Below, piece after piece: positions 1 through 64,000 of a DNA stretch of 64,000 nt. Origin of the DNA: Kordiimonas marina. Its GTDB lineage: Bacteria > Pseudomonadota > Alphaproteobacteria > Sphingomonadales > Kordiimonadaceae. The notes beneath the pieces were generated by a model. The model was not told where the DNA came from, ran no database searches, and was given only the letters and a program-made list of their open reading frames with translations. The stretch covers positions 372,001-436,000 of the forward strand of contig NZ_JAINDF010000004.1 of the NCBI RefSeq assembly GCF_023006325.1, in the 5' to 3' direction. The translations under genes were made by a program, and so were the position numbers. Position 1 is the stretch's first letter. Each line of letters starts with the position of its first letter.

Positions 1-665
1 CGCTCAAGATCCAGCTTGGCGGTATCCACAGCAGTCTGTGCGGCCAGAACGTCCGGGTTATGGTCAACGTCCACGCCCTCAACCAGGACACGCTGGGCAT
101 CCAGCTGCTGTTTGGCAGCCTCAAGCGCGGCCTGCGCGGTGGCATAGGCTGTTTGCGCAACCGTCAGTTCCTCGCCGGACACAGCACCCGAAGACGCCAG
201 AGCCTTGCGGCGGTCCAGGTCGACCTTGGCGCGGGCCAGGTCGGCCTTCCGGAGTTGCACCTGCGCTTCACCCGCAGCAACCAGGGCAACGGTTTGGCGC
301 ACGCGGCGCACGGTGGCCGCGAGCCGGGCTTCGGCGCTTGCCAGCATGAGCTTGGCGTCTGCCGGATCAAGCTTCACCAGCACGTCACCGGCTTTCACCG
401 GCTGCGTGTCGTCGACCGTTACATCGGTTACGGTACCGGCAACCTGCGGCGTAACCTGCGACAGCGTCACGCCGACATAAGCATTGTCGGTTTCTTCATA
501 GTGGCTGCCGATAAAGTGCCACCAGGCGACCCAGCCGCCTGCAGCAAGGATCAAGATCAGCAGAAAGCCCATCATCAGGCGTTTGCGCAAGCGGCGCCGT
601 TTTAGCGTCGCTTCCACTTCGCCTGCTTGATGAGGTTTGGAGTTTTCGTTTTCGGCCTGTGTCAT
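1..665 (-). CDS. emrA: HlyD/EmrA-type membrane fusion (adaptor) protein, partial
   Basis: The reading frame starts at ATG 665 and runs off the left edge, so only about 221 N-terminal codons are visible. A short basic N-terminus (KRRRLRKR, residues 22-29) precedes one membrane segment at about 33-52. The DNAYV motif at 60-64 is typical of EmrA-like adaptors, followed by a first lipoyl half (about 65-105) and an Ala/Gln/Leu-rich helical hairpin. Family role: the periplasmic adaptor joins an inner-membrane exporter to an outer-membrane factor. It lies 28 bp behind the NodT gene on the same strand, so the two probably form one operon. An EmrB-type transporter may follow outside the window, which is inference. 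Confidence 0.88.
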   Translation of the reverse strand, partial: MTQAENENSKPHQAGEVEATLKRRRLRKRLMMGFLLILILAAGGWVAWWHFIGSHYEETDNAYVGVTLSQVTPQVAGTVTDVTVDDTQPVKAGDVLVKLDPADAKLMLASAEARLAATVRRVRQTVALVAAGEAQVQLRKADLARAKVDLDRRKALASSGAVSGEELTVAQTAYATAQAALEAAKQQLDAQRVLVEGVDVDHNPDVLAAQTAVDTAKLDLE

Positions 666-693
666 GGGGAGATGTCCAGGTTGAAAGTTTAAA

Positions 694-2136
694 TCAGGAG
701 CCGAAGCCGCCACCAAGGGCGCGGACCAGGGCTATGTCTTCAGCAAAAGTTTGGGCTTCGAGGTCTGCAACCTGGCTACGAGCGCCAAGCAGGCTGTCTT
801 CCGCCAGCAGAACCTCGGAATAGCGTGCGAGCCCGCCTTTGTAGCGCAGGCGGATCAGCTTCCAGGCTTGTTCGGCAGATTGTTCGGCCGCCCGTGCGTG
901 GGTCGTCTGTGTGCTCAAGGCTTTTTCGGACGCCAAGACGTCAGCGACATCCTTGAAGGCGTTGGTCACCGCACGGTCATACTGAGCAACTTCCGCGACA
1001 TAACGTGCGCGGGCCCCTTTAAGGGCACCCTTGAGGCTGTCACCGGGGAAAAGCGGCAACTGAATAGCCGGTCCGAAATGACCCATGAAGGAATCACCGG
1101 TCAGGATATCCGCGATATCGAAGGATTGCAGGCCCAAAAGCCCCGTCAGGTTGATGTTCGGGTAGAAATCCGCCCGGGCGACCTTGATCCGCGAGGCGGC
1201 CGCTTCCACCCGGAGGCGCGCGGCAACAATATCGGGACGACGGCCCAGAAGCTCGGCTGGCAGGTTGGCAGGCACACCCATGGGACGCACGTCCGGCCGC
1301 TTCGGCAGGGCAATGTCCTGCCCCCGGTCCGGGCCTTTGCCCAACAGGGCTGCGATCTGGTTACGGACAAGACTGATTTGGCCGTCGATTGCCGCCGACC
1401 GTGCCTTGGCGTTTTCAAGCGCCGCTTCGGCCTGGGCCGCCGCCGCTTTGGTATCAAGCCCTTGTTTCACACGGGCGGAGACAAGCCCCAGGCTGTCCGT
1501 CCGCACCCGGATGGCGGATACAGCCATGTCCCGTTCCACCGTCAGGCGGACAAGATTGGCATACGCCGTCGCCACCGCGGTCGAGAGGCTCAGGCGCGCA
1601 GCCCTTGCCTCAACTGCAGCCGCATCGGCTTCAGATGTCGCCGCAGCCAGGATCGCGCGGTTTTTGCCCGCGATATCGAAATCATAATAGGCCTGCACAT
1701 CCACCTGCGCGCCGACATGGAATTTTTTCGGCAGGAAGGTTTTGAACTCATCCGGGAAACCGGTGTTCAGGCTTTGCTTCACCGTCGGCACCATGGCCTC
1801 GGCCCCCGTCGCGACACCCAGCGCGCCACGCGCCTGGGACTGCGCCGCGACCGCCGCCCGCAAGCGGGCATCGGCGATGCGAACTTCCGGCGCGCCCTTG
1901 ACGGCCTCTTCAATAAGGGTGGTCAACTGCGGGTCGTTATAGGCCGCCCACCAGTCAGTCTTCGGCCAGGCGCGTTCCGCTGCCTTCAAGGTTTTGGCAG
2001 CATCATATTTTTCAACTGCCTTGGGTTCCGGCAAAGGCCCAAGGTCAGGCGCACAAGCAGAAACGAGCGGAAGCGTCAGCAGAATAAGCGACGCAACCGC
2101 TTTTGACCGGCGGGGGAGGAATGTATTAGGCGACAT
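694..2136 (-). CDS. NodT-family outer-membrane efflux lipoprotein
   Basis: This 480-residue protein has a lipoprotein signal: a hydrophobic stretch, then a lipobox L-V-S-A-C with the lipidated Cys at residue 28. Two OEP (TolC-like) repeats follow, rich in Ala/Gln/Arg coiled-coil helices, with the NodT hallmark around LLGRRPDIVAARLRVEAA in the second half. Family role: an outer-membrane channel for RND or MFS drug/solute efflux. It is the first gene of the operon with the adaptor at 1-665 and is divergent from a TetR regulator, which is the usual arrangement for a repressed efflux pump. Length is normal for the family. Confidence 0.93.
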   Translation of the reverse strand: MSPNTFLPRRSKAVASLILLTLPLVSACAPDLGPLPEPKAVEKYDAAKTLKAAERAWPKTDWWAAYNDPQLTTLIEEAVKGAPEVRIADARLRAAVAAQSQARGALGVATGAEAMVPTVKQSLNTGFPDEFKTFLPKKFHVGAQVDVQAYYDFDIAGKNRAILAAATSEADAAAVEARAARLSLSTAVATAYANLVRLTVERDMAVSAIRVRTDSLGLVSARVKQGLDTKAAAAQAEAALENAKARSAAIDGQISLVRNQIAALLGKGPDRGQDIALPKRPDVRPMGVPANLPAELLGRRPDIVAARLRVEAAASRIKVARADFYPNINLTGLLGLQSFDIADILTGDSFMGHFGPAIQLPLFPGDSLKGALKGARARYVAEVAQYDRAVTNAFKDVADVLASEKALSTQTTHARAAEQSAEQAWKLIRLRYKGGLARYSEVLLAEDSLLGARSQVADLEAQTFAEDIALVRALGGGFGS

Positions 2137-2162
2137 GTTTTCCTCGACAAGTCTTGACTATA

Positions 2163-2177
2163 ACCGTACTGTACGGT
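2163..2177. promoter_or_regulatory. Palindromic operator candidate between efflux operon and tetR
   Basis: ACCGTAC-T-GTACGGT is a perfect inverted repeat (7-bp arms, 1-bp centre). It sits 27 bp upstream of the nodT start and 73 bp upstream of the TetR start. The overlapping GTACGGTAC (2171-2179) is a further palindrome. Symmetry, size and position between divergent genes fit a TetR-dimer site controlling the pump and possibly the regulator itself. The sequence is observed; the binding is inferred. Confidence 0.6.
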
Positions 2178-2249
2178 ACGTTTTTATGAGGCGCACCATA
2201 GACCCGTCATCTGGGTGGGTCAAGTTGAAAGTTTGACGCAGGGGTAGCA

Positions 2250-2870
2250 ATGCGCGAGAGACAAAAACGCGGTGACGCCAAGCGCACCGAGATCATGGAA
2301 ATAGCACGGTCAGAATTCATGTCCGCGGGCTATAATGCCACGTCCATGTCGACGATTGCCGCTGAGGTAGGCGGCTCCAAGGGCACGCTTTATAATCACT
2401 TCCGCTCGAAGGAAGAGCTTTTCAGCGCCATCATCTGCGAGGATTGCAGCAACACGCTGGAGACCATGTTCGACATTGTCGCGAATGCCCCCACCGTGGA
2501 CAGCGCCCTCAGGGAACTTGGCAAGGCACTGATTTCCAAGCTCCTGTCACCCGAAAGCCTCACCCTATTGTGGCTGATTGCTGCCGAAAGCCAGCGTTTC
2601 CCGGAACTCGGCCGCACCTTTTACGAATCCGGCCCCCGCGAAGGCGGCAGGCGCATCGCCGAAACCTTGAAGGCGGCGATGGAACGCGGCGAACTGAGGG
2701 AGGCCGACCCTGAAATCGCTGCCGCGCACTTCAAAAGCCTCTGCATCGGTGACCTGCATATGCGGCACCTGTTGGGCGTGGCACAGGACACCAGCCCCGA
2801 CTATATCGCCGAGCGGGTCGATACCGCCGTCGACGTCTTCATGCGCGCCTACGGCCCCGAAAAGACCTGA
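2250..2870 (+). CDS. TetR/AcrR-family transcriptional regulator
   Basis: The protein has 206 residues. The N-terminal TetR helix-turn-helix spans about residues 12-58 (ARSEFMSAGYNATSMSTIA, then GGSKGTLYNHFRSKEELF), the most conserved part of the family. The C-terminal ligand domain resembles the AefR/TetR_C_7 type (WLIAAESQRFPELGRTFYE). A ribosome site AGGGG lies just before ATG 2250. It is divergent from the NodT/EmrA operon with a palindrome between them, so local repression of the pump relieved by a small-molecule inducer is the likely role. The ligand cannot be inferred. Confidence 0.93.
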   Translation: MRERQKRGDAKRTEIMEIARSEFMSAGYNATSMSTIAAEVGGSKGTLYNHFRSKEELFSAIICEDCSNTLETMFDIVANAPTVDSALRELGKALISKLLSPESLTLLWLIAAESQRFPELGRTFYESGPREGGRRIAETLKAAMERGELREADPEIAAAHFKSLCIGDLHMRHLLGVAQDTSPDYIAERVDTAVDVFMRAYGPEKT

Positions 2871-2891
2871 AGCCTCCCCCCATGAATGAAC

Positions 2892-2931
2892 AAGGGCCCG
2901 GCCACCGTATCGGTGATCGGGCCCTTTTCTT
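2892..2931. terminator. Rho-independent terminator after tetR (probably bidirectional)
   Basis: AAGGGCCCG (2892-2900) pairs with CGGGCCCTT (2918-2926), and an inner CACCG/CGGTG extends the stem. TTTTCTTGTT follows on the plus strand. It lies between the convergent ends of tetR and ahpF. Confidence 0.85.
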
Positions 2932-2946
2932 GTTGGGATGACGCCA

Positions 2947-4527
2947 TCAAGCCGCCAGCTGTTCGTCCTGGTTCATCATCAGATATTCGAACGCCGCCAG
3001 TGATGCCTTGGCGCCTTCGCCCATGGCGATGACAATCTGCTTGTAGGGCACGGTGGTCACATCACCGCAGGCATAGATGCCGGCTTCGCTGGTTTCGCCC
3101 TTCTCGTTGATGACGATTTCGCCGTAGCGCGTGCGCTCGACCACGCCGTCCATGAAACCGCTGTTGGGCACCAGACCGATCTGGACGAACACGCCCGCAC
3201 CATCCCAGCGCTTCAACTCACCGCTCGCACGGTCTTCATAGGTAAGGCCATCCACCTTGCCGCCATCCGCGGTGATTTCCTTGGTCGCGGCGTTCTTGAT
3301 GATGGTGATATTGTCCCGCTTCAGCGCCTGCTTCACCAGCACCTGGTCGGCCTTCAGCTCCGGCAGGAATTCGAACACGGTGACCGAGCTGACGATACCC
3401 GCGAGGTCGAGCGCGGCTTCGATGCCGGAGTTGCCGCCACCGATGACCGCGACGTCCTTGCCCTTGAAGAAGGGACCGTCGCAGTGCGGGCAGTAGGCCA
3501 CGCCGTTGCCGATATTCTCCCGCTCGCCCGGCACACCCAGCTCGCGCCACTGGGCGCCTGTCGCCACAATCAGCGTGCGGGTTTCGATCACCTCACCCGA
3601 CGTCAGGGTCAGTTTCTTCACCGGGCCCGTCTCAACCTTCGCCACGCGGAAGTGTTCCTTGAGCGTGATGTCATAGTCGCGCATATGCTCCATCAGGGCA
3701 CCAGCAAGTTCCGGCCCCGTGGTTTTGGGCACCGAGATCAGGTTTTCGATCCCCATGGTATCCTTCACCTGGCCACCGAAACGCTCCGCGATCAGCGTGA
3801 CCTTCAGGCCCTTGCGCGCGGCATAGATGGCAGCACTCACACCCGCCGGGCCACCGCCGATAACCGTGACATCCTGAACAGGCAGGGCGTCTTCCTGGCG
3901 GGCCGGAGCATCCTTCATGGCGGGCTTCGCCTCCAGAAGCTTGGCGACGATGACGGAGGTGTCCACCTTGCCGGTCGCGAACGGCTTGCCGTTCAGAAGC
4001 ACGGTCGGCACGCCCTGGATGTTGTTTTCTTCCACCAGCGCCGGGAACAGGCCGCCATCGATCATTTCAGTACGGACATTCGGGTTGATCGCCGCGAACT
4101 GGTTAAGCGCCTGCACCACATCCGGGCAGTTGTGGCAGCTCAGGCTCACGAACACCTGAAAGTCCAGCGTATCCGACACACCGGCGATCAGTGTTTTCAC
4201 CGTGTCGTCCAGCTTCATCGGCGTGCCGGACAAGTGCAGGACCGCGAGGATCAGCGAATTGAATTCATGCCCGCCAGGAATGCCGGAGAAGCGGATACCG
4301 CTGTCTTCGCCGTCGCGTTCCAGAAGGAAGCTGACTGGACTTCTGAGCACACCGTTCGTGTCCCGCTCCTCAAAGCGCAGCCTGTCGGAGACGGAGGCGA
4401 TGGCGGTCAGGAAATCCTTGAGCTCCTGGCGTTTTTCGTGGGTTCCCGTCTGCAAGACAAATGTCACGTCATTCTGCATCTGGGCGGTATAGCCCTTGAG
4501 GGCTTCGAGGATATCGTTGGTCAACAT
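2947..4527 (-). CDS. ahpF: Alkyl hydroperoxide reductase subunit F
   Basis: The protein has 526 residues, the usual AhpF length. Order: a tandem thioredoxin-fold N-terminal domain (about 1-195) with the redox pair C-H-N-C near residue 130; an FAD domain with [17 protein letters not shown] near 215-232; a second redox pair C-P-H-C near 346; an NAD(P)H-binding [14 protein letters not shown]; and a C-terminal FAD motif [14 protein letters not shown]. Family role: it passes electrons from NADH through FAD and both disulfides to AhpC. A ribosome site GGAG precedes ATG 4527. It is downstream of ahpC on the same strand, separated by 134 bp containing an 11-bp hairpin. Confidence 0.97.
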
Positions 4528-4571
4528 GTGCCTGCTCCGTGCTTTTGCGGGGAAACCTGGGGGTTCGGGGT

Positions 4572-4608
4572 GGCGGCACGCCTTTATCGGGGGACGGGGC
4601 GTGCCGCC
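4572..4608. terminator. Hairpin in the ahpC-ahpF intergenic region
   Basis: GGCGGCACGCC (4572-4582) and GGCGTGCCGCC (4598-4608) are perfect 11-bp inverted arms with a 15-nt loop. Read in the ahpC-to-ahpF direction there is no T-tract after it, so it is not a classic terminator. It may stabilise the ahpC message 3' end or reduce read-through into ahpF, letting the peroxidase be made in excess of its reductase. Confidence 0.55.
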
Positions 4609-4661
4609 TTTGGTTTCAAAGTGGGGCTTCGGGGAATTGAAGCCTTGGGGTAATCAGATCC

Positions 4662-5225
4662 TTAGATCTTGCCGACGAGGTCGAGGCTCGGGGTCAGGGT
4701 CTTCTGGCCTTCTTCCCACGCCGCCGGGCAGACTTCACCGTCATGTTCGGCCACATACTGGGCAGCCTTCACCTTGCGGACCATGTCCTTGGCCGAGCGG
4801 CCGATGCCGAGGTCATGGATTTCGGCAACCTTGATGATGCCCTCGGGGTTCGCGAGGAACGTGCCGCGGAGCGCCTGGGCGGCTTCTTCGATCATCACAT
4901 CGAAACCGCGGGTGATGGCACCGGTCGGGTCACCGAGCATCGGGAACTTGATCTTGCCGATGGCGTCGCTGCTGTCATGCCATGCCTTGTGGCAGAAGTG
5001 CGTGTCAGTCGAGACGGAATAGACTTCTACGCCGAGCTTCTGGAGCTCTTCATATTGGTTGGCCATGTCTTCCAGCTCAGTCGGGCAGACAAAGGTGAAG
5101 TCAGCCGGGTAGAACAGGAAGATCGACCATTTGCCTTTTACGTCGGCGTCGGTGATGGTTTTGAATTCGCCGTCATGGAAAGCTTCGACTTTGAATTCCG
5201 GAATGGATTTATTGATCATCGCCAC
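4662..5225 (-). CDS. ahpC: Alkyl hydroperoxide reductase subunit C (2-Cys peroxiredoxin)
   Basis: I choose GTG 5225: AGGAG lies 7 nt upstream, the protein is then 187 residues like Escherichia coli AhpC, and its VAMINKSI start lines up with MSLINT of that family. ATG 5219 is the alternative. The peroxidatic Cys is in FTFVCPTE (about residue 47) and the resolving Cys in EVCPAAW near the C-terminus, so it is a typical 2-Cys enzyme. It reduces organic peroxides and H2O2 and is recycled by AhpF, encoded next. The promoter region holds two AATCGATT palindromes spaced by 22 bp (5301-5330), a likely redox-regulator site. Confidence 0.97.
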
Positions 5226-5300
5226 TGGGGTTCTCCTAAATTTCGTTGCGCCATTATCGGCGGCCAAGGAGAGATATACCGGGATGACAAAAATCTATCC

Positions 5301-5330
5301 AATCGATTGTTTTATTATTAATAATCGATT
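5301..5330. promoter_or_regulatory. Twin palindrome upstream of ahpC, possible OxyR-type site
   Basis: AATCGATT occurs at 5301-5308 and again at 5323-5330, exactly 22 bp apart (two helical turns), in an AT-rich stretch 76-105 bp upstream of ahpC. The same geometry (AATCGGTT, then AATCGA 22 bp later) occurs upstream of the second peroxiredoxin at 54647-54674. OxyR tetramers contact four adjacent grooves with about 10-11 bp spacing, which this could serve. Which regulator binds is inference. Confidence 0.5.
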
Positions 5331-5505
5331 TACTCAATTTAATGAAAATACTGCCCGGGATTCTGAGGCATACAGCTGACCCAACCGGCTGATCGCAACA
5401 CCAAGCCTTTCAGCCCCATTACCATAAAAGGTATTTTATAGTATAAGGTGAATTAACGCCTACTTATAGGTGCCCCGACATCAAGGATGGGAAAGGGCTT
5501 TCTGC

Positions 5506-7707
5506 ATGATCAGAATACCGCACGTGGCCTGCCTCTTCTTGCTCTCGTTCATTCTGTCATCCAGCATAGCGGCTGGTACGGCCCCGCCATCTGACACGGT
5601 CATTTTTGGCGGCGACCGCGTCTATCCCCCCTTTGAATGGGACGACAAGGGAACCCCAACCGGGTTTCACATTGACCTGGAAAATGCCCTCGCTGAAATT
5701 GGCAAGGCCAAGGCTGAACATCGTTTGGACGATTGGCCGGTCACCACGCACGCGCTCGAAACCGGAGACGTCGATGTGGTGCCAATGCTGATCTCCGACA
5801 AGCGGCGGGAAAAGTTCCTCTTCACCTCGGCCTTTTATTTCATGGACCATGCGATCTATGCGGAACAGGGCACGACAAAGATTCCTGTTCTCGCGGACCT
5901 AAGCGGCCATACAGTTGCGGTGGAGCAAACCTCATACGCCCAGAACAAGCTGGAAACCGGCTATCCGGATGTTCACCTCATCCTTACCGGCAACACGCTG
6001 GAAGCCTTGCAGGCGGTTGCCCAGCACAAGGCGGACTATGCCCTGTTGACCACACCGACCGCAGAGCACCTCATCCGCGACCAGCACCTGGCAGTCCGGC
6101 GGGTAAGTCCTCCCTTATGGCCCCAAGGCTATGCCTTTGCTGTACGGAAGGATCGGCCTGACCTTCTGGCCTGGCTTCAGAACAGTCTCAATCAGGCCAT
6201 TGTCAACGGCCGCTATGAAGCTGTGTACAATGCGTGGCGGGACCGACTGGAGCCGACACAGACCTCAAGCTCGCAAATCCTGAAAACCTCCGCCCTTATC
6301 GCCGGCCCCCTTCTCCTGCTGGCGGCCCTCGGTTTCGGATGGTCTTTCACGCTGCGCAGGCGGGTTGCAGCACGCACGGCGGAGCTTCAGGATGAACTGA
6401 AAGCGCGCAAGGATATGCAAGCCCAGCTCCGTCACTTCGCCGACCATGACACCCACACGGGCCTGCCCGAATATCACCATTTCATCGAACTGGGCGACAA
6501 GGTATTGGCGGAGGCCTCAAGCCTGCCCTCCCCGTCCAAGGAAATGGTCGTCTTCAAACTCGCTGAAACCGAGACCATCATCCGAACCTTCGGCTATTCC
6601 ACAGGCGAAGGCATCATTGAAGAGTTCGCTGAGCGTCTGAAAGGCGGCCATTTCGACGTCACCAGCTATTTCGGCCGTGGTATTTTCGCTGTGTTGTGTG
6701 ACCAAAGCACCATGAACGAAGCTTATGATGCCCTGTCGGAGCAGCTCGAAACCTGTGGCCTGGGGCTTTACCCTCAACTGATTTGTGGCATCGCCCACTG
6801 GCCTGGCCATGGCACCAGCTGTGCCGACCTGGTCAAACATGCGGAAACCGCGCTCGCCGTCAGCATAGACCGCAATCATGACTGCACCACCTATGACCCC
6901 ACCATGGAACCGGACCAGACCGACCTTCGCATCGTGGCTGAATTCCGCAAGAGCGGCGGCACCGACCTCCAGGCAGCCCTTCAACCACAAATCGACCTCA
7001 AGACCGGCAGCATCGTCGGCGCGGAAGCGCTCGTACGCTGGCATCATGAAGAACTGGGCTTCATCTCCCCCGCCAAATTCATCCCGCTTCTTGAGAAGGC
7101 CGGGCTTATCACCAAGGTCACAGCGCGCATGGTGGATGAAGCCGCCCGTATCAGCGCCAGCCTCAGACGCAGAGGCATCGACTGCACCATCAGCGTGAAT
7201 GTCGCCGTGTATGATATTCTGGAAACCGAGCTTCCCTCGATCATCAAAGCGGCGCTTGACCGTCACGGCGCGCTTGCCTCCGACTTGAAGCTCGAGCTGA
7301 CGGAAACCAGCGTCGCCGAGGATTCCGAAGGCATCAAAATCGTCCTCAAGGAGCTGGGCACCGCTGGCATCTATACTTCTATCGACGATTTCGGCACCGG
7401 CTATTCATCCCTGTCATACCTCAGCAGCTTTCCAATCCGGGAACTGAAGGTCGACCAGATGTTCGTCCGCGACATGGTCACGTGCGAGCGCAACCACAGC
7501 ATCGTCAGTTCCACCATCGCCATGGCACACGCGCTTGGCCTAAGCGTTGTGGCCGAAGGCGCAGAAGACCAGGAAACCCTGACGTCGCTGAACGCCCTGG
7601 GCTGTAATCGCGTGCAAGGCTATGTCATCTCGAAACCATTGTCCGAGGACGACTTCAACGCTTTCCTGACAAAGCATCAGGGAACATTTTCCAGCACGGT
7701 CCATTAA
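5506..7707 (+). CDS. Periplasmic-sensor c-di-GMP phosphodiesterase (SBP_bac_3 + degenerate GGDEF + EAL)
   Basis: Start ATG 5506 opens a signal peptide (IRIPHVACLFLLSFILSS); an upstream in-frame ATG at 5470 is less likely. Residues about 30-255 are an extracellular solute-binding type 3 domain (YPPFEWDDKGTPTGFHIDL), and one membrane helix is near 268-288. A GGDEF-like domain follows in which the signature is replaced by GRGIF, so cyclase activity is not expected. The EAL domain carries AEALVRW (EAL at 507-509), ELTET, DDFGTGYSSL and AEGAED, the metal and substrate residues of active phosphodiesterases. It would couple a periplasmic amino-acid-like ligand to c-di-GMP breakdown. It is a single-gene unit followed by a terminator. 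Confidence 0.92.
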   Translation: MIRIPHVACLFLLSFILSSSIAAGTAPPSDTVIFGGDRVYPPFEWDDKGTPTGFHIDLENALAEIGKAKAEHRLDDWPVTTHALETGDVDVVPMLISDKRREKFLFTSAFYFMDHAIYAEQGTTKIPVLADLSGHTVAVEQTSYAQNKLETGYPDVHLILTGNTLEALQAVAQHKADYALLTTPTAEHLIRDQHLAVRRVSPPLWPQGYAFAVRKDRPDLLAWLQNSLNQAIVNGRYEAVYNAWRDRLEPTQTSSSQILKTSALIAGPLLLLAALGFGWSFTLRRRVAARTAELQDELKARKDMQAQLRHFADHDTHTGLPEYHHFIELGDKVLAEASSLPSPSKEMVVFKLAETETIIRTFGYSTGEGIIEEFAERLKGGHFDVTSYFGRGIFAVLCDQSTMNEAYDALSEQLETCGLGLYPQLICGIAHWPGHGTSCADLVKHAETALAVSIDRNHDCTTYDPTMEPDQTDLRIVAEFRKSGGTDLQAALQPQIDLKTGSIVGAEALVRWHHEELGFISPAKFIPLLEKAGLITKVTARMVDEAARISASLRRRGIDCTISVNVAVYDILETELPSIIKAALDRHGALASDLKLELTETSVAEDSEGIKIVLKELGTAGIYTSIDDFGTGYSSLSYLSSFPIRELKVDQMFVRDMVTCERNHSIVSSTIAMAHALGLSVVAEGAEDQETLTSLNALGCNRVQGYVISKPLSEDDFNAFLTKHQGTFSSTVH

Positions 7708-7776
7708 GGGCCAGGACACCGCTCATCACCTGTCACGGTATGCCAAGAGGCTGGTCTTGACCTCCCCGCGAAAAGA

Positions 7777-7802
7777 AAACGGCCCGCAAATGCGAGCCGT
7801 TT
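7777..7802. terminator. Bidirectional terminator between EAL gene and RTX gene
   Basis: AAACGGC (7777-7783) pairs with GCCGTTT (7796-7802), and an inner CGC/GCG extends the stem. The plus strand continues with TGATTTTTG and the minus strand with TCTTTTC, so it can serve both convergent genes. Confidence 0.8.
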
Positions 7803-7825
7803 GATTTTTGAAAAGGCTGATTTTC

Positions 7826-10186
7826 CTAGAAGGTCATATCCGCGTTTGTAAGGTCCGTCAGCGAGAGCCCCTGCAGGAAGATACTTTCGTTGTTTCCTAG
7901 GTCGATCAGCACCCCGGCCACGCCAGCCTGGGTGGTTTCGCTGGCCGCCGCTTCCACATCGGCCAGGCTGGTGAAGCCGCTGACGTTCCAGCTGAAGTTA
8001 AGATGGTCTTCATCGACATTGAAATCGGTAATGGTGTCGTTGCCGACTGTAGTGCCGAAGATGAAGGTATCTGCGCCAGCACCGCCCGTGAGCGTATCGT
8101 TCCCTGCGCCCCCCCAGAGGGTATCGTTCCCTGTGCCGCCATCGACGCTATCGTTGCCGGCACCATTGTAAAGAAGGTCATTCCCTGTGCCGCCGGTAAG
8201 GACATCATCGCCCGTGCCGCCAAAAAGCGTGTCGCTGCCGGCGCCGCCCCACAGGGTGTCATTACCGTCACCACCGCCCATGCGGTCACCCATATCCGAC
8301 GCGCTCATATGGTCATCGCCGCCACGGCCCCACAGGGAGTTGCTGTCTACGCTATTACTGCCCTGAAGCGTGTCCTGTCCGCTGCCGCCAGTCGCGGTCT
8401 GTTGTTCGTTTACGTTCCCGACATTGAATTTGACGAAGGCCGAGCCCATGAGACCACTGGTGTCGGAAGATGAGACCTGCAGGGTCACCTGATGCTCGCT
8501 CTCATAATCAAGCGAAACACCGTCCTTGAGCCATAGCTCATCACCCTTGATGACGAAGCGGCTGTCATCGGTGGAAAAGGTAACCGCGCTGCCTTCCGGG
8601 TCGGTCGCGGAGAGCGTACCAACGAAGGCGCCTGGGTCGTTTTCCTCAACACCGTCCGTAGTCAGGTGCGGCGCTGAAGGCGGCAGGTTATTGCCCGTGA
8701 TGTCGATGTGGGCTGTGCTTTGCGCGGTATTGTGGGCATCGGCAACCGAAACCGTCAAGCCCGCCACATCATTGCCCCTGAGGTCAGTGGCGCCGAGATA
8801 CTGGATCACGGTCTTGTCACTGAGATAAGTTTGAATTTGGCTGGCGGTTCCGACCAGCGTGATCTGGGTTGCGCTAACAAGCGTTTCCGTCACGCTGCTG
8901 GCTGCGCCATCAGCAACCGAAGTGAATGTGCCGCTGTCGATGTTCAAGGTCACCGTCAGGGTATCATTTTCAGTGTCGTTCAGGGCAAGGGTACTGAGGT
9001 CAAAATCGGAAACCGTGTTCTCGGTCACGGTAATGTCCGACGGAATCGTATTGATCGTCGGGGCGGCGTTCGGGGTCGCCACAATGATATTGTCGATGAT
9101 CGGCGTTGCCGCGCTTGAGTAGACAAGCTCGACCTTATCCACATCGCTATAATTATTCGCAAATGTAATGTCGCCATAAGGCTGCGCGCTGCCGCCGCCG
9201 CTGTCACCGCCATAGGTGTAGGTGATGCCGTTCGACGTGCTCGATGTATTGAGGTCGATGATGGCCGAGCCCAGGTTGGTCGTGCCGTTATAGAGCGTGA
9301 TCGTCACGCTCGTGCTGTAACCGGCCAGGTTGTTACCCAACTGGAAGGACACGAGCTGGAAATGGTCGCCATCCGATTGCTCGAAATCGAAGGACGTATT
9401 GTTCGAGGTCAGACCGTTATAGTTGAGGAAGATGATCCGATCGCCCGCCCCGTCGTTCGACAAGCCGTTGGTGAAGGTGCCGCCGTTCGCGTTACCGGCG
9501 ATGGCGATCTGCGCGTCCGTGCCCTGGTGGAAGTTCCAGTCCACCGTGCTGTCATTGTTGAAATGGTCGGTGTTGGAGACGATCTGCGCCGTTATGCTGT
9601 CGAAATCTTCGTTCGCTGCCGGCAAGGTGTGCGGATAGGCGGCCATAGCGCGCCCGGAGAACGGCGACTTCGTGCCGATATCCCAGGTGCCACCTGCGGC
9701 ACGGGCGCCAACAGGTTGGCTGCTGGCAAAAACCCGCGCGCCGGTCAGCGCGCCAAGGGCATCGGTGAAGGCCTGTCCGAGGGATGAGGCCCCCGCGGAA
9801 CACGCCCACAGGGCCAGCCGCGACCCGGCGCCCATAAGGCCTGCCAGCGCATCGGCGATCGGCCCGCCCTTCTGAAGCGCAGCCGCATCGATCCGCTCGC
9901 CGCCCAGCGTGATGGCACCCGGCTCACCGTGAGTCAGGATATGGAGGCTGCCGACCGGGGCGCGGGCGCCAAGTTTGGCGGCCAGACCGGCCAGGCCCGA
10001 GGGCTCTGCAACGATTACATCGACGGCATCGGAAAGTCCCGCCAGCAGGATATCCCTGTCTTCGACGGACGAATCAACAACCAGCAGCGCGCGATCTGTC
10101 ATATCTTCCTTGAGGTTCCGCACAGTGTTGCCTTCAGTAAAAACCTCGGTACCTGCAATAGAAGTAGCGTTAAAGCCGCCGGACAT
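7826..10186 (-). CDS. Secreted DUF4347 / cadherin-like / RTX calcium-binding protein
   Basis: I choose ATG 10186 (GGGAG 7 nt upstream), giving 786 residues; the longer frame from 10219 lacks a ribosome site. The N-terminal part (about 30-190) matches DUF4347, with [10 protein letters not shown] (His about 84) and [10 protein letters not shown] (Cys about 129). The middle is Thr/Asp/Asn-rich beta-sandwich, with an Ig/cadherin-like segment around [20 protein letters not shown]. Residues about 600-710 are glycine-rich RTX nonapeptides of the GG-GNDTLxGGxGxD type, followed by a C-terminal type I secretion-like end. There is no N-terminal signal peptide, which fits type I export. No HlyB/D/TolC set adjoins it. 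It is probably an adhesin or surface protein. Confidence 0.85.
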
Positions 10187-10588
10187 AATATGGCTCCCGT
10201 CCTCTGAAAGACTGAACATATGCTTATGTGGGGATGCCTAAATGGCGACAAGCATAATCATTCATTCTTTTGTTCGCGTTAGTCTCGAATACATATTTAG
10301 CTTCTGGTGTCCATTTGACCACAAAAGCAGAAGAATACTAGCAACATCAAGGTCCTGGTGGCCATGGCCACCCCATTTCACTTGCGTGATATGCTATCAC
10401 GATCAGGAAAGGGCTCCATCATAAAATTCCAATGAGATAAACCTTTGGACGGGGACAATTCTATTCCGCACGCCCGAAAAGTAAGCTTGGAACCAAAGTA
10501 TCATGGGAGACTAGTGTGCCTCCCCGGAAACGGACTGGCCTTTTCCCAGGCGGGGCCAACGCGCTGAAATTACCGCGTTCCAGAAACC
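10187..10588. other. Intergenic region with two strong palindromes
   Basis: No gene is apparent in this stretch of about 400 bp. It contains GGTGGCCATGGCCACC (10357-10372, perfect 16-bp palindrome) and CGTGATA-TGC-TATCACG (10385-10401, perfect 7-bp arms). Both lie about 170-215 bp upstream of the RTX gene start and about 190-230 bp beyond the end of the ParB-like gene. They may be operator sites for the RTX gene; no regulator gene is adjacent. Confidence 0.5.
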
Positions 10589-10837
10589 TCAGAACTTAGG
10601 GGCCTGGACGATATAGGCGTCGATTTCCTTTTCACCCAGGATCTTGCTGGCTTCAAGGCGGTGAACACCTTCAACCAGAACGAAGCGGCCTTTGCCCTTG
10701 CGTACTTTTATCGGTTTCTGTTGCTCGCCGTTGAGCATCTTCTCGGTGACCGCATCCACTTGGCTTTGATCCAGCTCCTTACGCCGGGCCGTTGGGATGT
10801 AAATCTCATCAATTTCTACAGACACTATTTTTAACAT
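10589..10837 (-). CDS. Small ParB/Srx-fold protein
   Basis: The protein has 82 residues and only a ParB N-terminal (ParB/sulfiredoxin-fold) domain: an N-terminal strand VEIDEIYIP, a helix with DAVTEKML, then KPIKVRKGKGRFVLVEGVHRLEASKILGEKEIDAYIV as the GxHRLxA core. It has no helix-turn-helix or dimer domain, so it is not a partition ParB. Families with this stand-alone fold include DNA-binding and nucleotide-hydrolysing proteins; the role here is unknown. GGAG lies 7 nt before the ATG. It is on the same strand as the downstream-numbered dehydrogenase-like gene, 75 bp apart, so co-transcription is possible. Confidence 0.75.
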   Translation of the reverse strand: MLKIVSVEIDEIYIPTARRKELDQSQVDAVTEKMLNGEQQKPIKVRKGKGRFVLVEGVHRLEASKILGEKEIDAYIVQAPKF

Positions 10838-10912
10838 TCCCTGGCTCCATCTCAGTGCGCAAGTAAGCTCTGCCCTACGGGTATCCTCGTGACAAGGTAT
10901 CGCCTTTTCAGA

Positions 10913-12058
10913 TCAGGCCAGCGGTGCGTGTGGGTAGTCCGTGTGGCGTTTCTGGAATGACAGGATATGCGGTTTCACAATAACGCCAGCATCAATGTTT
11001 ATTGCACGCCTGATTGTTTCATTCTTTTGCCACCCCGCACGTCCATCAACCACAGACGGCAAATGCACGATGAGGGCAGCGGAAATTGAACGAGACGCGC
11101 TTTCCCAGAGATAGCTTGGGGTATGATCAACGGCGTAATAATCCGTATCGCCAACCTTGAACATGGGGTCCTTAAAGCTTGTCGGTTTGGCGAAATAGAA
11201 GCCCATGCCTTCATCGCAGCTCACGTCAATAATGAGGCTGCCGGGCTTCAGACACTCTTTTTCCGCTTCGATGACAAAATCAACGGGGTGATCCGGATTT
11301 TGCAGGTTACCGTTAACGATAATGTCTGCCTCGCTTATCAGCTCGGACAACGCACGCTCACTGCCGTCATGTTCAACGACAATCATCCTTGCTTCACCCT
11401 CTTCGCCGCGGCGAAGGCGCGCATAATGGCAATCCAGCACTTCTTCCCTTACTTCGTGATCAGGGCGCTGAATACAAACTGTGATATCCCGGAACCCGTG
11501 CGCCTTGAGGGCATAGATTGCGCCGCGGCTGACGGCCCCAAAACCCAGGACAATCGTCTTGCGCTGGTTTCCATAGTGCCCGTCAATCCCTTTCAGGCGC
11601 AGGGCATGCAACACCGCACAATATCCTGCCATTTCGTTATTCTTGTAGAAAGTATGGCGGCCAATTTGCCCCGAAGGACCCCAGACATACATATCTTCAA
11701 AAGCAATGAGCGTCAGCTTTCTGTCTATCGCGGCCTGGGTTATGGCGCGCTGCTGGGCACAGTGGGGATATCCCCATAAATTTCCTCCTTCAGGGAGGTC
11801 CTCCAGGTCGGCCAGGGTGGGTTTTGCAATAATGACATTCCCTAACTCCGCCAACAGGTACTGCCGCGAAGCAACGCCCCCTGTCTGCGCGGCTATTTCC
11901 GCGTCCGAGACACCAAAGGGAGCCCCGTACCCTTCTTCAAAAATCAGCTGCTTTCGATAGTCTTCAGATAGTCGTGGGAAATGATCCGGATGAATTGGAA
12001 CACGCTGCTCAGCAACCTTCTTGGAGGTTCCGATAACCCCCAAAGTTAGCTTTTTCAT
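10913..12058 (-). CDS. Alanine dehydrogenase/PNT-family oxidoreductase, N5-(carboxyethyl)ornithine synthase-like
   Basis: ATG 12058 (AGGAA a few bases upstream) gives 381 residues. The N-terminal catalytic domain has LGVIGTSKK, then EQRVPIHPDHF, the RxPxxP-type start of AlaDH/PNT enzymes. A Rossmann domain (IVLGFGAVSRGAIYALKAHGF) follows at about 190-210. Late motifs DVSCDEGMGFYFAKPT and YYAVDHTPSYLWESAS parallel the alanine dehydrogenase end. The whole pattern is closer to N5-(carboxyethyl)ornithine synthase and saccharopine-dehydrogenase-like members than to true alanine dehydrogenase. Such enzymes reductively couple an amino acid and an oxo acid with NAD(P)H. Substrate assignment is inference. 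Confidence 0.75.
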   Translation of the reverse strand: MKKLTLGVIGTSKKVAEQRVPIHPDHFPRLSEDYRKQLIFEEGYGAPFGVSDAEIAAQTGGVASRQYLLAELGNVIIAKPTLADLEDLPEGGNLWGYPHCAQQRAITQAAIDRKLTLIAFEDMYVWGPSGQIGRHTFYKNNEMAGYCAVLHALRLKGIDGHYGNQRKTIVLGFGAVSRGAIYALKAHGFRDITVCIQRPDHEVREEVLDCHYARLRRGEEGEARMIVVEHDGSERALSELISEADIIVNGNLQNPDHPVDFVIEAEKECLKPGSLIIDVSCDEGMGFYFAKPTSFKDPMFKVGDTDYYAVDHTPSYLWESASRSISAALIVHLPSVVDGRAGWQKNETIRRAINIDAGVIVKPHILSFQKRHTDYPHAPLA

Positions 12059-12400
12059 GGTCTTTCCTTTGTTCCCGAGTGGCATGCACAGTGTAACCGC
12101 TGCGCTCGTAGCGACAGCCCGGGCGACACATCGAATAGCCCCAAGTCTCACAGACACCCTAGGCTTTCAAATTTTTCTACTGTTCGAACTTGGTGGGAAA
12201 CAGCATTCCATTGTTACCATGCTTGCGTGTCGGGATGTGAAAAAACTCGATATGATCAAAGGGGGTCTCGCCGAGCCCCTGTGCGGTCCGTGCCTGACAG
12301 GTCCGTCGCCACACGCGGTTTAAGCAATAAACAATCCTGACGTGTGCAATTTCACGAATAGCTGGATGCAGACCATAGCATTTCCGCCATTTCCATAGAG
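12059..12400. other. Intergenic region at left flank of the mobile element
   Basis: No convincing gene is present. It contains the promoter region of the minus-strand dehydrogenase-like gene and, at 12350-12370, a diverged copy of the element end repeat (TTTCACGAATAGCTGG). Just before the proposed left end lies TAGAG (12396-12400), also found beside the right end at 35939-35943. Confidence 0.55.
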
Positions 12401-12403
12401 CCA

Positions 12404-12479
12404 TTCTCAGAAATAGACCGACTTTTTCTCAGAAAAAACTGGAAATTTGTAAAGATTCTCAAAAATAGCTGGAAATTTG
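12404..12479 (+). repeat. Left-end TnsB-site-like repeats
   Basis: Three copies read inward on the plus strand: 12404-12420 (TTCTCAGAAATAGACCG, partial), 12426-12449 (TTCTCAGAAAAAACTGG then AAATTTG) and 12456-12479 (TTCTCAAAAATAGCTGG then AAATTTG). Spacings are 22 and 30 bp. Irregular spacing and imperfect units are typical of TnsB binding-site arrays and not of CRISPR. Confidence 0.75.
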
Positions 12480-12723
12480 CCCTGGGTTGCCCCCGCGAAT
12501 TTGCCGGACAACTTTTTAGAAGTTGCCCCCCGTATCCACACAAGAGAGAGATTTGCGCCCTGTCCATTGTGCTTTCAACAGGCACAGCCCTGAGGCCGGG
12601 TTTGCTCTCAACCCCGTTTCGCCCTATGCTGGCGACCAAGCTGCCCGACACTTTGGGCCACTGCGGCCTGGCTAGCATCGGCTTACGCACCATACCATGG
12701 CGTATTGCCAGCAGGGAGCCGCA

Positions 12724-14049
12724 ATGACCGACCGAAACACCGACGACCTCCCGCATGAATTGGCTGACTGGATAACGAAGCCATTTGCACGCTTCCTGAA
12801 GATCGAAGCCGCGGCGGGGGGGCTACTGCTTCTTGCCGTGCTATTGGCCCTGACCCTGGCAAACTCGTCTTGGTCGATGCCATTCCTAAGATTCTGGGAG
12901 ACTCCGGTCGGCTTCCATTTCGGCGCGCTGGAGTTCAGCCGTTCTCTGCGGCATTGGATCAATGATGGGCTGATGACTTTCTTCTTCTTCGTAATATCGC
13001 TTGAGCTCAAGCGCGAGAGCGTCCTCGGCGAGTTGCGGAATATACGAACGGCAGCCCTTCCTTTCGTGGCCGCCCTGGGCGGCATGATCGTTCCGGTGTC
13101 CGTCTATCTGGCCCTGATGGTTGGACAACCGGGCATGCACGGATGGGGATCGGTGATGGCGACCGACACAGCATTCGTGATCGGTTGTCTTGCGCTGTTC
13201 GGCTCCCGGGTTCCAGCAGCATTACGCCTGTTTCTGTTGTCGCTCGCAATCTTCGACGACGTCGGGGCAATCTTGGTGGTGGCGATCGGCTATGGCGATG
13301 GGTTGAACTGGCTGGCGCTCGGGCTGGGCGCACTGGGGCTTGGTGCAGTCGCCGGCATTGCACGCCTCGGAATACGAAGCCTTTCGGTCTATTTCGGCCT
13401 GGGAGCCTTTGTCTGGCTGTGCTTTGACGCCTCCGGCATCCACGCCACCATCGCCGGTGTCATCCTTGGGTTGATGACGCCAACACGCATATGGCTCAGC
13501 GACACGCGCCTGCGGGTGATCCTGGGCCGCGTGCTGGCCTATCCGGGGGGCGAGAGCCCCGATACGGCGGACCGGGACGAGCTCAAAAAGGCAGGCAGGG
13601 CGGTCAGGGAATCGCTCTCGCCGTTGGAACGTCTGGAAATGATGCTGCACCCATGGGTGGCTTTCATCGTGATGCCCCTCTTCGCCCTAGCCAACGCCGG
13701 TGTCGTGATCACGGAGGCTGGGCTCAGTCAGCCGGTCTCTCTGGCGATCTTCGCGGGCCTGGTCCTGGGTAAGCCAATTGGTGTTTTCAGCTTCAGTTGG
13801 CTTGCCGTGCGCCTCAAGCTGGCCACCCGGGCAGGCACATTGAGTTGGCCCATCCTGGCCGCCGGAGCCTTCCTGACCGGTATCGGCTTCACCATGTCGC
13901 TGTTCATCGCCGAACTTGCCTATGCCCGGACCATGCTCGACCCGGCCAAGCTCGGCATTCTCACCGGCTCCGTCTGTTCTGCGGCAATCGGGCTATTGAC
14001 GCTCGCCTGGGTGACCCGGCGGAAAAGAGCCGCTCCAGACCTGGAATAG
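12724..14049 (+). CDS. nhaA: Na+/H+ antiporter NhaA
   Basis: ATG 12724 has GGGAG 5 nt upstream; an earlier in-frame ATG at 12697 lacks one. The protein is 441 residues, slightly above the usual 390-ish, with an N-terminal tail. About 12 membrane helices are visible. The functional aspartates are in ATDTAFVIG (equivalent to D133 of Escherichia coli NhaA) and FDDVGAI (equivalents of D163/D164, the ion-binding pair). It exchanges sodium for protons at the inner membrane under alkaline or sodium stress. It is the first cargo gene inside the left end of the Tn7-like element. A 3' fragment of a close relative is repeated at 18419-18486. Confidence 0.95.
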   Translation: MTDRNTDDLPHELADWITKPFARFLKIEAAAGGLLLLAVLLALTLANSSWSMPFLRFWETPVGFHFGALEFSRSLRHWINDGLMTFFFFVISLELKRESVLGELRNIRTAALPFVAALGGMIVPVSVYLALMVGQPGMHGWGSVMATDTAFVIGCLALFGSRVPAALRLFLLSLAIFDDVGAILVVAIGYGDGLNWLALGLGALGLGAVAGIARLGIRSLSVYFGLGAFVWLCFDASGIHATIAGVILGLMTPTRIWLSDTRLRVILGRVLAYPGGESPDTADRDELKKAGRAVRESLSPLERLEMMLHPWVAFIVMPLFALANAGVVITEAGLSQPVSLAIFAGLVLGKPIGVFSFSWLAVRLKLATRAGTLSWPILAAGAFLTGIGFTMSLFIAELAYARTMLDPAKLGILTGSVCSAAIGLLTLAWVTRRKRAAPDLE

Positions 14050-14219
14050 CGAATGACCGGCCTTTGCCCGCCATAAACCCTATAAGGCATGCGTTGTGAA
14101 GCCTTGCCGAGGATGTATCGACGACCTTTTGCCGGCGCATATGGATGAACCCTCCTGACAAGACTGTCTCCGGCAACTGCAAGCTTTACATGACGCTCTT
14201 TGGATGCGTAGCTTGCCGT

Positions 14220-16001
14220 ATGTCGACGGATCAAATCGGTCTCTTCATGGTGCTTGCCGGTGTCTTCGTGTTTTTTGCGTGGGGACGGTGGCGCTATGAC
14301 ATTGTGGCATTCGCGGCCCTTATGGTCTGCGTGCTGATTGGTATCGTGCCCTCCGACACCGCCTTCACCGGGTTTTCTCACCCGGCGGTGATCACGGTAG
14401 CGGCTGTGCTGATAGTCAGCAAAGGCCTGGCCAACTCGGGCGCAATTGACCGCGTCGCTCATATCGTGGTGCCCCCTCTTAAAAACCTCGCCGCGCAAAT
14501 CGGCGTCATGTCGGGTTTTGCGGCCGTGCTGTCTGCCGTGATGAACAACGTAGCAGCGCTTGCGCTTCTGATGCCCGCGTCCATCGAAAGCGCCAAAAGA
14601 GCCGGCCGGTCGCCAGCGCTATTGTTGATGCCCCTGTCTTTTGGCTCCATCCTGGGCGGCCTGATCACCCTGATCGGCACGCCGCCCAATATCGTGATCG
14701 GCAATTACCGTAGCGACGTGTTAGGGGCGCCGTTTTCGATGTTTGACTTTGCTCCGGTCGGGCTTGCGGTGGCCGCGGTGGGCATTGCTTACCTGGCGCT
14801 TGCCGGCTGGCGGCTTCTTCCCAAGGAAAGACAGGCCAAATCCGCACCCGAAGAGCTGTTTGATATCGATGCCTATATGGCCGAAGTGCGGGTGCCGGCG
14901 GGATCATCCGCCGCCGGAAAATCTCTGGTGCAGCTCGAAAAAGTCGCCGAATCCTGCGACCTCAGTATCGCGGGTATTGTGCGCAATCACAAACCGATGC
15001 TGCGTGTGCCCAGGTCCACCGAGATTCTGGCAAATGATATCCTGCTGCTTGAAACCGGCCCCAAGGAACTGGACACATTCGTCCACAAGCTTGGGCTGGA
15101 AACCATAGGCAGCGCCGATAAAGACAAGGGTCTGTTTGCATCTGACGATGTGGTGCTGGCTGAGGCTGTGATCTCAGCCGACAGCCGCCTGATCGGCCGC
15201 GAAAGTGGCGAGCTGCGGCTAAGATCCCGTTATGGCCTCAATCTTCTGGGGGTTTCGCGCCAGGGTCAGGCCATCCGCAAACGGCTGCATAAGCTTGTCT
15301 TCCGGTCGGGCGACGTTTTGCTGCTTCAGGGTGACGCTGACGGGATCGCAGACACCATGGCTCGGCTTCGGATACTGCCGCTGGCGGAACGTGGCTTCCT
15401 GATGGGGAAACGGAACCAGGCATGGATTGCCGCAAGCCTGCTGGCGGGTGCTGTGGCGCTCGCCGGGCTGGGTGTGGTCGGCTTGACGGTTGCGCTGGCG
15501 CTCGCGGCTCTTGGTATGGTGCTGTTTTCGGTTGTCCCGCTCAGGGATCTTTATGACGCGATTGACTGGCCGGTGATTGTGCTGGTTGCCGCGATGATCC
15601 CGATTGGAGGCGCCCTGGAGACCACCGGCGCCACAGCTTTGATTACCGAAAGCATCCTGCGCCTGTCAGGTTCTCATTCCCCGGCCTTCATTCTGATGCT
15701 GTTGTTCATTGCGACCATGACACTGTCCGACCTGATGAATAATGTCGCGACAGCGGTGATGATGGCGCCTATCGGCACCGGTCTTGCGCAGGCGCTGGGC
15801 GCAAACCCGGACAGTTTTCTGATGGCTGTTGCGGTGGGTTCATCCTGCGCTTTCCTGACCCCGATCGGGCACAAGAATAATGCGCTTGTCATGGGGCCGG
15901 GCGGTTATCACTTTGGCGACTATTGGCGTGTCGGACTGCCACTTGAACTGTTGATTATTGCGGTTGCCATGCCAATGATCCTTTGGGTCTGGCCGTTGTA
16001 G
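14220..16001 (+). CDS. SLC13/DASS-type transporter with TrkA-C (RCK_C) domains
   Basis: From ATG 14220 the protein is 593 residues; in-frame ATGs at 14145 and 14190 are alternatives and no start has a strong ribosome site. The N-terminal half is hydrophobic with the family motif SGFAAVLSAVMNNVAALALLMP and the re-entrant GTPPNIVIGNY. Two soluble TrkA-C domains (about 205-395) follow, then a second membrane half with DLMNNVATAVMMAP and SSCAFLTPIGHKNNALVMGPG. This is the architecture of citrate/sulfate/dicarboxylate-type sodium symporters with regulatory RCK-C inserts. The substrate is unknown. It lies 170 bp after nhaA on the same strand, so sodium coupling within one stress module is plausible. 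Confidence 0.88.
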   Translation: MSTDQIGLFMVLAGVFVFFAWGRWRYDIVAFAALMVCVLIGIVPSDTAFTGFSHPAVITVAAVLIVSKGLANSGAIDRVAHIVVPPLKNLAAQIGVMSGFAAVLSAVMNNVAALALLMPASIESAKRAGRSPALLLMPLSFGSILGGLITLIGTPPNIVIGNYRSDVLGAPFSMFDFAPVGLAVAAVGIAYLALAGWRLLPKERQAKSAPEELFDIDAYMAEVRVPAGSSAAGKSLVQLEKVAESCDLSIAGIVRNHKPMLRVPRSTEILANDILLLETGPKELDTFVHKLGLETIGSADKDKGLFASDDVVLAEAVISADSRLIGRESGELRLRSRYGLNLLGVSRQGQAIRKRLHKLVFRSGDVLLLQGDADGIADTMARLRILPLAERGFLMGKRNQAWIAASLLAGAVALAGLGVVGLTVALALAALGMVLFSVVPLRDLYDAIDWPVIVLVAAMIPIGGALETTGATALITESILRLSGSHSPAFILMLLFIATMTLSDLMNNVATAVMMAPIGTGLAQALGANPDSFLMAVAVGSSCAFLTPIGHKNNALVMGPGGYHFGDYWRVGLPLELLIIAVAMPMILWVWPL

Positions 16002-16244
16002 GGCGATGGCCTCATAACAATTTCCGTTGATGAGAACAGGCATGACTGTTCTCTGAGGCCGGCGGCATGATTTTCCGTGAACGCCTGAGTTTCCTGTCCG
16101 TTTTTGTAGCTTGACGCCCCAATCAATGGTGTCATCGCGGGACTGGCCTCATGACGTCTCGCGTTCCGTTATTGGTAATCCTGAACGATGATCCCCATAT
16201 CTATGAATGCGGCAAATCCTTGTCGCTTTTTGAAAGGACATGTC

Positions 16245-16511
16245 ATGTCCAAAAAGACGCTTCCCGAAAAACATACCAGCCCTATCGTAGAAGCTGGCAC
16301 CGGCAAAACCGCTGCCGACCTGGTTGCAGGCAGCTCGCAACGACCCAGCCAGCCGGACATGGCGATGATGGCACAGTATGGCATCAAGCGCGTGCCGGTT
16401 GACTATTTCCATGTTGGCGCCTTCCGGTACACCAGCCTGGCCGATGCCGTGGCACAGGCGAAACGCATGGCCATAGGGGCTGCCCAAGAGAGGTGCGAGG
16501 AGCACCTCTGA
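16245..16511 (+). CDS. Hypothetical small protein (88 aa)
   Basis: ATG 16245 follows AAAGGA by about 6 nt, better than the longer frame from 16188. The protein begins MSKKTLPEKHTSPIVEAGTG and is hydrophilic, with a central AMMAQYGIKRVPVDYFHVGAFRYTSL segment and an Ala-rich C-terminal helix (ADAVAQAKRMAIG). There is no signal peptide or membrane segment. I recognise no family. The clear ribosome site and GC-rich codon use support a real gene within the left cargo block. Confidence 0.6.
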   Translation: MSKKTLPEKHTSPIVEAGTGKTAADLVAGSSQRPSQPDMAMMAQYGIKRVPVDYFHVGAFRYTSLADAVAQAKRMAIGAAQERCEEHL

Positions 16512-16794
16512 TCTGCGATCCGAAAAGGATCGCATTTTCGCCTCTATCCTCCTGTCTTTCGCTCAAATTGCCGTGCTGGCGATGACGCAGGCGCTTGGCT
16601 TAAGAGAGAACAGCCAAAGACCATGGTAATGTACGACGGGTCGATATCTCTAATCACGAAAAAATAGATTATTTAAAACATAGCGATAGATATAGTATAT
16701 ATATCATGTTTATTTGTATCATTGAAATAAATGCAAAAAACACCATATATATTAAACGATATAATAACTTTATTTATAAAAGAAAGATCGAAAA
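16512..16794. promoter_or_regulatory. AT-rich intergenic segment, probable promoter region
   Basis: About 16650-16790 is very AT-rich within GC-rich surroundings (runs such as AGTATATATATCATG and ATAATAACTTTATTTATAAA). It immediately precedes the 58-aa/139-aa gene pair. This is a likely strong promoter or silencer-binding stretch. No gene is seen in it. Confidence 0.5.
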
Positions 16795-16971
16795 ATGACC
16801 TATAAAGACCTGTTCAAAAACAAGGAATCCAAGAAAGCCCCCTCATCCTCGTCGAAGCCGGATACAGATGACAAACAAACCGACAAGATACCGGGCGTGC
16901 CCAAGGTGCCGGCTCAAGAGACGTCGGCTCGGTCCATGCTTTCCCTCCAGTTCGAGGAGTCAAGGATGTGA
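16795..16971 (+). CDS. Hypothetical 58-aa hydrophilic protein
   Basis: ATG 16795 to TGA 16971 encodes MTYKDLFKNKESKKAPSSSS followed by a Lys/Asp/Pro-rich stretch and the end SLQFEESRM. AGAAAGA lies upstream as a weak ribosome site. Its stop overlaps the GTG start of the next gene (GTGA at 16968-16971), so the two are probably translationally coupled, which is the best evidence that this short frame is real. It is low-complexity, with no membrane segment. The function is unknown. Confidence 0.5.
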   Translation: MTYKDLFKNKESKKAPSSSSKPDTDDKQTDKIPGVPKVPAQETSARSMLSLQFEESRM

Positions 16972-17387
16972 CCCGTACGCGTGACGTCGAGATCAATTTC
17001 CGGTATCCCTTCCAAATTCAAGGATACAAGGGCACATTGCCGGCAGGGACCTATCGTCTTGAAGTTGACGAAGAGCATGTCGGCGATTTGCCGTTTCCGG
17101 CCTACAAGCGTACGCAGGTCACCCTGCATCTCAAGGCAGACCCCGCCCGGCCTGGTGTTTCCGAAATGCTGGCCCTGCCACCTCACCTGATTGATGCCGC
17201 CCTGGCGCGGGACCGTCGGCATGGCCATGCGGTCCGGCCTAGGCCCGTTGCAACGGCTCTTGCCGAGGATATCTCAACCAAACGCGCGCTTGAGCGCGGC
17301 GAAGACGAGGGCATGCTCTGGATCAAGGATGCCCCGGGGCAGTCGGAAAAGGATGCTCGCGTTGGGCGAATGTTTCTCGACGACTGA
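16968..17387 (+). CDS. Hypothetical protein (139 aa), coupled to the 58-aa gene
   Basis: It starts at GTG 16968 within the stop of the preceding gene. The first 60 residues look beta-rich (VEINFRYPFQIQGYKGTLPAG, then TYRLEVDEEHVGDLPF), as in a small sandwich domain. The rest is charged and helical, with EDISTKRALERGEDEG. There is no signal peptide. I recognise no family. Together with its 58-aa partner and the Cys-rich repeat protein after it, it forms a same-strand group in the left cargo. Confidence 0.65.
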   Translation: MTRTRDVEINFRYPFQIQGYKGTLPAGTYRLEVDEEHVGDLPFPAYKRTQVTLHLKADPARPGVSEMLALPPHLIDAALARDRRHGHAVRPRPVATALAEDISTKRALERGEDEGMLWIKDAPGQSEKDARVGRMFLDD

Positions 17388-17460
17388 CGTCCTGACATTT
17401 TTGCGGCGGGCAACACCGCCATCGTTCCAAGCCAAGGATGGGTACCGAAAGCAAGCCCTG

Positions 17461-18360
17461 ATGACAAATGTGAGCAGGTTCAAAACCTATGCGTCCTACC
17501 TGTTGGTGGTTTTGGCGATGCTGCTCTATGGCGGCGTGGCGGTCATGTCTGCCGATTTGGTCCCAGACCTCCCCCCGCATGCTCACGCAAAACCCTATGG
17601 TAGCGACTGGGAATGCGACACGGGCTTTCAGGAAAAGGGTGATAGTTGCATTGCCTTGGCTGCGCCCGCCAACAGTTTTCTGAATGGTCAAAAATATGGG
17701 TCTGGCTGGGAATGCTCTTTCGGTTATCGTCTGCGCGGCCAGCCGCCTGTCTGCGATGCCATTACGGTGCCGCCAAACGGATATTTGAAGGATTCCGTCT
17801 TTGGGGACGGTTGGGGCTGCAACCGGGGCTACCGGAAACATGGTAACGCCTGCCTTGCGATTGCCGTGCCGCTGCATGGATATCTGACCGGGGACGCCGC
17901 CGGCTCCGATTGGGAATGCGAGCGAGGCTTTTATCAACAGGACCGTGCGTGCGTCGCCATCCCTGTGCCGGAACATGGTTATCTGTCCGATGTGGCGCTG
18001 GGTCACGGCTGGGCATGTGAACGCGGCTTCCGGGCGAACGGGACTATATGCCAGGCGATCTCCATACCCGAGCACAGTTACCTGAACGATAGCCAGTATG
18101 GGACTGGGTGGTCCTGTGACAGAGGCTATCAGAAGTCGGGCAATGACTGTGTTGCCGTCCATCTGCCGACGCACGCCTATCTCACGGCGGCTGCCTATCA
18201 TCGGGACGGCTGGGCCTGTGAAAGGGGTTACAGAAAAGTGCCCGGCGCCTGTATCAGCATCATCATTCCTGATCATGCCCACTTGGCCTATTCGGGAAAT
18301 GACTGGGCCTGCGACAAGCCTTTCTCGAAGGAGCAAGATCAATGCGTAGAAGGCCCGTAG
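17461..18360 (+). CDS. Exported Cys-rich tandem-repeat protein
   Basis: ATG 17461 opens an N-terminal membrane/signal segment (SYLLVVLAMLLYGGVAVMSA) in a 299-residue protein. From about residue 40 it consists of eight tandem units of about 33 residues with the pattern P-x-H-(S/G)-Y-L-x(5-7)-G-x-x-W-x-C-x-x-G-(F/Y)-x(5-8)-C-x-(A/S)-I-x-(V/I). Each unit has one Trp and two Cys (16 Cys in all), suggesting one disulfide per repeat in the periplasm or outside the cell, somewhat EGF-like. I know no named family for it. It lies between the 139-aa gene and hflK in the mobile element's left cargo. Confidence 0.75.
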   Translation: MTNVSRFKTYASYLLVVLAMLLYGGVAVMSADLVPDLPPHAHAKPYGSDWECDTGFQEKGDSCIALAAPANSFLNGQKYGSGWECSFGYRLRGQPPVCDAITVPPNGYLKDSVFGDGWGCNRGYRKHGNACLAIAVPLHGYLTGDAAGSDWECERGFYQQDRACVAIPVPEHGYLSDVALGHGWACERGFRANGTICQAISIPEHSYLNDSQYGTGWSCDRGYQKSGNDCVAVHLPTHAYLTAAAYHRDGWACERGYRKVPGACISIIIPDHAHLAYSGNDWACDKPFSKEQDQCVEGP

Positions 18361-18418
18361 AAACAGGAAAAGGATTGGCCACACAACACCAACCCGTCAC
18401 GGCATCGGATTCCACCTT

Positions 18419-18486
18419 TTCTGCGGCAATCGGGCTATTGACGCTCGCCTGGGTGACCCGGCGAAAGAGCCGTTCCAGAACCGGCA
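18419..18486 (+). pseudogene. 3' remnant of a second nhaA copy
   Basis: Positions 18419-18463 are identical to 13977-14021 in nhaA (45 bp), and similarity continues for about 20 bp with a 1-bp deletion and a few substitutions, up to near the end of nhaA. Nothing else of nhaA is present. It is therefore a relic of another NhaA gene end, or a recombination scar, sitting upstream of hflK. Confidence 0.8.
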
Positions 18487-18630
18487 GGGAGGGGCCGCCA
18501 AAAACCTGTCTAGCTCATCGCCGCAGTCGACGCTTACGCCTTTATCTTCAGCCAACAAGGCCTGATGGCAAGCGTCAACATCGAGGACACCAAAATCTCA
18601 AAAATCAAACGCTAGAAAAGGGCCGGACAC

Positions 18631-19710
18631 ATGGCACCCAACGACAACAATAATAATGAAGACAGGCGCACCCCTTGGCGGAGGCCAAGGAGGCCGGGGG
18701 CAGGCAACGATGATCCGATCAGGCAGATGCAGGAGCGCCTAAGGCGGATATTGCCGGGCGGCGGCACCGGTCGCGGAATCGGCGGCTTTCTGGTGCCCGC
18801 CCTTGCCGTGCTTCTGATCGTCATCCTGTGGTCCAGCATCTACACTGTGCCCAGCGATTCCGTCGCCGTGATTCAGCGCTTCGGCAAATACACCAAGGAT
18901 GTGCCTCCGGGGCTTCACCTCAAGCTGCCGCTCGGGATCGATGTCGCGACCCTTGTGCCGGTCAAACGGCAGCTCAAGCAGGAGTTCGGTTTTTTCACCG
19001 CCGGAGCACACGACCCCTACCAAAGTCCGCAGCCCAGAGACATGCAGCGGGAGACCCAGATGGTTACCGGCGACCTGAATGCCGCCCTGGTTGAATGGGT
19101 CGTGCAATACCGGGTTTCCGATCCGGTGAAATTCCTGTTCGAAGTGCGCGAGCCCAGCGAGACGCTCCGCTATGTCTCCGAATCCGTCATGCGCGAGGTG
19201 GTGGGCGACCGCACGGTCGACGAAGTCATCACCATCGGCCGCCAGGAAATCGAGACCGAGGCGCTGGTGAAAATGCAGGCGCTTTCGACCAAATATGCCA
19301 TGGGGCTGAGCATCGACCAGGTCCAGCTCAAGAACATCAACCCGCCGAAGCCTGTGCAGGAATCCTTCAACGAGGTCAACCAGGCCCAGCAGGAAAAAGA
19401 AAAGCTGATCAACGAGGCGCGACGCGACTATAACAAGGTCATCCCCCTGGCCGAAGGCGAGAAGGACCAGCGGATCCGCGAGGCCGACGGCTATCGCCTG
19501 AAACGCATCAATGAAGCCGAGGGCGATGCCGCCCGCTTCAAGGCCTTGCTGGTGCAATATCAGCTCGCGCCCGAGGTAACCCGCCGCAGGCTTTATATCG
19601 AAACGCTCGAAAGCGTGCTGCCGGGCATCAAATCGAAAATCGTCATCGACGCGCAATCGACGAGCGTCCTGCCCCTGTTGAACCTCGATAGCCCCGAAGG
19701 GAAAAAATAA
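18631..19710 (+). CDS. hflK: HflK-like SPFH membrane protein
   Basis: The protein has 359 residues with the HflK order: a Gly/Pro/Arg-rich cytoplasmic N-terminus, one membrane segment near residues 50-68 (FLVPALAVLLIVILWSS), the SPFH/band-7 domain (SVAVIQRFGKYTKDVPPGLH) and a coiled-coil region rich in Glu/Ala/Arg. AAAGGG precedes the ATG. Family role: with HflC it forms a cage around FtsH and modulates membrane-protein turnover. Its stop overlaps the hflC start (TAATG). It lies inside the Tn7-like element without an FtsH or HflX neighbour, so it is probably an accessory copy for membrane stress. Confidence 0.92.
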   Translation: MAPNDNNNNEDRRTPWRRPRRPGAGNDDPIRQMQERLRRILPGGGTGRGIGGFLVPALAVLLIVILWSSIYTVPSDSVAVIQRFGKYTKDVPPGLHLKLPLGIDVATLVPVKRQLKQEFGFFTAGAHDPYQSPQPRDMQRETQMVTGDLNAALVEWVVQYRVSDPVKFLFEVREPSETLRYVSESVMREVVGDRTVDEVITIGRQEIETEALVKMQALSTKYAMGLSIDQVQLKNINPPKPVQESFNEVNQAQQEKEKLINEARRDYNKVIPLAEGEKDQRIREADGYRLKRINEAEGDAARFKALLVQYQLAPEVTRRRLYIETLESVLPGIKSKIVIDAQSTSVLPLLNLDSPEGKK

Positions 19711-20711
19711 TGTCGCGCCCGCTCAAAATAGCCCTGTTCCTGGTGCTGGGTGCCATTCTCGTCGGCATCTCGGGGGCATTCTACACCGTCAGCGAAGTCG
19801 AGCAGATCATCATCACCCAGTTCGGCAAACCTGTGGGCAAACCGGTCACGACAGCGGGCCTGAAGATGAAAATCCCGTACATTCAGGAGGTCAATTCGAT
19901 CGATCGCAGGGTTCTCGAATGGGACGGCAACCCATCCGACATGCCGACGAAGGACAAGCTCTATATCTCGGTCGATCTGTTCGCGCGCTGGCGCATTGTC
20001 GACCCGCTGCAGTATTTCCTGCGCCTGAGGGACGAGCGCAGCGCCCAGTCCCGGTTGGACGATATCCTGGGCAGCGAAACCCGCAACGCTGTAGCCAAGC
20101 ACGAGCTTATCGAGATCATCCGCACCACCAAGGACCGGGTTCCTCTGCGCGACACCTACCTGACCGATGCCGAGCGCGAGCTACACATGGGGGCGCTTGT
20201 GCCGATCCAGAAAGGCCGCACGACCGTGGAACGCGAGCTGTTTGCCGCGGCGGCGGAAAAGGTGCGCGTCTTTGGCATCGAACTGCTGGATATCCGCTTC
20301 AAGCGCATCAACTATAACGAAAGCGTGCGCCCCAAGATATATGACCGCATGATCAGCGAACGCCGCCAGATTGCCGAACGCTTCCTGTCGGAAGGCAATG
20401 GCGAGGCCGCCCGGATACGCGGCAACAGGGTGCGGGACCTCAATAAAATCCAGTCGGAGGCCTATAAGCAGGTCGAAGAAATTCGCGGCAAGGCCGACGC
20501 GGCCGCCGCCGAAATCTATACGAAAGCCTACAACCAGTCGCCCGTCTCCGCCGAGTTTTACGAGTTCACCCGAACCCTTCAATCCTACAAGGCCATCATG
20601 GGAAAAGATGCGACGCTGATCCTGACCACCGACAGTGACCTCTTCAAATTCCTGAAAGAGATGAAGGCCACATCGACCGGCTCGACCGGGACGGCACCCT
20701 CCCGGCATTAA
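19710..20711 (+). CDS. hflC: HflC-like SPFH membrane protein
   Basis: The protein has 333 residues: an N-terminal membrane anchor (KIALFLVLGAILVGISGAF), an SPFH domain (YTVSEVEQIIITQFGKPVG), and then an Ala/Glu/Arg-rich helix with SEGNGEAARIRGNRVRDLNK, a region conserved in HflC. The ATG shares one base with the hflK stop, so the pair is translationally coupled. Periplasmic topology is expected for the SPFH part. It is a partner of HflK in regulating FtsH. Confidence 0.92.
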   Translation: MSRPLKIALFLVLGAILVGISGAFYTVSEVEQIIITQFGKPVGKPVTTAGLKMKIPYIQEVNSIDRRVLEWDGNPSDMPTKDKLYISVDLFARWRIVDPLQYFLRLRDERSAQSRLDDILGSETRNAVAKHELIEIIRTTKDRVPLRDTYLTDAERELHMGALVPIQKGRTTVERELFAAAAEKVRVFGIELLDIRFKRINYNESVRPKIYDRMISERRQIAERFLSEGNGEAARIRGNRVRDLNKIQSEAYKQVEEIRGKADAAAAEIYTKAYNQSPVSAEFYEFTRTLQSYKAIMGKDATLILTTDSDLFKFLKEMKATSTGSTGTAPSRH

Positions 20712-21092
20712 CCATGCTCGCCCCTTGGGCACGAAGCCGCCCGCTCGCCGATCTTCAACGTGTTTAACGCTGGACGCTGTCGGTTTGGATCCAGTTGTCG
20801 CGCCCGGAGCCTTGTTTTCCGTTCAATATAATTACCGACGATAACTTTCGGTTATCGTCCAGAATTGTGGTATCGGCTTTCAACTCGCGAAGAAGTAAGC
20901 CAAGCAGCAAAAAGCCCCGCCTCGGCTGAAGCGGGGCTACGCCCACACGGGGCAAGCCTACTTAAAGCCCATCAAGGGCAAGCAATCATTATTGTAGCTC
21001 ATTTATTCTGCAAGTAAACCCGGCGCATTGCTAGACAGCCGTGTTCGAGCCTCTTCGCCAGCAGATCAGCCTGCGTTTAACTGATTTTCTGC
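20712..21092. other. Intergenic region between hflC and tniQ
   Basis: No gene was found in this stretch of about 380 bp. It holds a hairpin GACGATAAC-TTTCG-GTTATCGTC (20837-20859) without a T-tract and a terminator-like hairpin at 20908-20938. It separates the plus-strand stress cargo from the convergent tns operon. No end-repeat copies were seen here, which argues against a separate transposon boundary at this point. Confidence 0.6.
20908..20938 (-). terminator. Probable terminator of the tns operon
   Basis: On the minus strand AGCCCCGC pairs with GCGGGGCT and is followed by TTTTTG. It lies about 155 bp past the tniQ stop, in the right orientation to end the tnsABC-tniQ transcript. Confidence 0.7.
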
Positions 21093-23015
21093 CTACATGG
21101 CATCAGAGATGCGGGAGATTGCTCTAATAGTAGCTGGAGAGAGGTCCCGGAGCTTGAGAAACCCATCTCCTCTTCCCAGATCAATCGATATCTTGAGATC
21201 AGAGATATCCACTTCCAGATTGTCGCCCCCATCGCGAGCACTCAAGCGCTTCGTCAATACGGATTTTTTCACATATGTTTCAGCAAAGGCTATTATATCT
21301 GCTAAGTTGTAGATAGGCGCCTGCCCGTCAAGCTTTGATCGAATGGCGGTTTCGTCGTTGGTATCGCACAGAACCTCCAGTTGGCGTCTCTTCAGGTCTA
21401 AAGCTCTCATAGCTGATACCTGCGACAACCATTCCTGTCCGGCCGCGCGCATAATATCCCAACAACAGTAATAAAACCGGTTGAGAGTTTTAACTGCTTC
21501 CGCAATGAATCTTGGTGGAATGCGGCCGCTCACCAAAGCGTCTATCGCATCGGATGGTTTGAGATGCTGTCGTGTCCGGGCTACTTTATATGCCCCTGCC
21601 AGAGCACAGCCTGTGTTATTACCAAAGAAAGCTGGTTTGAATGCAGCCGCTGGCATCTCAAAGAGCTGCTGCGCTTCCGACTGAGACACACAATATGCAT
21701 ACCCACCCATCTCCACCAAGCTTCTGCGTCGGTACAAATAGCCACCATTAATTAGCTGAACCAAGAGCCCCTTGCTTATCCCCAAATGCTTCATGGCATC
21801 TGGTAATAGCCAAGAATTTGCGATCTCATTTTTGTACTTTTTAACACTTAGCGCCGTCACGCGATAATGACTTTGGCCATGAAGGCGAAGCCTGAAGCCT
21901 TTGAGCTCCCTATCAATCATGAGCTCATGGAAGCGCTTTGACGAAACATGTAATTCGCGCTTTACCTCCTCTTTGGTGAGATACCATTTCCTCCTTAGGT
22001 CGGCATTGTATAACGCCCCGTTGCCACGCCCCGTTATCAAAGATCGGAGAGGGTCCGACATTGCAAAATCAGACAGAGGGCCTTTGAGGAGTTCGTGATC
22101 ACCTTTTTTATCTTCAGTAACGATACGCTTATACAGCCTATCAATACCTAGAGAGTAACAAAGCTTATCCCCTGGTTGGTCCCTGAAAGCGGACTCCCTC
22201 GGAAATTTTGACAGGTACTCGATGAAACCATGAGGCCAATCAATAAAACAATACGCGACTGCCTCTACGGCAGACCTCCAACTAAACTGACGCAATCTAA
22301 AACCCTGATCTATACTCGGTATGAAATCAGTGAGTAGGCGAACATTCGAGAGAAAAATGTTGAGAGGAACCGCTTCCCAGACATTTCCATTGCTGGGCGA
22401 AGGTAAACTAAAAGGGATAGGTAATTTTCTAGCCAGAAGCTGTGCGAACGCAACTGAAGAACTAGGGGCTTGACATACTTCCGATAGACGAAAGTCAAAG
22501 TCACAATTTTGGCAACGGGATACGTTGGCGCGACGCCATGAAAAAGAAGAAAGGCATTGCTGGCATCGATCGAGTAAATAGCAGCGATGACGCGGGCAAA
22601 CTTTTAATGATATGAACTCCCACGCAGCAAAAAGATAACCAAATTCCGCCAAACATTTTGGACAGATATTTGGCGCTTTGGCACGCATATCCATGACATC
22701 AAATTCATGAACGCCATCGAGGCTCAGCTTTCTGTGGTTACCGCTTCCACGCGGCATACAAGCACTTCGTCTAAAAACATATTCTTTCGATCCCAACAGG
22801 TCAGAAATCTGTTTCGATACTCGATACGTCTGCGACCAACCGAAGCACGCGTTATTGATCCCAAATAGTTTGTATGTCCAATCGGTATTTGGGTAATAGT
22901 TGGCTTCGGTAAGACGCACCATGTATCCCAATACGCTTTCGGCCGCTTGCGGAGCAATCAGCACAGCAGGAACTCGAACCGGTGCCGTAATTTCATCTTT
23001 AGCGTCCCGCGACAC
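21093..23015 (-). CDS. tniQ: TniQ/TnsD-type target-selection protein
   Basis: The protein has 640 residues, the long TnsD-like form. The N-terminal TniQ domain contains ESVLGYMVRLTEANYYPN. A zinc-binding set follows: C-P-K-C near residue 115, C-P-R-H near 135, then C-Q-Q-C and C-Q-N-C. The C-terminal half carries helix-turn-helix-like segments (KEEVKRELHVSSKRFHELMI and DAMKHLGISKGLLVQLI). Family role: it recognises a fixed attachment site and recruits TnsC. The insertion beside tRNA-Ile2 suggests it reads that tRNA gene, which is inference. GTG 23015 overlaps the tnsC stop (TAGTG). Codons are more AT-rich than in host genes. Confidence 0.88.
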   Translation of the reverse strand: MSRDAKDEITAPVRVPAVLIAPQAAESVLGYMVRLTEANYYPNTDWTYKLFGINNACFGWSQTYRVSKQISDLLGSKEYVFRRSACMPRGSGNHRKLSLDGVHEFDVMDMRAKAPNICPKCLAEFGYLFAAWEFISLKVCPRHRCYLLDRCQQCLSSFSWRRANVSRCQNCDFDFRLSEVCQAPSSSVAFAQLLARKLPIPFSLPSPSNGNVWEAVPLNIFLSNVRLLTDFIPSIDQGFRLRQFSWRSAVEAVAYCFIDWPHGFIEYLSKFPRESAFRDQPGDKLCYSLGIDRLYKRIVTEDKKGDHELLKGPLSDFAMSDPLRSLITGRGNGALYNADLRRKWYLTKEEVKRELHVSSKRFHELMIDRELKGFRLRLHGQSHYRVTALSVKKYKNEIANSWLLPDAMKHLGISKGLLVQLINGGYLYRRRSLVEMGGYAYCVSQSEAQQLFEMPAAAFKPAFFGNNTGCALAGAYKVARTRQHLKPSDAIDALVSGRIPPRFIAEAVKTLNRFYYCCWDIMRAAGQEWLSQVSAMRALDLKRRQLEVLCDTNDETAIRSKLDGQAPIYNLADIIAFAETYVKKSVLTKRLSARDGGDNLEVDISDLKISIDLGRGDGFLKLRDLSPATIRAISRISDAM

Positions 23016-23950
23016 TATGAGCTCGCAGTGGGTAATGCACCAAAGAGGTCTTGCGCAGCAGATCCGAATGGGTTGGCCATCCCATCCATATCCTTGTGGC
23101 CTCTGCAGAACTGACTGAATGCTCTCGAAAAATGCTCTGCTTTAAGCACCTCGGAATCGTCAAGGACGGCACTCACGCCAACAAGCTGGAGAAACCCAAC
23201 CAACCTTCCTATGAGCCCTCCGCAGACATAGTGCAGTATCTTGGCTGCCCTTTCTCCAGCGATCACACCACTGTTTTCGAACGGTAACTCCTCTGAGAAG
23301 AGAGCTAAAATCGTTCTAAACCGGGCGACATCATCCTTTGTCTTGAGCGGAAAGGGCATCATCTCAAGCCAGGTCGTTACTCGACGAGCTAATTGTTCAT
23401 TCTCACGAATGACCTGAAGCGTGCTTGGCATACCAGCAAGTATGAATGCACAGTCGCAGTCACTCACAACCGATTTAAGCCACTCCGTTGCCGCCAAAGC
23501 AATCTTCCTATTTTCTTTGTCTATGAGATGTTGGCATTCATCCAACACGACTAACGGCACTCCAAGGTCTCGGATGTATCCGGTTACCCGCCTCGTCATA
23601 TTCGTCAAAACGCCTTTATCTGCATAAGGATCACCTAACTGTGACAGAATCCCTGATGCGAGGGACTTAGGACTACATTCGGATGGCACCTGCACAAGCA
23701 GGACTGACTCTCTATGGTCGACCCTATTCGCCTTTGTATGGAAGACATCCCGAAATCGCTTCAAAAGGGTAGATTTCCCGCTACCACTCTCACCGAACAC
23801 CAGCATGATGTGCGCTGATCTGGATGCTCTTGCCATTTCAAAAAAAATGTTCACCTGCCGAAGGGCACTCATCGTGAAGTCAAAATCAAAATAAAGGTTA
23901 TTCAAATTCCCAAGCGCCTTAAGGCGGCGATCATCCACGTCCTTAACCAT
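23015..23950 (-). CDS. tnsC: TnsC-type AAA+ transposition ATPase
   Basis: ATG 23950 has GGAG 9 nt upstream; the protein is 311 residues. Walker A is GESGSGKST (53-61) and Walker B is LVVLDECQHL (about 125-135). A sensor-like region, ILAGMPSTLQVIRENEQLARR, is typical of the TnsC/TniB group. Family role: an ATP-dependent filament that links the target selector TniQ to the TnsA/TnsB transposase and sets target immunity. It is encoded between tnsB (stop 8 bp upstream of this start) and tniQ (overlapping). Confidence 0.93.
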   Translation of the reverse strand: MVKDVDDRRLKALGNLNNLYFDFDFTMSALRQVNIFFEMARASRSAHIMLVFGESGSGKSTLLKRFRDVFHTKANRVDHRESVLLVQVPSECSPKSLASGILSQLGDPYADKGVLTNMTRRVTGYIRDLGVPLVVLDECQHLIDKENRKIALAATEWLKSVVSDCDCAFILAGMPSTLQVIRENEQLARRVTTWLEMMPFPLKTKDDVARFRTILALFSEELPFENSGVIAGERAAKILHYVCGGLIGRLVGFLQLVGVSAVLDDSEVLKAEHFSRAFSQFCRGHKDMDGMANPFGSAAQDLFGALPTASS

Positions 23951-23955
23951 GTGTC

Positions 23956-25902
23956 CTACTCCCAAAAGCCCGATTTACCCCATCCACTCCGTGCAGCGAG
24001 ACCAAGAAGCTCCTGCGTATCAACTTCATCAAAGTCCGGTGGCCCAGCACTGTGTCCCTTGGGATCGCCCCTCTCCCTTGTGCGATTTTGATACTCCGCA
24101 TGGCGAGCTGCGCGCTTGTTGGATTTTCGCTTAACTCCGTCCTGTTTTGCCGAGAGCATTTCGTAAATTCGTTTGAGGTGCCGCTGAATGTCGTAAGTGC
24201 TTTCGCCAGCCATTCTATGCGCCGCTATTTCTTTCCGGATCAGCTGATATTGCCATTTACCGACCCCGTACAGATTTGAATCCGTACATGAGACACTGAT
24301 GAATCTTTCACGTTGTTCGTCAAAGACATGGATCATTCCCAAGTCTAACGGGTCCACCTTCACTTTGACCTTTCGAGGCTTCCCAAAGCGCCTAAAGAGG
24401 TCCCCAAGTTCCGTACAGTTATATCTGGCGTTGTGGATGAATATTCCTGAGTTCCTGAGTGTTCTTGTCTCAGCCTCACCCAGGGTGATCTTGAGGTCCT
24501 CCACATTCACCGGCAGGTCGACAGGCTGCCTCGATACACCTTGCTGCCAAAACTCAATTGGGAACCCTTCTATGCCGCGATGAAATTTCCGCGCATAAAC
24601 ATCAACTATCCATTTGAATAGAGCTTCCTTGAAATCAGCGAATTGAATTGCGGCACGGCTAACAGGGTCGTAGTCACCTTTCTTGACAATATTGGAAAAC
24701 GTCCGCCCCTGTAGACCTGACAGAAAACCATCATTCAATGTCCGGAAGAAACGCTCAACCGCCCCTTTGTATTGGGGCGTCCGCACTGGATTATGAATTA
24801 TGCTGATGCCAAACGTGCCGCAAACATCCCGCAAACTTTCGCTGTGAAACTCAAGGCCGTTATCCAAGATGATTTTCCGCGGTAGTCCGTGGCACGGCCA
24901 AGTGCCTTCTATTGAGGAGAACTCCGCCAAAAATTCGCCCTTGTGCATGATGCCATTGCGAAGGCACATCATGAGACTCTCATACCCAGGCGCCGCAAAC
25001 CCGAGATATACCCCCCATGGCATTCTGGAATATAGGTCCAAGGCAACCGTAAGTGTGGGGCGAGCGACGTATAGAGACCCCCCTGGTACTGTCTCCAGAT
25101 CTACTTCCGTATGATCGATCAAAACATAGTCGAGTGGTGCCTCAGCGACTATGCCCGCTCCGGAACAGCGGAAGTATCTGTCCGCGGCCAGAGCCCCCTC
25201 CCTGGCTCGCATTTTTTCATAGGGGTCCATAGTATCGACAATACGATATATGCTGGCCCTGGATGGAAGTTTCAGGCGGTCTTCTTTTGCTCGCTTTTGG
25301 TTTTCCTCAATAAATCTGGGAACGATGTCTGAATCGATAACCGCCTGAAGCGTTTTCTGTTCCCTTGTTAGATACTTCTCGCCCAGGATATCCGAAATGA
25401 GCAACTTGGCCTCGGCATCGAGCCTGTTGTAGCGGCCTCCTCGCTTTTGGGGCGGCCTAAGCAGAGCCCCCAGCGAATAGTTTTCTTTTTTCTAACGCTT
25501 ATACCATCGATAGACCGTCGTAGGTTTCGGCGGATTTTCATCCCCCAAGTCAGTTGCCACCTTTTCAATCACATTCACGATTTTCGAGCGGAAGGACTTC
25601 TGCGGGTCGGTATCTCGCAACTCCAGCAAATACCTCTCTTTCCTGAGCACCTCAGCTTTTTGATTCGGCGGCAATAGATCCAGTGGCGTTTTTGCTACGA
25701 CAGGGCTGCCATCTGAATCTGGCTTTAGAATTAGCTCTCCTGAGAGGATTTCTTTCTCAGCCTCCTCTCTTCTGAGTACGTGCCGGTGCCCGGTCTCCAC
25801 GGCTTCAAATATAATCCGTCCACAGTCGGACACCTCGGTTACAAGAAGTTCGACACCTCCAAGTAAGTACCTTTGCGTGGCCTCAATCCTGAAACGTGAC
25901 AT
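23956..25902 (-). pseudogene. tnsB: TnsB-type DDE transposase interrupted by an in-frame amber codon
   Basis: ATG 25902 has AAGGAG 6 nt upstream and overlaps the end of tnsA. The frame runs 136 codons, meets TAG at 25494-25492, and then continues in the same frame to 23956 (648 codons in total). Residues just after the stop (KKENYSLGALLRPPQKRGGR) still look like the TnsB N-terminal DNA-binding region. The DDE catalytic core is intact: D in LIDHTEVD, D in IILDNGLEF and E in YKGAVERFF. There is no frameshift. The shorter frame 23956-25404 lacks its own ribosome site. Either the transposase is inactivated by a nonsense mutation, or amber suppression or a sequencing error applies. Confidence 0.88.
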
Positions 25903-26509
25903 TTGAAGCTCCTTCTGATGGCAACGAAAAAACTGCCTGGGCATTGATCGGCTTTTGAAGGTCCAAACAAATCAGGCGACCAACGACGCACTGCAAAAGT
26001 GCGGTTTCGATATCGACGCCTTTAAAGTTGGAAAAGTCAGAGAGCCGCTTTGGGCCTAGGGCCAATTCAGTAAGAATTGCGTCTCGTAGGCGCGCCGCAA
26101 GCGGCTTTCGTGTTAGACGCATTAACCGCACTACATTGTCACGGAGTGGTGCCCTGAAAACCTCACTACGCAGCACGAGCTTTAGGCTCAAACCCAACTC
26201 GGCTAAACGCCTCGTAATGTCCGTGAGCCGAGCCATTTGAACATGGTCCTCAAGAACCTTGTCGGGCTTTACCTCTACATAGAAAGAACCACTGTCTGTG
26301 GCTACCAGCGCATCTGGCGTGTAGCGAGTGTCAGACCATAAAAATGTACGCGGCTGAGCTTTGAAAGAAATGATCTCTGGATCGACTTCAAGCCATTCAA
26401 AGTATGCCTGCTCAATCTGGCTCTCCCAGGGAACCAGGCCACTAACCTTTATACTCGCGTGATAACCCACAACACGATGGGTGCTCCGCCTGACAATTTT
26501 TCGAACCAT
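25883..26509 (-). CDS. tnsA: TnsA-type endonuclease subunit of the transposase
   Basis: ATG 26509 has AGGAG about 8 nt upstream; the protein is 208 residues. The N-terminal TnsA nuclease domain shows E33 (ESQIEQAYFEWLE), D66 (RYTPDALV), and E79-V-K81 (FYVEVKPDK), the restriction-enzyme-like catalytic set that cuts the 5' ends of the transposon. A C-terminal helical domain with TRKPLAARLRDAILTEL probably contacts TnsC. It is the first gene of the tns operon. The upstream region shared with an XRE gene contains a perfect palindrome (26615-26631). Confidence 0.92.
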   Translation of the reverse strand: MVRKIVRRSTHRVVGYHASIKVSGLVPWESQIEQAYFEWLEVDPEIISFKAQPRTFLWSDTRYTPDALVATDSGSFYVEVKPDKVLEDHVQMARLTDITRRLAELGLSLKLVLRSEVFRAPLRDNVVRLMRLTRKPLAARLRDAILTELALGPKRLSDFSNFKGVDIETALLQCVVGRLICLDLQKPINAQAVFSLPSEGASNVTFQD

Positions 26510-26614
26510 AAAAATTCTCCTGCCCTCGCACAAAAATGGGAGCACAAAAGATATTAATGAGTCAAATTTTGATATTTTTTCGCTCTTTTTTGAGCCATTT
26601 CAAGGCCAGTTCAA

Positions 26615-26631
26615 TGGTAGAATTTCTACCA
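26615..26631. promoter_or_regulatory. Perfect palindrome between tnsA and XRE gene
   Basis: TGGTAGAA-T-TTCTACCA (8-bp arms, 1-bp centre) lies 106 bp upstream of tnsA and 68 bp upstream of the XRE gene. Its position between divergent genes makes it the likely operator of the XRE protein, which would then control the transposition genes. The sequence is observed; the binding is inferred. Confidence 0.65.
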
Positions 26632-26698
26632 ATGGAGTGTATACTGTATTGTCGAGTCGGGCTGGTATATGCTTGATGTTCAATGAGGAATCATACGT

Positions 26699-26929
26699 AT
26701 GTTAACTGGCAAACAAATCCGTGCCGCTCGGGCTTACCTAAACTGGTCTCAAAAGGACCTGTCCGAGAAATCTGGCGTCTCGATAGCTTCGATTCGGCGT
26801 CTCGAGCCCAACGAGGGCATCCCCAGCATTACAGTTAAAACGCTGGTCCAAATCCAGGACACTCTTGAAAAAGCAGGCGTATCGTTTGGTGAAGATTCCG
26901 GGCAGGTCGTCCTGAAATTCCACGCCTAA
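26699..26929 (+). CDS. XRE-family helix-turn-helix regulator
   Basis: This 76-residue protein is essentially one HTH_3 domain: GKQIRAARAYLNWSQKDLSE (helices 1-2), then KSGVSIASIRRLE (recognition helix), then a C-terminal helix and strand (FGEDSGQVVLKF). It resembles small Cro/C-protein-like regulators of alphaproteobacteria. It is divergent from tnsA with a palindrome between them, suggesting control of the tns operon; it also faces the PIN-like gene convergently. Confidence 0.88.
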   Translation: MLTGKQIRAARAYLNWSQKDLSEKSGVSIASIRRLEPNEGIPSITVKTLVQIQDTLEKAGVSFGEDSGQVVLKFHA

Positions 26930-26969
26930 GCAGATGGCGCTTGGCTAACTCCTCATCAGTTCGCGATGA

Positions 26970-28052
26970 TCAACTACAGTTCAGACATAGCTTCCCAAAA
27001 TGGTCAGCCGCCGCTTCAATATCAGAAAACACCTTGCATCCATTGACTGCTGTTAGGTCGATCTGAGGCCTCGTAACAAGATCATGCAGCGGGCCTTCTG
27101 TCAGGAAAGCATCACAATAGCTGAGGGCGGCAGTTGCATGTTCAAAGTCATAGTAGTCATTGGGCTTGAATTTACGACATTTGTCCCAACGCATAGACGC
27201 GTGGATGGATGCGCCAATATGGATACATCGAAGGGTGTCTCTCGCCGTTGCCTTTTTGAAAGCGTAGTAAAGTATATTGCTGCACATATTAACGGTGCTG
27301 GCACGCTGCTCCGGCGTCGGCGAAAATGTGCATCCAGCATCTTTTTCAGCAAGCTCCTGGATAACATCGGCTGCTATTTCGCTTGCGACCTCAATGCCCC
27401 CTCGCAGCTCAATGTCGTACGTTTGTGCGAAACTACGAAGCTCGTCCTTGTGTAGGGTATTTTGGACATTAGTCTCGTAGGCTAGGTCTTTGAAGTGAGG
27501 CGTTGGTGTCTTGTCACCTATCATCTCCACCATTCCGCTCAAAGTATAGTTCCAGAGGTAGTCATAGAAGGCTTCCTGGATTACGAGTTCCTCGGTCGGG
27601 GGAAGCTGAGAGATAGAAGGATAGTTCACACCAAGAACATATCCGACTTTGGTCCATATCAGCTCCTGCATGGAATAGAGGTCTACAAAGCCTTTAGATT
27701 TGAGCAGGAAAGAATACACCTCTGTTCCCAGAACGGTATGAGGTGGGGCCATACTGACACCAAGACTCAACTCATCAATGAGCTGGGCTGTGCCGATCCT
27801 GCGGCCTTGGCTATATGATTGCTTTAGCAGTTCCAGAAACATGCTGGCGCTGATTGGGCACACGAGACATCCATTTGCCACCCCACGCCGCAAGTGATTC
27901 AGAAGCTTGATTGCTCCAGCATCGGAAGAAACGTCTAGAGCGGCATCTCGCAAAATGATCCAGTAGCGCGCATCAAGATAGACCTTTAGTCGGCCTAAGA
28001 GCGACCGACCAAGCTCTATTTGGCGTGCTCGGTTGTGTTCCAGGATGCTCAT
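26970..28052 (-). CDS. PIN-like domain protein, possible defence nuclease
   Basis: From ATG 28052 (an upstream ATG at 28070 is equally possible) the protein is 360 residues. N-terminal KVYLDARYWIILRDA (first Asp), then CPISASMFLELLKQ (Glu), and C-terminal YYDFEHATAALSYCDAFLTE with HDLV give the acidic D-E-D-D order of PIN-type RNases arranged around a large helical insert. I recognise no exact family. It stands alone on the minus strand between the XRE gene and the OLD/UvrD operon in the defence-like cargo. Alternatives include a toxin without a visible antitoxin. Codon use is AT-rich like the neighbouring cargo. Confidence 0.55.
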   Translation of the reverse strand: MSILEHNRARQIELGRSLLGRLKVYLDARYWIILRDAALDVSSDAGAIKLLNHLRRGVANGCLVCPISASMFLELLKQSYSQGRRIGTAQLIDELSLGVSMAPPHTVLGTEVYSFLLKSKGFVDLYSMQELIWTKVGYVLGVNYPSISQLPPTEELVIQEAFYDYLWNYTLSGMVEMIGDKTPTPHFKDLAYETNVQNTLHKDELRSFAQTYDIELRGGIEVASEIAADVIQELAEKDAGCTFSPTPEQRASTVNMCSNILYYAFKKATARDTLRCIHIGASIHASMRWDKCRKFKPNDYYDFEHATAALSYCDAFLTEGPLHDLVTRPQIDLTAVNGCKVFSDIEAAADHFGKLCLNCS

Positions 28053-28319
28053 ATGCTTTATGATACGCACAGCCTTGGCTGCACCCTCTAAAAGTTATAT
28101 TCGACCACAAAAGATTTAGTACACAATCGCATAATACGGGCTTCCAAATATTCATATACTCCCAACTGGTATAACTTCGGGGCAACGCAGCACTAAAGAG
28201 CCTGCTGGCGACGCAAACGTGATTAAAAGTCACAAAATGAAGAGTTGCCGTTTGCCATCCCCCTGTACTTCAGCGATAATTTCCTTAAATCACAACCACA
28301 TGTCAGGCGATTAGGGAAA

Positions 28320-30632
28320 ATGCGACTTGCTTTTATTGAAATTCAAAACTTTCGGAAATTGAAATCCGTTCGAATTGATATTGCAGAGCAATCAACCTTG
28401 CTTGTCGGAGCAAATAACAGTGGCAAGACCTCTGCTATGGATGCAATGGGGCACTTCCTCACGCGAGAGAACCAATTTCGCCCAGACGATTTCACGCTTT
28501 CCAACTGGCCCCTAATAGAGGCCATCGCTGAGAAGTGGGAAGCTGAACAAGGGCAGCCTGATCCAGCACCAGTCACGTTGCAGGAATGGGAACCGCTGCT
28601 GCCTTCAATGGATGTTTGGCTAGATATCGAGACCAACGAAGTACACTACGTCTCGCATCTAATTCCGAAGCTTTCTTGGCGCGGTGGAAAACTCGGTGTC
28701 AGACTTAGATTCGAGCCCAATGTTGAACACCTGCGCAGAGAATATCTCAAAGCTCGAAACACAGCAAAAGACACCAAGAACAAGGGTGGTGAGACAGCCA
28801 AGGACGTTCTGCTTTGGCCGCAATCCATGCGAGATTTCCTCGACAAGCAATCCAATCTTAAAATGTTTTTTTCTATTGTTTCCTATACCTTGGACCCCGG
28901 AAAGCTTCAAAAACCGACCGATAATTCAGCCATTCCACAGAAATTGCCGGAAAGTGCCGTTCAAATTACGTCTGATCCATTAAAAGGATTGATGCGAGTT
29001 AATCACATTAATGCCCAACGGGGATTTAAAGACCAAAGCCACAAAGAAGACAAGGAAGATAGCGACGGGGGTACAGATGGCCGAAGGCTCAAGAAATTAT
29101 CCGCACAACTCCGCTCCTATTATAATAAGCACATCAACCCTTCAGAAGCGCCTGAACCATCCGACTTGGCAGCAATAATGTCTCTACAGAAGGCACAAAA
29201 CGCCTTCAGTGAAAGCTTGGAAAAAGATTTTACCAAGGTATTGGGGGAAATGGCCGACTTGGGTTTCCCTGGTATGACCGATCCCAAAATCCGCTTTCTT
29301 GCAAAAGTGGCCCCGGTGGATGCACTTAATCATCCTGCTGCTGTTCAGTATGAACTACCGACGAATGACAAGTCTGCGGGCGATATCCCGTTGCATCTAC
29401 CAGAAGATTACAATGGCTTGGGGTATCAAAACCTGATCTCAATGGCGTTCCGCCTGATGAGTTTCAGAGATCAATGGATGATGGTCGGTAAAGCCGGGAA
29501 AGAAGTCCAGGCGGAACCTACGGACGAGTTGAGCTTTCCGCCCCTACATGTAGTTCTCGTTGAAGAGCCGGAAGCTCACCTTCACGCTCAGGTCCAGCAA
29601 GTTTTCATGCGCAAAGCTTACGACATTTTGCGCAATCATGAGGATTTGGGGGAAGGCTCCAGCTTACAAACTCAACTCGTTATCAGCACTCATTCCAGCC
29701 ACATTGCGCATGAGGCCAATTTTTCAGACCTAAGATATTTTCGCAGAGTGCCTGCCTCTAATAAGGCGCACAACATACCAACGTCTACAGTCGTGAACAT
29801 GTCTGGGGTGTTTGATGACCGAAAAAAGGTCGCTCGCTTTGCTAGCCGCTACCTAAAGGCATCACATTGTGATCTGTTTTTTGCCGACGCCCTCATCATC
29901 GTTGAGGGAGCAGCAGAAAGAATGTTGCTGCCGCACTTCATCAAGGAGCAACACCCCGAGCTACACAAGCGGTATATATCAATCTTGGAGCTTGGCGGCA
30001 GGCACGCACACCGACTTCGAAGATTAATTCAGCATATGCAGCTAACTACGCTGATTATTTCCGATCTGGACTCTGTTGGTGCAGATGGAAAGAAGGCTCC
30101 ACCAGCCCGAGGGGCAGGTATGAAAACTGGAAACCCAACACTGGCAAAGTGGATGCCTGGGAAAAACGACCTCGATCACCTATTAGATTTGCCAAGCTCT
30201 GATAAAACTAAAGAGTATGCAGCAGGCTTTCTAGTGCGTTCAGCTTACCAAACTCCAGTAATGTGCAAGCTCACAGAAGGAGCGGGCGAAAAAGAGGTTC
30301 TTGCCTACACCTTTGAAGATGCACTGATTTATGAAAACATAGAAAAATTCCGCACCTTAAAAGGGACCGGTCTCATCCGAAAGGCCCGTGACACTATTAG
30401 TACCACTCCGGATGCCGCTGACCTTAGCTCAAAAATCCAGGAAATTCTTAAGACCGGCAATAAAGCAGAGTTTGCCTTGGACTTACTTTATGATTCTGAT
30501 CCGAAAGTCCTGAAAGTTCCAGGCTACATAGACGAAGGGCTGACCTGGCTAACGCACCTAGTGTCGGCCAACACAGCCGAGGTTTTGCCACAACCAGATG
30601 CAGACAATGTCCTGGAGGAGGCGGTAGCATGA
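28320..30632 (+). CDS. OLD-family ATPase/TOPRIM nuclease (GajA-like)
   Basis: ATG 28320 (AGGGAAA just upstream) gives 770 residues; earlier in-frame ATG 28245 is less likely. The ABC-type ATPase part has Walker A GANNSGKT (30-37), the Walker B/signature region LVEEPEAHLHAQ near 413, and the His switch STHSSHIAHE. The TOPRIM nuclease follows, with the catalytic Glu in IIVEGAAE near 527 and D-L-D in IISDLDS near 581. Class 2 OLD proteins and Gabija GajA have this order and pair with a UvrD-like helicase, as here: the stop overlaps the next start (ATGA). It is longer than typical GajA (about 580), with inserts in the ATPase part. Anti-phage DNA cleavage is the likely role. Confidence 0.9.
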   Translation: MRLAFIEIQNFRKLKSVRIDIAEQSTLLVGANNSGKTSAMDAMGHFLTRENQFRPDDFTLSNWPLIEAIAEKWEAEQGQPDPAPVTLQEWEPLLPSMDVWLDIETNEVHYVSHLIPKLSWRGGKLGVRLRFEPNVEHLRREYLKARNTAKDTKNKGGETAKDVLLWPQSMRDFLDKQSNLKMFFSIVSYTLDPGKLQKPTDNSAIPQKLPESAVQITSDPLKGLMRVNHINAQRGFKDQSHKEDKEDSDGGTDGRRLKKLSAQLRSYYNKHINPSEAPEPSDLAAIMSLQKAQNAFSESLEKDFTKVLGEMADLGFPGMTDPKIRFLAKVAPVDALNHPAAVQYELPTNDKSAGDIPLHLPEDYNGLGYQNLISMAFRLMSFRDQWMMVGKAGKEVQAEPTDELSFPPLHVVLVEEPEAHLHAQVQQVFMRKAYDILRNHEDLGEGSSLQTQLVISTHSSHIAHEANFSDLRYFRRVPASNKAHNIPTSTVVNMSGVFDDRKKVARFASRYLKASHCDLFFADALIIVEGAAERMLLPHFIKEQHPELHKRYISILELGGRHAHRLRRLIQHMQLTTLIISDLDSVGADGKKAPPARGAGMKTGNPTLAKWMPGKNDLDHLLDLPSSDKTKEYAAGFLVRSAYQTPVMCKLTEGAGEKEVLAYTFEDALIYENIEKFRTLKGTGLIRKARDTISTTPDAADLSSKIQEILKTGNKAEFALDLLYDSDPKVLKVPGYIDEGLTWLTHLVSANTAEVLPQPDADNVLEEAVA

Positions 30633-32557
30633 CGAGCGTGAACGCGGTTCCTCAACTCGACAATACTATCGATGATCATGTTGATGGAAACATCGTCTCT
30701 TATTTTAACCTGAAAAGACCTAAGAGCTTTTTTCTATTCGCAGGCGCAGGATCAGGGAAGACACGAACGCTAGTAAATTCCCTAAAGACGTTTTTGAAAG
30801 AGAATGATCGGCAACTGAGGCTAAACGGCAGGCGGATCGCGGTTATCACCTTTACAAACGCAGCGTGTGAGGAAATCAAAGACAGGCTGGAGTTCCACCC
30901 AGCGGTTTCGGTTTCGACAATCCATAGTTTTTTGTGGTCGATGATAAAAGGCTTCAACTCGGACATTGGAGAGTGGTTGGCAAGTGATTTGCGCGAAACG
31001 ATAGCCGAACTGGAAGAGAAACAGGCCAAGAGCAAAAACCCCACTACAAAAACCTACATAGATCGAGCGAAAAGCATCGAAGCCAAGCGGCAACGGCTAG
31101 AACAACTCAGCGAAATTCAGGAGTTTACGTATAATCCTAATGGAGAGAACCGTGAGCGGGATTCTTTAGATCATTCAGAAGTCATCAAGATCGGTTCGAC
31201 CTTCCTTGAGAGGGAGCCCTTGATGCAGGAAATTCTTGTTGCGCGTCATCCCATCCTACTGATTGACGAGTGCCAAGACACCAACAAGCTTCTTGTGGGT
31301 GCACTTTACGCAATCCAAGCCAGATTTCCAGAGAAGTTCTGCTTGGGCTTAATTGGCGATACTATGCAGCGGATTTATACCGATGGGCGGCAGGATTTAG
31401 GCACCTATACCCCTGATGGCTGGGCAAAACCAGCCAAGGTGATGAACCATCGCTCACCTAAGAGGGTGGTTCAGCTCATCAATAAAATCAGATCGCAAGT
31501 AGACACGCAGCAACAGCAACCTCGAACGGATGCCGAGGCCGGGACAGTTCGTCTCTACATTTGCAAATCTGACAGTCAAGACAAGGCTGCTGTTGAACGC
31601 TCCATAATGTTAGCTATGTCTGAAGAAACTGGCGATCCTCTGTGGTCAGGCGCCGGCGCGGACGTCAAAGCACTTGTTCTAGAACACCACATGGCGGCAA
31701 GACGCATGGGCTTCCTCCCGATGTTTGAACCCCTACATTCTTCTTCGCGGCTGAAAACCAGCCTGCTCGATGGGACGCTGTCTGCATTGCGCTTATTTTC
31801 CGAGCTTATACTTCCGTTAAAAACGGCAGCACTGGCCCAAGATGAGTTTACAGTTGCATTGATAGTACGGCGGGCTTCACCATTGCTGGGCAAGCGGACG
31901 CTCCAAGCAGACGGAAACACTCAGTTAAATCAGCTTGCCAAGGCAGAAACGGCAGTAAGTCATCTATTAGAATTATGGGACAACGGCGGTGATCCAACAT
32001 TTATGGACGTGTTGCTTAATGTCGCAGGTTCAGGACTTTTTTCCATCCCTGACGCCTTAATTCCAATTGTTCGGAGAAAGACAGATACCACACAAGAAGA
32101 GCTCGAAAGATTATTCAAAGAACTCGGTCAAGCTGACGAACAGGATGAGGCCTCTCCATTGGATCATTGGGACCGTTTTCTGCAAACACCCTTTAGCCAA
32201 ATTGAAAGCTATAGAAGCTATGTCGCTGGCACGGCCCCCTTCGATACCCATCAGGGCGTCAAGGGACTTCAGTACCCGCGTGTCATGGTGGTCATGGATG
32301 ACGCTGAGGCCAAAGGTTTCCTTTTCGCATACGATAAGCTGTTTGGCGTCAAGGAACCCTCCGATACAGATAGGAAGAATGAAGCCGACGGCGCAGATAC
32401 GAGCATCACCCGTACTTTACGTCTCTTTTATGTAACCTGTAGTCGTGCCCAGAAAAGCCTCGCTCTCGTTGCCTATACATCTGACCCCGAGGGTTTGAAG
32501 AAAAACGTAATTGAGGCCGGATGGTTCGAAGACCATGAGGTGATTGTCCATGATTGA
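30629..32557 (+). CDS. UvrD/PcrA-like superfamily 1 helicase (GajB-like)
   Basis: The protein has 642 residues and begins in the ATGA overlap with the OLD gene. SF1 motifs in order: FAGAGSGKTRTL (Walker A), VITFTNAACEEIKDRL (Ia), ILLIDECQDTNKL (II), LIGDTMQRIY (III), HQGVKGLQYPRVMVV (V), RLFYVTCSRAQKSL (VI). It is the obligate partner of GajA/class 2 OLD nucleases in Gabija-type defence. It is larger than Bacillus GajB (about 500). Its 3' end overlaps the phosphatase gene by 8 bp, showing a three-gene operon. Confidence 0.9.
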   Translation: MTSVNAVPQLDNTIDDHVDGNIVSYFNLKRPKSFFLFAGAGSGKTRTLVNSLKTFLKENDRQLRLNGRRIAVITFTNAACEEIKDRLEFHPAVSVSTIHSFLWSMIKGFNSDIGEWLASDLRETIAELEEKQAKSKNPTTKTYIDRAKSIEAKRQRLEQLSEIQEFTYNPNGENRERDSLDHSEVIKIGSTFLEREPLMQEILVARHPILLIDECQDTNKLLVGALYAIQARFPEKFCLGLIGDTMQRIYTDGRQDLGTYTPDGWAKPAKVMNHRSPKRVVQLINKIRSQVDTQQQQPRTDAEAGTVRLYICKSDSQDKAAVERSIMLAMSEETGDPLWSGAGADVKALVLEHHMAARRMGFLPMFEPLHSSSRLKTSLLDGTLSALRLFSELILPLKTAALAQDEFTVALIVRRASPLLGKRTLQADGNTQLNQLAKAETAVSHLLELWDNGGDPTFMDVLLNVAGSGLFSIPDALIPIVRRKTDTTQEELERLFKELGQADEQDEASPLDHWDRFLQTPFSQIESYRSYVAGTAPFDTHQGVKGLQYPRVMVVMDDAEAKGFLFAYDKLFGVKEPSDTDRKNEADGADTSITRTLRLFYVTCSRAQKSLALVAYTSDPEGLKKNVIEAGWFEDHEVIVHD

Positions 32558-33035
32558 GGTATTTCCAAATTTATTCATTGGGGATCAGAACGATGAGATG
32601 GCGTTAACATCTCGCGATTCCTGGTTTGTCATCCACGCTTGTAAAGAGCCGTATCATAGGCAAGCACTTGGGTACTCTGGAAGAGCTGCCTCAAAGGACC
32701 ATCCAGAATACCTGATGGCTAAACGGGATGGATGCCTGATCTTGAATCTGGTCGATGTACCTGACCCTAAGTATATATCGCTCGAAATTATGGCTGAAGC
32801 CGTAGCCACCATACATGAACAAATTGGCAGTAAGAGGGTTTTGGTTCATTGCAATCAGGGCATGTCAAGATCGCCTTCAATTGCATTCCTTTATCTAGTC
32901 AAGCATACCGATATTTTCTCAGGGAAAAGCTTAGATGAAGCGCTTAGTGCATTTCAGGCGATGTATTCGCTTTACAGTCCCGCAGCAGGCGTGGCCAGCT
33001 TTATTCGTCAACATTGGCATGTCTTCAGTTCGTAG
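32550..33035 (+). CDS. Dual-specificity phosphatase-like protein, third gene of OLD/UvrD operon
   Basis: ATG 32550 overlaps the helicase stop (ATGATTGA), so translation is coupled. The protein is 161 residues. The Cys-phosphatase loop HCNQGMSRSPS (nucleophilic Cys about 101) matches HCxxGxSRS, and the N-terminal start VFPNLFIGDQND is typical of DSP folds. The general acid Asp is probably in LVDVPDPKY. It could dephosphorylate a protein or a nucleotide/inositol-type signal. A phosphatase is not part of the standard two-gene Gabija system, so a regulatory or effector role here is an inference from operon structure. Confidence 0.82.
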   Translation: MIEVFPNLFIGDQNDEMALTSRDSWFVIHACKEPYHRQALGYSGRAASKDHPEYLMAKRDGCLILNLVDVPDPKYISLEIMAEAVATIHEQIGSKRVLVHCNQGMSRSPSIAFLYLVKHTDIFSGKSLDEALSAFQAMYSLYSPAAGVASFIRQHWHVFSS

Positions 33036-33151
33036 CAGATTTCCTCCCCTATTAGACAGTTAAAAGGCTAAAATGTGTTCTCCAAGTTAGCCTACACATG
33101 TTCCGCATGAACATCTGTCTGATTGGCGCGGAAAACAGCTATAACGACGGA

Positions 33152-34180
33152 CTAAGGAAGAATTGCCCAGTTGGGGCGATTATCCTGAACGAGCTCACGC
33201 AGTTCTTGTGGTTCAATCACTTCAACATCCATCCCCCAAATCATTAAGTGCCAAGCCATTTCCTGTAAGCCTCCAGCAGTAAACTCTACTGTCAGGCTTC
33301 CATCATCCTCTCGTGTTAGCTTTTGATCAGGGTGGAATTCGAAATCAATGGCATGGGGTACGGCCTTTGGCGAGAACCGCCACACGGTTCGACTAGCGGC
33401 CTCTGAATATACTCCAAAAAAGGACCGCGCATAGTCACGCATCCTAAAGTCCTCAGGGCGCACAAATGAAGAGGACAACACTTCGACCCTCAGGAGTTTA
33501 GGCAGCGCGTAATGCCGGAGCCTGTCATCCTGGCGACTGGGGTTTCGGGCTACAAGGTAGTTTCGATGGCCGTATAGGAGCCCATATGGTTCGACAACAT
33601 GGCATTCAGCGGGTTTATCTAGGTTCTTCTGATATTCAATAGCTATCTGATTGTACCCCTTAATTGCTTCTTTAAGGGGAGACAATATCTCTGGATTGAT
33701 GCGCTGCTTGGGGCCTGGCTGGGCAGCTATAGCGTCGGCAGAGACCAAACTATCGTAGTCAGGTTCAAGGCGTCGCAGCGTCTCATTCTTCAGGTGATAT
33801 CGGAACAGTGACGCAATTTTTTTAACAGCCTCAGCTTCGGCATTGCGGCCGTGGTTCTCCAATAAATGGCATGCGCCGTCCAAAGCGGCTAGATCCTCAG
33901 GGGTTGCTTCTGGAATAGGAATTCGCACATTGCGAGGCAGGCGCCAGCGCGCTTCACCATCAATCCCCTTAAATTCCTCTAGCTGAGGAAAGGCAGTTCT
34001 GCATGCCTGGATATTTCGTTGGGCAGATCGATGACAGATTCCCAAAGCTTCCTCGATTTCGCGGTAGCTAATGCCATTTATCCTGACCTGCATCTCCAGC
34101 ATCAGGTTGATCAGCTCTCCCAGCTTCTCCCCTCTCGCCACGAAACTCTCCCATAGGTAGCTTTCATGGTTGTATATCAT
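33152..34180 (-). CDS. WYL-domain transcriptional regulator
   Basis: The protein has 342 residues. The N-terminal winged helix spans about residues 20-75 (SYREIEEALGICHRSAQRNI). A middle helical linker is followed by a WYL domain from about 165 (AIEYQKNLDKPAECHVVEPYGLLYGHRNYLV) and a C-terminal WCX-like extension (AGGLQEMAWHLMIWGMDVEV). WYL regulators such as BrxR/CapW commonly repress defence operons until a nucleic-acid or nucleotide signal binds. It is convergent with the phosphatase gene and divergent from the small-gene cassette at 34279, with a large inverted repeat between. Confidence 0.88.
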   Translation of the reverse strand: MIYNHESYLWESFVARGEKLGELINLMLEMQVRINGISYREIEEALGICHRSAQRNIQACRTAFPQLEEFKGIDGEARWRLPRNVRIPIPEATPEDLAALDGACHLLENHGRNAEAEAVKKIASLFRYHLKNETLRRLEPDYDSLVSADAIAAQPGPKQRINPEILSPLKEAIKGYNQIAIEYQKNLDKPAECHVVEPYGLLYGHRNYLVARNPSRQDDRLRHYALPKLLRVEVLSSSFVRPEDFRMRDYARSFFGVYSEAASRTVWRFSPKAVPHAIDFEFHPDQKLTREDDGSLTVEFTAGGLQEMAWHLMIWGMDVEVIEPQELRELVQDNRPNWAILP

Positions 34181-34210
34181 TTTTCTTTATAGGGGGTGAC
34201 CAAAAATGTC

Positions 34211-34268
34211 GCCTCAAGCAGCTATGTAGAGACTAGGCCTAAATTGAGGCCTGCAGGCATCTACATAG
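34211..34268. promoter_or_regulatory. Nested inverted repeats between WYL gene and small-gene cassette
   Basis: CTATGTAGA (34222-34230) and TCTACATAG (34260-34268) are perfect inverted 9-mers. Between them the palindrome AGGCCT occurs twice (34235-34240 and 34247-34252). GCCTCAA (34211-34217) also pairs with TTGAGGC (34244-34250), so two folds exclude each other. This is a probable operator or leader structure governing the divergent genes. Confidence 0.6.
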
Positions 34269-34278
34269 GAGAAAGAAA

Positions 34279-34488
34279 ATGCGCCGTAGAACCGGCAACA
34301 TGAATGGCGAACGCTATTGTGGCAACGCCAACACCATGGAAGTTCATGATCTCGATAACGAGCAGACGAACTGCCAGATTGACGAGATCATTCGCGCTGG
34401 GCATGACCGCCCGTTCCACACATTGTCCGCAGCACACATCGCAGGGCACGACAACTGCGCGTGGTGCATTGGCGGCTCAACACGCTGA
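34279..34488 (+). CDS. Hypothetical 69-aa protein, first gene of the cassette
   Basis: AGGAG lies 7 nt before ATG 34279, a strong ribosome site that selects this frame over the overlapping one at 34304. The protein is hydrophilic and His/Asn/Cys-containing (three Cys, five His, e.g. LSAAHIAGHDNCAWCIGGS), suggesting metal binding through a late C-x-x-C pair. The function is unknown. The next gene starts 15 bp after its stop. Confidence 0.6.
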   Translation: MRRRTGNMNGERYCGNANTMEVHDLDNEQTNCQIDEIIRAGHDRPFHTLSAAHIAGHDNCAWCIGGSTR

Positions 34489-34503
34489 CTTTGGAGATAA
34501 GAC

Positions 34504-34677
34504 ATGGCAACAAATCCCCCAAAAGGTGACGGGCATCGTAATGGCGCTGTCCGTGGCCGGTCTCAAACACAAACACCATCCGGCAACTGGGTTAAACGGG
34601 ACACGAGCACAGGTCAGTTCATGGATGTGAAGACTTCCGATAAGACGCCATTCAAAGGCGTTCGAAAGGAGAAGTAA
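34504..34677 (+). CDS. Conserved 57-aa basic small protein
   Basis: ATG 34504 to TAA 34677 encodes MATNPPKGDGHRNGAVRGRS, a middle with NWVKRDTSTGQFMDVK, and an end FKGVRKEK. The GDGH-G-V-RSQ, KRD-TG-F-DVK and FKGVRKEK blocks look like a recurrent small-protein family of unknown function that I have seen in accessory regions. It is highly basic, so nucleic-acid binding is possible. The stop overlaps the next ATG by one base (TAATG), supporting a real coupled gene. Confidence 0.65.
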   Translation: MATNPPKGDGHRNGAVRGRSQTQTPSGNWVKRDTSTGQFMDVKTSDKTPFKGVRKEK

Positions 34678-35048
34678 TGCCGAACAGGGATATTCATGTC
34701 CTCGCCGGAGCGATCGCAGGTGCTCTTTTGACCAAGGATTCTGAGGATAGCAATGATACAGACCCCACGACCTCGGTACTTGTTGGTGCGGCCGCAGGGG
34801 CTGTAGGTGGGCGTCTCCCCGATATTCTGGAGCCCGCATTGCATCCAAACCATCGCCAATTCTTCCATAGCTATGCTGTCCTCGGATTGCTTGGCTGCGG
34901 TTTCTACCATGCCGCAAAGTGGTCCCCTGAAACAGGATGGGAGAAATGTCTGCGCTACCTTACCCTCGGCATGATCGGAGGCTACGCTTGTCATCTCCTA
35001 TTTGATGGAACCACACCAAAAGGCTTACCTCTCGTTGGGAAGCTATAA
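34677..35048 (+). CDS. YdjM-like membrane-associated metal-dependent hydrolase family protein
   Basis: The protein has 123 residues. The start RDIHVLAGAIAGAL, then GRLPDILEPALHPNHRQFFHS, matches the YdjM/LexA-regulated inner-membrane family pattern (PD....HR..-HS), with conserved Asp/His that could bind metal. Two to three hydrophobic segments (LVGAAAGAVGG, YAVLGLLGCGFYH, MIGGYACHLLFDG) give a short membrane protein, and HLLFDG-TPKGLPLVG at the end is also family-typical. It is coupled to the 57-aa gene. A role in stress or defence is inferred only from context. Confidence 0.75.
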   Translation: MPNRDIHVLAGAIAGALLTKDSEDSNDTDPTTSVLVGAAAGAVGGRLPDILEPALHPNHRQFFHSYAVLGLLGCGFYHAAKWSPETGWEKCLRYLTLGMIGGYACHLLFDGTTPKGLPLVGKL

Positions 35049-35073
35049 ACAACTTCGTTTGGAGACATCAGTC

Positions 35074-35817
35074 GTGGACGGTATGAATAAGAGTGCTTTT
35101 GGGCCAGCTATTGGCCCAGTATCAATGCTGGCCGATTTGCGTATGACCGTTGATCTTCTTCTGGAGCATCGGTTGAAAATTCCGGTGTATTTCCGGGAGC
35201 GTTATGACCTTATGCGCTATTTGCGGCGCGCGCATTTCGAAATCCGCCCCATTGGGCGTCGAAGCACTGACAACGTTTTTGCGGTACATAACGAGTTTGC
35301 CCGGTTTGTTTGGGCCCGCACAGGTTACACCTGTTTTCGGCAGGCACTGGCAGATGTAGCGACAGGGCCAATGTATAGGGATGATCGCGCAAGCATGCAG
35401 TTCGTTCATGTTGACCACGTCCAAAATCGCCGGGCTGTTCGGGAACATCCGAATTCTTGGCTAATGCTTTTCCCCCTAGAGAAGGGTGTGAACAGTTGGT
35501 ATGGCAGTCGCATCGAACGGGGTTACAAAGTTGCGCGCTGGGTGGACCACCTTTGCCTCACTCCGATTCAGGCATTCAAAATTTTTGTTAGTCGATATCC
35601 AAAGACGCAGCAGGAGTTTGAGCTGGCTACCCGAGACATTCTTGGGCAGACTCAGCAGCTAGAAACCTGGCGCTATATCGTCGAAGGTTCTGCAAAAGCT
35701 TTGGGGTATGCTATGAAAGAACCGAGCGAACTCCCGCCAATTGATGACGAAGCTTTTGAGCAAGGTGCCTATGTGGCCAAAATGCTTTTAAACCCGATGT
35801 ACCACCCTGAAGCATAG
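35074..35817 (+). CDS. Hypothetical protein, possible HNH-like motif
   Basis: I choose GTG 35074 (GGAG 9 nt upstream; ATG 35083 is an alternative), giving 247 residues and 26 bp after the YdjM-like stop. A soluble helical start leads to MQFVHVDHVQNRRAVREHPNSW and LMLFPLEKGVNSWYGSRIERG, where D-H followed by N and a later N resembles a degenerate HNH nuclease core with a fixed gap. There are no Cys pairs. I recognise no family with confidence. It is the last gene before the element's right end. Confidence 0.55.
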   Translation: MDGMNKSAFGPAIGPVSMLADLRMTVDLLLEHRLKIPVYFRERYDLMRYLRRAHFEIRPIGRRSTDNVFAVHNEFARFVWARTGYTCFRQALADVATGPMYRDDRASMQFVHVDHVQNRRAVREHPNSWLMLFPLEKGVNSWYGSRIERGYKVARWVDHLCLTPIQAFKIFVSRYPKTQQEFELATRDILGQTQQLETWRYIVEGSAKALGYAMKEPSELPPIDDEAFEQGAYVAKMLLNPMYHPEA

Positions 35818-35870
35818 AGGGCCCTTGCCAGATAGCATAACTTCTATGCACCGATGGCCCGGTTGCGTCT

Positions 35871-35934
35871 CAGTAGCTTGAGATTTTTCTCACGAACTCT
35901 GAGATTCAACAAAATTTCCAGCTTATTTTGAGAC
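35871..35934 (-). repeat. Right-end TnsB-site-like repeats
   Basis: Read on the minus strand, copies begin at 35934 (GTCTCAAAATAAGCTGG then AAATTTTG), 35906 (AATCTCAGAGTTCGTG, diverged) and about 35888 (AAATCTCAAGCTACTG, diverged). The outermost copy matches the left-end unit at 12456-12479 with two mismatches and one inserted T. They point inward, opposite to the left-end set. Confidence 0.75.
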
Positions 35935-35947
35935 TTAATAGAGGGCG

Positions 35948-36024
35948 TGGTGGGCCCGGAGGGACTCGAACCCCCGACCAAGCCGTTATGAGCGGCCGGC
36001 TCTAACCAACTGAGCTACAGGCCC
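35948..36024 (-). tRNA. tRNA-Ile2 (CAU anticodon, lysidine type), CCA encoded
   Basis: The 77-nt cloverleaf is complete: acceptor GGGCCTG/CGGGCCC, D arm GCTC/GAGC, anticodon stem GGCCG/CGGCT with loop CTCATAA (anticodon CAT), variable TGGTC, T arm around GTTCGAGT, and encoded ACCA. The loop and variable region match bacterial tRNA-Ile2, whose C34 is converted to lysidine by TilS to read AUA, rather than elongator Met (loop ATCATAA). Its 3' end lies 5-10 bp from the transposon's right end. Confidence 0.93.
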
Positions 36025-36135
36025 CAACCACGTGGGTTCGTGTAGCAAATGACTTCCGCCCTGAACAGCCTAAAAATGCAGCTGCCCGGACCCCAGCGTC
36101 AAACAGGAAAACATGATCTTAGTGCCGGATATGAT

Positions 36136-36164
36136 AAAGGGGCCGACCAGCCGCCCGCCCCTTT
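36136..36164. terminator. Hairpin downstream of the PspB-like gene
   Basis: AAAGGGGC (36136-36143) pairs with GCCCCTTT (36157-36164). It is 26 bp past the PspB-like stop on the minus strand. The T-tract is better on the plus side (TTTCTTTC), so terminator strength for the minus-strand gene is uncertain. Confidence 0.55.
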
Positions 36165-36189
36165 CTTTCGTTCGCCCATCAAGGCCCGC

Positions 36190-36414
36190 TTAAAGCGCGT
36201 CGATCTCATCCTTGAGACGCGACCCCTTGTCGGTGACGATGCGCTCAAGCACACGGACGCGTTCTTCCAGTTTCTGGATACGGCTGTTCGTGGCCTCATC
36301 ATGCCCGGCGGCCGCCGCCCGGCTCTGCTTTTCGCGCATTTTTATCCAGTTATTGATGGTGCCACCAATAACGCCGATCAGGACGACCAGCACAATCATG
36401 TCCCACAGGACCAT
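36190..36414 (-). CDS. PspB-like small envelope-stress membrane protein
   Basis: The 74-residue protein has an N-terminal membrane helix (MIVLVVLIGVIGGTINNWIK), a basic linker, and a C-terminal leucine-zipper-like helix LEERVRVLERIVTD ending LKDEIDAL, the pattern and length of PspB. Family role: PspB with PspC relays membrane stress to PspA/PspF. No pspA, pspC or pspF is in the window, so this is an isolated paralogue. It sits directly upstream-divergent from the M18 peptidase gene. Confidence 0.78.
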   Translation of the reverse strand: MVLWDMIVLVVLIGVIGGTINNWIKMREKQSRAAAAGHDEATNSRIQKLEERVRVLERIVTDKGSRLKDEIDAL

Positions 36415-36548
36415 TTTAACCCTCCTCGCTATATTGTTCTGTATCAGTCCGATATAGGAAGCGTGTCTTGTATTTGCAATGGCCCCGCCTGCATTCTAAG
36501 TAAGAGTTTTGGGCACATGGGTTGCGTTACAGGATGGAGACACACCAG

Positions 36549-37994
36549 ATGAAAAAACTGATGACGGCGGCGAGCATCCTCGCGGTAATGACCGGGCTTT
36601 CGGCGCTGCCCGTGGCGGCTGCCGCACCGGCCGGGGAATGCGCGCAAGGGACCTGCGTGAGCGGCTGGAAAACCGCTGACAAGAAACACCTGCACGCCGC
36701 CGAAAAGCTGGCGGACACCTACAAGAAGTTCATCTTCGCCGCCCGCACGGAGCAGCAGACGGTCGCGTTCGTGAAGGCTGAGGTTGAAGCGCTGGGCTTC
36801 AAGCCCTGGAAACCGGGCACGGCCATCAAACCGGGCGCGCGCTATTATGACCTCAACCGCGGCCGCGGCATGGCGCTGATCGTCGGTGGCAAAGCACCGG
36901 TTAAGGACGGCGTCCGCATCGTGGCAAGCCATATCGATAGCCCTCGGCTGGAACTGAAGGGCCGCCCGGTCAACGAGACCCAGGGCTTCGCGCTGTTCCA
37001 GACCAACTATCACGGTGGCATCAAGACCTACCAGTGGACCAACGTGCCGCTGGCGCTCGTCGGCCGGATCGACCGCAAGGACGGCAAGACCATCAAGGTC
37101 GAAATCGGCATGAACCCGGATGAGCCCATCTTCATCATCCCCGACCTCGCCCCGCATGTGGCGCGGGACCAGATGCAGAAAAGCGCCCGCGATGTGGTGA
37201 GCCACGAAGACCTGGACCCGATCATCGCCTCCGGTCCGCACGGGGAGGACACGGTCGGCCAGTGGGTGATGAAATATCTGAAGGAAACTTACGGTGTCGA
37301 GCCCGCGGACCTCGTCTCCGCCGAACTGATGCTGGTGCCCGCCATGCCGCCGCGCGATGTCGGCTTCGACCGCCGCCTGACCGCGGGCTACGGCCAGGAT
37401 GACCGGCTGGCCGCGTTCGCGAGCGTACAGGCCGCCATTGGGCTGAAGATCCCGCCGGAGACCTCCGTCATCCTGCTCGCCAACAATGAAGAGACCGGCA
37501 ACAATAACGTCACCGGCGCGTCTTCGAGCTACCTGCCGGACCTTATCAGCGAGCTTTTGTATGGCCAGGTGGGCGACGCATATCGCCAGCCGATGCTGAC
37601 GCGCGCGCTCCGTTCCTCAAAAGCACTGTCCATCGATGTGAACCCCGGCGTGAACCCGATGAACCCGGGTGTGTGGGAACTGACCAACGCCCCGCGCCTC
37701 GGCTACGGCGTCAACATCAAGCTTTACGGCAAGGGCTTCAACGCCGACAGCGACTATATCGCCTGGACCCGCGCCGCTTTGGACGCCGCCCATGTGCCGT
37801 GGCAGACGACCACCTACAAGGTCGGCCGCGCAGGCGGCGGCACGCTGGGGGTAGAACTGGCCCGGCACAATATCGACACCATCGATTTCGGTGTGCCGGT
37901 GCTGTCGATCCACACGCCCTATGCAGTCAGCGACAAGCTGGATGTGCTGGCGCTCAAGGACGGCATTTCCGCCTTTATCGAGAAAGCGCGCTAA
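36549..37994 (+). CDS. M18-family aminopeptidase with signal peptide
   Basis: ATG 36549 (GGAG 9 nt upstream) opens a clear export signal (KKLMTAASILAVMTGLSALPVAAAA) in a 481-residue protein. Dinuclear zinc residues are visible in order: H in VASHIDSPRLELKG, D in GYGQDDRLAAFA, the E-E pair in NNEETGNNNVTGASS, D in ALSIDVNPGVNP, and H in HTPYAVSDKLDV. Family role: removal of N-terminal acidic or hydrophobic residues. M18 enzymes are mostly cytoplasmic, so an exported one is unusual. A terminator follows at 38024. Confidence 0.92.
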   Translation: MKKLMTAASILAVMTGLSALPVAAAAPAGECAQGTCVSGWKTADKKHLHAAEKLADTYKKFIFAARTEQQTVAFVKAEVEALGFKPWKPGTAIKPGARYYDLNRGRGMALIVGGKAPVKDGVRIVASHIDSPRLELKGRPVNETQGFALFQTNYHGGIKTYQWTNVPLALVGRIDRKDGKTIKVEIGMNPDEPIFIIPDLAPHVARDQMQKSARDVVSHEDLDPIIASGPHGEDTVGQWVMKYLKETYGVEPADLVSAELMLVPAMPPRDVGFDRRLTAGYGQDDRLAAFASVQAAIGLKIPPETSVILLANNEETGNNNVTGASSSYLPDLISELLYGQVGDAYRQPMLTRALRSSKALSIDVNPGVNPMNPGVWELTNAPRLGYGVNIKLYGKGFNADSDYIAWTRAALDAAHVPWQTTTYKVGRAGGGTLGVELARHNIDTIDFGVPVLSIHTPYAVSDKLDVLALKDGISAFIEKAR

Positions 37995-38023
37995 GCCTTT
38001 TCCGGACCCAAACCTTCCACGCA

Positions 38024-38059
38024 CGGCGGTGGCCTTCCCGGCTGCCGCCGTTTGTTTTC
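38024..38059 (+). terminator. Terminator after the M18 peptidase gene
   Basis: ACGGCGG (38024-38030) pairs with CCGCCGT (38046-38052), inner bases extend the stem with GT pairs, and TTTGTTTTC follows. Confidence 0.7.
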
Positions 38060-38191
38060 CGACCGCCGTTAAAATACATTTTAATACTTTTTTAACTAAA
38101 TCTTCAAAACGAACCCGGCCTCTGGCATAATGGGGTTGGGTGAATAACCTGTTTGCGGCGGGGGCCGCAGATACAACGGGTGCTGAGAACC

Positions 38192-39022
38192 ATGGTGGAG
38201 TCGGTTAATACCAACGCCAGCAGTTTGTTTGGCGTACAATTTTTGCAGAAATCGAATAGGCTGCTCGGCACGTCCGAGAAGCAGCTTTCGACTGGCCTTA
38301 AGGTATCTGGCGCGCAGGATGACGCCGCCACCTATGCCATCACCAATATCCTGAAGGGCAATGTCGCTGGGCTTAACAGCGTCAAGAACTCGCTCGACCG
38401 CGCGATCTCAACCAGTGATGTCGCGCTTGCGGCCGGCGGCGATATTGCAAGCCTTCTGGTGCAGCTGAAGGAAAAGGCGGTTCAGGCTGCGGACCCGGGG
38501 CTCGACCAGCAAAGCCGCCTCGCGCTCAATGACCAGTTTGTCGCCCTGAGGGACCAGATCAGCACCGCCGTCGCGTCGGCTGAATTTAACGGCACCAACG
38601 CGCTGAAGGCAGGCGGGGATAATATTGTCGCCATCACCGGCGCGAGCGGGGGTGGCAGCATCACCATCGACGCCCAGAACCTGTCGCTTGGCGGACCGAA
38701 CGTATCACTCGGCCCAACCCAGGGCATCTCGACCGAAGCCGATGCTGCAGCCGCCATCGCGGCAATCGACCAGTCGATCCAAAGTGTCAGCGATTCTTTG
38801 TCGAAGATTGGCTCCGGCTCTGCCCAACTTCATAAAGTCAAGGATTTCACCGAGACCCTTTCAGGGACCACCCAAAAGGGCATTGGCGCCCTTTCCGACG
38901 CGGACCTTGCCGCCGCCAGCGCGCAATTCGCCGCCAATCAGGTCAAGCAGGACCTAGGCATACAGTCGCTGTCCATTGCCAACAAACAGCCCGCAGCCCT
39001 CCTCGGCCTGTTCCGGTCCTAA
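38192..39022 (+). CDS. Flagellin-like protein
   Basis: From ATG 38192 the protein is 276 residues (ATG/GTG frames further upstream are less likely). The conserved N-terminal D0/D1 helix (VNTNASSLFGVQFLQKSNRL, then QLSTGLKVSGAQDDAATYAI) and the C-terminal D1/D0 helix (LAAASAQFAANQVKQDLGIQ, then SIANKQPAALLGLFRS) enclose a very short variable centre, as in minimal alphaproteobacterial flagellins. Family role: the flagellar filament, self-assembling after type III export. No other flagellar gene is nearby. Its stop overlaps the convergent protease gene's stop by 4 bp. Confidence 0.9.
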   Translation: MVESVNTNASSLFGVQFLQKSNRLLGTSEKQLSTGLKVSGAQDDAATYAITNILKGNVAGLNSVKNSLDRAISTSDVALAAGGDIASLLVQLKEKAVQAADPGLDQQSRLALNDQFVALRDQISTAVASAEFNGTNALKAGGDNIVAITGASGGGSITIDAQNLSLGGPNVSLGPTQGISTEADAAAAIAAIDQSIQSVSDSLSKIGSGSAQLHKVKDFTETLSGTTQKGIGALSDADLAAASAQFAANQVKQDLGIQSLSIANKQPAALLGLFRS

Positions 39023-39936
39023 TCCGCCGTCTTCCTAATCGCCAGCGTCCAGGCGCCGAAATCCAGCACCACTGGCTGGCGCCCGATGACATCGACCCCC
39101 AGGATCATCGCTGGCGAACGCGCCGCCCCCAGGGTGGCAAAAACCGGCAGGCTGGCGACAAGGATGCGCACATCCTTATAGGTCTTGCCGCCGATGGTCA
39201 GGCTGTCGGCGGTGAAGGTGCCCGCCCGCATCCCGCCGCCCGCCGCGCGGATGCCGGTGTTTTTGTCGGTGATGGTGATATCCGCCATCTGCATCAGCTT
39301 GATCGCCGCCGCCTGGTTGACGACAGTGAAGTTGGCCCCGGTATCCACAAGCGCCGGGATGGCGAGACCGGCCACGTTCACGTCAACCGCCAGCGACCCA
39401 TTGCCGACCGGCCGTCCCCCAATCTGATACCAGTCCCCCGCCGGAAGCGGGTCATCATCCTTAATCACCCGCACGCGGTCTCCGCCGATCTCCAGCATCA
39501 TCCCACCCATCAGGTCCACACCGAGGATGCCATATGCCCCCGGCTTGCCCACATCCGGCATCATGGCGATACCGTCCGCGGGTAATGTACGCCCGAGCGC
39601 CTGAAGGACCCCGACATCATAAAGCGGCATGGACCTAAGCCCGGTTGCGGTATGAACCCGGACAGACTTGAACGGCAGCGCCTTCAGGCCCAGTTCCGTC
39701 ACCAGCGATCGGTAAACCATCGACCGGCCGGAGCCGGTGTCGAGCACGAAGGGATAGGTTTTGCCGCTGCCGACCTTGGCCCCGACCTTGGCCCCGACCC
39801 TGGCATCAACCAGGAAACGACCCTCCGGCCCGCGGCTGAGGGCGAAATCTTCGGCTCCGGCCCTGAACCCGGCGAAGGGCGCCAGCACCAACAGGCAGAG
39901 AAATAAAAAGGGCAGCCTCAAAAGGCCGCCCTTCAT
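39019..39936 (-). CDS. Exported retropepsin-like aspartic protease
   Basis: ATG 39936 begins a hydrophobic export signal (LRLPFLFLCLLVLAPFAG); an upstream TTG at 39987 is less likely. In this 305-residue protein two aspartic protease half-sites are visible: FVLDTGSGRS (D66) and ALVDTGANF (about residue 200), so one chain carries both halves, pepsin-like. A tandem short repeat VGAKVGAKVG precedes the first site. The periplasmic substrate is unknown. The first 12 codons coincide with a terminator hairpin downstream of rpoD, so expression may depend on read-through. Confidence 0.85.
   Translation of the reverse strand: MKGGLLRLPFLFLCLLVLAPFAGFRAGAEDFALSRGPEGRFLVDARVGAKVGAKVGSGKTYPFVLDTGSGRSMVYRSLVTELGLKALPFKSVRVHTATGLRSMPLYDVGVLQALGRTLPADGIAMMPDVGKPGAYGILGVDLMGGMMLEIGGDRVRVIKDDDPLPAGDWYQIGGRPVGNGSLAVDVNVAGLAIPALVDTGANFTVVNQAAAIKLMQMADITITDKNTGIRAAGGGMRAGTFTADSLTIGGKTYKDVRILVASLPVFATLGAARSPAMILGVDVIGRQPVVLDFGAWTLAIRKTAD
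39900..39933 (-). terminator. Intrinsic terminator of rpoD overlapping the protease start
   Basis: On the minus strand AAGGGCGGCCT-TTTG-AGGCTGCCCTT forms an 11-bp stem (one GT pair), followed by TTTATTTC. It lies 43 bp past the rpoD stop and inside codons 2-12 of the aspartic protease. Confidence 0.8.
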
Positions 39937-39976
39937 TTTATTTCGGGTATGAAACAATCCCTGCCCTATATAGGGT

Positions 39977-42055
39977 TTAGTTATCAAGGAAGCTTCTGAG
40001 CTGACGCGACCGGCTCGGGTGCTTGAGCTTGCGCAGCGCCTTGGCTTCGATCTGGCGGATACGTTCCCGGGTGACCGAGAACTGCTGGCCGACTTCCTCG
40101 AGCGTATGGTCCGTGTTCATGCCGATACCGAAGCGCATCCGGAGCACGCGCTCTTCCCGCGGCGTCAGCGATGCCAGCACGCGGGTCGTGGTCTCCCTGA
40201 GGTTCGACTGGATGGCGGCATCCACCGGCAGGATGGCGTTCTTGTCCTCGATGAAATCGCCCAGATGGCTGTCTTCCTCATCGCCGATCGGCGTCTCGAG
40301 GGAGATCGGCTCCTTGGCGATCTTCATGACCTTGCGCACTTTTTCAAGCGGCATGGACAGACGTTCGGCCAGTTCTTCCGGCGTGGCTTCGCGGCCGATT
40401 TCGTGCAGCATCTGGCGGCCGGTCCGGACCAGCTTGTTGATGGTCTCGATCATATGCACCGGAATACGGATGGTGCGTGCCTGGTCGGCGATCGAACGGG
40501 TGATCGCCTGACGGATCCACCAAGTGGCATAGGTCGAGAATTTGTACCCGCGGCGGTATTCGAACTTGTCCACCGCTTTCATCAGGCCGATGTTACCTTC
40601 CTGGATAAGGTCCAGGAACTGCAGGCCACGGTTGGTGTATTTCTTCGCAATCGAGATCACGAGACGCAGGTTGGCCTCGACCATCTCCTTCTTGGCGATG
40701 CGGGCTTCTTTCTCACCCTTCTGCACCGTGCGAACGATACGGCGGAATTCTTCAGCGTGCAGGCCGGTGCGGCTCAGAACCTCACCCACCTGTTCACGGA
40801 TATTGCGGACAGCCTCACCCTCAGCCGCCACGAACGACGCCCAGCCCTTGGTCTTCAGCTTGCCAACGCGGTCGAGCCAGTCTTCCTCCAGCTCGTTGCC
40901 CTGGTATTCCTCCAGGAAGGACGTGCGGCTGACCTTATGGCTTTCCGCCAAGCGCAGCAGACGGCCGGAAAGGCTCATCAGGCGGCGGTTCAGGCCGTAA
41001 AGCTCGTCCACCAGTTCTTCGATCCGCACCGCGTTGAATTTAACCGAGGCGACAAGCTCGATCAGCTCGCCACGCAGTTTGCGGAAGCGGCGGTCCTGCG
41101 GGCCCGAAAGGTCGTCACCCTGAACGGCAGCGGAAAGACGGGCTTCCTGCAGCTTCGCGTACTTCTTGTAGGTCGCGGTGATGAGCTGGAATTTCTCGAT
41201 GGTTTCCGGCTTCAGATGCTCTTCCATCGCCGACAGGGACATGGCCGATTCTTCATCGTCATCGTCGTCATCGTCGTCGGTCTGGCTAGTGCTTTCGCCC
41301 TCTTCGCCTTCGCCACCTTCCTCTTCACCATCGGCCGCTTTCTTGACCTCCGGCTTTTCGTCACCGTCCTTGCCGTCGTCGGCCTTTTTGGCGCCTTCAG
41401 CCATGACATCGCCGCCTTCCTCGTCTTCGAGGTCGTCGTTATCCGGCTCCTTGCCCAGCGTGGCTTCAAGGTCGATGATGTCGCGGAGCAGCATGTCGCC
41501 ATTCTCAAGACGCTCAGCCCATTCGATAATGGCCTGGAACGTCAGCGGGCTCATGCACAGGCCCTCGATCATGGTGGCGCGGCCTGCCTCGATCCGTTTC
41601 GCGATGGCGATCTCGCCTTCGCGGGAGAGCAGCTCTACCGATCCCATTTCCCGGAGATACATACGGACAGGGTCATCGGTCCGGTCACCGATTTCCTTCT
41701 TCTTGTCCGTGGTGCGGAATTCTTCTTCCGAATCGTCCTTCTCGTCTTCCTCTTCATCGTCATCCTTGTCAGATGAAGCAGACGCGTTTTCACCATCGCC
41801 CTCTTCGGGTTCATCACCCTCGATGACGTTGATGCCCATTTCGGACAGCATGGTCATGATGTCTTCGATTCGCTCGGAAGACATTTCCTCGGTCGGCAAG
41901 GCTTCGTTCAGCTCATCATAAGAGATGTAGCCGCGTTCCTTGGCCTTTGCGATCATCTTTTTGACGGCGGCTTCGGCAGAATTCACCAGCGGACCCGAAC
42001 TATTTTCATCGGTGCTGATGTCCTTGTCGTCGTCCTGAGTCGCATCTTTTGCCAT
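39977..42055 (-). CDS. rpoD: Primary RNA polymerase sigma factor (sigma-70, RpoD)
   Basis: The protein has 692 residues. Region 1.1 spans about 25-85 ([20 protein letters not shown]), region 1.2 starts with [20 protein letters not shown], and a long acidic non-conserved insert (poly-Asp/Glu, about 200-270) follows. Regions 2.1-2.4 include [20 protein letters not shown], region 3 follows, and region 4.2 has [20 protein letters not shown]. This is the housekeeping sigma factor. The order dnaG then rpoD on the same strand matches the bacterial macromolecular-synthesis operon, here split by 44 bp. The acidic insert is encoded by GA-rich repeats. Confidence 0.98.
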
Positions 42056-42099
42056 GTATTTTTTCTCCGAAAACTACGCGAATCGCAGTCTATACCATA

Positions 42100-44013
42100 T
42101 TAGTTGAAAGAAAACCTGCCTGATTCGAGCCGATAGCCTTCCTTATCGGCTTCTTTTTCCTCAAGCGCCCGATAGGCGGCCTGGGCCGCCACAAAACGGG
42201 CATGGTTTTCATCTGTCATCTCCTCGGCATATTCCGCTTCCGCGCGTTCATAGTCGCGCCGCGCCTCGGTAATATGCTGAAACCGTTGGACAATATGCTC
42301 AAATCCGGTCAGCGCATCGGATAAAGCCGCGTCAGCCCACGCGAACCATTCATCCCTCAGCGCCCGTTCCTGTTTTATCCGTTCAAAAGTGTCCAATAGC
42401 CCTTTGTCATTCAAATGGGTGAGCACCCCCTCCATATCAAGGGTGTGCCCCAAGGCGGCCTTCTCTAGTAAAGCCGCGATGATGCCGTCAAGCCCCGGCA
42501 CGCTGAAATGTAGATGGGCGACCGTTTCTTCATGCTTGATCAGAATCTCCGGATGGTGGACGAGCGTGAGCACGATGGTCTTCTCCATGCGCTCCGTAAC
42601 CGCGCCACCGCCCCGGCCCCGGCCGATGCTGGTTTGTGCCAGAAGCCCCGTCGGTGGCACTTTCCTGGGGTCCCGCCTGCCGCCTGGGGTGAAGGTGCGC
42701 TGGCCTCCCTGGCCGCCACCCCGCTTGGCCGGACGGAACAGCTCATAAAGCCGGTTCCTGAATTCGCCCTGGTACAGTTTCTTGACGTTTTCATCTTCAA
42801 TTTCGGAAAGCTTCATGAAGATATTTTTTTCAAGCCCCGCCCGGCGCTCCGGCGTATCGATCGAATGCCCCTCCGTCAGCGTCTTCCAAAGCACGTTGAC
42901 GAGCGGCTCGGCCGCATCGATCAGCTTCTCGACCGCCTTGCGGCCTTCGCGCTGGACCAGCGTGTCCGGGTCATCACCCTCCGGCATGAAAACGAACCTG
43001 AGCGACTTGCCCGGCTTCAGCATCGGCAGGGCCCGCTCCATCGCGCGGGTCGCGGCGCGCACGCCGGCCTTGTCGCCATCGAAGCTGAGGATCGGCTCAT
43101 CCGCCATCTGCCACAGGTGGGATATCTGTTCTTCGGTGAGCGCGGTGCCGAGCGGCGCCACGGCATAATCGATGCCATACTGCGCCAGCGCGATTACATC
43201 CATATAGCCTTCGACCACCATCACCTGCCCGCAGTCATACGCGGCCGCGCGGGCGTTCGCCCAGTTATAGAGCGTCGCCCCCTTGTGGAAGATGCTGGTT
43301 TCCGGGCTGTTGAGATATTTGGCCTTGGCGTCCTTGTCGAGCGCGCGGCCCCCGAAGGCGATCACCCGGCCCTGCCGGTCGGTGATCGGGAACATCACGC
43401 GGTTCCGGAAGCGGTCATAGCTTTCGCCGCCGCCTTCGGGCTTGATCAGCATGCCGGTATCAATGAGCTGGTCTTCGGGGATGCCGCGGGCGCGCATCGC
43501 GTCCTTGAGCGCGGTGCGGCTGCCGCCCGAAAGGCCGCCCGGCGCATAACCAAGGCCGAAGCGATCGATGGTCGCGTCCTTCAGCCCCCGCCCCTTGACA
43601 TAATCATAGGCCGCGCGGCCGACCTGCCCCTTAAGCTGCGCCTGATACCAGTGTGCCACGGCGTCCATGACTTCCGAGAGGGTGCCGCGCTTCTTGTCGC
43701 GCTCGATCTGCTCCGGCGTCTGGCGCGGCATCTCCATGCCCGCTTCCTCGGCCAGGCGCTCGATCGCCTCCAGAAACTCCAGCCCCTGCGTGCCCATCAC
43801 GAAGTCGATGACACTGCCGTGCGCCCCGCAACCGAAACAGTGGTAGAAGCCTTTCTGGTCATTGACCGTGAAAGACGGCGACTTTTCATTATGGAAGGGA
43901 CACAGGCCCATATGCTCGCGCCCGTGCCGGACAAGCTTCACCTGCCGCCCAATCACGTCCGAAAGCGTGAAGCGGTGCTTGAGCTCATCCAGAAACTGCG
44001 GACTTAAGGCCAT
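42100..44013 (-). CDS. dnaG: DNA primase
   Basis: ATG 44013 starts MALSPQFLDELKHRF, the family norm; the longer frame from 44082 is unlikely. The protein is 637 residues. The N-terminal CHC2 zinc finger has C-P-F-H and C-F-G-C (near 40-62). The catalytic core with the TOPRIM motif includes VVEGYMDVIALAQ and FDGDKAG. A C-terminal helicase-binding domain follows. It makes RNA primers for replication with DnaB. It lies upstream of rpoD and downstream of gatB/yqeY on the same strand. Confidence 0.97.
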   Translation of the reverse strand: MALSPQFLDELKHRFTLSDVIGRQVKLVRHGREHMGLCPFHNEKSPSFTVNDQKGFYHCFGCGAHGSVIDFVMGTQGLEFLEAIERLAEEAGMEMPRQTPEQIERDKKRGTLSEVMDAVAHWYQAQLKGQVGRAAYDYVKGRGLKDATIDRFGLGYAPGGLSGGSRTALKDAMRARGIPEDQLIDTGMLIKPEGGGESYDRFRNRVMFPITDRQGRVIAFGGRALDKDAKAKYLNSPETSIFHKGATLYNWANARAAAYDCGQVMVVEGYMDVIALAQYGIDYAVAPLGTALTEEQISHLWQMADEPILSFDGDKAGVRAATRAMERALPMLKPGKSLRFVFMPEGDDPDTLVQREGRKAVEKLIDAAEPLVNVLWKTLTEGHSIDTPERRAGLEKNIFMKLSEIEDENVKKLYQGEFRNRLYELFRPAKRGGGQGGQRTFTPGGRRDPRKVPPTGLLAQTSIGRGRGGGAVTERMEKTIVLTLVHHPEILIKHEETVAHLHFSVPGLDGIIAALLEKAALGHTLDMEGVLTHLNDKGLLDTFERIKQERALRDEWFAWADAALSDALTGFEHIVQRFQHITEARRDYERAEAEYAEEMTDENHARFVAAQAAYRALEEKEADKEGYRLESGRFSFN

Positions 44014-44192
44014 GGATATCCCGATGTAACAGAGGGTCCCCACCCCATATCGTAACCATAGGTACGAAGACGACCGGGGCAAGCTTCCGTGATACTAAAA
44101 ACTGTAGGGCGCTCGCAATATAGGAATTGGACAATCTGAGCCCAGCTTCCCCTCATTTTGAGCGTCTCAACGACACCAAGGCCACGGCAAAC

Positions 44193-44222
44193 AAAAAAGC
44201 AGAGGGCAAGCCTCTGCTTTTT
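44193..44222. terminator. Bidirectional terminator between yqeY and dnaG
   Basis: GCAGAGG (44199-44205) pairs with CCTCTGC (44211-44217), flanked by AAAAAA and TTTTT runs on both sides. It ends the minus-strand yqeY transcript 26 bp past its stop. Confidence 0.85.
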
Positions 44223-44247
44223 CCCGTGTTCGGTTTTGGAAAACCGC

Positions 44248-44703
44248 CTAGCTCAGAAGCCCCTTGATGGTGGTGCTGGCTTTGGCGAAATCCATCTGAC
44301 CGGCGTATTTGGTCTTCAAGGCAGCCATGCAGCGGCCGATATCCTTCAGCCCCTCGGCGCCCAGGTCCTTGACCACGGCTTCAGCCGCAGCCTTGACCTC
44401 CGCATCGGAGAGCTGTTTCGGCAGGAAACCCTGAATGATGGCGATCTCTTCGCGTTCCCGCTCCGCCAGCTCGCACCGGCCGCCTTCTTCGTAGGCCTTG
44501 ATGCTGTCGTTGCGCTGCTTGACCATTTTCGACAGAATGTCGGTAATGATGGCATCGTCGTCGCGGTCGGCCGCATCCTGCGTGCGAAGCTCGATATCGC
44601 GCTCCTTGATCGCTGCCAGAATAAGGCGGACCGTGCCGAGCACGCGCTTATCCTTCGCGCGCATGGCATCTTTCATCGCCTGAGTAAGTTCGTCCCTAAG
44701 CAT
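44248..44703 (-). CDS. yqeY: GatB/YqeY domain protein
   Basis: The protein has 151 residues and is entirely a YqeY domain: helical MLRDELTQAMKDAMRAKDKR, then the middle QRNDSIKAYEEGGRCELAER and EIAIIQGFLPKQLSDAEVKA, then the end DFAKASTTIKGLLS. The domain resembles the C-terminal tRNA-binding part of GatB and is proposed to assist tRNA-dependent amidotransfer. GGAG precedes the ATG. It is divergent from carA across 264 bp. Confidence 0.93.
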   Translation of the reverse strand: MLRDELTQAMKDAMRAKDKRVLGTVRLILAAIKERDIELRTQDAADRDDDAIITDILSKMVKQRNDSIKAYEEGGRCELAEREREEIAIIQGFLPKQLSDAEVKAAAEAVVKDLGAEGLKDIGRCMAALKTKYAGQMDFAKASTTIKGLLS

Positions 44704-44967
44704 TGGTGCTCCATTCGACGGAAAACGAGTCGGAAGAGCGCATAGTAAACCAACCCGGGTCCAGTGGCAAACAGGAATAATCGTTGTAACTTGTTGTTTT
44801 TAAACGACTATTTTTTTAAAGCTTTTCCTTGACCCTCAGAGGGCTTTTGCTTATTGTCCCGACAATTTGGCCGCAGCCCAGTGGCCGCTTGAGGTGCGCA
44901 ACATCCACCTCAACCCCCTTGTAGCACAAGGGTTTTTGTGATCGCCAGGTAGGAGGAACTATCCACA
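44704..44967. promoter_or_regulatory. Divergent promoter region and carA leader
   Basis: It has an AT-rich promoter-like part (about 44775-44830), then a GC-richer leader toward carA with two hairpins. The second, CCCTTGT-AGC-ACAAGGG (44916-44932) plus TTTTT, is terminator-like and lies 31 bp before the carA ATG. GAGGTG (44891-44896) can pair with CACCTC (44906-44911) just upstream. This arrangement suggests transcription attenuation of carAB. A strong ribosome site (TAGGAGGA) precedes ATG 44968. Confidence 0.6.
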
Positions 44968-46161
44968 ATGACCGAATCCGCCCCTAAGAAGACACTGTCT
45001 TCAACACCGCCGGCCGATGACATAACTGCTGTTCTTGTTCTCGCCGATGGCACCGTGTTTTGGGGTTATGGTTTCGGACGAGAAGGCGACACAGTCGGCG
45101 AGGTCTGCTTTAACACCTCGATCACCGGGTATCAGGAAATCCTGACCGACCCGTCCTACGCCGGACAAATCATCACTTTCACCTTCCCGCACATCGGCAA
45201 CGTCGGCACCAACCATGAAGATCATGAGACGACGACCCCGGCGGCCCGCGGCCTGGTGATCCGGGATGAGATCACCGAGCCCGCCAACTACCGCGCCGAA
45301 GGCGGCCTGGCGGCCTGGGCCGAGAAGATGGGCCTTGTCGGCATCGCGGGGCTGGATACCAGGAAGCTCACCCGCCATATCCGCAATAACGGCGCCCCCA
45401 CGGGCGTCATCGCCTATAATAAAGACGGCGTGTTCGACATTCCGGCGCTTCTGAAGCAGGCGCAAGACTGGCCGGGGCTTGAGGGCATGGACCTCGCCAA
45501 GGACGTCACCTGCGCCCAGACCTATGACTGGACCACCACCCGCTGGCAGGCCGAGACGGGTTACGGCACGCTGGAAAACCCCAAGGCCCATGTGGTCGCG
45601 GTCGATTACGGCGCCAAGAACAACATCCTCCGCTGCCTCGCTGAAACCGGCGCGCGCGTGACCGTTGTCCCCGCCACCGCCAGCTTCGATGAGATCATGG
45701 CGCATAAGCCCGACGGGATTTTCCTGTCGAACGGCCCGGGCGACCCGGCCGCGACCGGTGAGTATGCCCTGCCGGTCATCAACAAGCTGATCCACACCGG
45801 GCTGCCGATCTTCGGCATCTGCCTCGGCCACCAGCTTCTGGCGCTCGCCTTCGGCGGCAAGACCTACAAGATGCACCAGGGTCACCGCGGCGCCAACCAC
45901 CCGGTGAAGGACCTGCGCACGGGCAAGGTGGAAATCACCAGCATGAACCACGGCTTCTCGGTGGAGGCGGACAGCCTGCCCGACGGCGTGGAGGTCAGCC
46001 ATATTTCCCTGTTCGACCAGACAGTCTGCGGCATCGAATGCACCGACCGGCCGATCTTCAGCGTGCAGCAGCACCCGGAAGCATCACCCGGCCCGCAGGA
46101 CAGCTTCTACCTGTTCGACCAGTTCATGGACATGATCCAGAAACATAAGACTGCCGCTTAA
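44968..46161 (+). CDS. carA: Carbamoyl-phosphate synthase small (glutaminase) subunit
   Basis: The protein has 397 residues. The N-terminal CPSase small-chain domain ([16 protein letters not shown]) is followed by the class I glutamine amidotransferase domain with catalytic Cys in [13 protein letters not shown] (about residue 280) and His/Glu in [10 protein letters not shown]. It supplies ammonia from glutamine to CarB for carbamoyl phosphate, feeding arginine and pyrimidine synthesis. It is followed by carB after 17 bp. An extra N-terminal stretch of about 20 residues is common in the class. Confidence 0.98.
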
Positions 46162-46178
46162 AACACAAGGGACCAGAA

Positions 46179-49436
<3,258 letters not shown>

Positions 49437-49606
49437 AATCGCCTATCCCGCGATCAGGCTTGATTTTCGGCCGTACCTCGGCTAAAGAAAAAAGGATCGC
49501 GCCGGCCCTTTGGGGTCGGCGCTCCTGTTTTTATGAAGGCCGGGTGGACACACGTACCGGCTCAGTTGAAACAAGAATAAGACAACAACATTCCAGGACG
49601 GGACAC

Positions 49607-50080
49607 ATGACAGAAAAAGTGCCCATGCTCATTGAAGGCCACCGCAGACTTGAGGCGGAGCTGAAGAACCTGAAGTCGGTGGAACGCCCCTCGGTCGTTC
49701 AAGCCATCGAAGAAGCGCGCGCTCATGGCGACCTGTCGGAAAACGCCGAGTATCACGCCGCGAAGGAGCGCCAGGGCCACATCGAAGGCCGGATCATGGA
49801 GCTTGAAGGCAAGCTGAGCCGCGCCCAGGTGATCGACCCGACCTCGCTTTCCGGCGACAGGGTTGTGTTCGGCGCGACCGTGACCCTCCTCGATGAGGAC
49901 GACAAGGAAGTCATCTATCAGATCGTCGGCGCAGACGAAGGCGACGTGAAGGCTGGCCGCATTAGCTACCAGTCACCGATCGCCCGCGCGCTCATCGGCC
50001 GTAATGTCGGCGCCGAGGTTGAAGTGAAAACCCCGGGTGGCGAACGCTATTACGAGATCACCAAGATCGAATTCAAGTAA
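49607..50080 (+). CDS. greA: Transcription elongation factor GreA
   Basis: ATG 49607 (GGACGGGA just upstream) gives 157 residues, the standard GreA length; the frame is open further upstream but not as GreA. The N-terminal coiled coil has the acidic tip [20 protein letters not shown] (the catalytic D-E pair), and the C-terminal FKBP-like domain ends [13 protein letters not shown]. It rescues backtracked RNA polymerase by stimulating transcript cleavage. It follows carB by 170 bp, as in many alphaproteobacteria. Confidence 0.97.
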
Positions 50081-50126
50081 GGCCGACCGGGCGCACAGCC
50101 CGGCCCATCTTACCCAGACAAACAGA

Positions 50127-50154
50127 AAGCCCGCTCAGTTGAGCGGGCTTTTCT
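50127..50154 (+). terminator. Terminator after greA
   Basis: AAGCCCGCTC (50127-50136) pairs with GAGCGGGCTT (50141-50150), then TTCTTG. It also lies just past the convergent Lrp gene's end. Confidence 0.85.
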
Positions 50155-50178
50155 TGTTCGGCGTTATACCGCAGGGGC

Positions 50179-50658
50179 TTAGGCCACCGGTGGCAGCGGC
50201 ACACCCGGCACATGCTTGGACGTGCGGATGGTCAGCGAGGTCTTGACGCTGGCCACATTCGGCGCCGGGGTCAGCTCACTGGTCAGGAACTTCTGGAACG
50301 CGGCGAGGTCTTGGGCCACGATCTTCAGGATGAAGTCGATTTCGCCGTTGAGCATGAAGCATTCCCGGACCATCGGCCAGCCCTGGCACTGTTCCTCGAA
50401 TTTCTGGAGGTCGACTTCCGCCTGGCTGTGCAGGCCGACCATGGCGAAGACCGTCAGGCCGTAGCCGAGGGCTTCCTGGTCAAGGTCAGCATGGTACCCT
50501 TTGATATAGCCTTCTTCCTCAAGGGCGCGCACGCGGCGCAAGCACGGGGGCGCTGTGATACCGACACGTTCCGCAAGTTCAACGTTGGTGATGCGGCCCT
50601 GCGATTGAAGGCACGACAAAATTTTGCGGTCGACGGCATCAAGTTTGACACGACCCAT
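50179..50658 (-). CDS. Lrp/AsnC-family transcriptional regulator
   Basis: ATG 50658 has GGGAG 7 nt upstream (an ATG at 50664 is too close to it). The protein is 159 residues. The N-terminal HTH (LDAVDRKILSCLQSQGRITN, VELAERVGITAPPCLRRVRA) and the C-terminal RAM/AsnC effector domain (VECFMLNGEIDFILKIV-like core, here VRECFMLNGEIDF) are complete. It senses an amino acid or similar metabolite as an octamer or dimer. No divergent amino-acid gene marks a local target. Confidence 0.95.
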   Translation of the reverse strand: MGRVKLDAVDRKILSCLQSQGRITNVELAERVGITAPPCLRRVRALEEEGYIKGYHADLDQEALGYGLTVFAMVGLHSQAEVDLQKFEEQCQGWPMVRECFMLNGEIDFILKIVAQDLAAFQKFLTSELTPAPNVASVKTSLTIRTSKHVPGVPLPPVA

Positions 50659-50960
50659 ATGCATACTCCCTGAAGGCTACTGCTGACCGACCCTACATGC
50701 GGGTCGGCCACGCATACTACCGAAGCGCTTTCCCGAAATAAAGTTCCAAATGCGTAAAATAATATTTCTAATGTTAATCATCACTAGCATCATATGGCGT
50801 TTTGGGTAGTATAGGGACGCTGGGTGATTCGGGAGCTATCTTCACCCCACTTACAATAAGATTTCAGAGGCTGGGACGGCCGGAGGATCATTATCCCCGT
50901 GTGGGGTCTGGTCCCAACAGAAGTGGGCTTTGGACTGTGGGCAAAGTGTCGGCATTCGAC

Positions 50961-52667
50961 ATGAACGCGCTTGATAGTCGGATAAGGGAGCTGGTCGCAT
51001 ATGCGCGTGAGCGTGATGGCGAGGACCGGACCGCCCTTTTCCGCAATCTTGTCGATCTGTTTCTGACCGGCAAGGCCCCGTCCCGTGAGCCGACCCGCTC
51101 TCAACTCCTTGATGTTATTGAAGCTTTGCTCCCGCATGTCGAGGTAGACAGCCGCCGCACGGCCGCTGACCTCGTCGCCAAAATGTCCGCCCCGCCGCTT
51201 GACCTTGCCCTGCGTCTCGCCCGCGACCGCGCCAGCCTCGCCGAGGATCTCCTCAAGACGATGCCGTTCGATGAGGATGCCTTCATCGAGCTGATCGCCG
51301 CGACGGGCCGTGAACATCACCAAATTCTGGCGAGCCGCGCCGACCTTTCCGCCAATGTGTGGATCGCCCTGGCCCGCGCGGCCCCGGCGGCACCGCCGTT
51401 TGACAGCCGCTCGACCCTTGCCCTGTGGCGCGACGATCTTGGCAACGGCCAGGAACGATCTGGCGCGACCGTCACCATGTTGCATCCCGACAATGAAGCT
51501 GTTGCAGCTGCAACAGCCTGGGGAACCGAAGAAGCCGAAGCCACAGGCACCGACGGCATGACCGCCAAAATGGCGGAAGACGCCCCGAAATCGGCCAGCC
51601 TGCGCATCCTGCGCACGGGCGAAGACCTGCTCGCCGACCGCGCGAGCCAACCGGCTGATCTCCCTGAAACCCGCATGGCTGAAACCCGCATGGCCGAAGC
51701 CGATGACGAACAAACGTCCTGCCTTCCGGCCGAAGCCCCCTCCGAACAGCCCGCTCCCGATGCTGCCGCTTCCGAGGACACATATACAGCGACCCCGCGC
51801 GAACAATTGCGCGACCCAGGCCCCGGCGGCTGGTGCTGGCGGTCCGACCGGGACGGCATCGTCACCGACGTTTCGCCCCACGGCCGCAAGCTTCTGGACG
51901 GTCACGTGGTGACGGTCGGCGCCTCGATGCTCGACCTTCTGGGCCTCAACACCAAGCTCGGCCACCCGGTATCCCGCGCGTTCCAGCGCCGGAGCGCCAT
52001 CCATGACGCGCCGATCACACTGGACGGACTGGACCGCGCCCACCGTTTCTGGACGCTTGATGCCGCCCCGCTTTTCGGTATCGGTGGCGTATTCGAAGGC
52101 TATGAAGGCGCGCTGACCCCGGTTGTCGCCGCGGAGGACCCGCTGGGCGAACCGGCACTGCATGTGGATGACCAGCCGCTGTTCCTCGATGATGTGACCG
52201 ACCGCAGGCCCCGGCCGATCCCGCAAACCTTCACGGACCGGCAAAGCGTGCTGGCTGAAAGCGCGGCAGCGCCCGCCCATGAACCCGCGCCCAGGGCGAG
52301 CCTGAACATCGCCGACAAATCCTTCACGGACTCTGTGGCCGAACAGGTGACCCATGCGGCGGCGGATGCCATCACCAAGGCAACGCTCGATGCGGTCGCC
52401 GATATGGTTTCCGGCTCGCATATCAGTGCCGTCGGCCCGGAAGTTCCGGCTGCCCACAAGATCGCAGAGGAAACGCCGGAACGGCTCGACCTGCCCCCGC
52501 ACCTGGCGGAGATCACCAGCACGCTCGACCTTCTCGAAGAAGCGCTGGCCCGGCTCGGCGAAGGCAGCCGCAAGAGCGGCAACATGCAGCTGCGCCTACA
52601 GGCTGAAATCGCCACCGCCTGCGCGCGGTCGTTGCGCGAACAGCTGGGCGACAAGGCTGACGACTAA
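50961..52667 (+). CDS. DUF2336 protein with PAS-like segment
   Basis: From ATG 50961 the protein is 568 residues; in-frame starts further upstream (back to 50802) are open but not typical. The N-terminal 190 residues match the DUF2336 pattern (LVAYARERDGEDRTALFRNL, VEVDSRRTAADLVAKMS), a helical domain of alphaproteobacterial proteins. An Ala/Glu/Pro-rich disordered linker leads to a PAS-like part (GGWCWRSDRDGIVTDVSPHG) and later Ala-rich helices with coiled-coil character at the C-terminus. There is no output domain. A signalling or polar-localisation role is possible but unproven. Confidence 0.72.
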   Translation: MNALDSRIRELVAYARERDGEDRTALFRNLVDLFLTGKAPSREPTRSQLLDVIEALLPHVEVDSRRTAADLVAKMSAPPLDLALRLARDRASLAEDLLKTMPFDEDAFIELIAATGREHHQILASRADLSANVWIALARAAPAAPPFDSRSTLALWRDDLGNGQERSGATVTMLHPDNEAVAAATAWGTEEAEATGTDGMTAKMAEDAPKSASLRILRTGEDLLADRASQPADLPETRMAETRMAEADDEQTSCLPAEAPSEQPAPDAAASEDTYTATPREQLRDPGPGGWCWRSDRDGIVTDVSPHGRKLLDGHVVTVGASMLDLLGLNTKLGHPVSRAFQRRSAIHDAPITLDGLDRAHRFWTLDAAPLFGIGGVFEGYEGALTPVVAAEDPLGEPALHVDDQPLFLDDVTDRRPRPIPQTFTDRQSVLAESAAAPAHEPAPRASLNIADKSFTDSVAEQVTHAAADAITKATLDAVADMVSGSHISAVGPEVPAAHKIAEETPERLDLPPHLAEITSTLDLLEEALARLGEGSRKSGNMQLRLQAEIATACARSLREQLGDKADD

Positions 52668-52703
52668 GTCCCGGCACGCCCCCTCACCTGCACACCATAA
52701 AGA

Positions 52704-52735
52704 AAGGGCGGCCTCCTGCCCGGAAAACCGCCCTT
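52704..52735 (-). terminator. Terminator for the DUF2147 gene
   Basis: AAGGGCGG (52704-52711) pairs with CCGCCCTT (52728-52735). The minus strand continues with TTTCTTTATG, and the hairpin lies 55 bp beyond the DUF2147 stop. It may also end the convergent DUF2336 transcript. Confidence 0.7.
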
Positions 52736-52789
52736 GTCAGTCATGAGGTCCAGTGGGCTGGACGTCAGCGAGAAATCAGTTGAGGGAAA

Positions 52790-53239
52790 TTAGCTGCCCG
52801 CTTTCTCGAAGAAGGTTTGCAGGCCCGCCATGTCCGGCTTCGGGCGCTGCCAAGTGCTGTAGGTGCACAGGGAGCCATGGCACTGGCTGACCTTCAGCGT
52901 GCCATCCTGAAGCGGCTTCAGGCGGCCCTGGAGCGTCTTGCCGGATTCAGGGTCGGTTACCTTGCCCTTGCCCCACATGTTGGCGACCGGACGAAAGTTC
53001 TTCAGCACCTGGGTGCCGACCTTCGGCATCTCAGCGCCGCTTGCGCTCCAGACCAGCGTGCCGCACAGGCGCTTGGCCGAGCTGCCGCACGGCGCCACCT
53101 TGACGACACCGGCACCACCTTCAAGCGCCCAATAGCCCTGGATATCGGTGTCAGCCGCTTGCGCCGCACCGGCACCCATCATCGTTACAGCCGCACCGGC
53201 AAACGCCACGCGGCGAACCATCGTTGCAAATTTCGACAT
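52790..53239 (-). CDS. DUF2147-family periplasmic protein
   Basis: ATG 53239 (GAGGAG about 9 nt upstream) opens a signal peptide (RRVAFAGAAVTMMGAGAAQA) in a 149-residue protein. The mature part starts TDIQGYWALEGGAGVVKVAP and has four Cys (APCGSSAKRLCG; SQCHGSLCTYSTW), likely forming disulfides in the small beta-barrel typical of DUF2147. The function of the family is not established. It is transcribed alone, in the same direction as the AraC-type gene beyond it. Confidence 0.85.
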   Translation of the reverse strand: MSKFATMVRRVAFAGAAVTMMGAGAAQAADTDIQGYWALEGGAGVVKVAPCGSSAKRLCGTLVWSASGAEMPKVGTQVLKNFRPVANMWGKGKVTDPESGKTLQGRLKPLQDGTLKVSQCHGSLCTYSTWQRPKPDMAGLQTFFEKAGS

Positions 53240-53406
53240 ACCATTATCTCCTCGCGTCGAAGCCCCCATGGGGATTAAGGGGCACAGAAATCTGAACAGG
53301 GAGGCCCACACAGGCTGGGCCAACGCTGACACAAGTAGGGATGCGCGGGTCGTATTTCCTGCTTTTTTTGAAAACGGCAGGAGATTTTCAGAAAAGGGGA
53401 TGTTTT

Positions 53407-54477
53407 TTAAAAATCGGCAAGGGCCTGACGGCGGAATTCAGTGGGGGTGACGCCTGTGCGTTCCTTGAAAGCGCGGTTGAACGGCCCGAGGGACTGGTAG
53501 CCCAGGTCCATGGCGATGGTCAGGACCGGCAGGTGCCGTTCCTCAACCGAGCCAAGCCGTTCCTTGGCGGCGCCGATGCGGTGATGGTTCAGATAGTCCG
53601 AGAAATTGCGGTAGCCAAGATGCTGGTTGATCAGCCGCCGCAGCCGGTGTTCCGGCAGGCCCGCACACTCAGCCAGCCGCGCGATGGTAAGCCCCGGCTC
53701 CAGCCAGGTCTTTTCCGCCATCACGCCTTCAAGCGCCCGCAGGTCATGCCTGTCTTCCGGCGTGATGGTTTCGGTGGCCTCCGGGATAGCCGGAATGCCA
53801 ATACCGCCCGCCAGCGCCGGGGCGAAGGCGAAAAGCTCGGTCCCGCTGTCGCCCGCCACCTGCCAATGCAGGAACAGGGTAATGCCGAGCACCGCCGCCG
53901 CCTGCAGGGGCAACAGATAATGTTCAAGCCCAAGCCCGATGGCGACTGGTTCCCCCAGCAGAATGGCCAGGGTCACGACCACCACGCTCATGCTCACCCA
54001 CATGCGGAACCGGCAGCGGTCCTCCACCAGGTCGTCATTCCTGCCGCGCCAGATGACAAAGCCAAGATGCAGCATGATCCCGAGGCCGATCAGCACCGTG
54101 GCGGCAAACAAGGGCGCGTGCAGCACGCTGGTGCCCGGCTGCCAGGCATAATAAGCGCCGACCCCGGTCAGCACCTTCGCGGCACCGACCAGCTTATGCA
54201 CCCAGGTGATTTCGAAATGGTCCTCAAACTGCGACAGGCAGAAAAGCCAGACGAACACAGGCCCCGCCGACGCGATCGGCAGCAGGACCGGCCCCAGGTT
54301 GACCCCGCCGAGCATGACGCCTGCCTTGCTGGTATGGAGATAGGCCGCGGAACACACCGCCGCCCACACGCCAAGCCGGCCGGTAATCAGATGCCGGTAT
54401 TTACGCCAGCACAAAACCGCCAGCCACAAAAGCAAGCCGAAAGCGCTATAGCGCAGGATGGTATCGATTTCGCCCAA
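53407..54477 (-). CDS. AraC-family regulator with membrane N-terminal domain
   Basis: The protein has 356 residues. The N-terminal 215 residues contain about six hydrophobic segments (AFGLLLWLAVLCW, NLGPVLLPIASAGPVFVWLF, SVVVVTLAILLGEPVAI). The C-terminal AraC DNA-binding domain has two HTH motifs (TIARLAECAGLPEHRLRRLI and LTIAMDLGYQSLGPFNRAFK), then the signature TGVTPTEFR. This architecture is a membrane-sensing one-component regulator. Targets are unknown; it is divergent from the peroxiredoxin gene at 54816, across 338 bp. Confidence 0.92.
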   Translation of the reverse strand: MGEIDTILRYSAFGLLLWLAVLCWRKYRHLITGRLGVWAAVCSAAYLHTSKAGVMLGGVNLGPVLLPIASAGPVFVWLFCLSQFEDHFEITWVHKLVGAAKVLTGVGAYYAWQPGTSVLHAPLFAATVLIGLGIMLHLGFVIWRGRNDDLVEDRCRFRMWVSMSVVVVTLAILLGEPVAIGLGLEHYLLPLQAAAVLGITLFLHWQVAGDSGTELFAFAPALAGGIGIPAIPEATETITPEDRHDLRALEGVMAEKTWLEPGLTIARLAECAGLPEHRLRRLINQHLGYRNFSDYLNHHRIGAAKERLGSVEERHLPVLTIAMDLGYQSLGPFNRAFKERTGVTPTEFRRQALADF

Positions 54478-54815
54478 GGGTCAGTCCCCGCAATTCAGCC
54501 GAAACAGCGCTGCCCTACAGGGGATGACGGAACAGCGGATCGGCGGACCCAAAACTTCTTTCTAAGATGGCGTTTGTGACCAAGGCTTGCAAGAGCCCGC
54601 CATCTGTTTTATAAAAGTGAAACATTCCGTTATTTAAGCATTAATTAATCGGTTTTGTCGATTACAGTAATCGAACATGGCCGGTTGCAATCAGCCGTCA
54701 AAAGCATACATTGAGCAGGCACGCGCGCAGGGACACCCAGGGGTATCCATGGGCTGACCGGCGCGCCAAAAGCTTTTGTCGACACAGTTTCAAACCAACT
54801 TTACAGGAGGGACGC
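54478..54815. promoter_or_regulatory. Promoter region of the peroxiredoxin gene with a redox-type repeat
   Basis: No gene is evident in this 338-bp stretch. TCGATTAC-A-GTAATCGA (54658-54674) is a perfect palindrome. AATCGGTT (54647-54654) and AATCGA (54669-54674) are exactly 22 bp apart, the same geometry as upstream of ahpC. It lies about 140-170 bp before ATG 54816. The same factor probably acts on both peroxidase genes, which is inference. Confidence 0.5.
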
Positions 54816-55421
54816 ATGGCCGTTCTCGCAGGCAAACCCGCACCGGATTTCACTTCTGTCGCCGTCATGGCCGATGGCAGCATCAACGAAAACTTCAACC
54901 TGAAAGAATATCTGGCCGGTGACTATGGCCTTCTGTTCTTCTACCCGCTGGACTTCACCTTCGTGTGCCCGTCCGAGATCCTGGCGTTCAACAACCGCAT
55001 GGCCAAGTTCAAGGAACTCGGCGTGAAGGTTGTGGCCTGCTCGATCGACAGCCAGTTCACCCACATCGCGTGGCGGAACACCTCCACCAAAGAAGGCGGC
55101 CTGGGCCCGGTTGATTTCCCGATGGTTGCTGACGTGACCAAACAGGTTGCCCGTGACTATGACGTCCTGATCGAAGAAGCTGGCGTTGCGCTCCGCGGCA
55201 CCTTCCTGATCGGCAAAGACGGCCTCGTCTGGCACCAGACCGTCAACAACCTGCCGCTCGGCCGGAACGTTGACGAATTCGTCCGTCTCGTTGAAGCGCT
55301 TCAGTTCCATGAAGAGCACGGCGAAGTTTGCCCGGCTGGCTGGAACAAAGGCGACGAAGGCATGAAAGCCGACGCAGCCGGTGTTGCCGACTATCTGTCG
55401 AAGCACGCCAGCGAGCTCTAA
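54816..55421 (+). CDS. Typical 2-Cys peroxiredoxin (Prx/AhpC-TSA family)
   Basis: ATG 54816 follows AGGAGG by 6 nt; the longer frame from 54711 is not supported. The protein is 201 residues with peroxidatic Cys51 in FTFVCPSE and a resolving Cys near 172 in GEVCPAGW. Unlike the ahpC product it carries the loop HIAWRNTSTKEGGLG, typical of the Prx1 (thioredoxin-dependent) subgroup with a GGLG motif associated with sensitivity to over-oxidation. It probably uses thioredoxin instead of AhpF. It is a single-gene unit ended by a strong terminator. Confidence 0.95.
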   Translation: MAVLAGKPAPDFTSVAVMADGSINENFNLKEYLAGDYGLLFFYPLDFTFVCPSEILAFNNRMAKFKELGVKVVACSIDSQFTHIAWRNTSTKEGGLGPVDFPMVADVTKQVARDYDVLIEEAGVALRGTFLIGKDGLVWHQTVNNLPLGRNVDEFVRLVEALQFHEEHGEVCPAGWNKGDEGMKADAAGVADYLSKHASEL

Positions 55422-55456
55422 GCCCGCCGCGCCTTCAGGCGCACGCAGACAAAACG

Positions 55457-55486
55457 AAAAGCCCCGGTTCACGCCGGGGCTTTTTT
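55457..55486 (+). terminator. Terminator after the peroxiredoxin gene
   Basis: GCCCCGG (55461-55467) and CCGGGGC (55474-55480) form the stem, preceded by AAAA and followed by TTTTTT. Confidence 0.92.
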
Positions 55487-55580
55487 GTGCCCCCTGCCTT
55501 CGGCGCTATCTTCCGACCTCACAAATCGCCGCGCTCTCCGTCTCCCCTTCAGGACAACCAAGCTGCAGGGAGAAGGCCGC

Positions 55581-57587
55581 ATGCCCCTGAACCCCACCCT
55601 CAACGCCAGCGTTACCGCCACGCTGAAAGCCGTGCCCCCCGCTATCACATCGCTCCGGGACCGCAAGGATTTTGCATACAAGAATCCGCCCTTCGACATT
55701 CAGGGCGTGGTCAAGCTGTTGACCGATTTCAAACAGCAGCTGACCATTACCCAGTCGACGGCCAAGAAAAGCGACAAGGAAACGCTTCTGGCCATGACAC
55801 AGAAGGCAGTGCAGCCGGCCATCAGCGAAGTCATGATGTCCAACACCAAGATCATGAAAATGCTACCGCTCAATACCAACCAGACCATCACGAGCGATAC
55901 GGCAAAAAACCAGAATATAGTGTTTGAGAGCCTGGAGGAATCGACGCAGAAAATGGTGGCCGACCTGCTGGCCGACGAGGACGAGGTCGCACCGGCCGCC
56001 ACAGCAGCCATCGCTATCCGGTCGATCCAGTTCACCAGCCGGCATGGGGGCGGCGTCAAGACGCTGCAACGAAACGGTCAGACCATGTTCAACCGTGCGG
56101 ACGGCGTGGCGGTCGGAACCCAGCTGGATGCGGGCGGCGGCGCCTATAACAATCTCGAATGGGATATAACGCGTGGGGGCGGCGGCCCCGAGCCTTTCTC
56201 CCAGACCATGAACACGGCGCCGACCCTCAGCGTGGTGTGCCGGGTCACCGCCACGAACGGCCCGGTCACCGTCGCCAGTTTTGCCGGTCAGCTGAACGGC
56301 ACCACCGGCACCATCGGCGGCGCCAACTATGGCCCGGCGAATTTCCAGATCGCGCTCAACCAGAACACCATGAACCCCGTGGCCAACACGGTGGTCAACC
56401 CGGGCGTCCCCCAGGACTTTACCGTCACCTTCACCGGCGGCACCAATTTCCCGACCGAAATCGGCCTTGCGGACCTGGGGCTGACCATCACGGTAAATTC
56501 AAATGCGCCAGCCGCGCAGAATACGGTCGCTGCCGCCAGCACCGCTTACCTGACCTTCGCCAACCCGGCTGGCACTGTCACATCTGTAGCAGCGAACAAT
56601 TTCACCCTGGGGGGCGCGGTCCAGACCGTCACGCCGGCCCGGCTTGAACTGGCGATCAAGGCAGTACGGGATGGCCGTAACGCCATTGTCCAGAATCTCC
56701 CCGCGGTGCCGGTTGCCACCGGTGGCGTCCCCGGCTTCGCCTTCAATAATGCCGAAAGCAACGTGGACGCGATCTTCCTGTTCCTGAAATCCCGCGGGAT
56801 TACCTTTACGCTCAACTACCGCTGGGTTCCGGGCATGAACCAGACCGGCCTTGTGACCGGGGGCGGCGCGGCGCCGGGGCTCCATACCTATCTCTGGATG
56901 TCCATGAGTCCACTTCCCATCATCGTGCCGCCCGCAAACAGGCCGCGCACAGAAGCCTGGGCCGAATGCCATAACCTGGCGGTCGGCTTCATCCTGATTT
57001 GCGAAATCCTTGGCCTCGCGCCCTTTGTCATCAACTATGGCACTGGCGGCGGGAACCAGCTCGGCTATGCCATGGACTATGCCCTGCCGCGGCGCAACGA
57101 CGGCACCCCTTACGGCGCACAGGTAAACCCCCGGCACGGCAGGCTGACGGCCCAGCATACCCGCAATGTCATCAAGCCGAGTGGCGCCAACGTCCAGCAG
57201 AACCTCTGTTTCGTCGACCAGTATGGCGGCATCAACAATTTCGAAGGCGTCACGGTCTTCAACAACCAGCGGCTCTATCCGATCGGCGAGGTGATCCTGG
57301 CGGACAATAACCGCGACACCAACGCCGACAACTATTACTGCGCCTATCCCCATAACATCGACTATGTGGACCCGGCCAACAATCTGCCCGTTAACTTCAA
57401 CAATGCGCAGGGCCTGGTGCCGCTGGTGTTTGCCGATGGCTGGCTATACTGGTTCTTCACCCCCTGGGGTTTGAACTGGCAACAGGGCTATGACACCAAT
57501 CCCTACCCCGGTGTCTATAATCCGGTATGGATTCAGGCAGGTGCGGCGGCATGGGCGCCCTTTGGCGCCTTCTGGTGGCAAGACTGA
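55581..57587 (+). CDS. Large hypothetical protein, possible papain/transglutaminase-like C-terminal domain
   Basis: From ATG 55581 (GGGAGAAGG upstream) the protein is 668 residues with no signal peptide. The N-terminal 130 residues are helical and polar (KLLTDFKQQLTITQSTAKKS). The middle is Gly/Asn/Thr-rich beta structure (VASFAGQLNGTTGTIGGANY). From about 400 the chain is aromatic-rich: RTEAWAECHNLAVGFILICE, then GLAPFVINYGTGGGNQ, then later AYPHNIDYVDP. A Cys at the start of a helix followed by His and Asp is reminiscent of papain/transglutaminase folds, but no family is recognised. The next gene follows after 21 bp, so they form a two-gene unit. Confidence 0.65.
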   Translation: MPLNPTLNASVTATLKAVPPAITSLRDRKDFAYKNPPFDIQGVVKLLTDFKQQLTITQSTAKKSDKETLLAMTQKAVQPAISEVMMSNTKIMKMLPLNTNQTITSDTAKNQNIVFESLEESTQKMVADLLADEDEVAPAATAAIAIRSIQFTSRHGGGVKTLQRNGQTMFNRADGVAVGTQLDAGGGAYNNLEWDITRGGGGPEPFSQTMNTAPTLSVVCRVTATNGPVTVASFAGQLNGTTGTIGGANYGPANFQIALNQNTMNPVANTVVNPGVPQDFTVTFTGGTNFPTEIGLADLGLTITVNSNAPAAQNTVAAASTAYLTFANPAGTVTSVAANNFTLGGAVQTVTPARLELAIKAVRDGRNAIVQNLPAVPVATGGVPGFAFNNAESNVDAIFLFLKSRGITFTLNYRWVPGMNQTGLVTGGGAAPGLHTYLWMSMSPLPIIVPPANRPRTEAWAECHNLAVGFILICEILGLAPFVINYGTGGGNQLGYAMDYALPRRNDGTPYGAQVNPRHGRLTAQHTRNVIKPSGANVQQNLCFVDQYGGINNFEGVTVFNNQRLYPIGEVILADNNRDTNADNYYCAYPHNIDYVDPANNLPVNFNNAQGLVPLVFADGWLYWFFTPWGLNWQQGYDTNPYPGVYNPVWIQAGAAAWAPFGAFWWQD

Positions 57588-57608
57588 TCCCGGCAAGAGG
57601 AGTATTCC

Positions 57609-58283
57609 ATGAGCACATCTGCATCTCCATCCACCCCATCCACCCCGCCCTATGGTGACTTGGGCCAGGTGCTGACAACGGCCCCCTCCGTCAAGGCCCG
57701 CAGGCCTTCAACAGCGGAAGAGAAAATTGCCGTGGCCGATCATATCGCCTGGCTGCAGGGCATCCTGCAGGAAGCGCTGCAACCTACCAGCAAGGATGTC
57801 GGCGCCTTCGCCGTGCTGGCGCAGGATGACGGCCGGTTCGATGAGGTCCGCGGCACCTACACCTTGGCGGACGGTACAACCGTTACCACCGCTTCCAGCA
57901 AATATGTGCTGGCCGTAACCGTGCCTGCGGTCGCCGCAAGCTCGAACCCGGCCCCGCTTGAAGATGCAGAGGCCAGCGCCCAGGCGCTTTTCGCCTGGCC
58001 CAAAGGAACGACACTCACCTTCAAGGAGTTGGGGACAGACAGCGGCCTCACCTATGGTATCCGCGACCTGACGCCGCCAACATCCAAGAGCGCCCCCCTC
58101 TGGCCAAGCTGGGACCTCACGCTTGCCTGGTGGTGCGACGGCCAGTTGGCTCATTTTATCGTCACCAAGGCGCCGGGCGGCCCGACCCAGGCCTTCATCA
58201 ACCCGGCAGAGGATGCCAACCAATATTGGTTCACCCCACCGCCGAAAGGGCACAGCACACCGCCCTCTGCCACAAGCGGCTGA
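57609..58283 (+). CDS. Hypothetical protein, partner of the 668-aa protein
   Basis: GAGGAG precedes ATG 57609 by 8 nt; the protein is 224 residues. A Ser/Pro/Thr-rich start (STSASPSTPSTPPYGDLGQV) leads to an Ala-rich helix (EEKIAVADHIAWLQGILQEA). The rest is mainly beta, with a paired Trp end (LWPSWDLTLAWWCDGQLAHF). There is no signal peptide. No family is recognised. Tight spacing to the large upstream gene and a shared terminator at 58299 suggest the two products act together. Confidence 0.62.
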   Translation: MSTSASPSTPSTPPYGDLGQVLTTAPSVKARRPSTAEEKIAVADHIAWLQGILQEALQPTSKDVGAFAVLAQDDGRFDEVRGTYTLADGTTVTTASSKYVLAVTVPAVAASSNPAPLEDAEASAQALFAWPKGTTLTFKELGTDSGLTYGIRDLTPPTSKSAPLWPSWDLTLAWWCDGQLAHFIVTKAPGGPTQAFINPAEDANQYWFTPPPKGHSTPPSATSG

Positions 58284-58298
58284 TATTCGCCCCTACCA

Positions 58299-58325
58299 AG
58301 CCCCGGTCCTTGCCGGGGCTTTTTC
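58299..58325 (+). terminator. Terminator after the two-gene unknown unit
   Basis: AGCCCCGG (58299-58306) pairs with CCGGGGCT (58313-58320), then TTTTTCC. Confidence 0.9.
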
Positions 58326-58429
58326 CTATCGGTCGCACACAAGGGCGTGAAGCGCTTGTGGCCCTCCTGAATTGACGTTAGCGTGGCAGCTAAACTTTTG
58401 AAGCAAGAGAATCCTGAGGGGGAAGTATC

Positions 58430-59749
58430 ATGACCGTTAAACCCGCCCACCTGTTGTTCGCGACCGCGCTCAGCGCCGCCGCCACCGTGCCCGCCATGGC
58501 GGCCGACACCAAGCCGAGCCTGAGCCCCGAGGAACAGGCGATCGTCCAGAAGGTGTATGCTGACTATGAAAGCCAGGTCTCGTTCCTGGAGAAGCTGGTC
58601 AATATCAACAGCGGCACCCGCAACCTGCCGGGCGTGAAAAAGGTCGGCGCGACGCTGGCAGCGGAGTTCAACCAGCTCGGCTTCAAGACCCACTGGATCG
58701 ACATGCCGAAGGAGATGGACCGCGCAGGCCACCTTTCGGGTGAGCTGGCGCTCGGCAAGGGCAAGAAGATCCTGCTGATGGGCCATATGGATACGGTGTT
58801 CCCGAAGGATAGCCCGTTCCAGACCTTCCGGCGTGACGGCGACATGGCTTATGGCCCCGGTACCGCCGATATGAAAAGCGGTGATGTGGTCATCCTGTAT
58901 GCGCTGAAGGCCCTGAAGGCCACGGGCCACCTGGACGCAGGCACCATCCGCGTCTTCTTCACCGGCGATGAGGAATCGACCGGCAAGCCGCTTTCGGTTT
59001 CGCGCGGGCCGCTGATTGATGTCGCGAAAGAAAGCGATATCGCGCTCAATTTCGAGGGATCGAGCTCCGGTGAGGCCGTGGTCGGCCGCCGCGGTGCTTC
59101 GGGCTGGAGCCTGGAGGTCACCGGCAAGCGCGCGCATTCCTCCGGCGTGTTCAGCCCGGACGTGGGCGCCGGTGCGATCTTCGAGACCGCCCGCATCCTA
59201 AACGCCTTCTATAATGACGTGCGCGGCCCGCACGGCCTGACCTTCAACCCCGGCGTCATCGCAGGCGGCACCTATGTGAAACAGGGTGAAAACCGCGCCG
59301 CGCAAAGCGCCTACGGCAAGGACAATGTGGTGGCGCAGAAGGTCGTGGTGAACGGCGGCCTCCGCTTCATGAGCAAGGAGCAGAAAGAAGCCGCGCGCGC
59401 CAAGATGCGCGAAATCGTCGCCAAGCACCTGCCGGTAACCGACGCCAAAATCAGCTTTGAGGACAGCTACCCCGCCATGCAGGTACGGCCGGAAAGCATG
59501 GCGCTTCTCCATGAGTTGAGCGACATCACCGAAGCCTTGGGCGCCGGCAAGGTTACGCCCTTCCCGCCGGAGAAACGCGGGGCTGCCGACGTCAGCTTCG
59601 TCGCGCCCTACCTGCCGTCGATGGACGGGCTGGGTGGTTTCGGCGGTGGCGACCATACACCGCAGGAATGGCTGAACCTTGAAAAGCAGAAGCTGGCCAC
59701 CGCCCGCATCGCCGTGCTGCTGTACCGGCTGCTGCACCCGGGCCAGTAA
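58430..59749 (+). CDS. Exported M20-family metallopeptidase (carboxypeptidase G2-like)
   Basis: The protein has 439 residues with a signal peptide (HLLFATALSAAATVPAMAA). M20 zinc-site motifs: GHMDTVFPKD (His/Asp), GPGTADMKSG (bridging Asp), TGDEESTGKP (Glu-Glu). It has the dimerisation domain insert and a final His in GGGDHTPQEWL. The layout matches glutamate carboxypeptidase/CPG2-type enzymes, which release C-terminal glutamate from peptides or folates in the periplasm. The substrate is inference. The YjbR gene follows after 6 bp. Confidence 0.92.
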   Translation: MTVKPAHLLFATALSAAATVPAMAADTKPSLSPEEQAIVQKVYADYESQVSFLEKLVNINSGTRNLPGVKKVGATLAAEFNQLGFKTHWIDMPKEMDRAGHLSGELALGKGKKILLMGHMDTVFPKDSPFQTFRRDGDMAYGPGTADMKSGDVVILYALKALKATGHLDAGTIRVFFTGDEESTGKPLSVSRGPLIDVAKESDIALNFEGSSSGEAVVGRRGASGWSLEVTGKRAHSSGVFSPDVGAGAIFETARILNAFYNDVRGPHGLTFNPGVIAGGTYVKQGENRAAQSAYGKDNVVAQKVVVNGGLRFMSKEQKEAARAKMREIVAKHLPVTDAKISFEDSYPAMQVRPESMALLHELSDITEALGAGKVTPFPPEKRGAADVSFVAPYLPSMDGLGGFGGGDHTPQEWLNLEKQKLATARIAVLLYRLLHPGQ

Positions 59750-59755
59750 GCAGGC

Positions 59756-60169
59756 ATGACTGCCCCATGCGATAGCGCGCTGGATGTGGCGGCCGCCTTT
59801 TCGGCCATCCGCGCCTATGCGCTATCGCTGCCGCACGCGTGGGAGGATTTCCCGTGGGGCGAGCCCGTGTTCAAGGTGGGCAAGAAGGTGTTCCTGTTCA
59901 CCGGCACGGACAAGGCGGGCCGCACGGGCTTCACCGTCAAGCTGCCGCGCTCGGCCGAGTTCGCGCTCCTCCATCCGTTCGCGGAGAAAGCAGGCTACGG
60001 CCTCGGCCGCTCAGGCTGGGTGACTTGCCGGTTCGCCGCGGGGGAGAGGGTGCCCGCCGATATGCTGTGCGAATGGGTGGCGCAAAGCTACCGCACGGTC
60101 GCCCCAAAGAAATTGGCGGCCCAGGTTCCTGACCCGGCCACAGAAGAAGATGGATATAACTGCCTCTAG
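59756..60169 (+). CDS. MmcQ/YjbR-family DNA-binding-like protein
   Basis: The protein has 137 residues. AIRAYALSLPHAWEDFPWGE, then VFKVGKKVFLF, then the late segment WVAQSYRTVAPKKLAAQVPD are the YjbR (CyaY-like double-wing) family pattern. Family members are annotated as MmcQ/YjbR with possible DNA binding; the true role is unclear. It is close behind the M20 peptidase gene (6 bp), so it is probably co-transcribed. Confidence 0.9.
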   Translation: MTAPCDSALDVAAAFSAIRAYALSLPHAWEDFPWGEPVFKVGKKVFLFTGTDKAGRTGFTVKLPRSAEFALLHPFAEKAGYGLGRSGWVTCRFAAGERVPADMLCEWVAQSYRTVAPKKLAAQVPDPATEEDGYNCL

Positions 60170-60266
60170 ACTATGGCCTCTCTCGGGGCGATACAGCCCG
60201 GTGATGGACGTCCCAGCAAAACGGGCGTACACAGCTTCATGACCATCATAATGGGAGCCCCCGATC

Positions 60267-61193
60267 ATGAGCGAAAAGCCGTTACCCTTTGCCGACCGTA
60301 TCCCTTTGGGCCAGGGAGACCTCGTTATCGGCCCCATCGCCTATGGCTGCTGGCGTCTTCAGGGTGAACTGCGCGCGGCAACCGCCCTCATCGAGGCGGC
60401 GCTTGAAAGCGGCATGACGCTGATCGATACCGCCGACATTTACGGCTTTGACGGGGAAAAAGGCTTCGGGGATGCCGAAAGCCTGCTCGGTGATGTGCTG
60501 GCGGCCACCCCAGCCATGCGGGACCAAATGGTGCTGGCGACCAAGGGCGGCGTCATCCCCGGCCTGCCCTACAACAGCACGGCGGATTACCTGATAAGTG
60601 CGTGCGAGGCTTCGCTCAAACGGCTCGGCACCGACGTGATCGACCTCTATCAGATCCACCGGCCCGACTTCCTGACCCCCGCCCCTGAGATGGCCGCGGC
60701 CCTTACCCGCCTGCGCGATGACGGCAAGGTGCGCGAAGTGGGGGTTTCCAACTATAGCCCGGCCCAGGTCCGAGCCCTGCAGGCACATCTGGATTTCCCG
60801 ATTGCCAGCCAGCAGCTGGAGTTTTCCTGCTGGCGTGTGGACCCGCTTTATGACGGCACGCTCGACCAATGTGAGGAGACGGGCGCCATCGCCCTCGCCT
60901 GGTCACCGCTCGCGGGAGGCCGCTTGATGACGGGGGAGGCCAAGGAAGCCGCCGATGCCCCCACCATGCAGGTGCTGCTGGAGGTGCTGGACAGCCTCGC
61001 CGGAGATTTCGGCGTCGACCGCGCCGCCGTGGCGCTTGCCTTCACCATGGCGCACCCCGCCCCCGTCGTGCCGATCATCGGCACGCAAAGCCCTGCCCGC
61101 ATCCGCGCGGCCACGGATGCGTTCAAGGTCGGCCTCACAAGGCGCGACTGGTACGATATTCTCGAAGCCCGGCTTGGCAAGCCGATGCCCTAA
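60267..61193 (+). CDS. Aldo/keto reductase (YdhF-like)
   Basis: The protein has 308 residues and a TIM-barrel AKR. The catalytic tetrad is visible: D and Y in LIDTADIYGFDG, K in VLATKGGV, H in YQIHRPDF. The NADPH-binding end is VVPIIGTQSPARIRAA. The start resembles the YdhF subfamily (LVIGPIAYGCWRLQG). It reduces carbonyls of an unknown substrate. The gene stands alone, convergent with the DUF1294 gene 7 bp away. Confidence 0.95.
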   Translation: MSEKPLPFADRIPLGQGDLVIGPIAYGCWRLQGELRAATALIEAALESGMTLIDTADIYGFDGEKGFGDAESLLGDVLAATPAMRDQMVLATKGGVIPGLPYNSTADYLISACEASLKRLGTDVIDLYQIHRPDFLTPAPEMAAALTRLRDDGKVREVGVSNYSPAQVRALQAHLDFPIASQQLEFSCWRVDPLYDGTLDQCEETGAIALAWSPLAGGRLMTGEAKEAADAPTMQVLLEVLDSLAGDFGVDRAAVALAFTMAHPAPVVPIIGTQSPARIRAATDAFKVGLTRRDWYDILEARLGKPMP

Positions 61194-61200
61194 AAGGGCG

Positions 61201-61590
61201 TCAGCCGAACGCCAGATGCGCGACCCAGGCCGCCAGCGTCTGCTTGGAATAGAAGAGCCAGCCCCAGAAGGCCGTGTGCGCGGCCACGATCAGCCACAGG
61301 CGCAGGAGAAAATCCTTCTTGCGGACTTTGTGGCGAATGAGCGGCCCGAACACCAGCATCCCGGCCCAGCCGCCCAGAACCGCCAGAAGGTTCAGGGTCG
61401 ATTCCGACACCCGCACGCTGCCTGCCTCTGCGCTTTTCTTATCAAGCAAATACATAAGCGCCGCCAACAGGCTCATGCCGCCATAAAGATACAGCGCCAC
61501 GAATTCCTTATGGTTCACCATGACGTAAGCCACGAAGGCGGTGGGCACGAGGCCGAAGATAAACTGGCCCCAAACGAACTTACTTTTCAC
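61201..61590 (-). CDS. DUF1294-family membrane protein
   Basis: GTG 61590 has GGAG 8 nt upstream and is preferred to ATG 61695, which overlaps the next gene. The protein is 129 residues with four hydrophobic segments (FIFGLVPTAFVAYVMV, YLYGGMSLLAALMYLL, LNLLAVLGGWAGMLVFG, LWLIVAAHTAFWGWLFY) and the family motif DKKSAEAGSVRVSESTLNL with GG-G. The function is unknown. It is 22 bp downstream of the glutathione S-transferase gene on the same strand. Confidence 0.85.
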   Translation of the reverse strand: MKSKFVWGQFIFGLVPTAFVAYVMVNHKEFVALYLYGGMSLLAALMYLLDKKSAEAGSVRVSESTLNLLAVLGGWAGMLVFGPLIRHKVRKKDFLLRLWLIVAAHTAFWGWLFYSKQTLAAWVAHLAFG

Positions 61591-61612
61591 TATACTCTCT
61601 CCAGAAGACACA

Positions 61613-62209
61613 TCAGGCACCGGCCGCGTCTTTCGCCATCGCAGCCGTGAAGGCCGGGCGGGCGACACAGCGGTCGGTATAGGCATTGAGCACATCGCTG
61701 TCCGGCATGATGCCGAACATGCGCATGAAATTGAGCGACGAGCCGATCAGCACATCCGCCGCGGTGAAATGGTCACCCATGATCCATTCCCGGTCCTTCA
61801 GCCGGTCTTCGAGCACCTGCACCATGGTCGGGAAATCACCCCAGCCATGCGCAAGCTTGTTGGCGGGCATATCGGAGAATTTCTCCGCCATCGCCGGTTC
61901 GATCACCCCGGGCGTATAGAGCATCCAGTATAGATAATCGGCGCGGTCGGGCGCGGTCACGGCAGGCGCGAGGCCAGCGTCGGTATATTTATCGGCAAGA
62001 TAAAGCGCGATGGTCGCGGAATCGGAGACAGCCACGTCGCCATCCTGGATGGCAGGCACCTTGCCCATCGGGCTTGCCTTGATGAAATCGGCCGGGCGTT
62101 CGCCCGCGCGCACATCCACCGGCACCAGTTCATAATCCACGCCCAGCTCCTCCAGAAGCCAGATCGCCCGCATCGCCCGTGTTTGGGCACACCAATAAAG
62201 CTTGATCAT
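61613..62209 (-). CDS. Glutathione S-transferase
   Basis: ATG 62209 follows GGGGGA; the protein is 198 residues. The N-terminal thioredoxin-like domain has IKLYWCAQTRAMRAIWLLEE (glutathione site with a Cys near residue 7) and MGKVPAIQDGDVAVSDSATI (cis-Pro and the SD pair). The C-terminal helical domain has HFTAADVLIGSSLNFM. It conjugates or reduces compounds with glutathione. It probably forms a small operon with DUF1294. Confidence 0.94.
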   Translation of the reverse strand: MIKLYWCAQTRAMRAIWLLEELGVDYELVPVDVRAGERPADFIKASPMGKVPAIQDGDVAVSDSATIALYLADKYTDAGLAPAVTAPDRADYLYWMLYTPGVIEPAMAEKFSDMPANKLAHGWGDFPTMVQVLEDRLKDREWIMGDHFTAADVLIGSSLNFMRMFGIMPDSDVLNAYTDRCVARPAFTAAMAKDAAGA

Positions 62210-62324
62210 TTTCTTATCCCCCGTGTCGTTACGGCCCCCAATAAATGAGCACCTGACCGGGGAAATCTCGCACATTCGGGCAGTCCCGCAAAGCTTTGTG
62301 TGGCATTGCGGGGCAGGACTACTG

Positions 62325-64000
62325 TCAGTCTGCTGCCACAAGCCCAGCCGGAGCGGGCGGTACCAGCGGGAAAGTCAGCGTCACCGTCGTGCCCACACCC
62401 ACGATCGAATCAATGTCCATACGGCCGCCCAAAAGCGCCATAAAGCGGGAAACCAACGGCAGACCCAACCCCATGCCACTGTCTTTTTTGGTGTAGGTAT
62501 CCTCCACCCGGCCAAAAAGCTCGAGCGCTGCCGGCATATCTTTCTTGTCGATCCCCGGCCCTGTGTCGATGACAGACAGAATGTAATCCTTGCCCACCAC
62601 CCGGCCCCGTACCGTGACAACACCATTCGCCGGCGAATATTTCACCGCATTCGACAGAACCTTGATGATCGCCTGGCGCATCAGGCGCTCATCCGCCTTC
62701 ATCTCGGCGCTTTCACATTGGACATCGACGAACAGCTGTTTCTCAAGCGCCGTGGGGGCAACAAAGCCAACGCACATGTCCGTCACGTCACAGGGGTCCG
62801 TCTCCGTACAGGTAATTTCGAACCGCCCGGCCTCCAGATCGGACACGCTGAGGATATCGGTCATCAGCGTCAGGAGGTGCTGGCCATTATTATGGATCAG
62901 CCGCAGATATTCGCGCTGCTTCTCCACATCCGCCGGTGCATGGGACTGGGTGAGCAGCAGATCGGCGAATCCGATGATGGCATTGAGCGGTGTCCTGATC
63001 TCATGGCTGATGTTGGCGAGGAAGCTGGCTTTCATGGCCAGCGCCGCGGTGGCATCCCCTTGCGCCTTATCGAGCGCGCCTGCCCGGACATTCAGTGCCT
63101 CATTCGCCACCCTGAGCTGGCTGGACAGCGCCCGGCGCTCAGTCCGTTCCTTACGGTAGCGCAGGGTAAACAGCCACATCAGCAGAAAGGCGAACAAAAG
63201 CGAGGCAAGCGGCACATGCTCAGCCCCGCTTGGGCGGCCATGCGCATACAGAAGCGTATCAAGCGCAACCGAAATCATAATCGCCACATGACCGGCCAGC
63301 GCAATCGATGCCCCATCCCGCTTGTTAAGACGCGCCTTCAGGAAAGTGGCGAGCACAATCACCATCGTCACCGCACCCAGCGAAAAATAGGGGTTCCGGA
63401 AGGCGAACATCACCGGGGTCGGGGCCCATAATGCCATGGCGCAGCCGGCCGCGCCCAAAGCAACGAGGAAAACCAGCAGAAGCCTGCTCGATTCCTTCGG
63501 GAACAGGCCATAAGCCAGCGCATAATAGCCGGGCACGACCATAAAAGAGGTGATGTATTCAAGCCTGAGCAACGTGGTAAAGGCCATATCCGGGAAGAAA
63601 ATCCAGATGATGCCATCCGTCATCAGATAGCGGAACGCCATCGTCGCCAGCATGACGAAGCTGACATAATAATAGCTCTCGCCCGCGTGCCAGAAGGCCA
63701 GCAGCATGGTGTAGAGCGAAACAGCCAACAGAAAGCCGACATAGGCCATACCAATAGAAAGGTGTCGACCAACCGCATGATGCGCCACTGCAACCTTGCT
63801 GACCGCAGGCGCCCGAATGAAGCCGACATAGAAATGGACATCGTTGGAAACCTGGATCACCAGGTCGAACTCACGGTCCGGGAAGGTGAATTGCATCATC
63901 CACGGCGGCGCGTGGGTTTTCGTATCCATATCGGGGCCGGGCTGACCGTCCCCACCAAGGTCGACTACGCGGCGTGCGCCGGTCTCCTTATCGGTCAGGA
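62325..64000 (-). CDS. 7TMR-DISM-type sensor histidine kinase, 5' end beyond the window
   Basis: The frame stays open to the right edge: codons before the in-frame ATG 63929 (TGARRVVDLGGDGQPGPDMD) continue a periplasmic 7TMR-DISMED2-like domain, so the true start lies outside. Seven membrane segments follow (e.g. YVGFLLAVSLYTMLLAFW). A coiled coil leads to HisKA (SFLANISHEIRTPLNAIIGF, phospho-His) and the HATPase domain (LSNAVKYSPANG, DTGPGID, GMGLGLPLV). There is no receiver domain. The ligand and partner regulator are not visible. Confidence 0.9.
   Translation of the reverse strand, partial: LTDKETGARRVVDLGGDGQPGPDMDTKTHAPPWMMQFTFPDREFDLVIQVSNDVHFYVGFIRAPAVSKVAVAHHAVGRHLSIGMAYVGFLLAVSLYTMLLAFWHAGESYYYVSFVMLATMAFRYLMTDGIIWIFFPDMAFTTLLRLEYITSFMVVPGYYALAYGLFPKESSRLLLVFLVALGAAGCAMALWAPTPVMFAFRNPYFSLGAVTMVIVLATFLKARLNKRDGASIALAGHVAIMISVALDTLLYAHGRPSGAEHVPLASLLFAFLLMWLFTLRYRKERTERRALSSQLRVANEALNVRAGALDKAQGDATAALAMKASFLANISHEIRTPLNAIIGFADLLLTQSHAPADVEKQREYLRLIHNNGQHLLTLMTDILSVSDLEAGRFEITCTETDPCDVTDMCVGFVAPTALEKQLFVDVQCESAEMKADERLMRQAIIKVLSNAVKYSPANGVVTVRGRVVGKDYILSVIDTGPGIDKKDMPAALELFGRVEDTYTKKDSGMGLGLPLVSRFMALLGGRMDIDSIVGVGTTVTLTFPLVPPAPAGLVAAD

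Follow-up and report, generated by a model that had tools for sequence, protein, structure and literature searches.

The 64-kb window (the whole stretch of DNA analysed here) contains a 23.6-kb interval that encodes TnsA, TnsB, TnsC and a long TniQ, the content of a Tn7-like transposon, beside a tRNA-Ile2 gene. The tns genes lie between a block of stress-type cargo and a Gabija block. By TnsB, the nearest element found (44% identity) is in a genome of another genus, G019, and serves as reference in the following list of features.

12343..12478, plus strand: left end (LE), terminus TGTGCAATTTCAC..., with TnsB-like sites (TYTCA cores at 12350, 12405, 12427 and 12457)
12697..14049, plus strand: left cargo, NhaA Na+/H+ antiporter (Pfam PF06965, 1.8e-134)
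14145..16001, plus strand: left cargo, CitMHS/TrkA-C transporter (Pfam PF03600, 4e-83)
17191..18360, plus strand: left cargo, Cys-rich repeat protein (no Pfam match over cut-off, no NCBIfam match)
18631..19710, plus strand: left cargo, SPFH/Band_7 protein (PF01145, 2.8e-30), by name presumably HflK-like
19710..20711, plus strand: left cargo, SPFH/Band_7 protein (PF01145, 1.8e-25), which by name we take to be HflC-like
21093..23015, minus strand: tniQ/tnsD, 640 aa (TniQ domain PF06527, 2.3e-09)
23015..23965, minus strand: tnsC, TniB-type AAA ATPase, 316 aa (PF05621, 7.5e-26)
23956..25404, minus strand: downstream part of tnsB, 482 aa, catalytic core and Mu_C domain (PF09299, 6.4e-11)
25492..25944, minus strand: upstream part of tnsB, a 150-aa ORF ended by an in-frame TAG at 25492-25494
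25883..26545, minus strand: tnsA-like endonuclease (phmmer 3.6e-36 to G019 TnsA)
26970..28070, minus strand: right block, 366-aa protein (no match in Pfam, PADLOC or NCBIfam)
28245..30632, plus strand: right block, GajA of Gabija (PADLOC GajA, 2e-273)
30629..32557, plus strand: right block, GajB of Gabija (PADLOC GajB, 6e-249)
32544..33035, plus strand: right block, dual-specificity-phosphatase-like protein (PF00782, 8.3e-08, 32.6 bits, just under cut-off)
33152..34180, minus strand: right block, WYL-domain regulator (PF13280, PF25583; PADLOC WYL models)
35002..35817, plus strand: right block, 271-aa protein (no match in Pfam, PADLOC or NCBIfam)
35864..35940, minus strand: right end (RE), TATTAAGTCTCAAAATAAGCTGGAAATTT from 35940 downward (TYTCA cores at +7, +36 and +57)
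35948..36024, minus strand: tRNA-Ile2 (CAU), the attachment gene (ARAGORN), its 3' end facing the element

Profile searches bore out the initial annotation of a tnsA-like gene, tnsB, tnsC (TniB/AAA) and a 640-aa TniQ inside the interval. The TnsA-like protein scores under the cut-off with both Pfam (PF08722, 6.2e-05) and NCBIfam (TnsA-like, 1e-09), and its G019 counterpart is just above the Pfam cut-off (26.8 vs 26.5 bits). PF08721 (TnsA C-terminal) matched nothing in the window's own genome, and the controls were silent too. The predicted protein is of the TnsA endonuclease type expected in a Tn7-like transposon, and is accompanied by a predicted TnsB-type DDE transposase, TnsC AAA+ ATPase and TniQ-family protein. 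The downstream part of tnsB matches G019 TnsB (phmmer 3.6e-136), with an rve match (4.3e-4) under the cut-off. Because tnsB is interrupted by the in-frame TAG, which was absent from the initial annotation, the window copy is probably no longer mobile but a stress/defence island fixed in place. The WYL protein is also matched by a PADLOC model called Cas3c (4.2e-20), a hit that we take to be the WYL match.

TniQ has an excisionase/MerR-like HTH region at residues 342-401, where an HTH_17 match (345-396) is below cut-off, and a similar unit at 401-458. When its predicted model was compared with the PDB, a TniQ part and an apparent excisionase/MerR-like HTH fold were found, a fold that shows no target; the C-terminal part past about residue 510 has mostly low confidence, and the listed PDB matches barely test the model past residue 401; no conclusion here depends on that C-terminal part. 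In a quick tree the TniQ proteins of the window and G019 form a supported pair, although the latter is without the last ~240 residues of the former. TniQ of related elements in Thalassospira belongs to a different clade of this tree, and HTH_17 modules also occur in the TniQ of locus L181, whose 11-kb contig has no CAU tRNA; thus, we identified no tRNA-specific feature. A peptide pattern recovered no close TniQ relatives in the genome contigs, and none of eight plasmid records reached 80% coverage.

The left terminus is at 12343 (TGTGCAATTTCACGAATAGCTGG) and the right terminus at 35940, from which the sequence reads TATTAAGTCTCA. Inward-facing arrays of predicted TnsB sites are present at both ends. 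The TYTCA cores of the LE lie at +7, +62, +84 and +114 in the window and at +7, +61, +83 and +113 in the G019 element. This four-site layout, which was defined post hoc, is present a single time on the two strands of the window and in none of 200 mononucleotide shuffles. The exact 10-mer CTGGAAATTT has three copies in the 64 kb, two at the left end (plus strand) and one at the right end (minus strand). Seven matches are obtained with one mismatch, which is not above chance (16 of 100 shuffles reach seven), and 18 with a looser site pattern, which is only slightly above it (7 of 100 reach 18). The ends thus rest on the exact matches, their clustering and their layout. The initial annotation had proposed matching inward-facing repeats with a 30-bp spacing at both ends; the exact 10-mer is indeed shared, the boundaries needed correction, and the left units are indeed 30 bp apart (12426 to 12456), whereas the right ones are spaced by 29 and 21.

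The corrected right terminus is 7 bp from the tRNA-Ile2 gene, within the 5-10 bp from its 3' terminus originally suggested. Since the same genome has an elongator-type Met(CAU) gene of its own (L174), we read this tRNA (CAU) as Ile2 and not as elongator Met. The G019 sister element, whose tnsB is intact, occupies this tRNA too and is oriented as in the window. Genes flank its tns operon on either side, and a perfect 5-bp duplication, GCTGG, bounds the element. Its site and two-sided layout uphold the earlier proposal that a Tn7-like element sits at tRNA-Ile2, its tns genes enclosed by two cargo blocks.

No 5-bp target-site duplication is recognisable for the window copy at the corrected termini, where the flanks (TGACG vs GAGGG) do not match. 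Such a footprint can decay, or vanish in a composite, so the Tn7-like assignment is based on proteins and ends. An empty site for the window copy was not found: in slices of 16 genomes from the genus, which extend 0.3 to 18 kb on the relevant side of the tRNA, its left flank does not adjoin the tRNA. Homologues of the left-flank gene (10913-12157) are encoded on other contigs of G018 and G016 (85% and 82%), away from the tRNA; we rejected them as an empty-site junction, as DNA similarity stops within the gene and there is no junction. A pair scan for ends in G006, G003, G017 and G015 gave no convincing pair. With no matching duplication and the left flank unseen beside the tRNA, nothing but the end motif and layout that they share links the left half to the right.

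The unmatched flanks would also fit a composite island, in which LE with left cargo and RE with Gabija were separate insertions at the same tRNA that were fused by deletion or recombination. Consistent with this, two elements have adjoining ends in G019, and probably in G005, and in G019 an LE-like sequence lies internally, to the left of the tns genes. For the second stacked G019 element, a scan for partners of its right-end sequence (60 kb, 20 to 47 kb on the left side of the tRNA) revealed no left end and no other GCTGG candidate. A composite origin is possible but is the less favoured reading: the exact 10-mer is common to both window ends and occurs nowhere else in the window, the filtered match list between the ends holds one isolated LE-type match (23394, inside tnsC) and no arrayed end, and the G019 sister combines the two-sided layout with a perfect duplication. 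We conclude that the interval is very probably a cut-and-paste transposon of the Tn7-like type, from a group in which the TnsD-type TniQ homes to tRNA-Ile2.

The tRNA-Ile2 site is a hotspot in the window's family, where stacking is visible. Insertion 6-10 bp past the tRNA was found at nine end positions in eight genomes. Tests for a tRNA plus an end gave 15 matches in 396 genomes, eight of them at the tRNA-Ile2 site in seven genomes of this family, five of which have no related tns genes. The insertion point thus appears fixed just past one tRNA, as in tRNA-homing Tn7-like elements.

Elements at tRNA-Ile2 also occur in Thalassospira (G396-G399; loci L180, L182, L188, L221 and L242). Like the window element they encode separate TnsA, TnsB, TnsC and TniQ; unlike it they have a distinct TniQ clade, the end motif GTGCCA and, in four out of five tns loci, an additional tRNA-Ile2 gene that is intact and has a promoter-like box. 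For one counterpart a natural empty site fits to the base, with a 31.6-kb insertion into a hairpin just past the tRNA. The G399 element has a 5-bp duplication, ATAAT. The RE is 9-11 bp past tRNA-Ile2 in the genomes with a readable junction (G396, G398 and G399), and of the 26 Thalassospira genomes that are readable, 7 have an occupied site, with an offset of 7-12 bp.

The position could alternatively be a general island hotspot of the integrase type: in four other genomes of the genus a serine recombinase gene and its homologues extend up to this tRNA, and another inverted-repeat class also occurs there. We consider this very unlikely, as the 19 ORFs scanned in the interval include no integrase or resolvase (leaving aside the rve domain of tnsB), the ends of Tn7-like elements in two bacterial groups are 6-12 bp away from the 3' end of the tRNA, and both elements with two confidently identified ends (G019 and G399) have 5-bp duplications. 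Equally unlikely are the boundaries first proposed, 12401-35938 with TAGAG, identical on both sides, as target-site duplication: the TAGAG copies are real but lie within the left end (12396-12400) and across the right terminus (35939-35943), and a start at 12401 lacks both the TRT terminus and the outermost site, which is 54 bp further out in the perfectly duplicated G019 sister and is matched in the window by TGTGCAATTTCA (55 bp). The empty-site junction predicted from that boundary and duplication is left unsupported with them.

In the mechanism that we propose for the favoured tRNA-homing transposon, TnsB would bind the TYTCA-type sites of each end. TniQ, which combines a TniQ domain with excisionase/MerR-like HTH modules, would bind the tRNA gene in its 3' part and load the TnsC AAA ATPase; that TniQ reads the tRNA is suggested by co-occurrence and by the predicted DNA-binding fold. 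TnsA and TnsB would insert the element 6-12 bp past the tRNA, tnsA-proximal end towards it, and leave the tRNA intact but cut off from the downstream hairpin, a putative terminator. Elements accumulate at tRNA-Ile2, and ends that lack tns genes remain. With this, tRNA-Ile2 would become a further homing site for Tn7-like elements, one at which the offset is small enough to sever the tRNA from a terminator-like hairpin, and the site may show how islands form via repeated insertion and loss of transposition genes. The intact sister element, inserting just past a conserved tRNA, could provide a natural targeted-insertion system for assay.

Tn7 (TnsABC and TnsD at glmS) has a fixed attachment site, a 5-bp duplication and its tnsA-proximal end towards the attachment gene. 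The window element resembles it in TnsA, TnsB, TnsC, the long TniQ-family protein, the fixed site and the orientation of the tnsA-proximal end, and its sisters share the 5-bp duplication; it differs in target gene and in the 9.4 kb between tnsA and its end. TnsE was not recognised among the scanned ORFs. To our knowledge, the Tn5053 family (TniA, TniB, TniQ and the resolvase TniR) has no TnsA. The TniB-type short TnsC and TniQ are shared with that family, but the window has a tnsA-like gene and no resolvase among the 19 interval ORFs. Tn5053 elements target plasmid resolution sites (PMC11406308). Type I-B2 and I-D CASTs resemble the window element in a TnsD/TniQ-type protein, a tRNA attachment site and insertion downstream of the tRNA (PMC11406308, PMC10293859). 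CASTs homing to tRNA are described there with fused TnsAB (PMC11406308), and CyCAST as inserting around 30-33 nt past tRNA-Leu (PMC10293859). Types I-B2 and I-D combine fused TnsAB with CRISPR-Cas, whereas the window element has separate TnsA and TnsB, a tRNA-Ile2 target and a 6-12 bp offset. Pfam recognised no Cas family among 20 ORFs scanned (19 in the interval), and by its predicted genes the element is not a CAST of either type.

The spare tRNA-Ile2 in Thalassospira raises the question of whether a transposon can bring along an essential gene of its host and so compensate for the harm done by inserting. Tentatively, tRNA-Ile2-homing elements may offset the severing of the tRNA from its terminator by carrying a replacement (promoter and tRNA), possibly also a portable attachment site for further elements; the window element would belong to this wider set, with the spare lost or never present. 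The second tRNA is shown to be inside the element at one of the four loci that carry one. Five of the seven Thalassospira genomes with a readable occupied site have no spare, which counts against this reading.

tRNA-Ile2 decodes AUA, which makes up 24.7% of Ile codons in the window tns genes, 17.6% in the element and 6.1% in the flanks. Codon supply was rejected as an explanation for tRNA-Ile2 on the element, since base composition accounts for the AUA excess with no special effect; AUA residuals have z of -1.0 to +2.0 for seven Ile2 elements against 69 other Tn7-like gene sets.

The element lies between 12343 and 35940 of the window, adjoining a tRNA gene; its features, with that gene last, are as follows.

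12343: left terminus, where TGTGCAATTTCACGAATAGCTGG is found
Left cargo: NhaA, a CitMHS transporter, a Cys-rich protein (17191-18360) and two SPFH/Band_7 proteins (presumably HflK/HflC)
Minus strand: tnsA-like gene, tnsB, tnsC (TniB-type) and tniQ (640 aa)
Right block: uncharacterised 366-aa protein, GajA, GajB, phosphatase-like protein, WYL regulator and uncharacterised 271-aa protein
35940: right terminus, reading TATTAAGTCTCA from this position
35948-36024: tRNA gene, called Met(CAU) by ARAGORN

We read this tRNA as tRNA-Ile2, in agreement with the initial annotation, because a second, separate Met(CAU) gene elsewhere in the genome differs in its anticodon loop (ATCATAA). The gene at 35948-36024 has the loop CTCATAA and acceptor C4-C5, which we take to be tRNA-Ile2 features. 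No second tRNA-Ile2 was found within the 64 kb.

The termini were placed by comparison with a sister element in another genus of the Kordiimonadaceae (G019). That element is 22,322 bp long, has TGT/ACA termini and a perfect duplication (GCTGG), and its right end is 9 bp from the same tRNA. TYTCA cores occur in its left end at +7, +61, +83 and +113; counted from 12343, the window has them at +7, +62, +84 and +114. This four-core layout, defined post hoc, has a single occurrence on the two strands of the window and none in 200 mononucleotide shuffles. CTGGAAATTT has three exact matches in the 64 kb, two at the left end (+) and one at the right end (-); with one mismatch permitted, the count is at chance level. 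The boundary first proposed, 12401, is thus 58 bp too far in, and the TAGAG noted outside both ends is therefore a coincidence. The 5-mers flanking the corrected termini, TGACG and GAGGG, are unlike, so there is no recognisable duplication at this copy. Its absence could be due to mutation, or to stacked elements having given rise to a composite.

All four transposition genes attributed to the interval are present, including the tnsA-like gene, and the right block encodes Gabija (PADLOC; GajA 2e-273, GajB 6e-249). An in-frame TAG at 25492-25494 divides tnsB into ORFs of 150 and 482 aa, and the reading frame is open on either side. The residues D260, D344 and E380 (G019 TnsB numbering), which we take to be the catalytic acids, are invariant in an alignment of the window part and three relatives. 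We infer that this copy is immobile, barring a sequencing error at the TAG or its bypass. The last part of nhaA, 66 bp at its 3' end, is repeated at 94% identity upstream of the hflK-like gene (13974-14039 and 18416-18479), perhaps as a scar of rearrangement in the left cargo. Homologues of the Cys-rich protein (41-42% identity) were identified in G018 and G016 (L090, L092), where each adjoins a homologue of the dehydrogenase in the window's left flank (10913-12157); the contigs concerned are not the ones with tRNA-Ile2.

The placement of tns genes between cargo blocks, remarked on earlier as unlike Tn7, is real and is not peculiar to this copy, as it is common to the G019 element with its perfect duplication. 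There the tns operon is flanked by gene blocks on both sides. The block far from the tRNA encodes RtcR, RtcB, a DNA polymerase III alpha-type and an impB/mucB/samB-type protein (presumably DnaE2/ImuB-like) and DUF6602. Three ORFs of at least 100 aa, one of them a reverse transcriptase, separate tnsA from the tRNA-proximal end. Also present inside this element, left of the tns genes, is a left-end-like sequence (L096 17582), 23/26 identical to its right end.

The site is used repeatedly in the family. A pattern consisting of the tRNA 3' part, CCA, 3-14 bases and TRTNNNNTYTCA, run on 396 genomes of the Sphingomonadales, matched 15 times, in 14 genomes, and its reversed control gave 0. Eight of the matches are at tRNA-Ile2 in seven genomes (G000, the window genome; G009; G012, twice; G016; G018; G019; G020), all from the 29 genomes of the Kordiimonadaceae; the remaining seven, each in a different genome from outside the family, are at other tRNAs. 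No TniQ or TnsB related to those of the window was found in G009, G012, G016, G018 or G020 (the Pfam TniQ search covered the first four), and the ends there are therefore relics or cargo-only elements. G012, of the window's genus, has a second tRNA-Ile2 (L029 1627-1703), 16.5 kb from the main copy; its acceptor stem contains two mismatches, and a Tn7-like end of its own lies at a distance of 7 bp.

In G019, the right end of another element is followed by GCTGG and then by the left end of the sister, so that two elements used one position; an end scan at the locus did not find the left end of the other element. Second insertions of Tn7 are strongly inhibited by target immunity (described in part of PMC11406308), to which these near-identical abutting ends look like an exception. 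G005, missed by the pattern, contains a segment of 2,071 bp flanked by AAAGG on either side and a further right-end-like sequence immediately behind it; on a 17/26 end match, this is probably also a stack.

Seventeen same-genus tRNA flanks besides that of the window, classified by eye, comprise six Tn7-like, four large serine recombinase, four GTCTAACC inverted-repeat and three other flanks. The recombinase genes reach the same tRNA-Ile2 in four other Kordiimonas genomes (L030, assigned by Pfam; L036, L037 and L039, by homology). The inverted repeat, GTCTAACC..GGTTAGAC with variants, lies some tens of nt past the tRNA (L026, L031, L034, L040), and a Thalassospira form is GTGTCCCACG..CGTGGGACAC with variants (L291, L293, L305, L307, L308, L309; both by eye). 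This class may mark a different mobile element.

A TnsB-alignment scan of named genomes yielded 163 relatives. Among the best 80 loci, which were kept, a CAU tRNA occurs in five, all Thalassospira. The element in G399 (31,609 bp, ATAAT on both sides) begins 11 bp past the chromosomal tRNA-Ile2. G412 has the empty site: it matches G399 over 1,620 alignment columns (93.6%) to the last pre-element base (12818) and again from the far end, with a 5-bp duplication overlap, for 33 bp only (97%), past which no further match was reported. The empty site consists of a hairpin that begins directly after the tRNA (G399 flanks joined; G412, -19.2 kcal/mol); insertion therefore separates the tRNA from a terminator-like hairpin. 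The flank was readable in 26 of 29 Thalassospira genomes searched (G397 stops within the tRNA; G411 and G416 were missed by the search expression). An element end lies 7-12 bp past tRNA-Ile2 in 7/26 (six recognised by the expression and G398 by eye); in 7/26 the first 45 nt contain a hairpin of -19 kcal/mol or stronger.

Of the five tns loci in Thalassospira, the two in G397 and those of G398 and G399 have a second tRNA-Ile2 gene downstream of tniQ, and none was found at that of G396. The G399 copy is the one placed inside the element. Acceptor, anticodon and T stems are fully paired in all four, with both sides of T-stem pairs two and four changed relative to the chromosomal copy. A TTGAC-N17-TAGTTT box lies 74-76 bp upstream of each, and a similar box 85-86 bp upstream of chromosomal tRNA-Ile2 (two copies examined). 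The 29 genomes contain only one other close second copy (89%, G424). Seven genomes have an occupied site that could be read; a spare gene is present in G398 and G399, and none was found in G396, G406, G415, G419 or G421. The element therefore does not require a spare, and this argues against a simple need for rescue. Immediately behind the second tRNA-Ile2 in G399 (L221 17633-20984) are genes for a DncV-like cyclase, an E2/ThiF fusion and JAB, presumably CBASS-type.

The window and G019 are joined in the TnsB tree (100/100), and the fork uniting them with Thalassospira is weak (41/48). In the TniQ tree, built quickly and with long branches, the window groups with G019, at the same tRNA (96), and Thalassospira, also at tRNA-Ile2, forms a separate clade (99). 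Judged from these trees, use of tRNA-Ile2 may have arisen twice. Elements of types I-B2 and I-D are known to home to tRNA genes by a TnsD/TniQ-type route (parts of PMC11406308 and PMC10293859). An open-access collection, with few subscription papers and bioRxiv preprints covered, yielded no paper on Tn7-like elements with tRNA-Ile or isoleucine tRNA, on such elements in Thalassospira, or on Tn7 or a transposon carrying a tRNA gene.

Other Tn7-like elements were also seen. One in G002 (L076 3791-19393) is 15.6 kb long with the duplication ATGGC, and a related element in G003 has tnsB spread over two frames (L073 6019-8135). The window genome encodes a second element (G000:C21:256968-290597; L070, L071, L098, L099) with long, uninterrupted tnsB, tnsC and tniQ ORFs, adjoining the gyrB 3' end with the duplication ACATG. 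A left-end-like sequence lies immediately behind its far end, and the gyrB site therefore looks stacked too.
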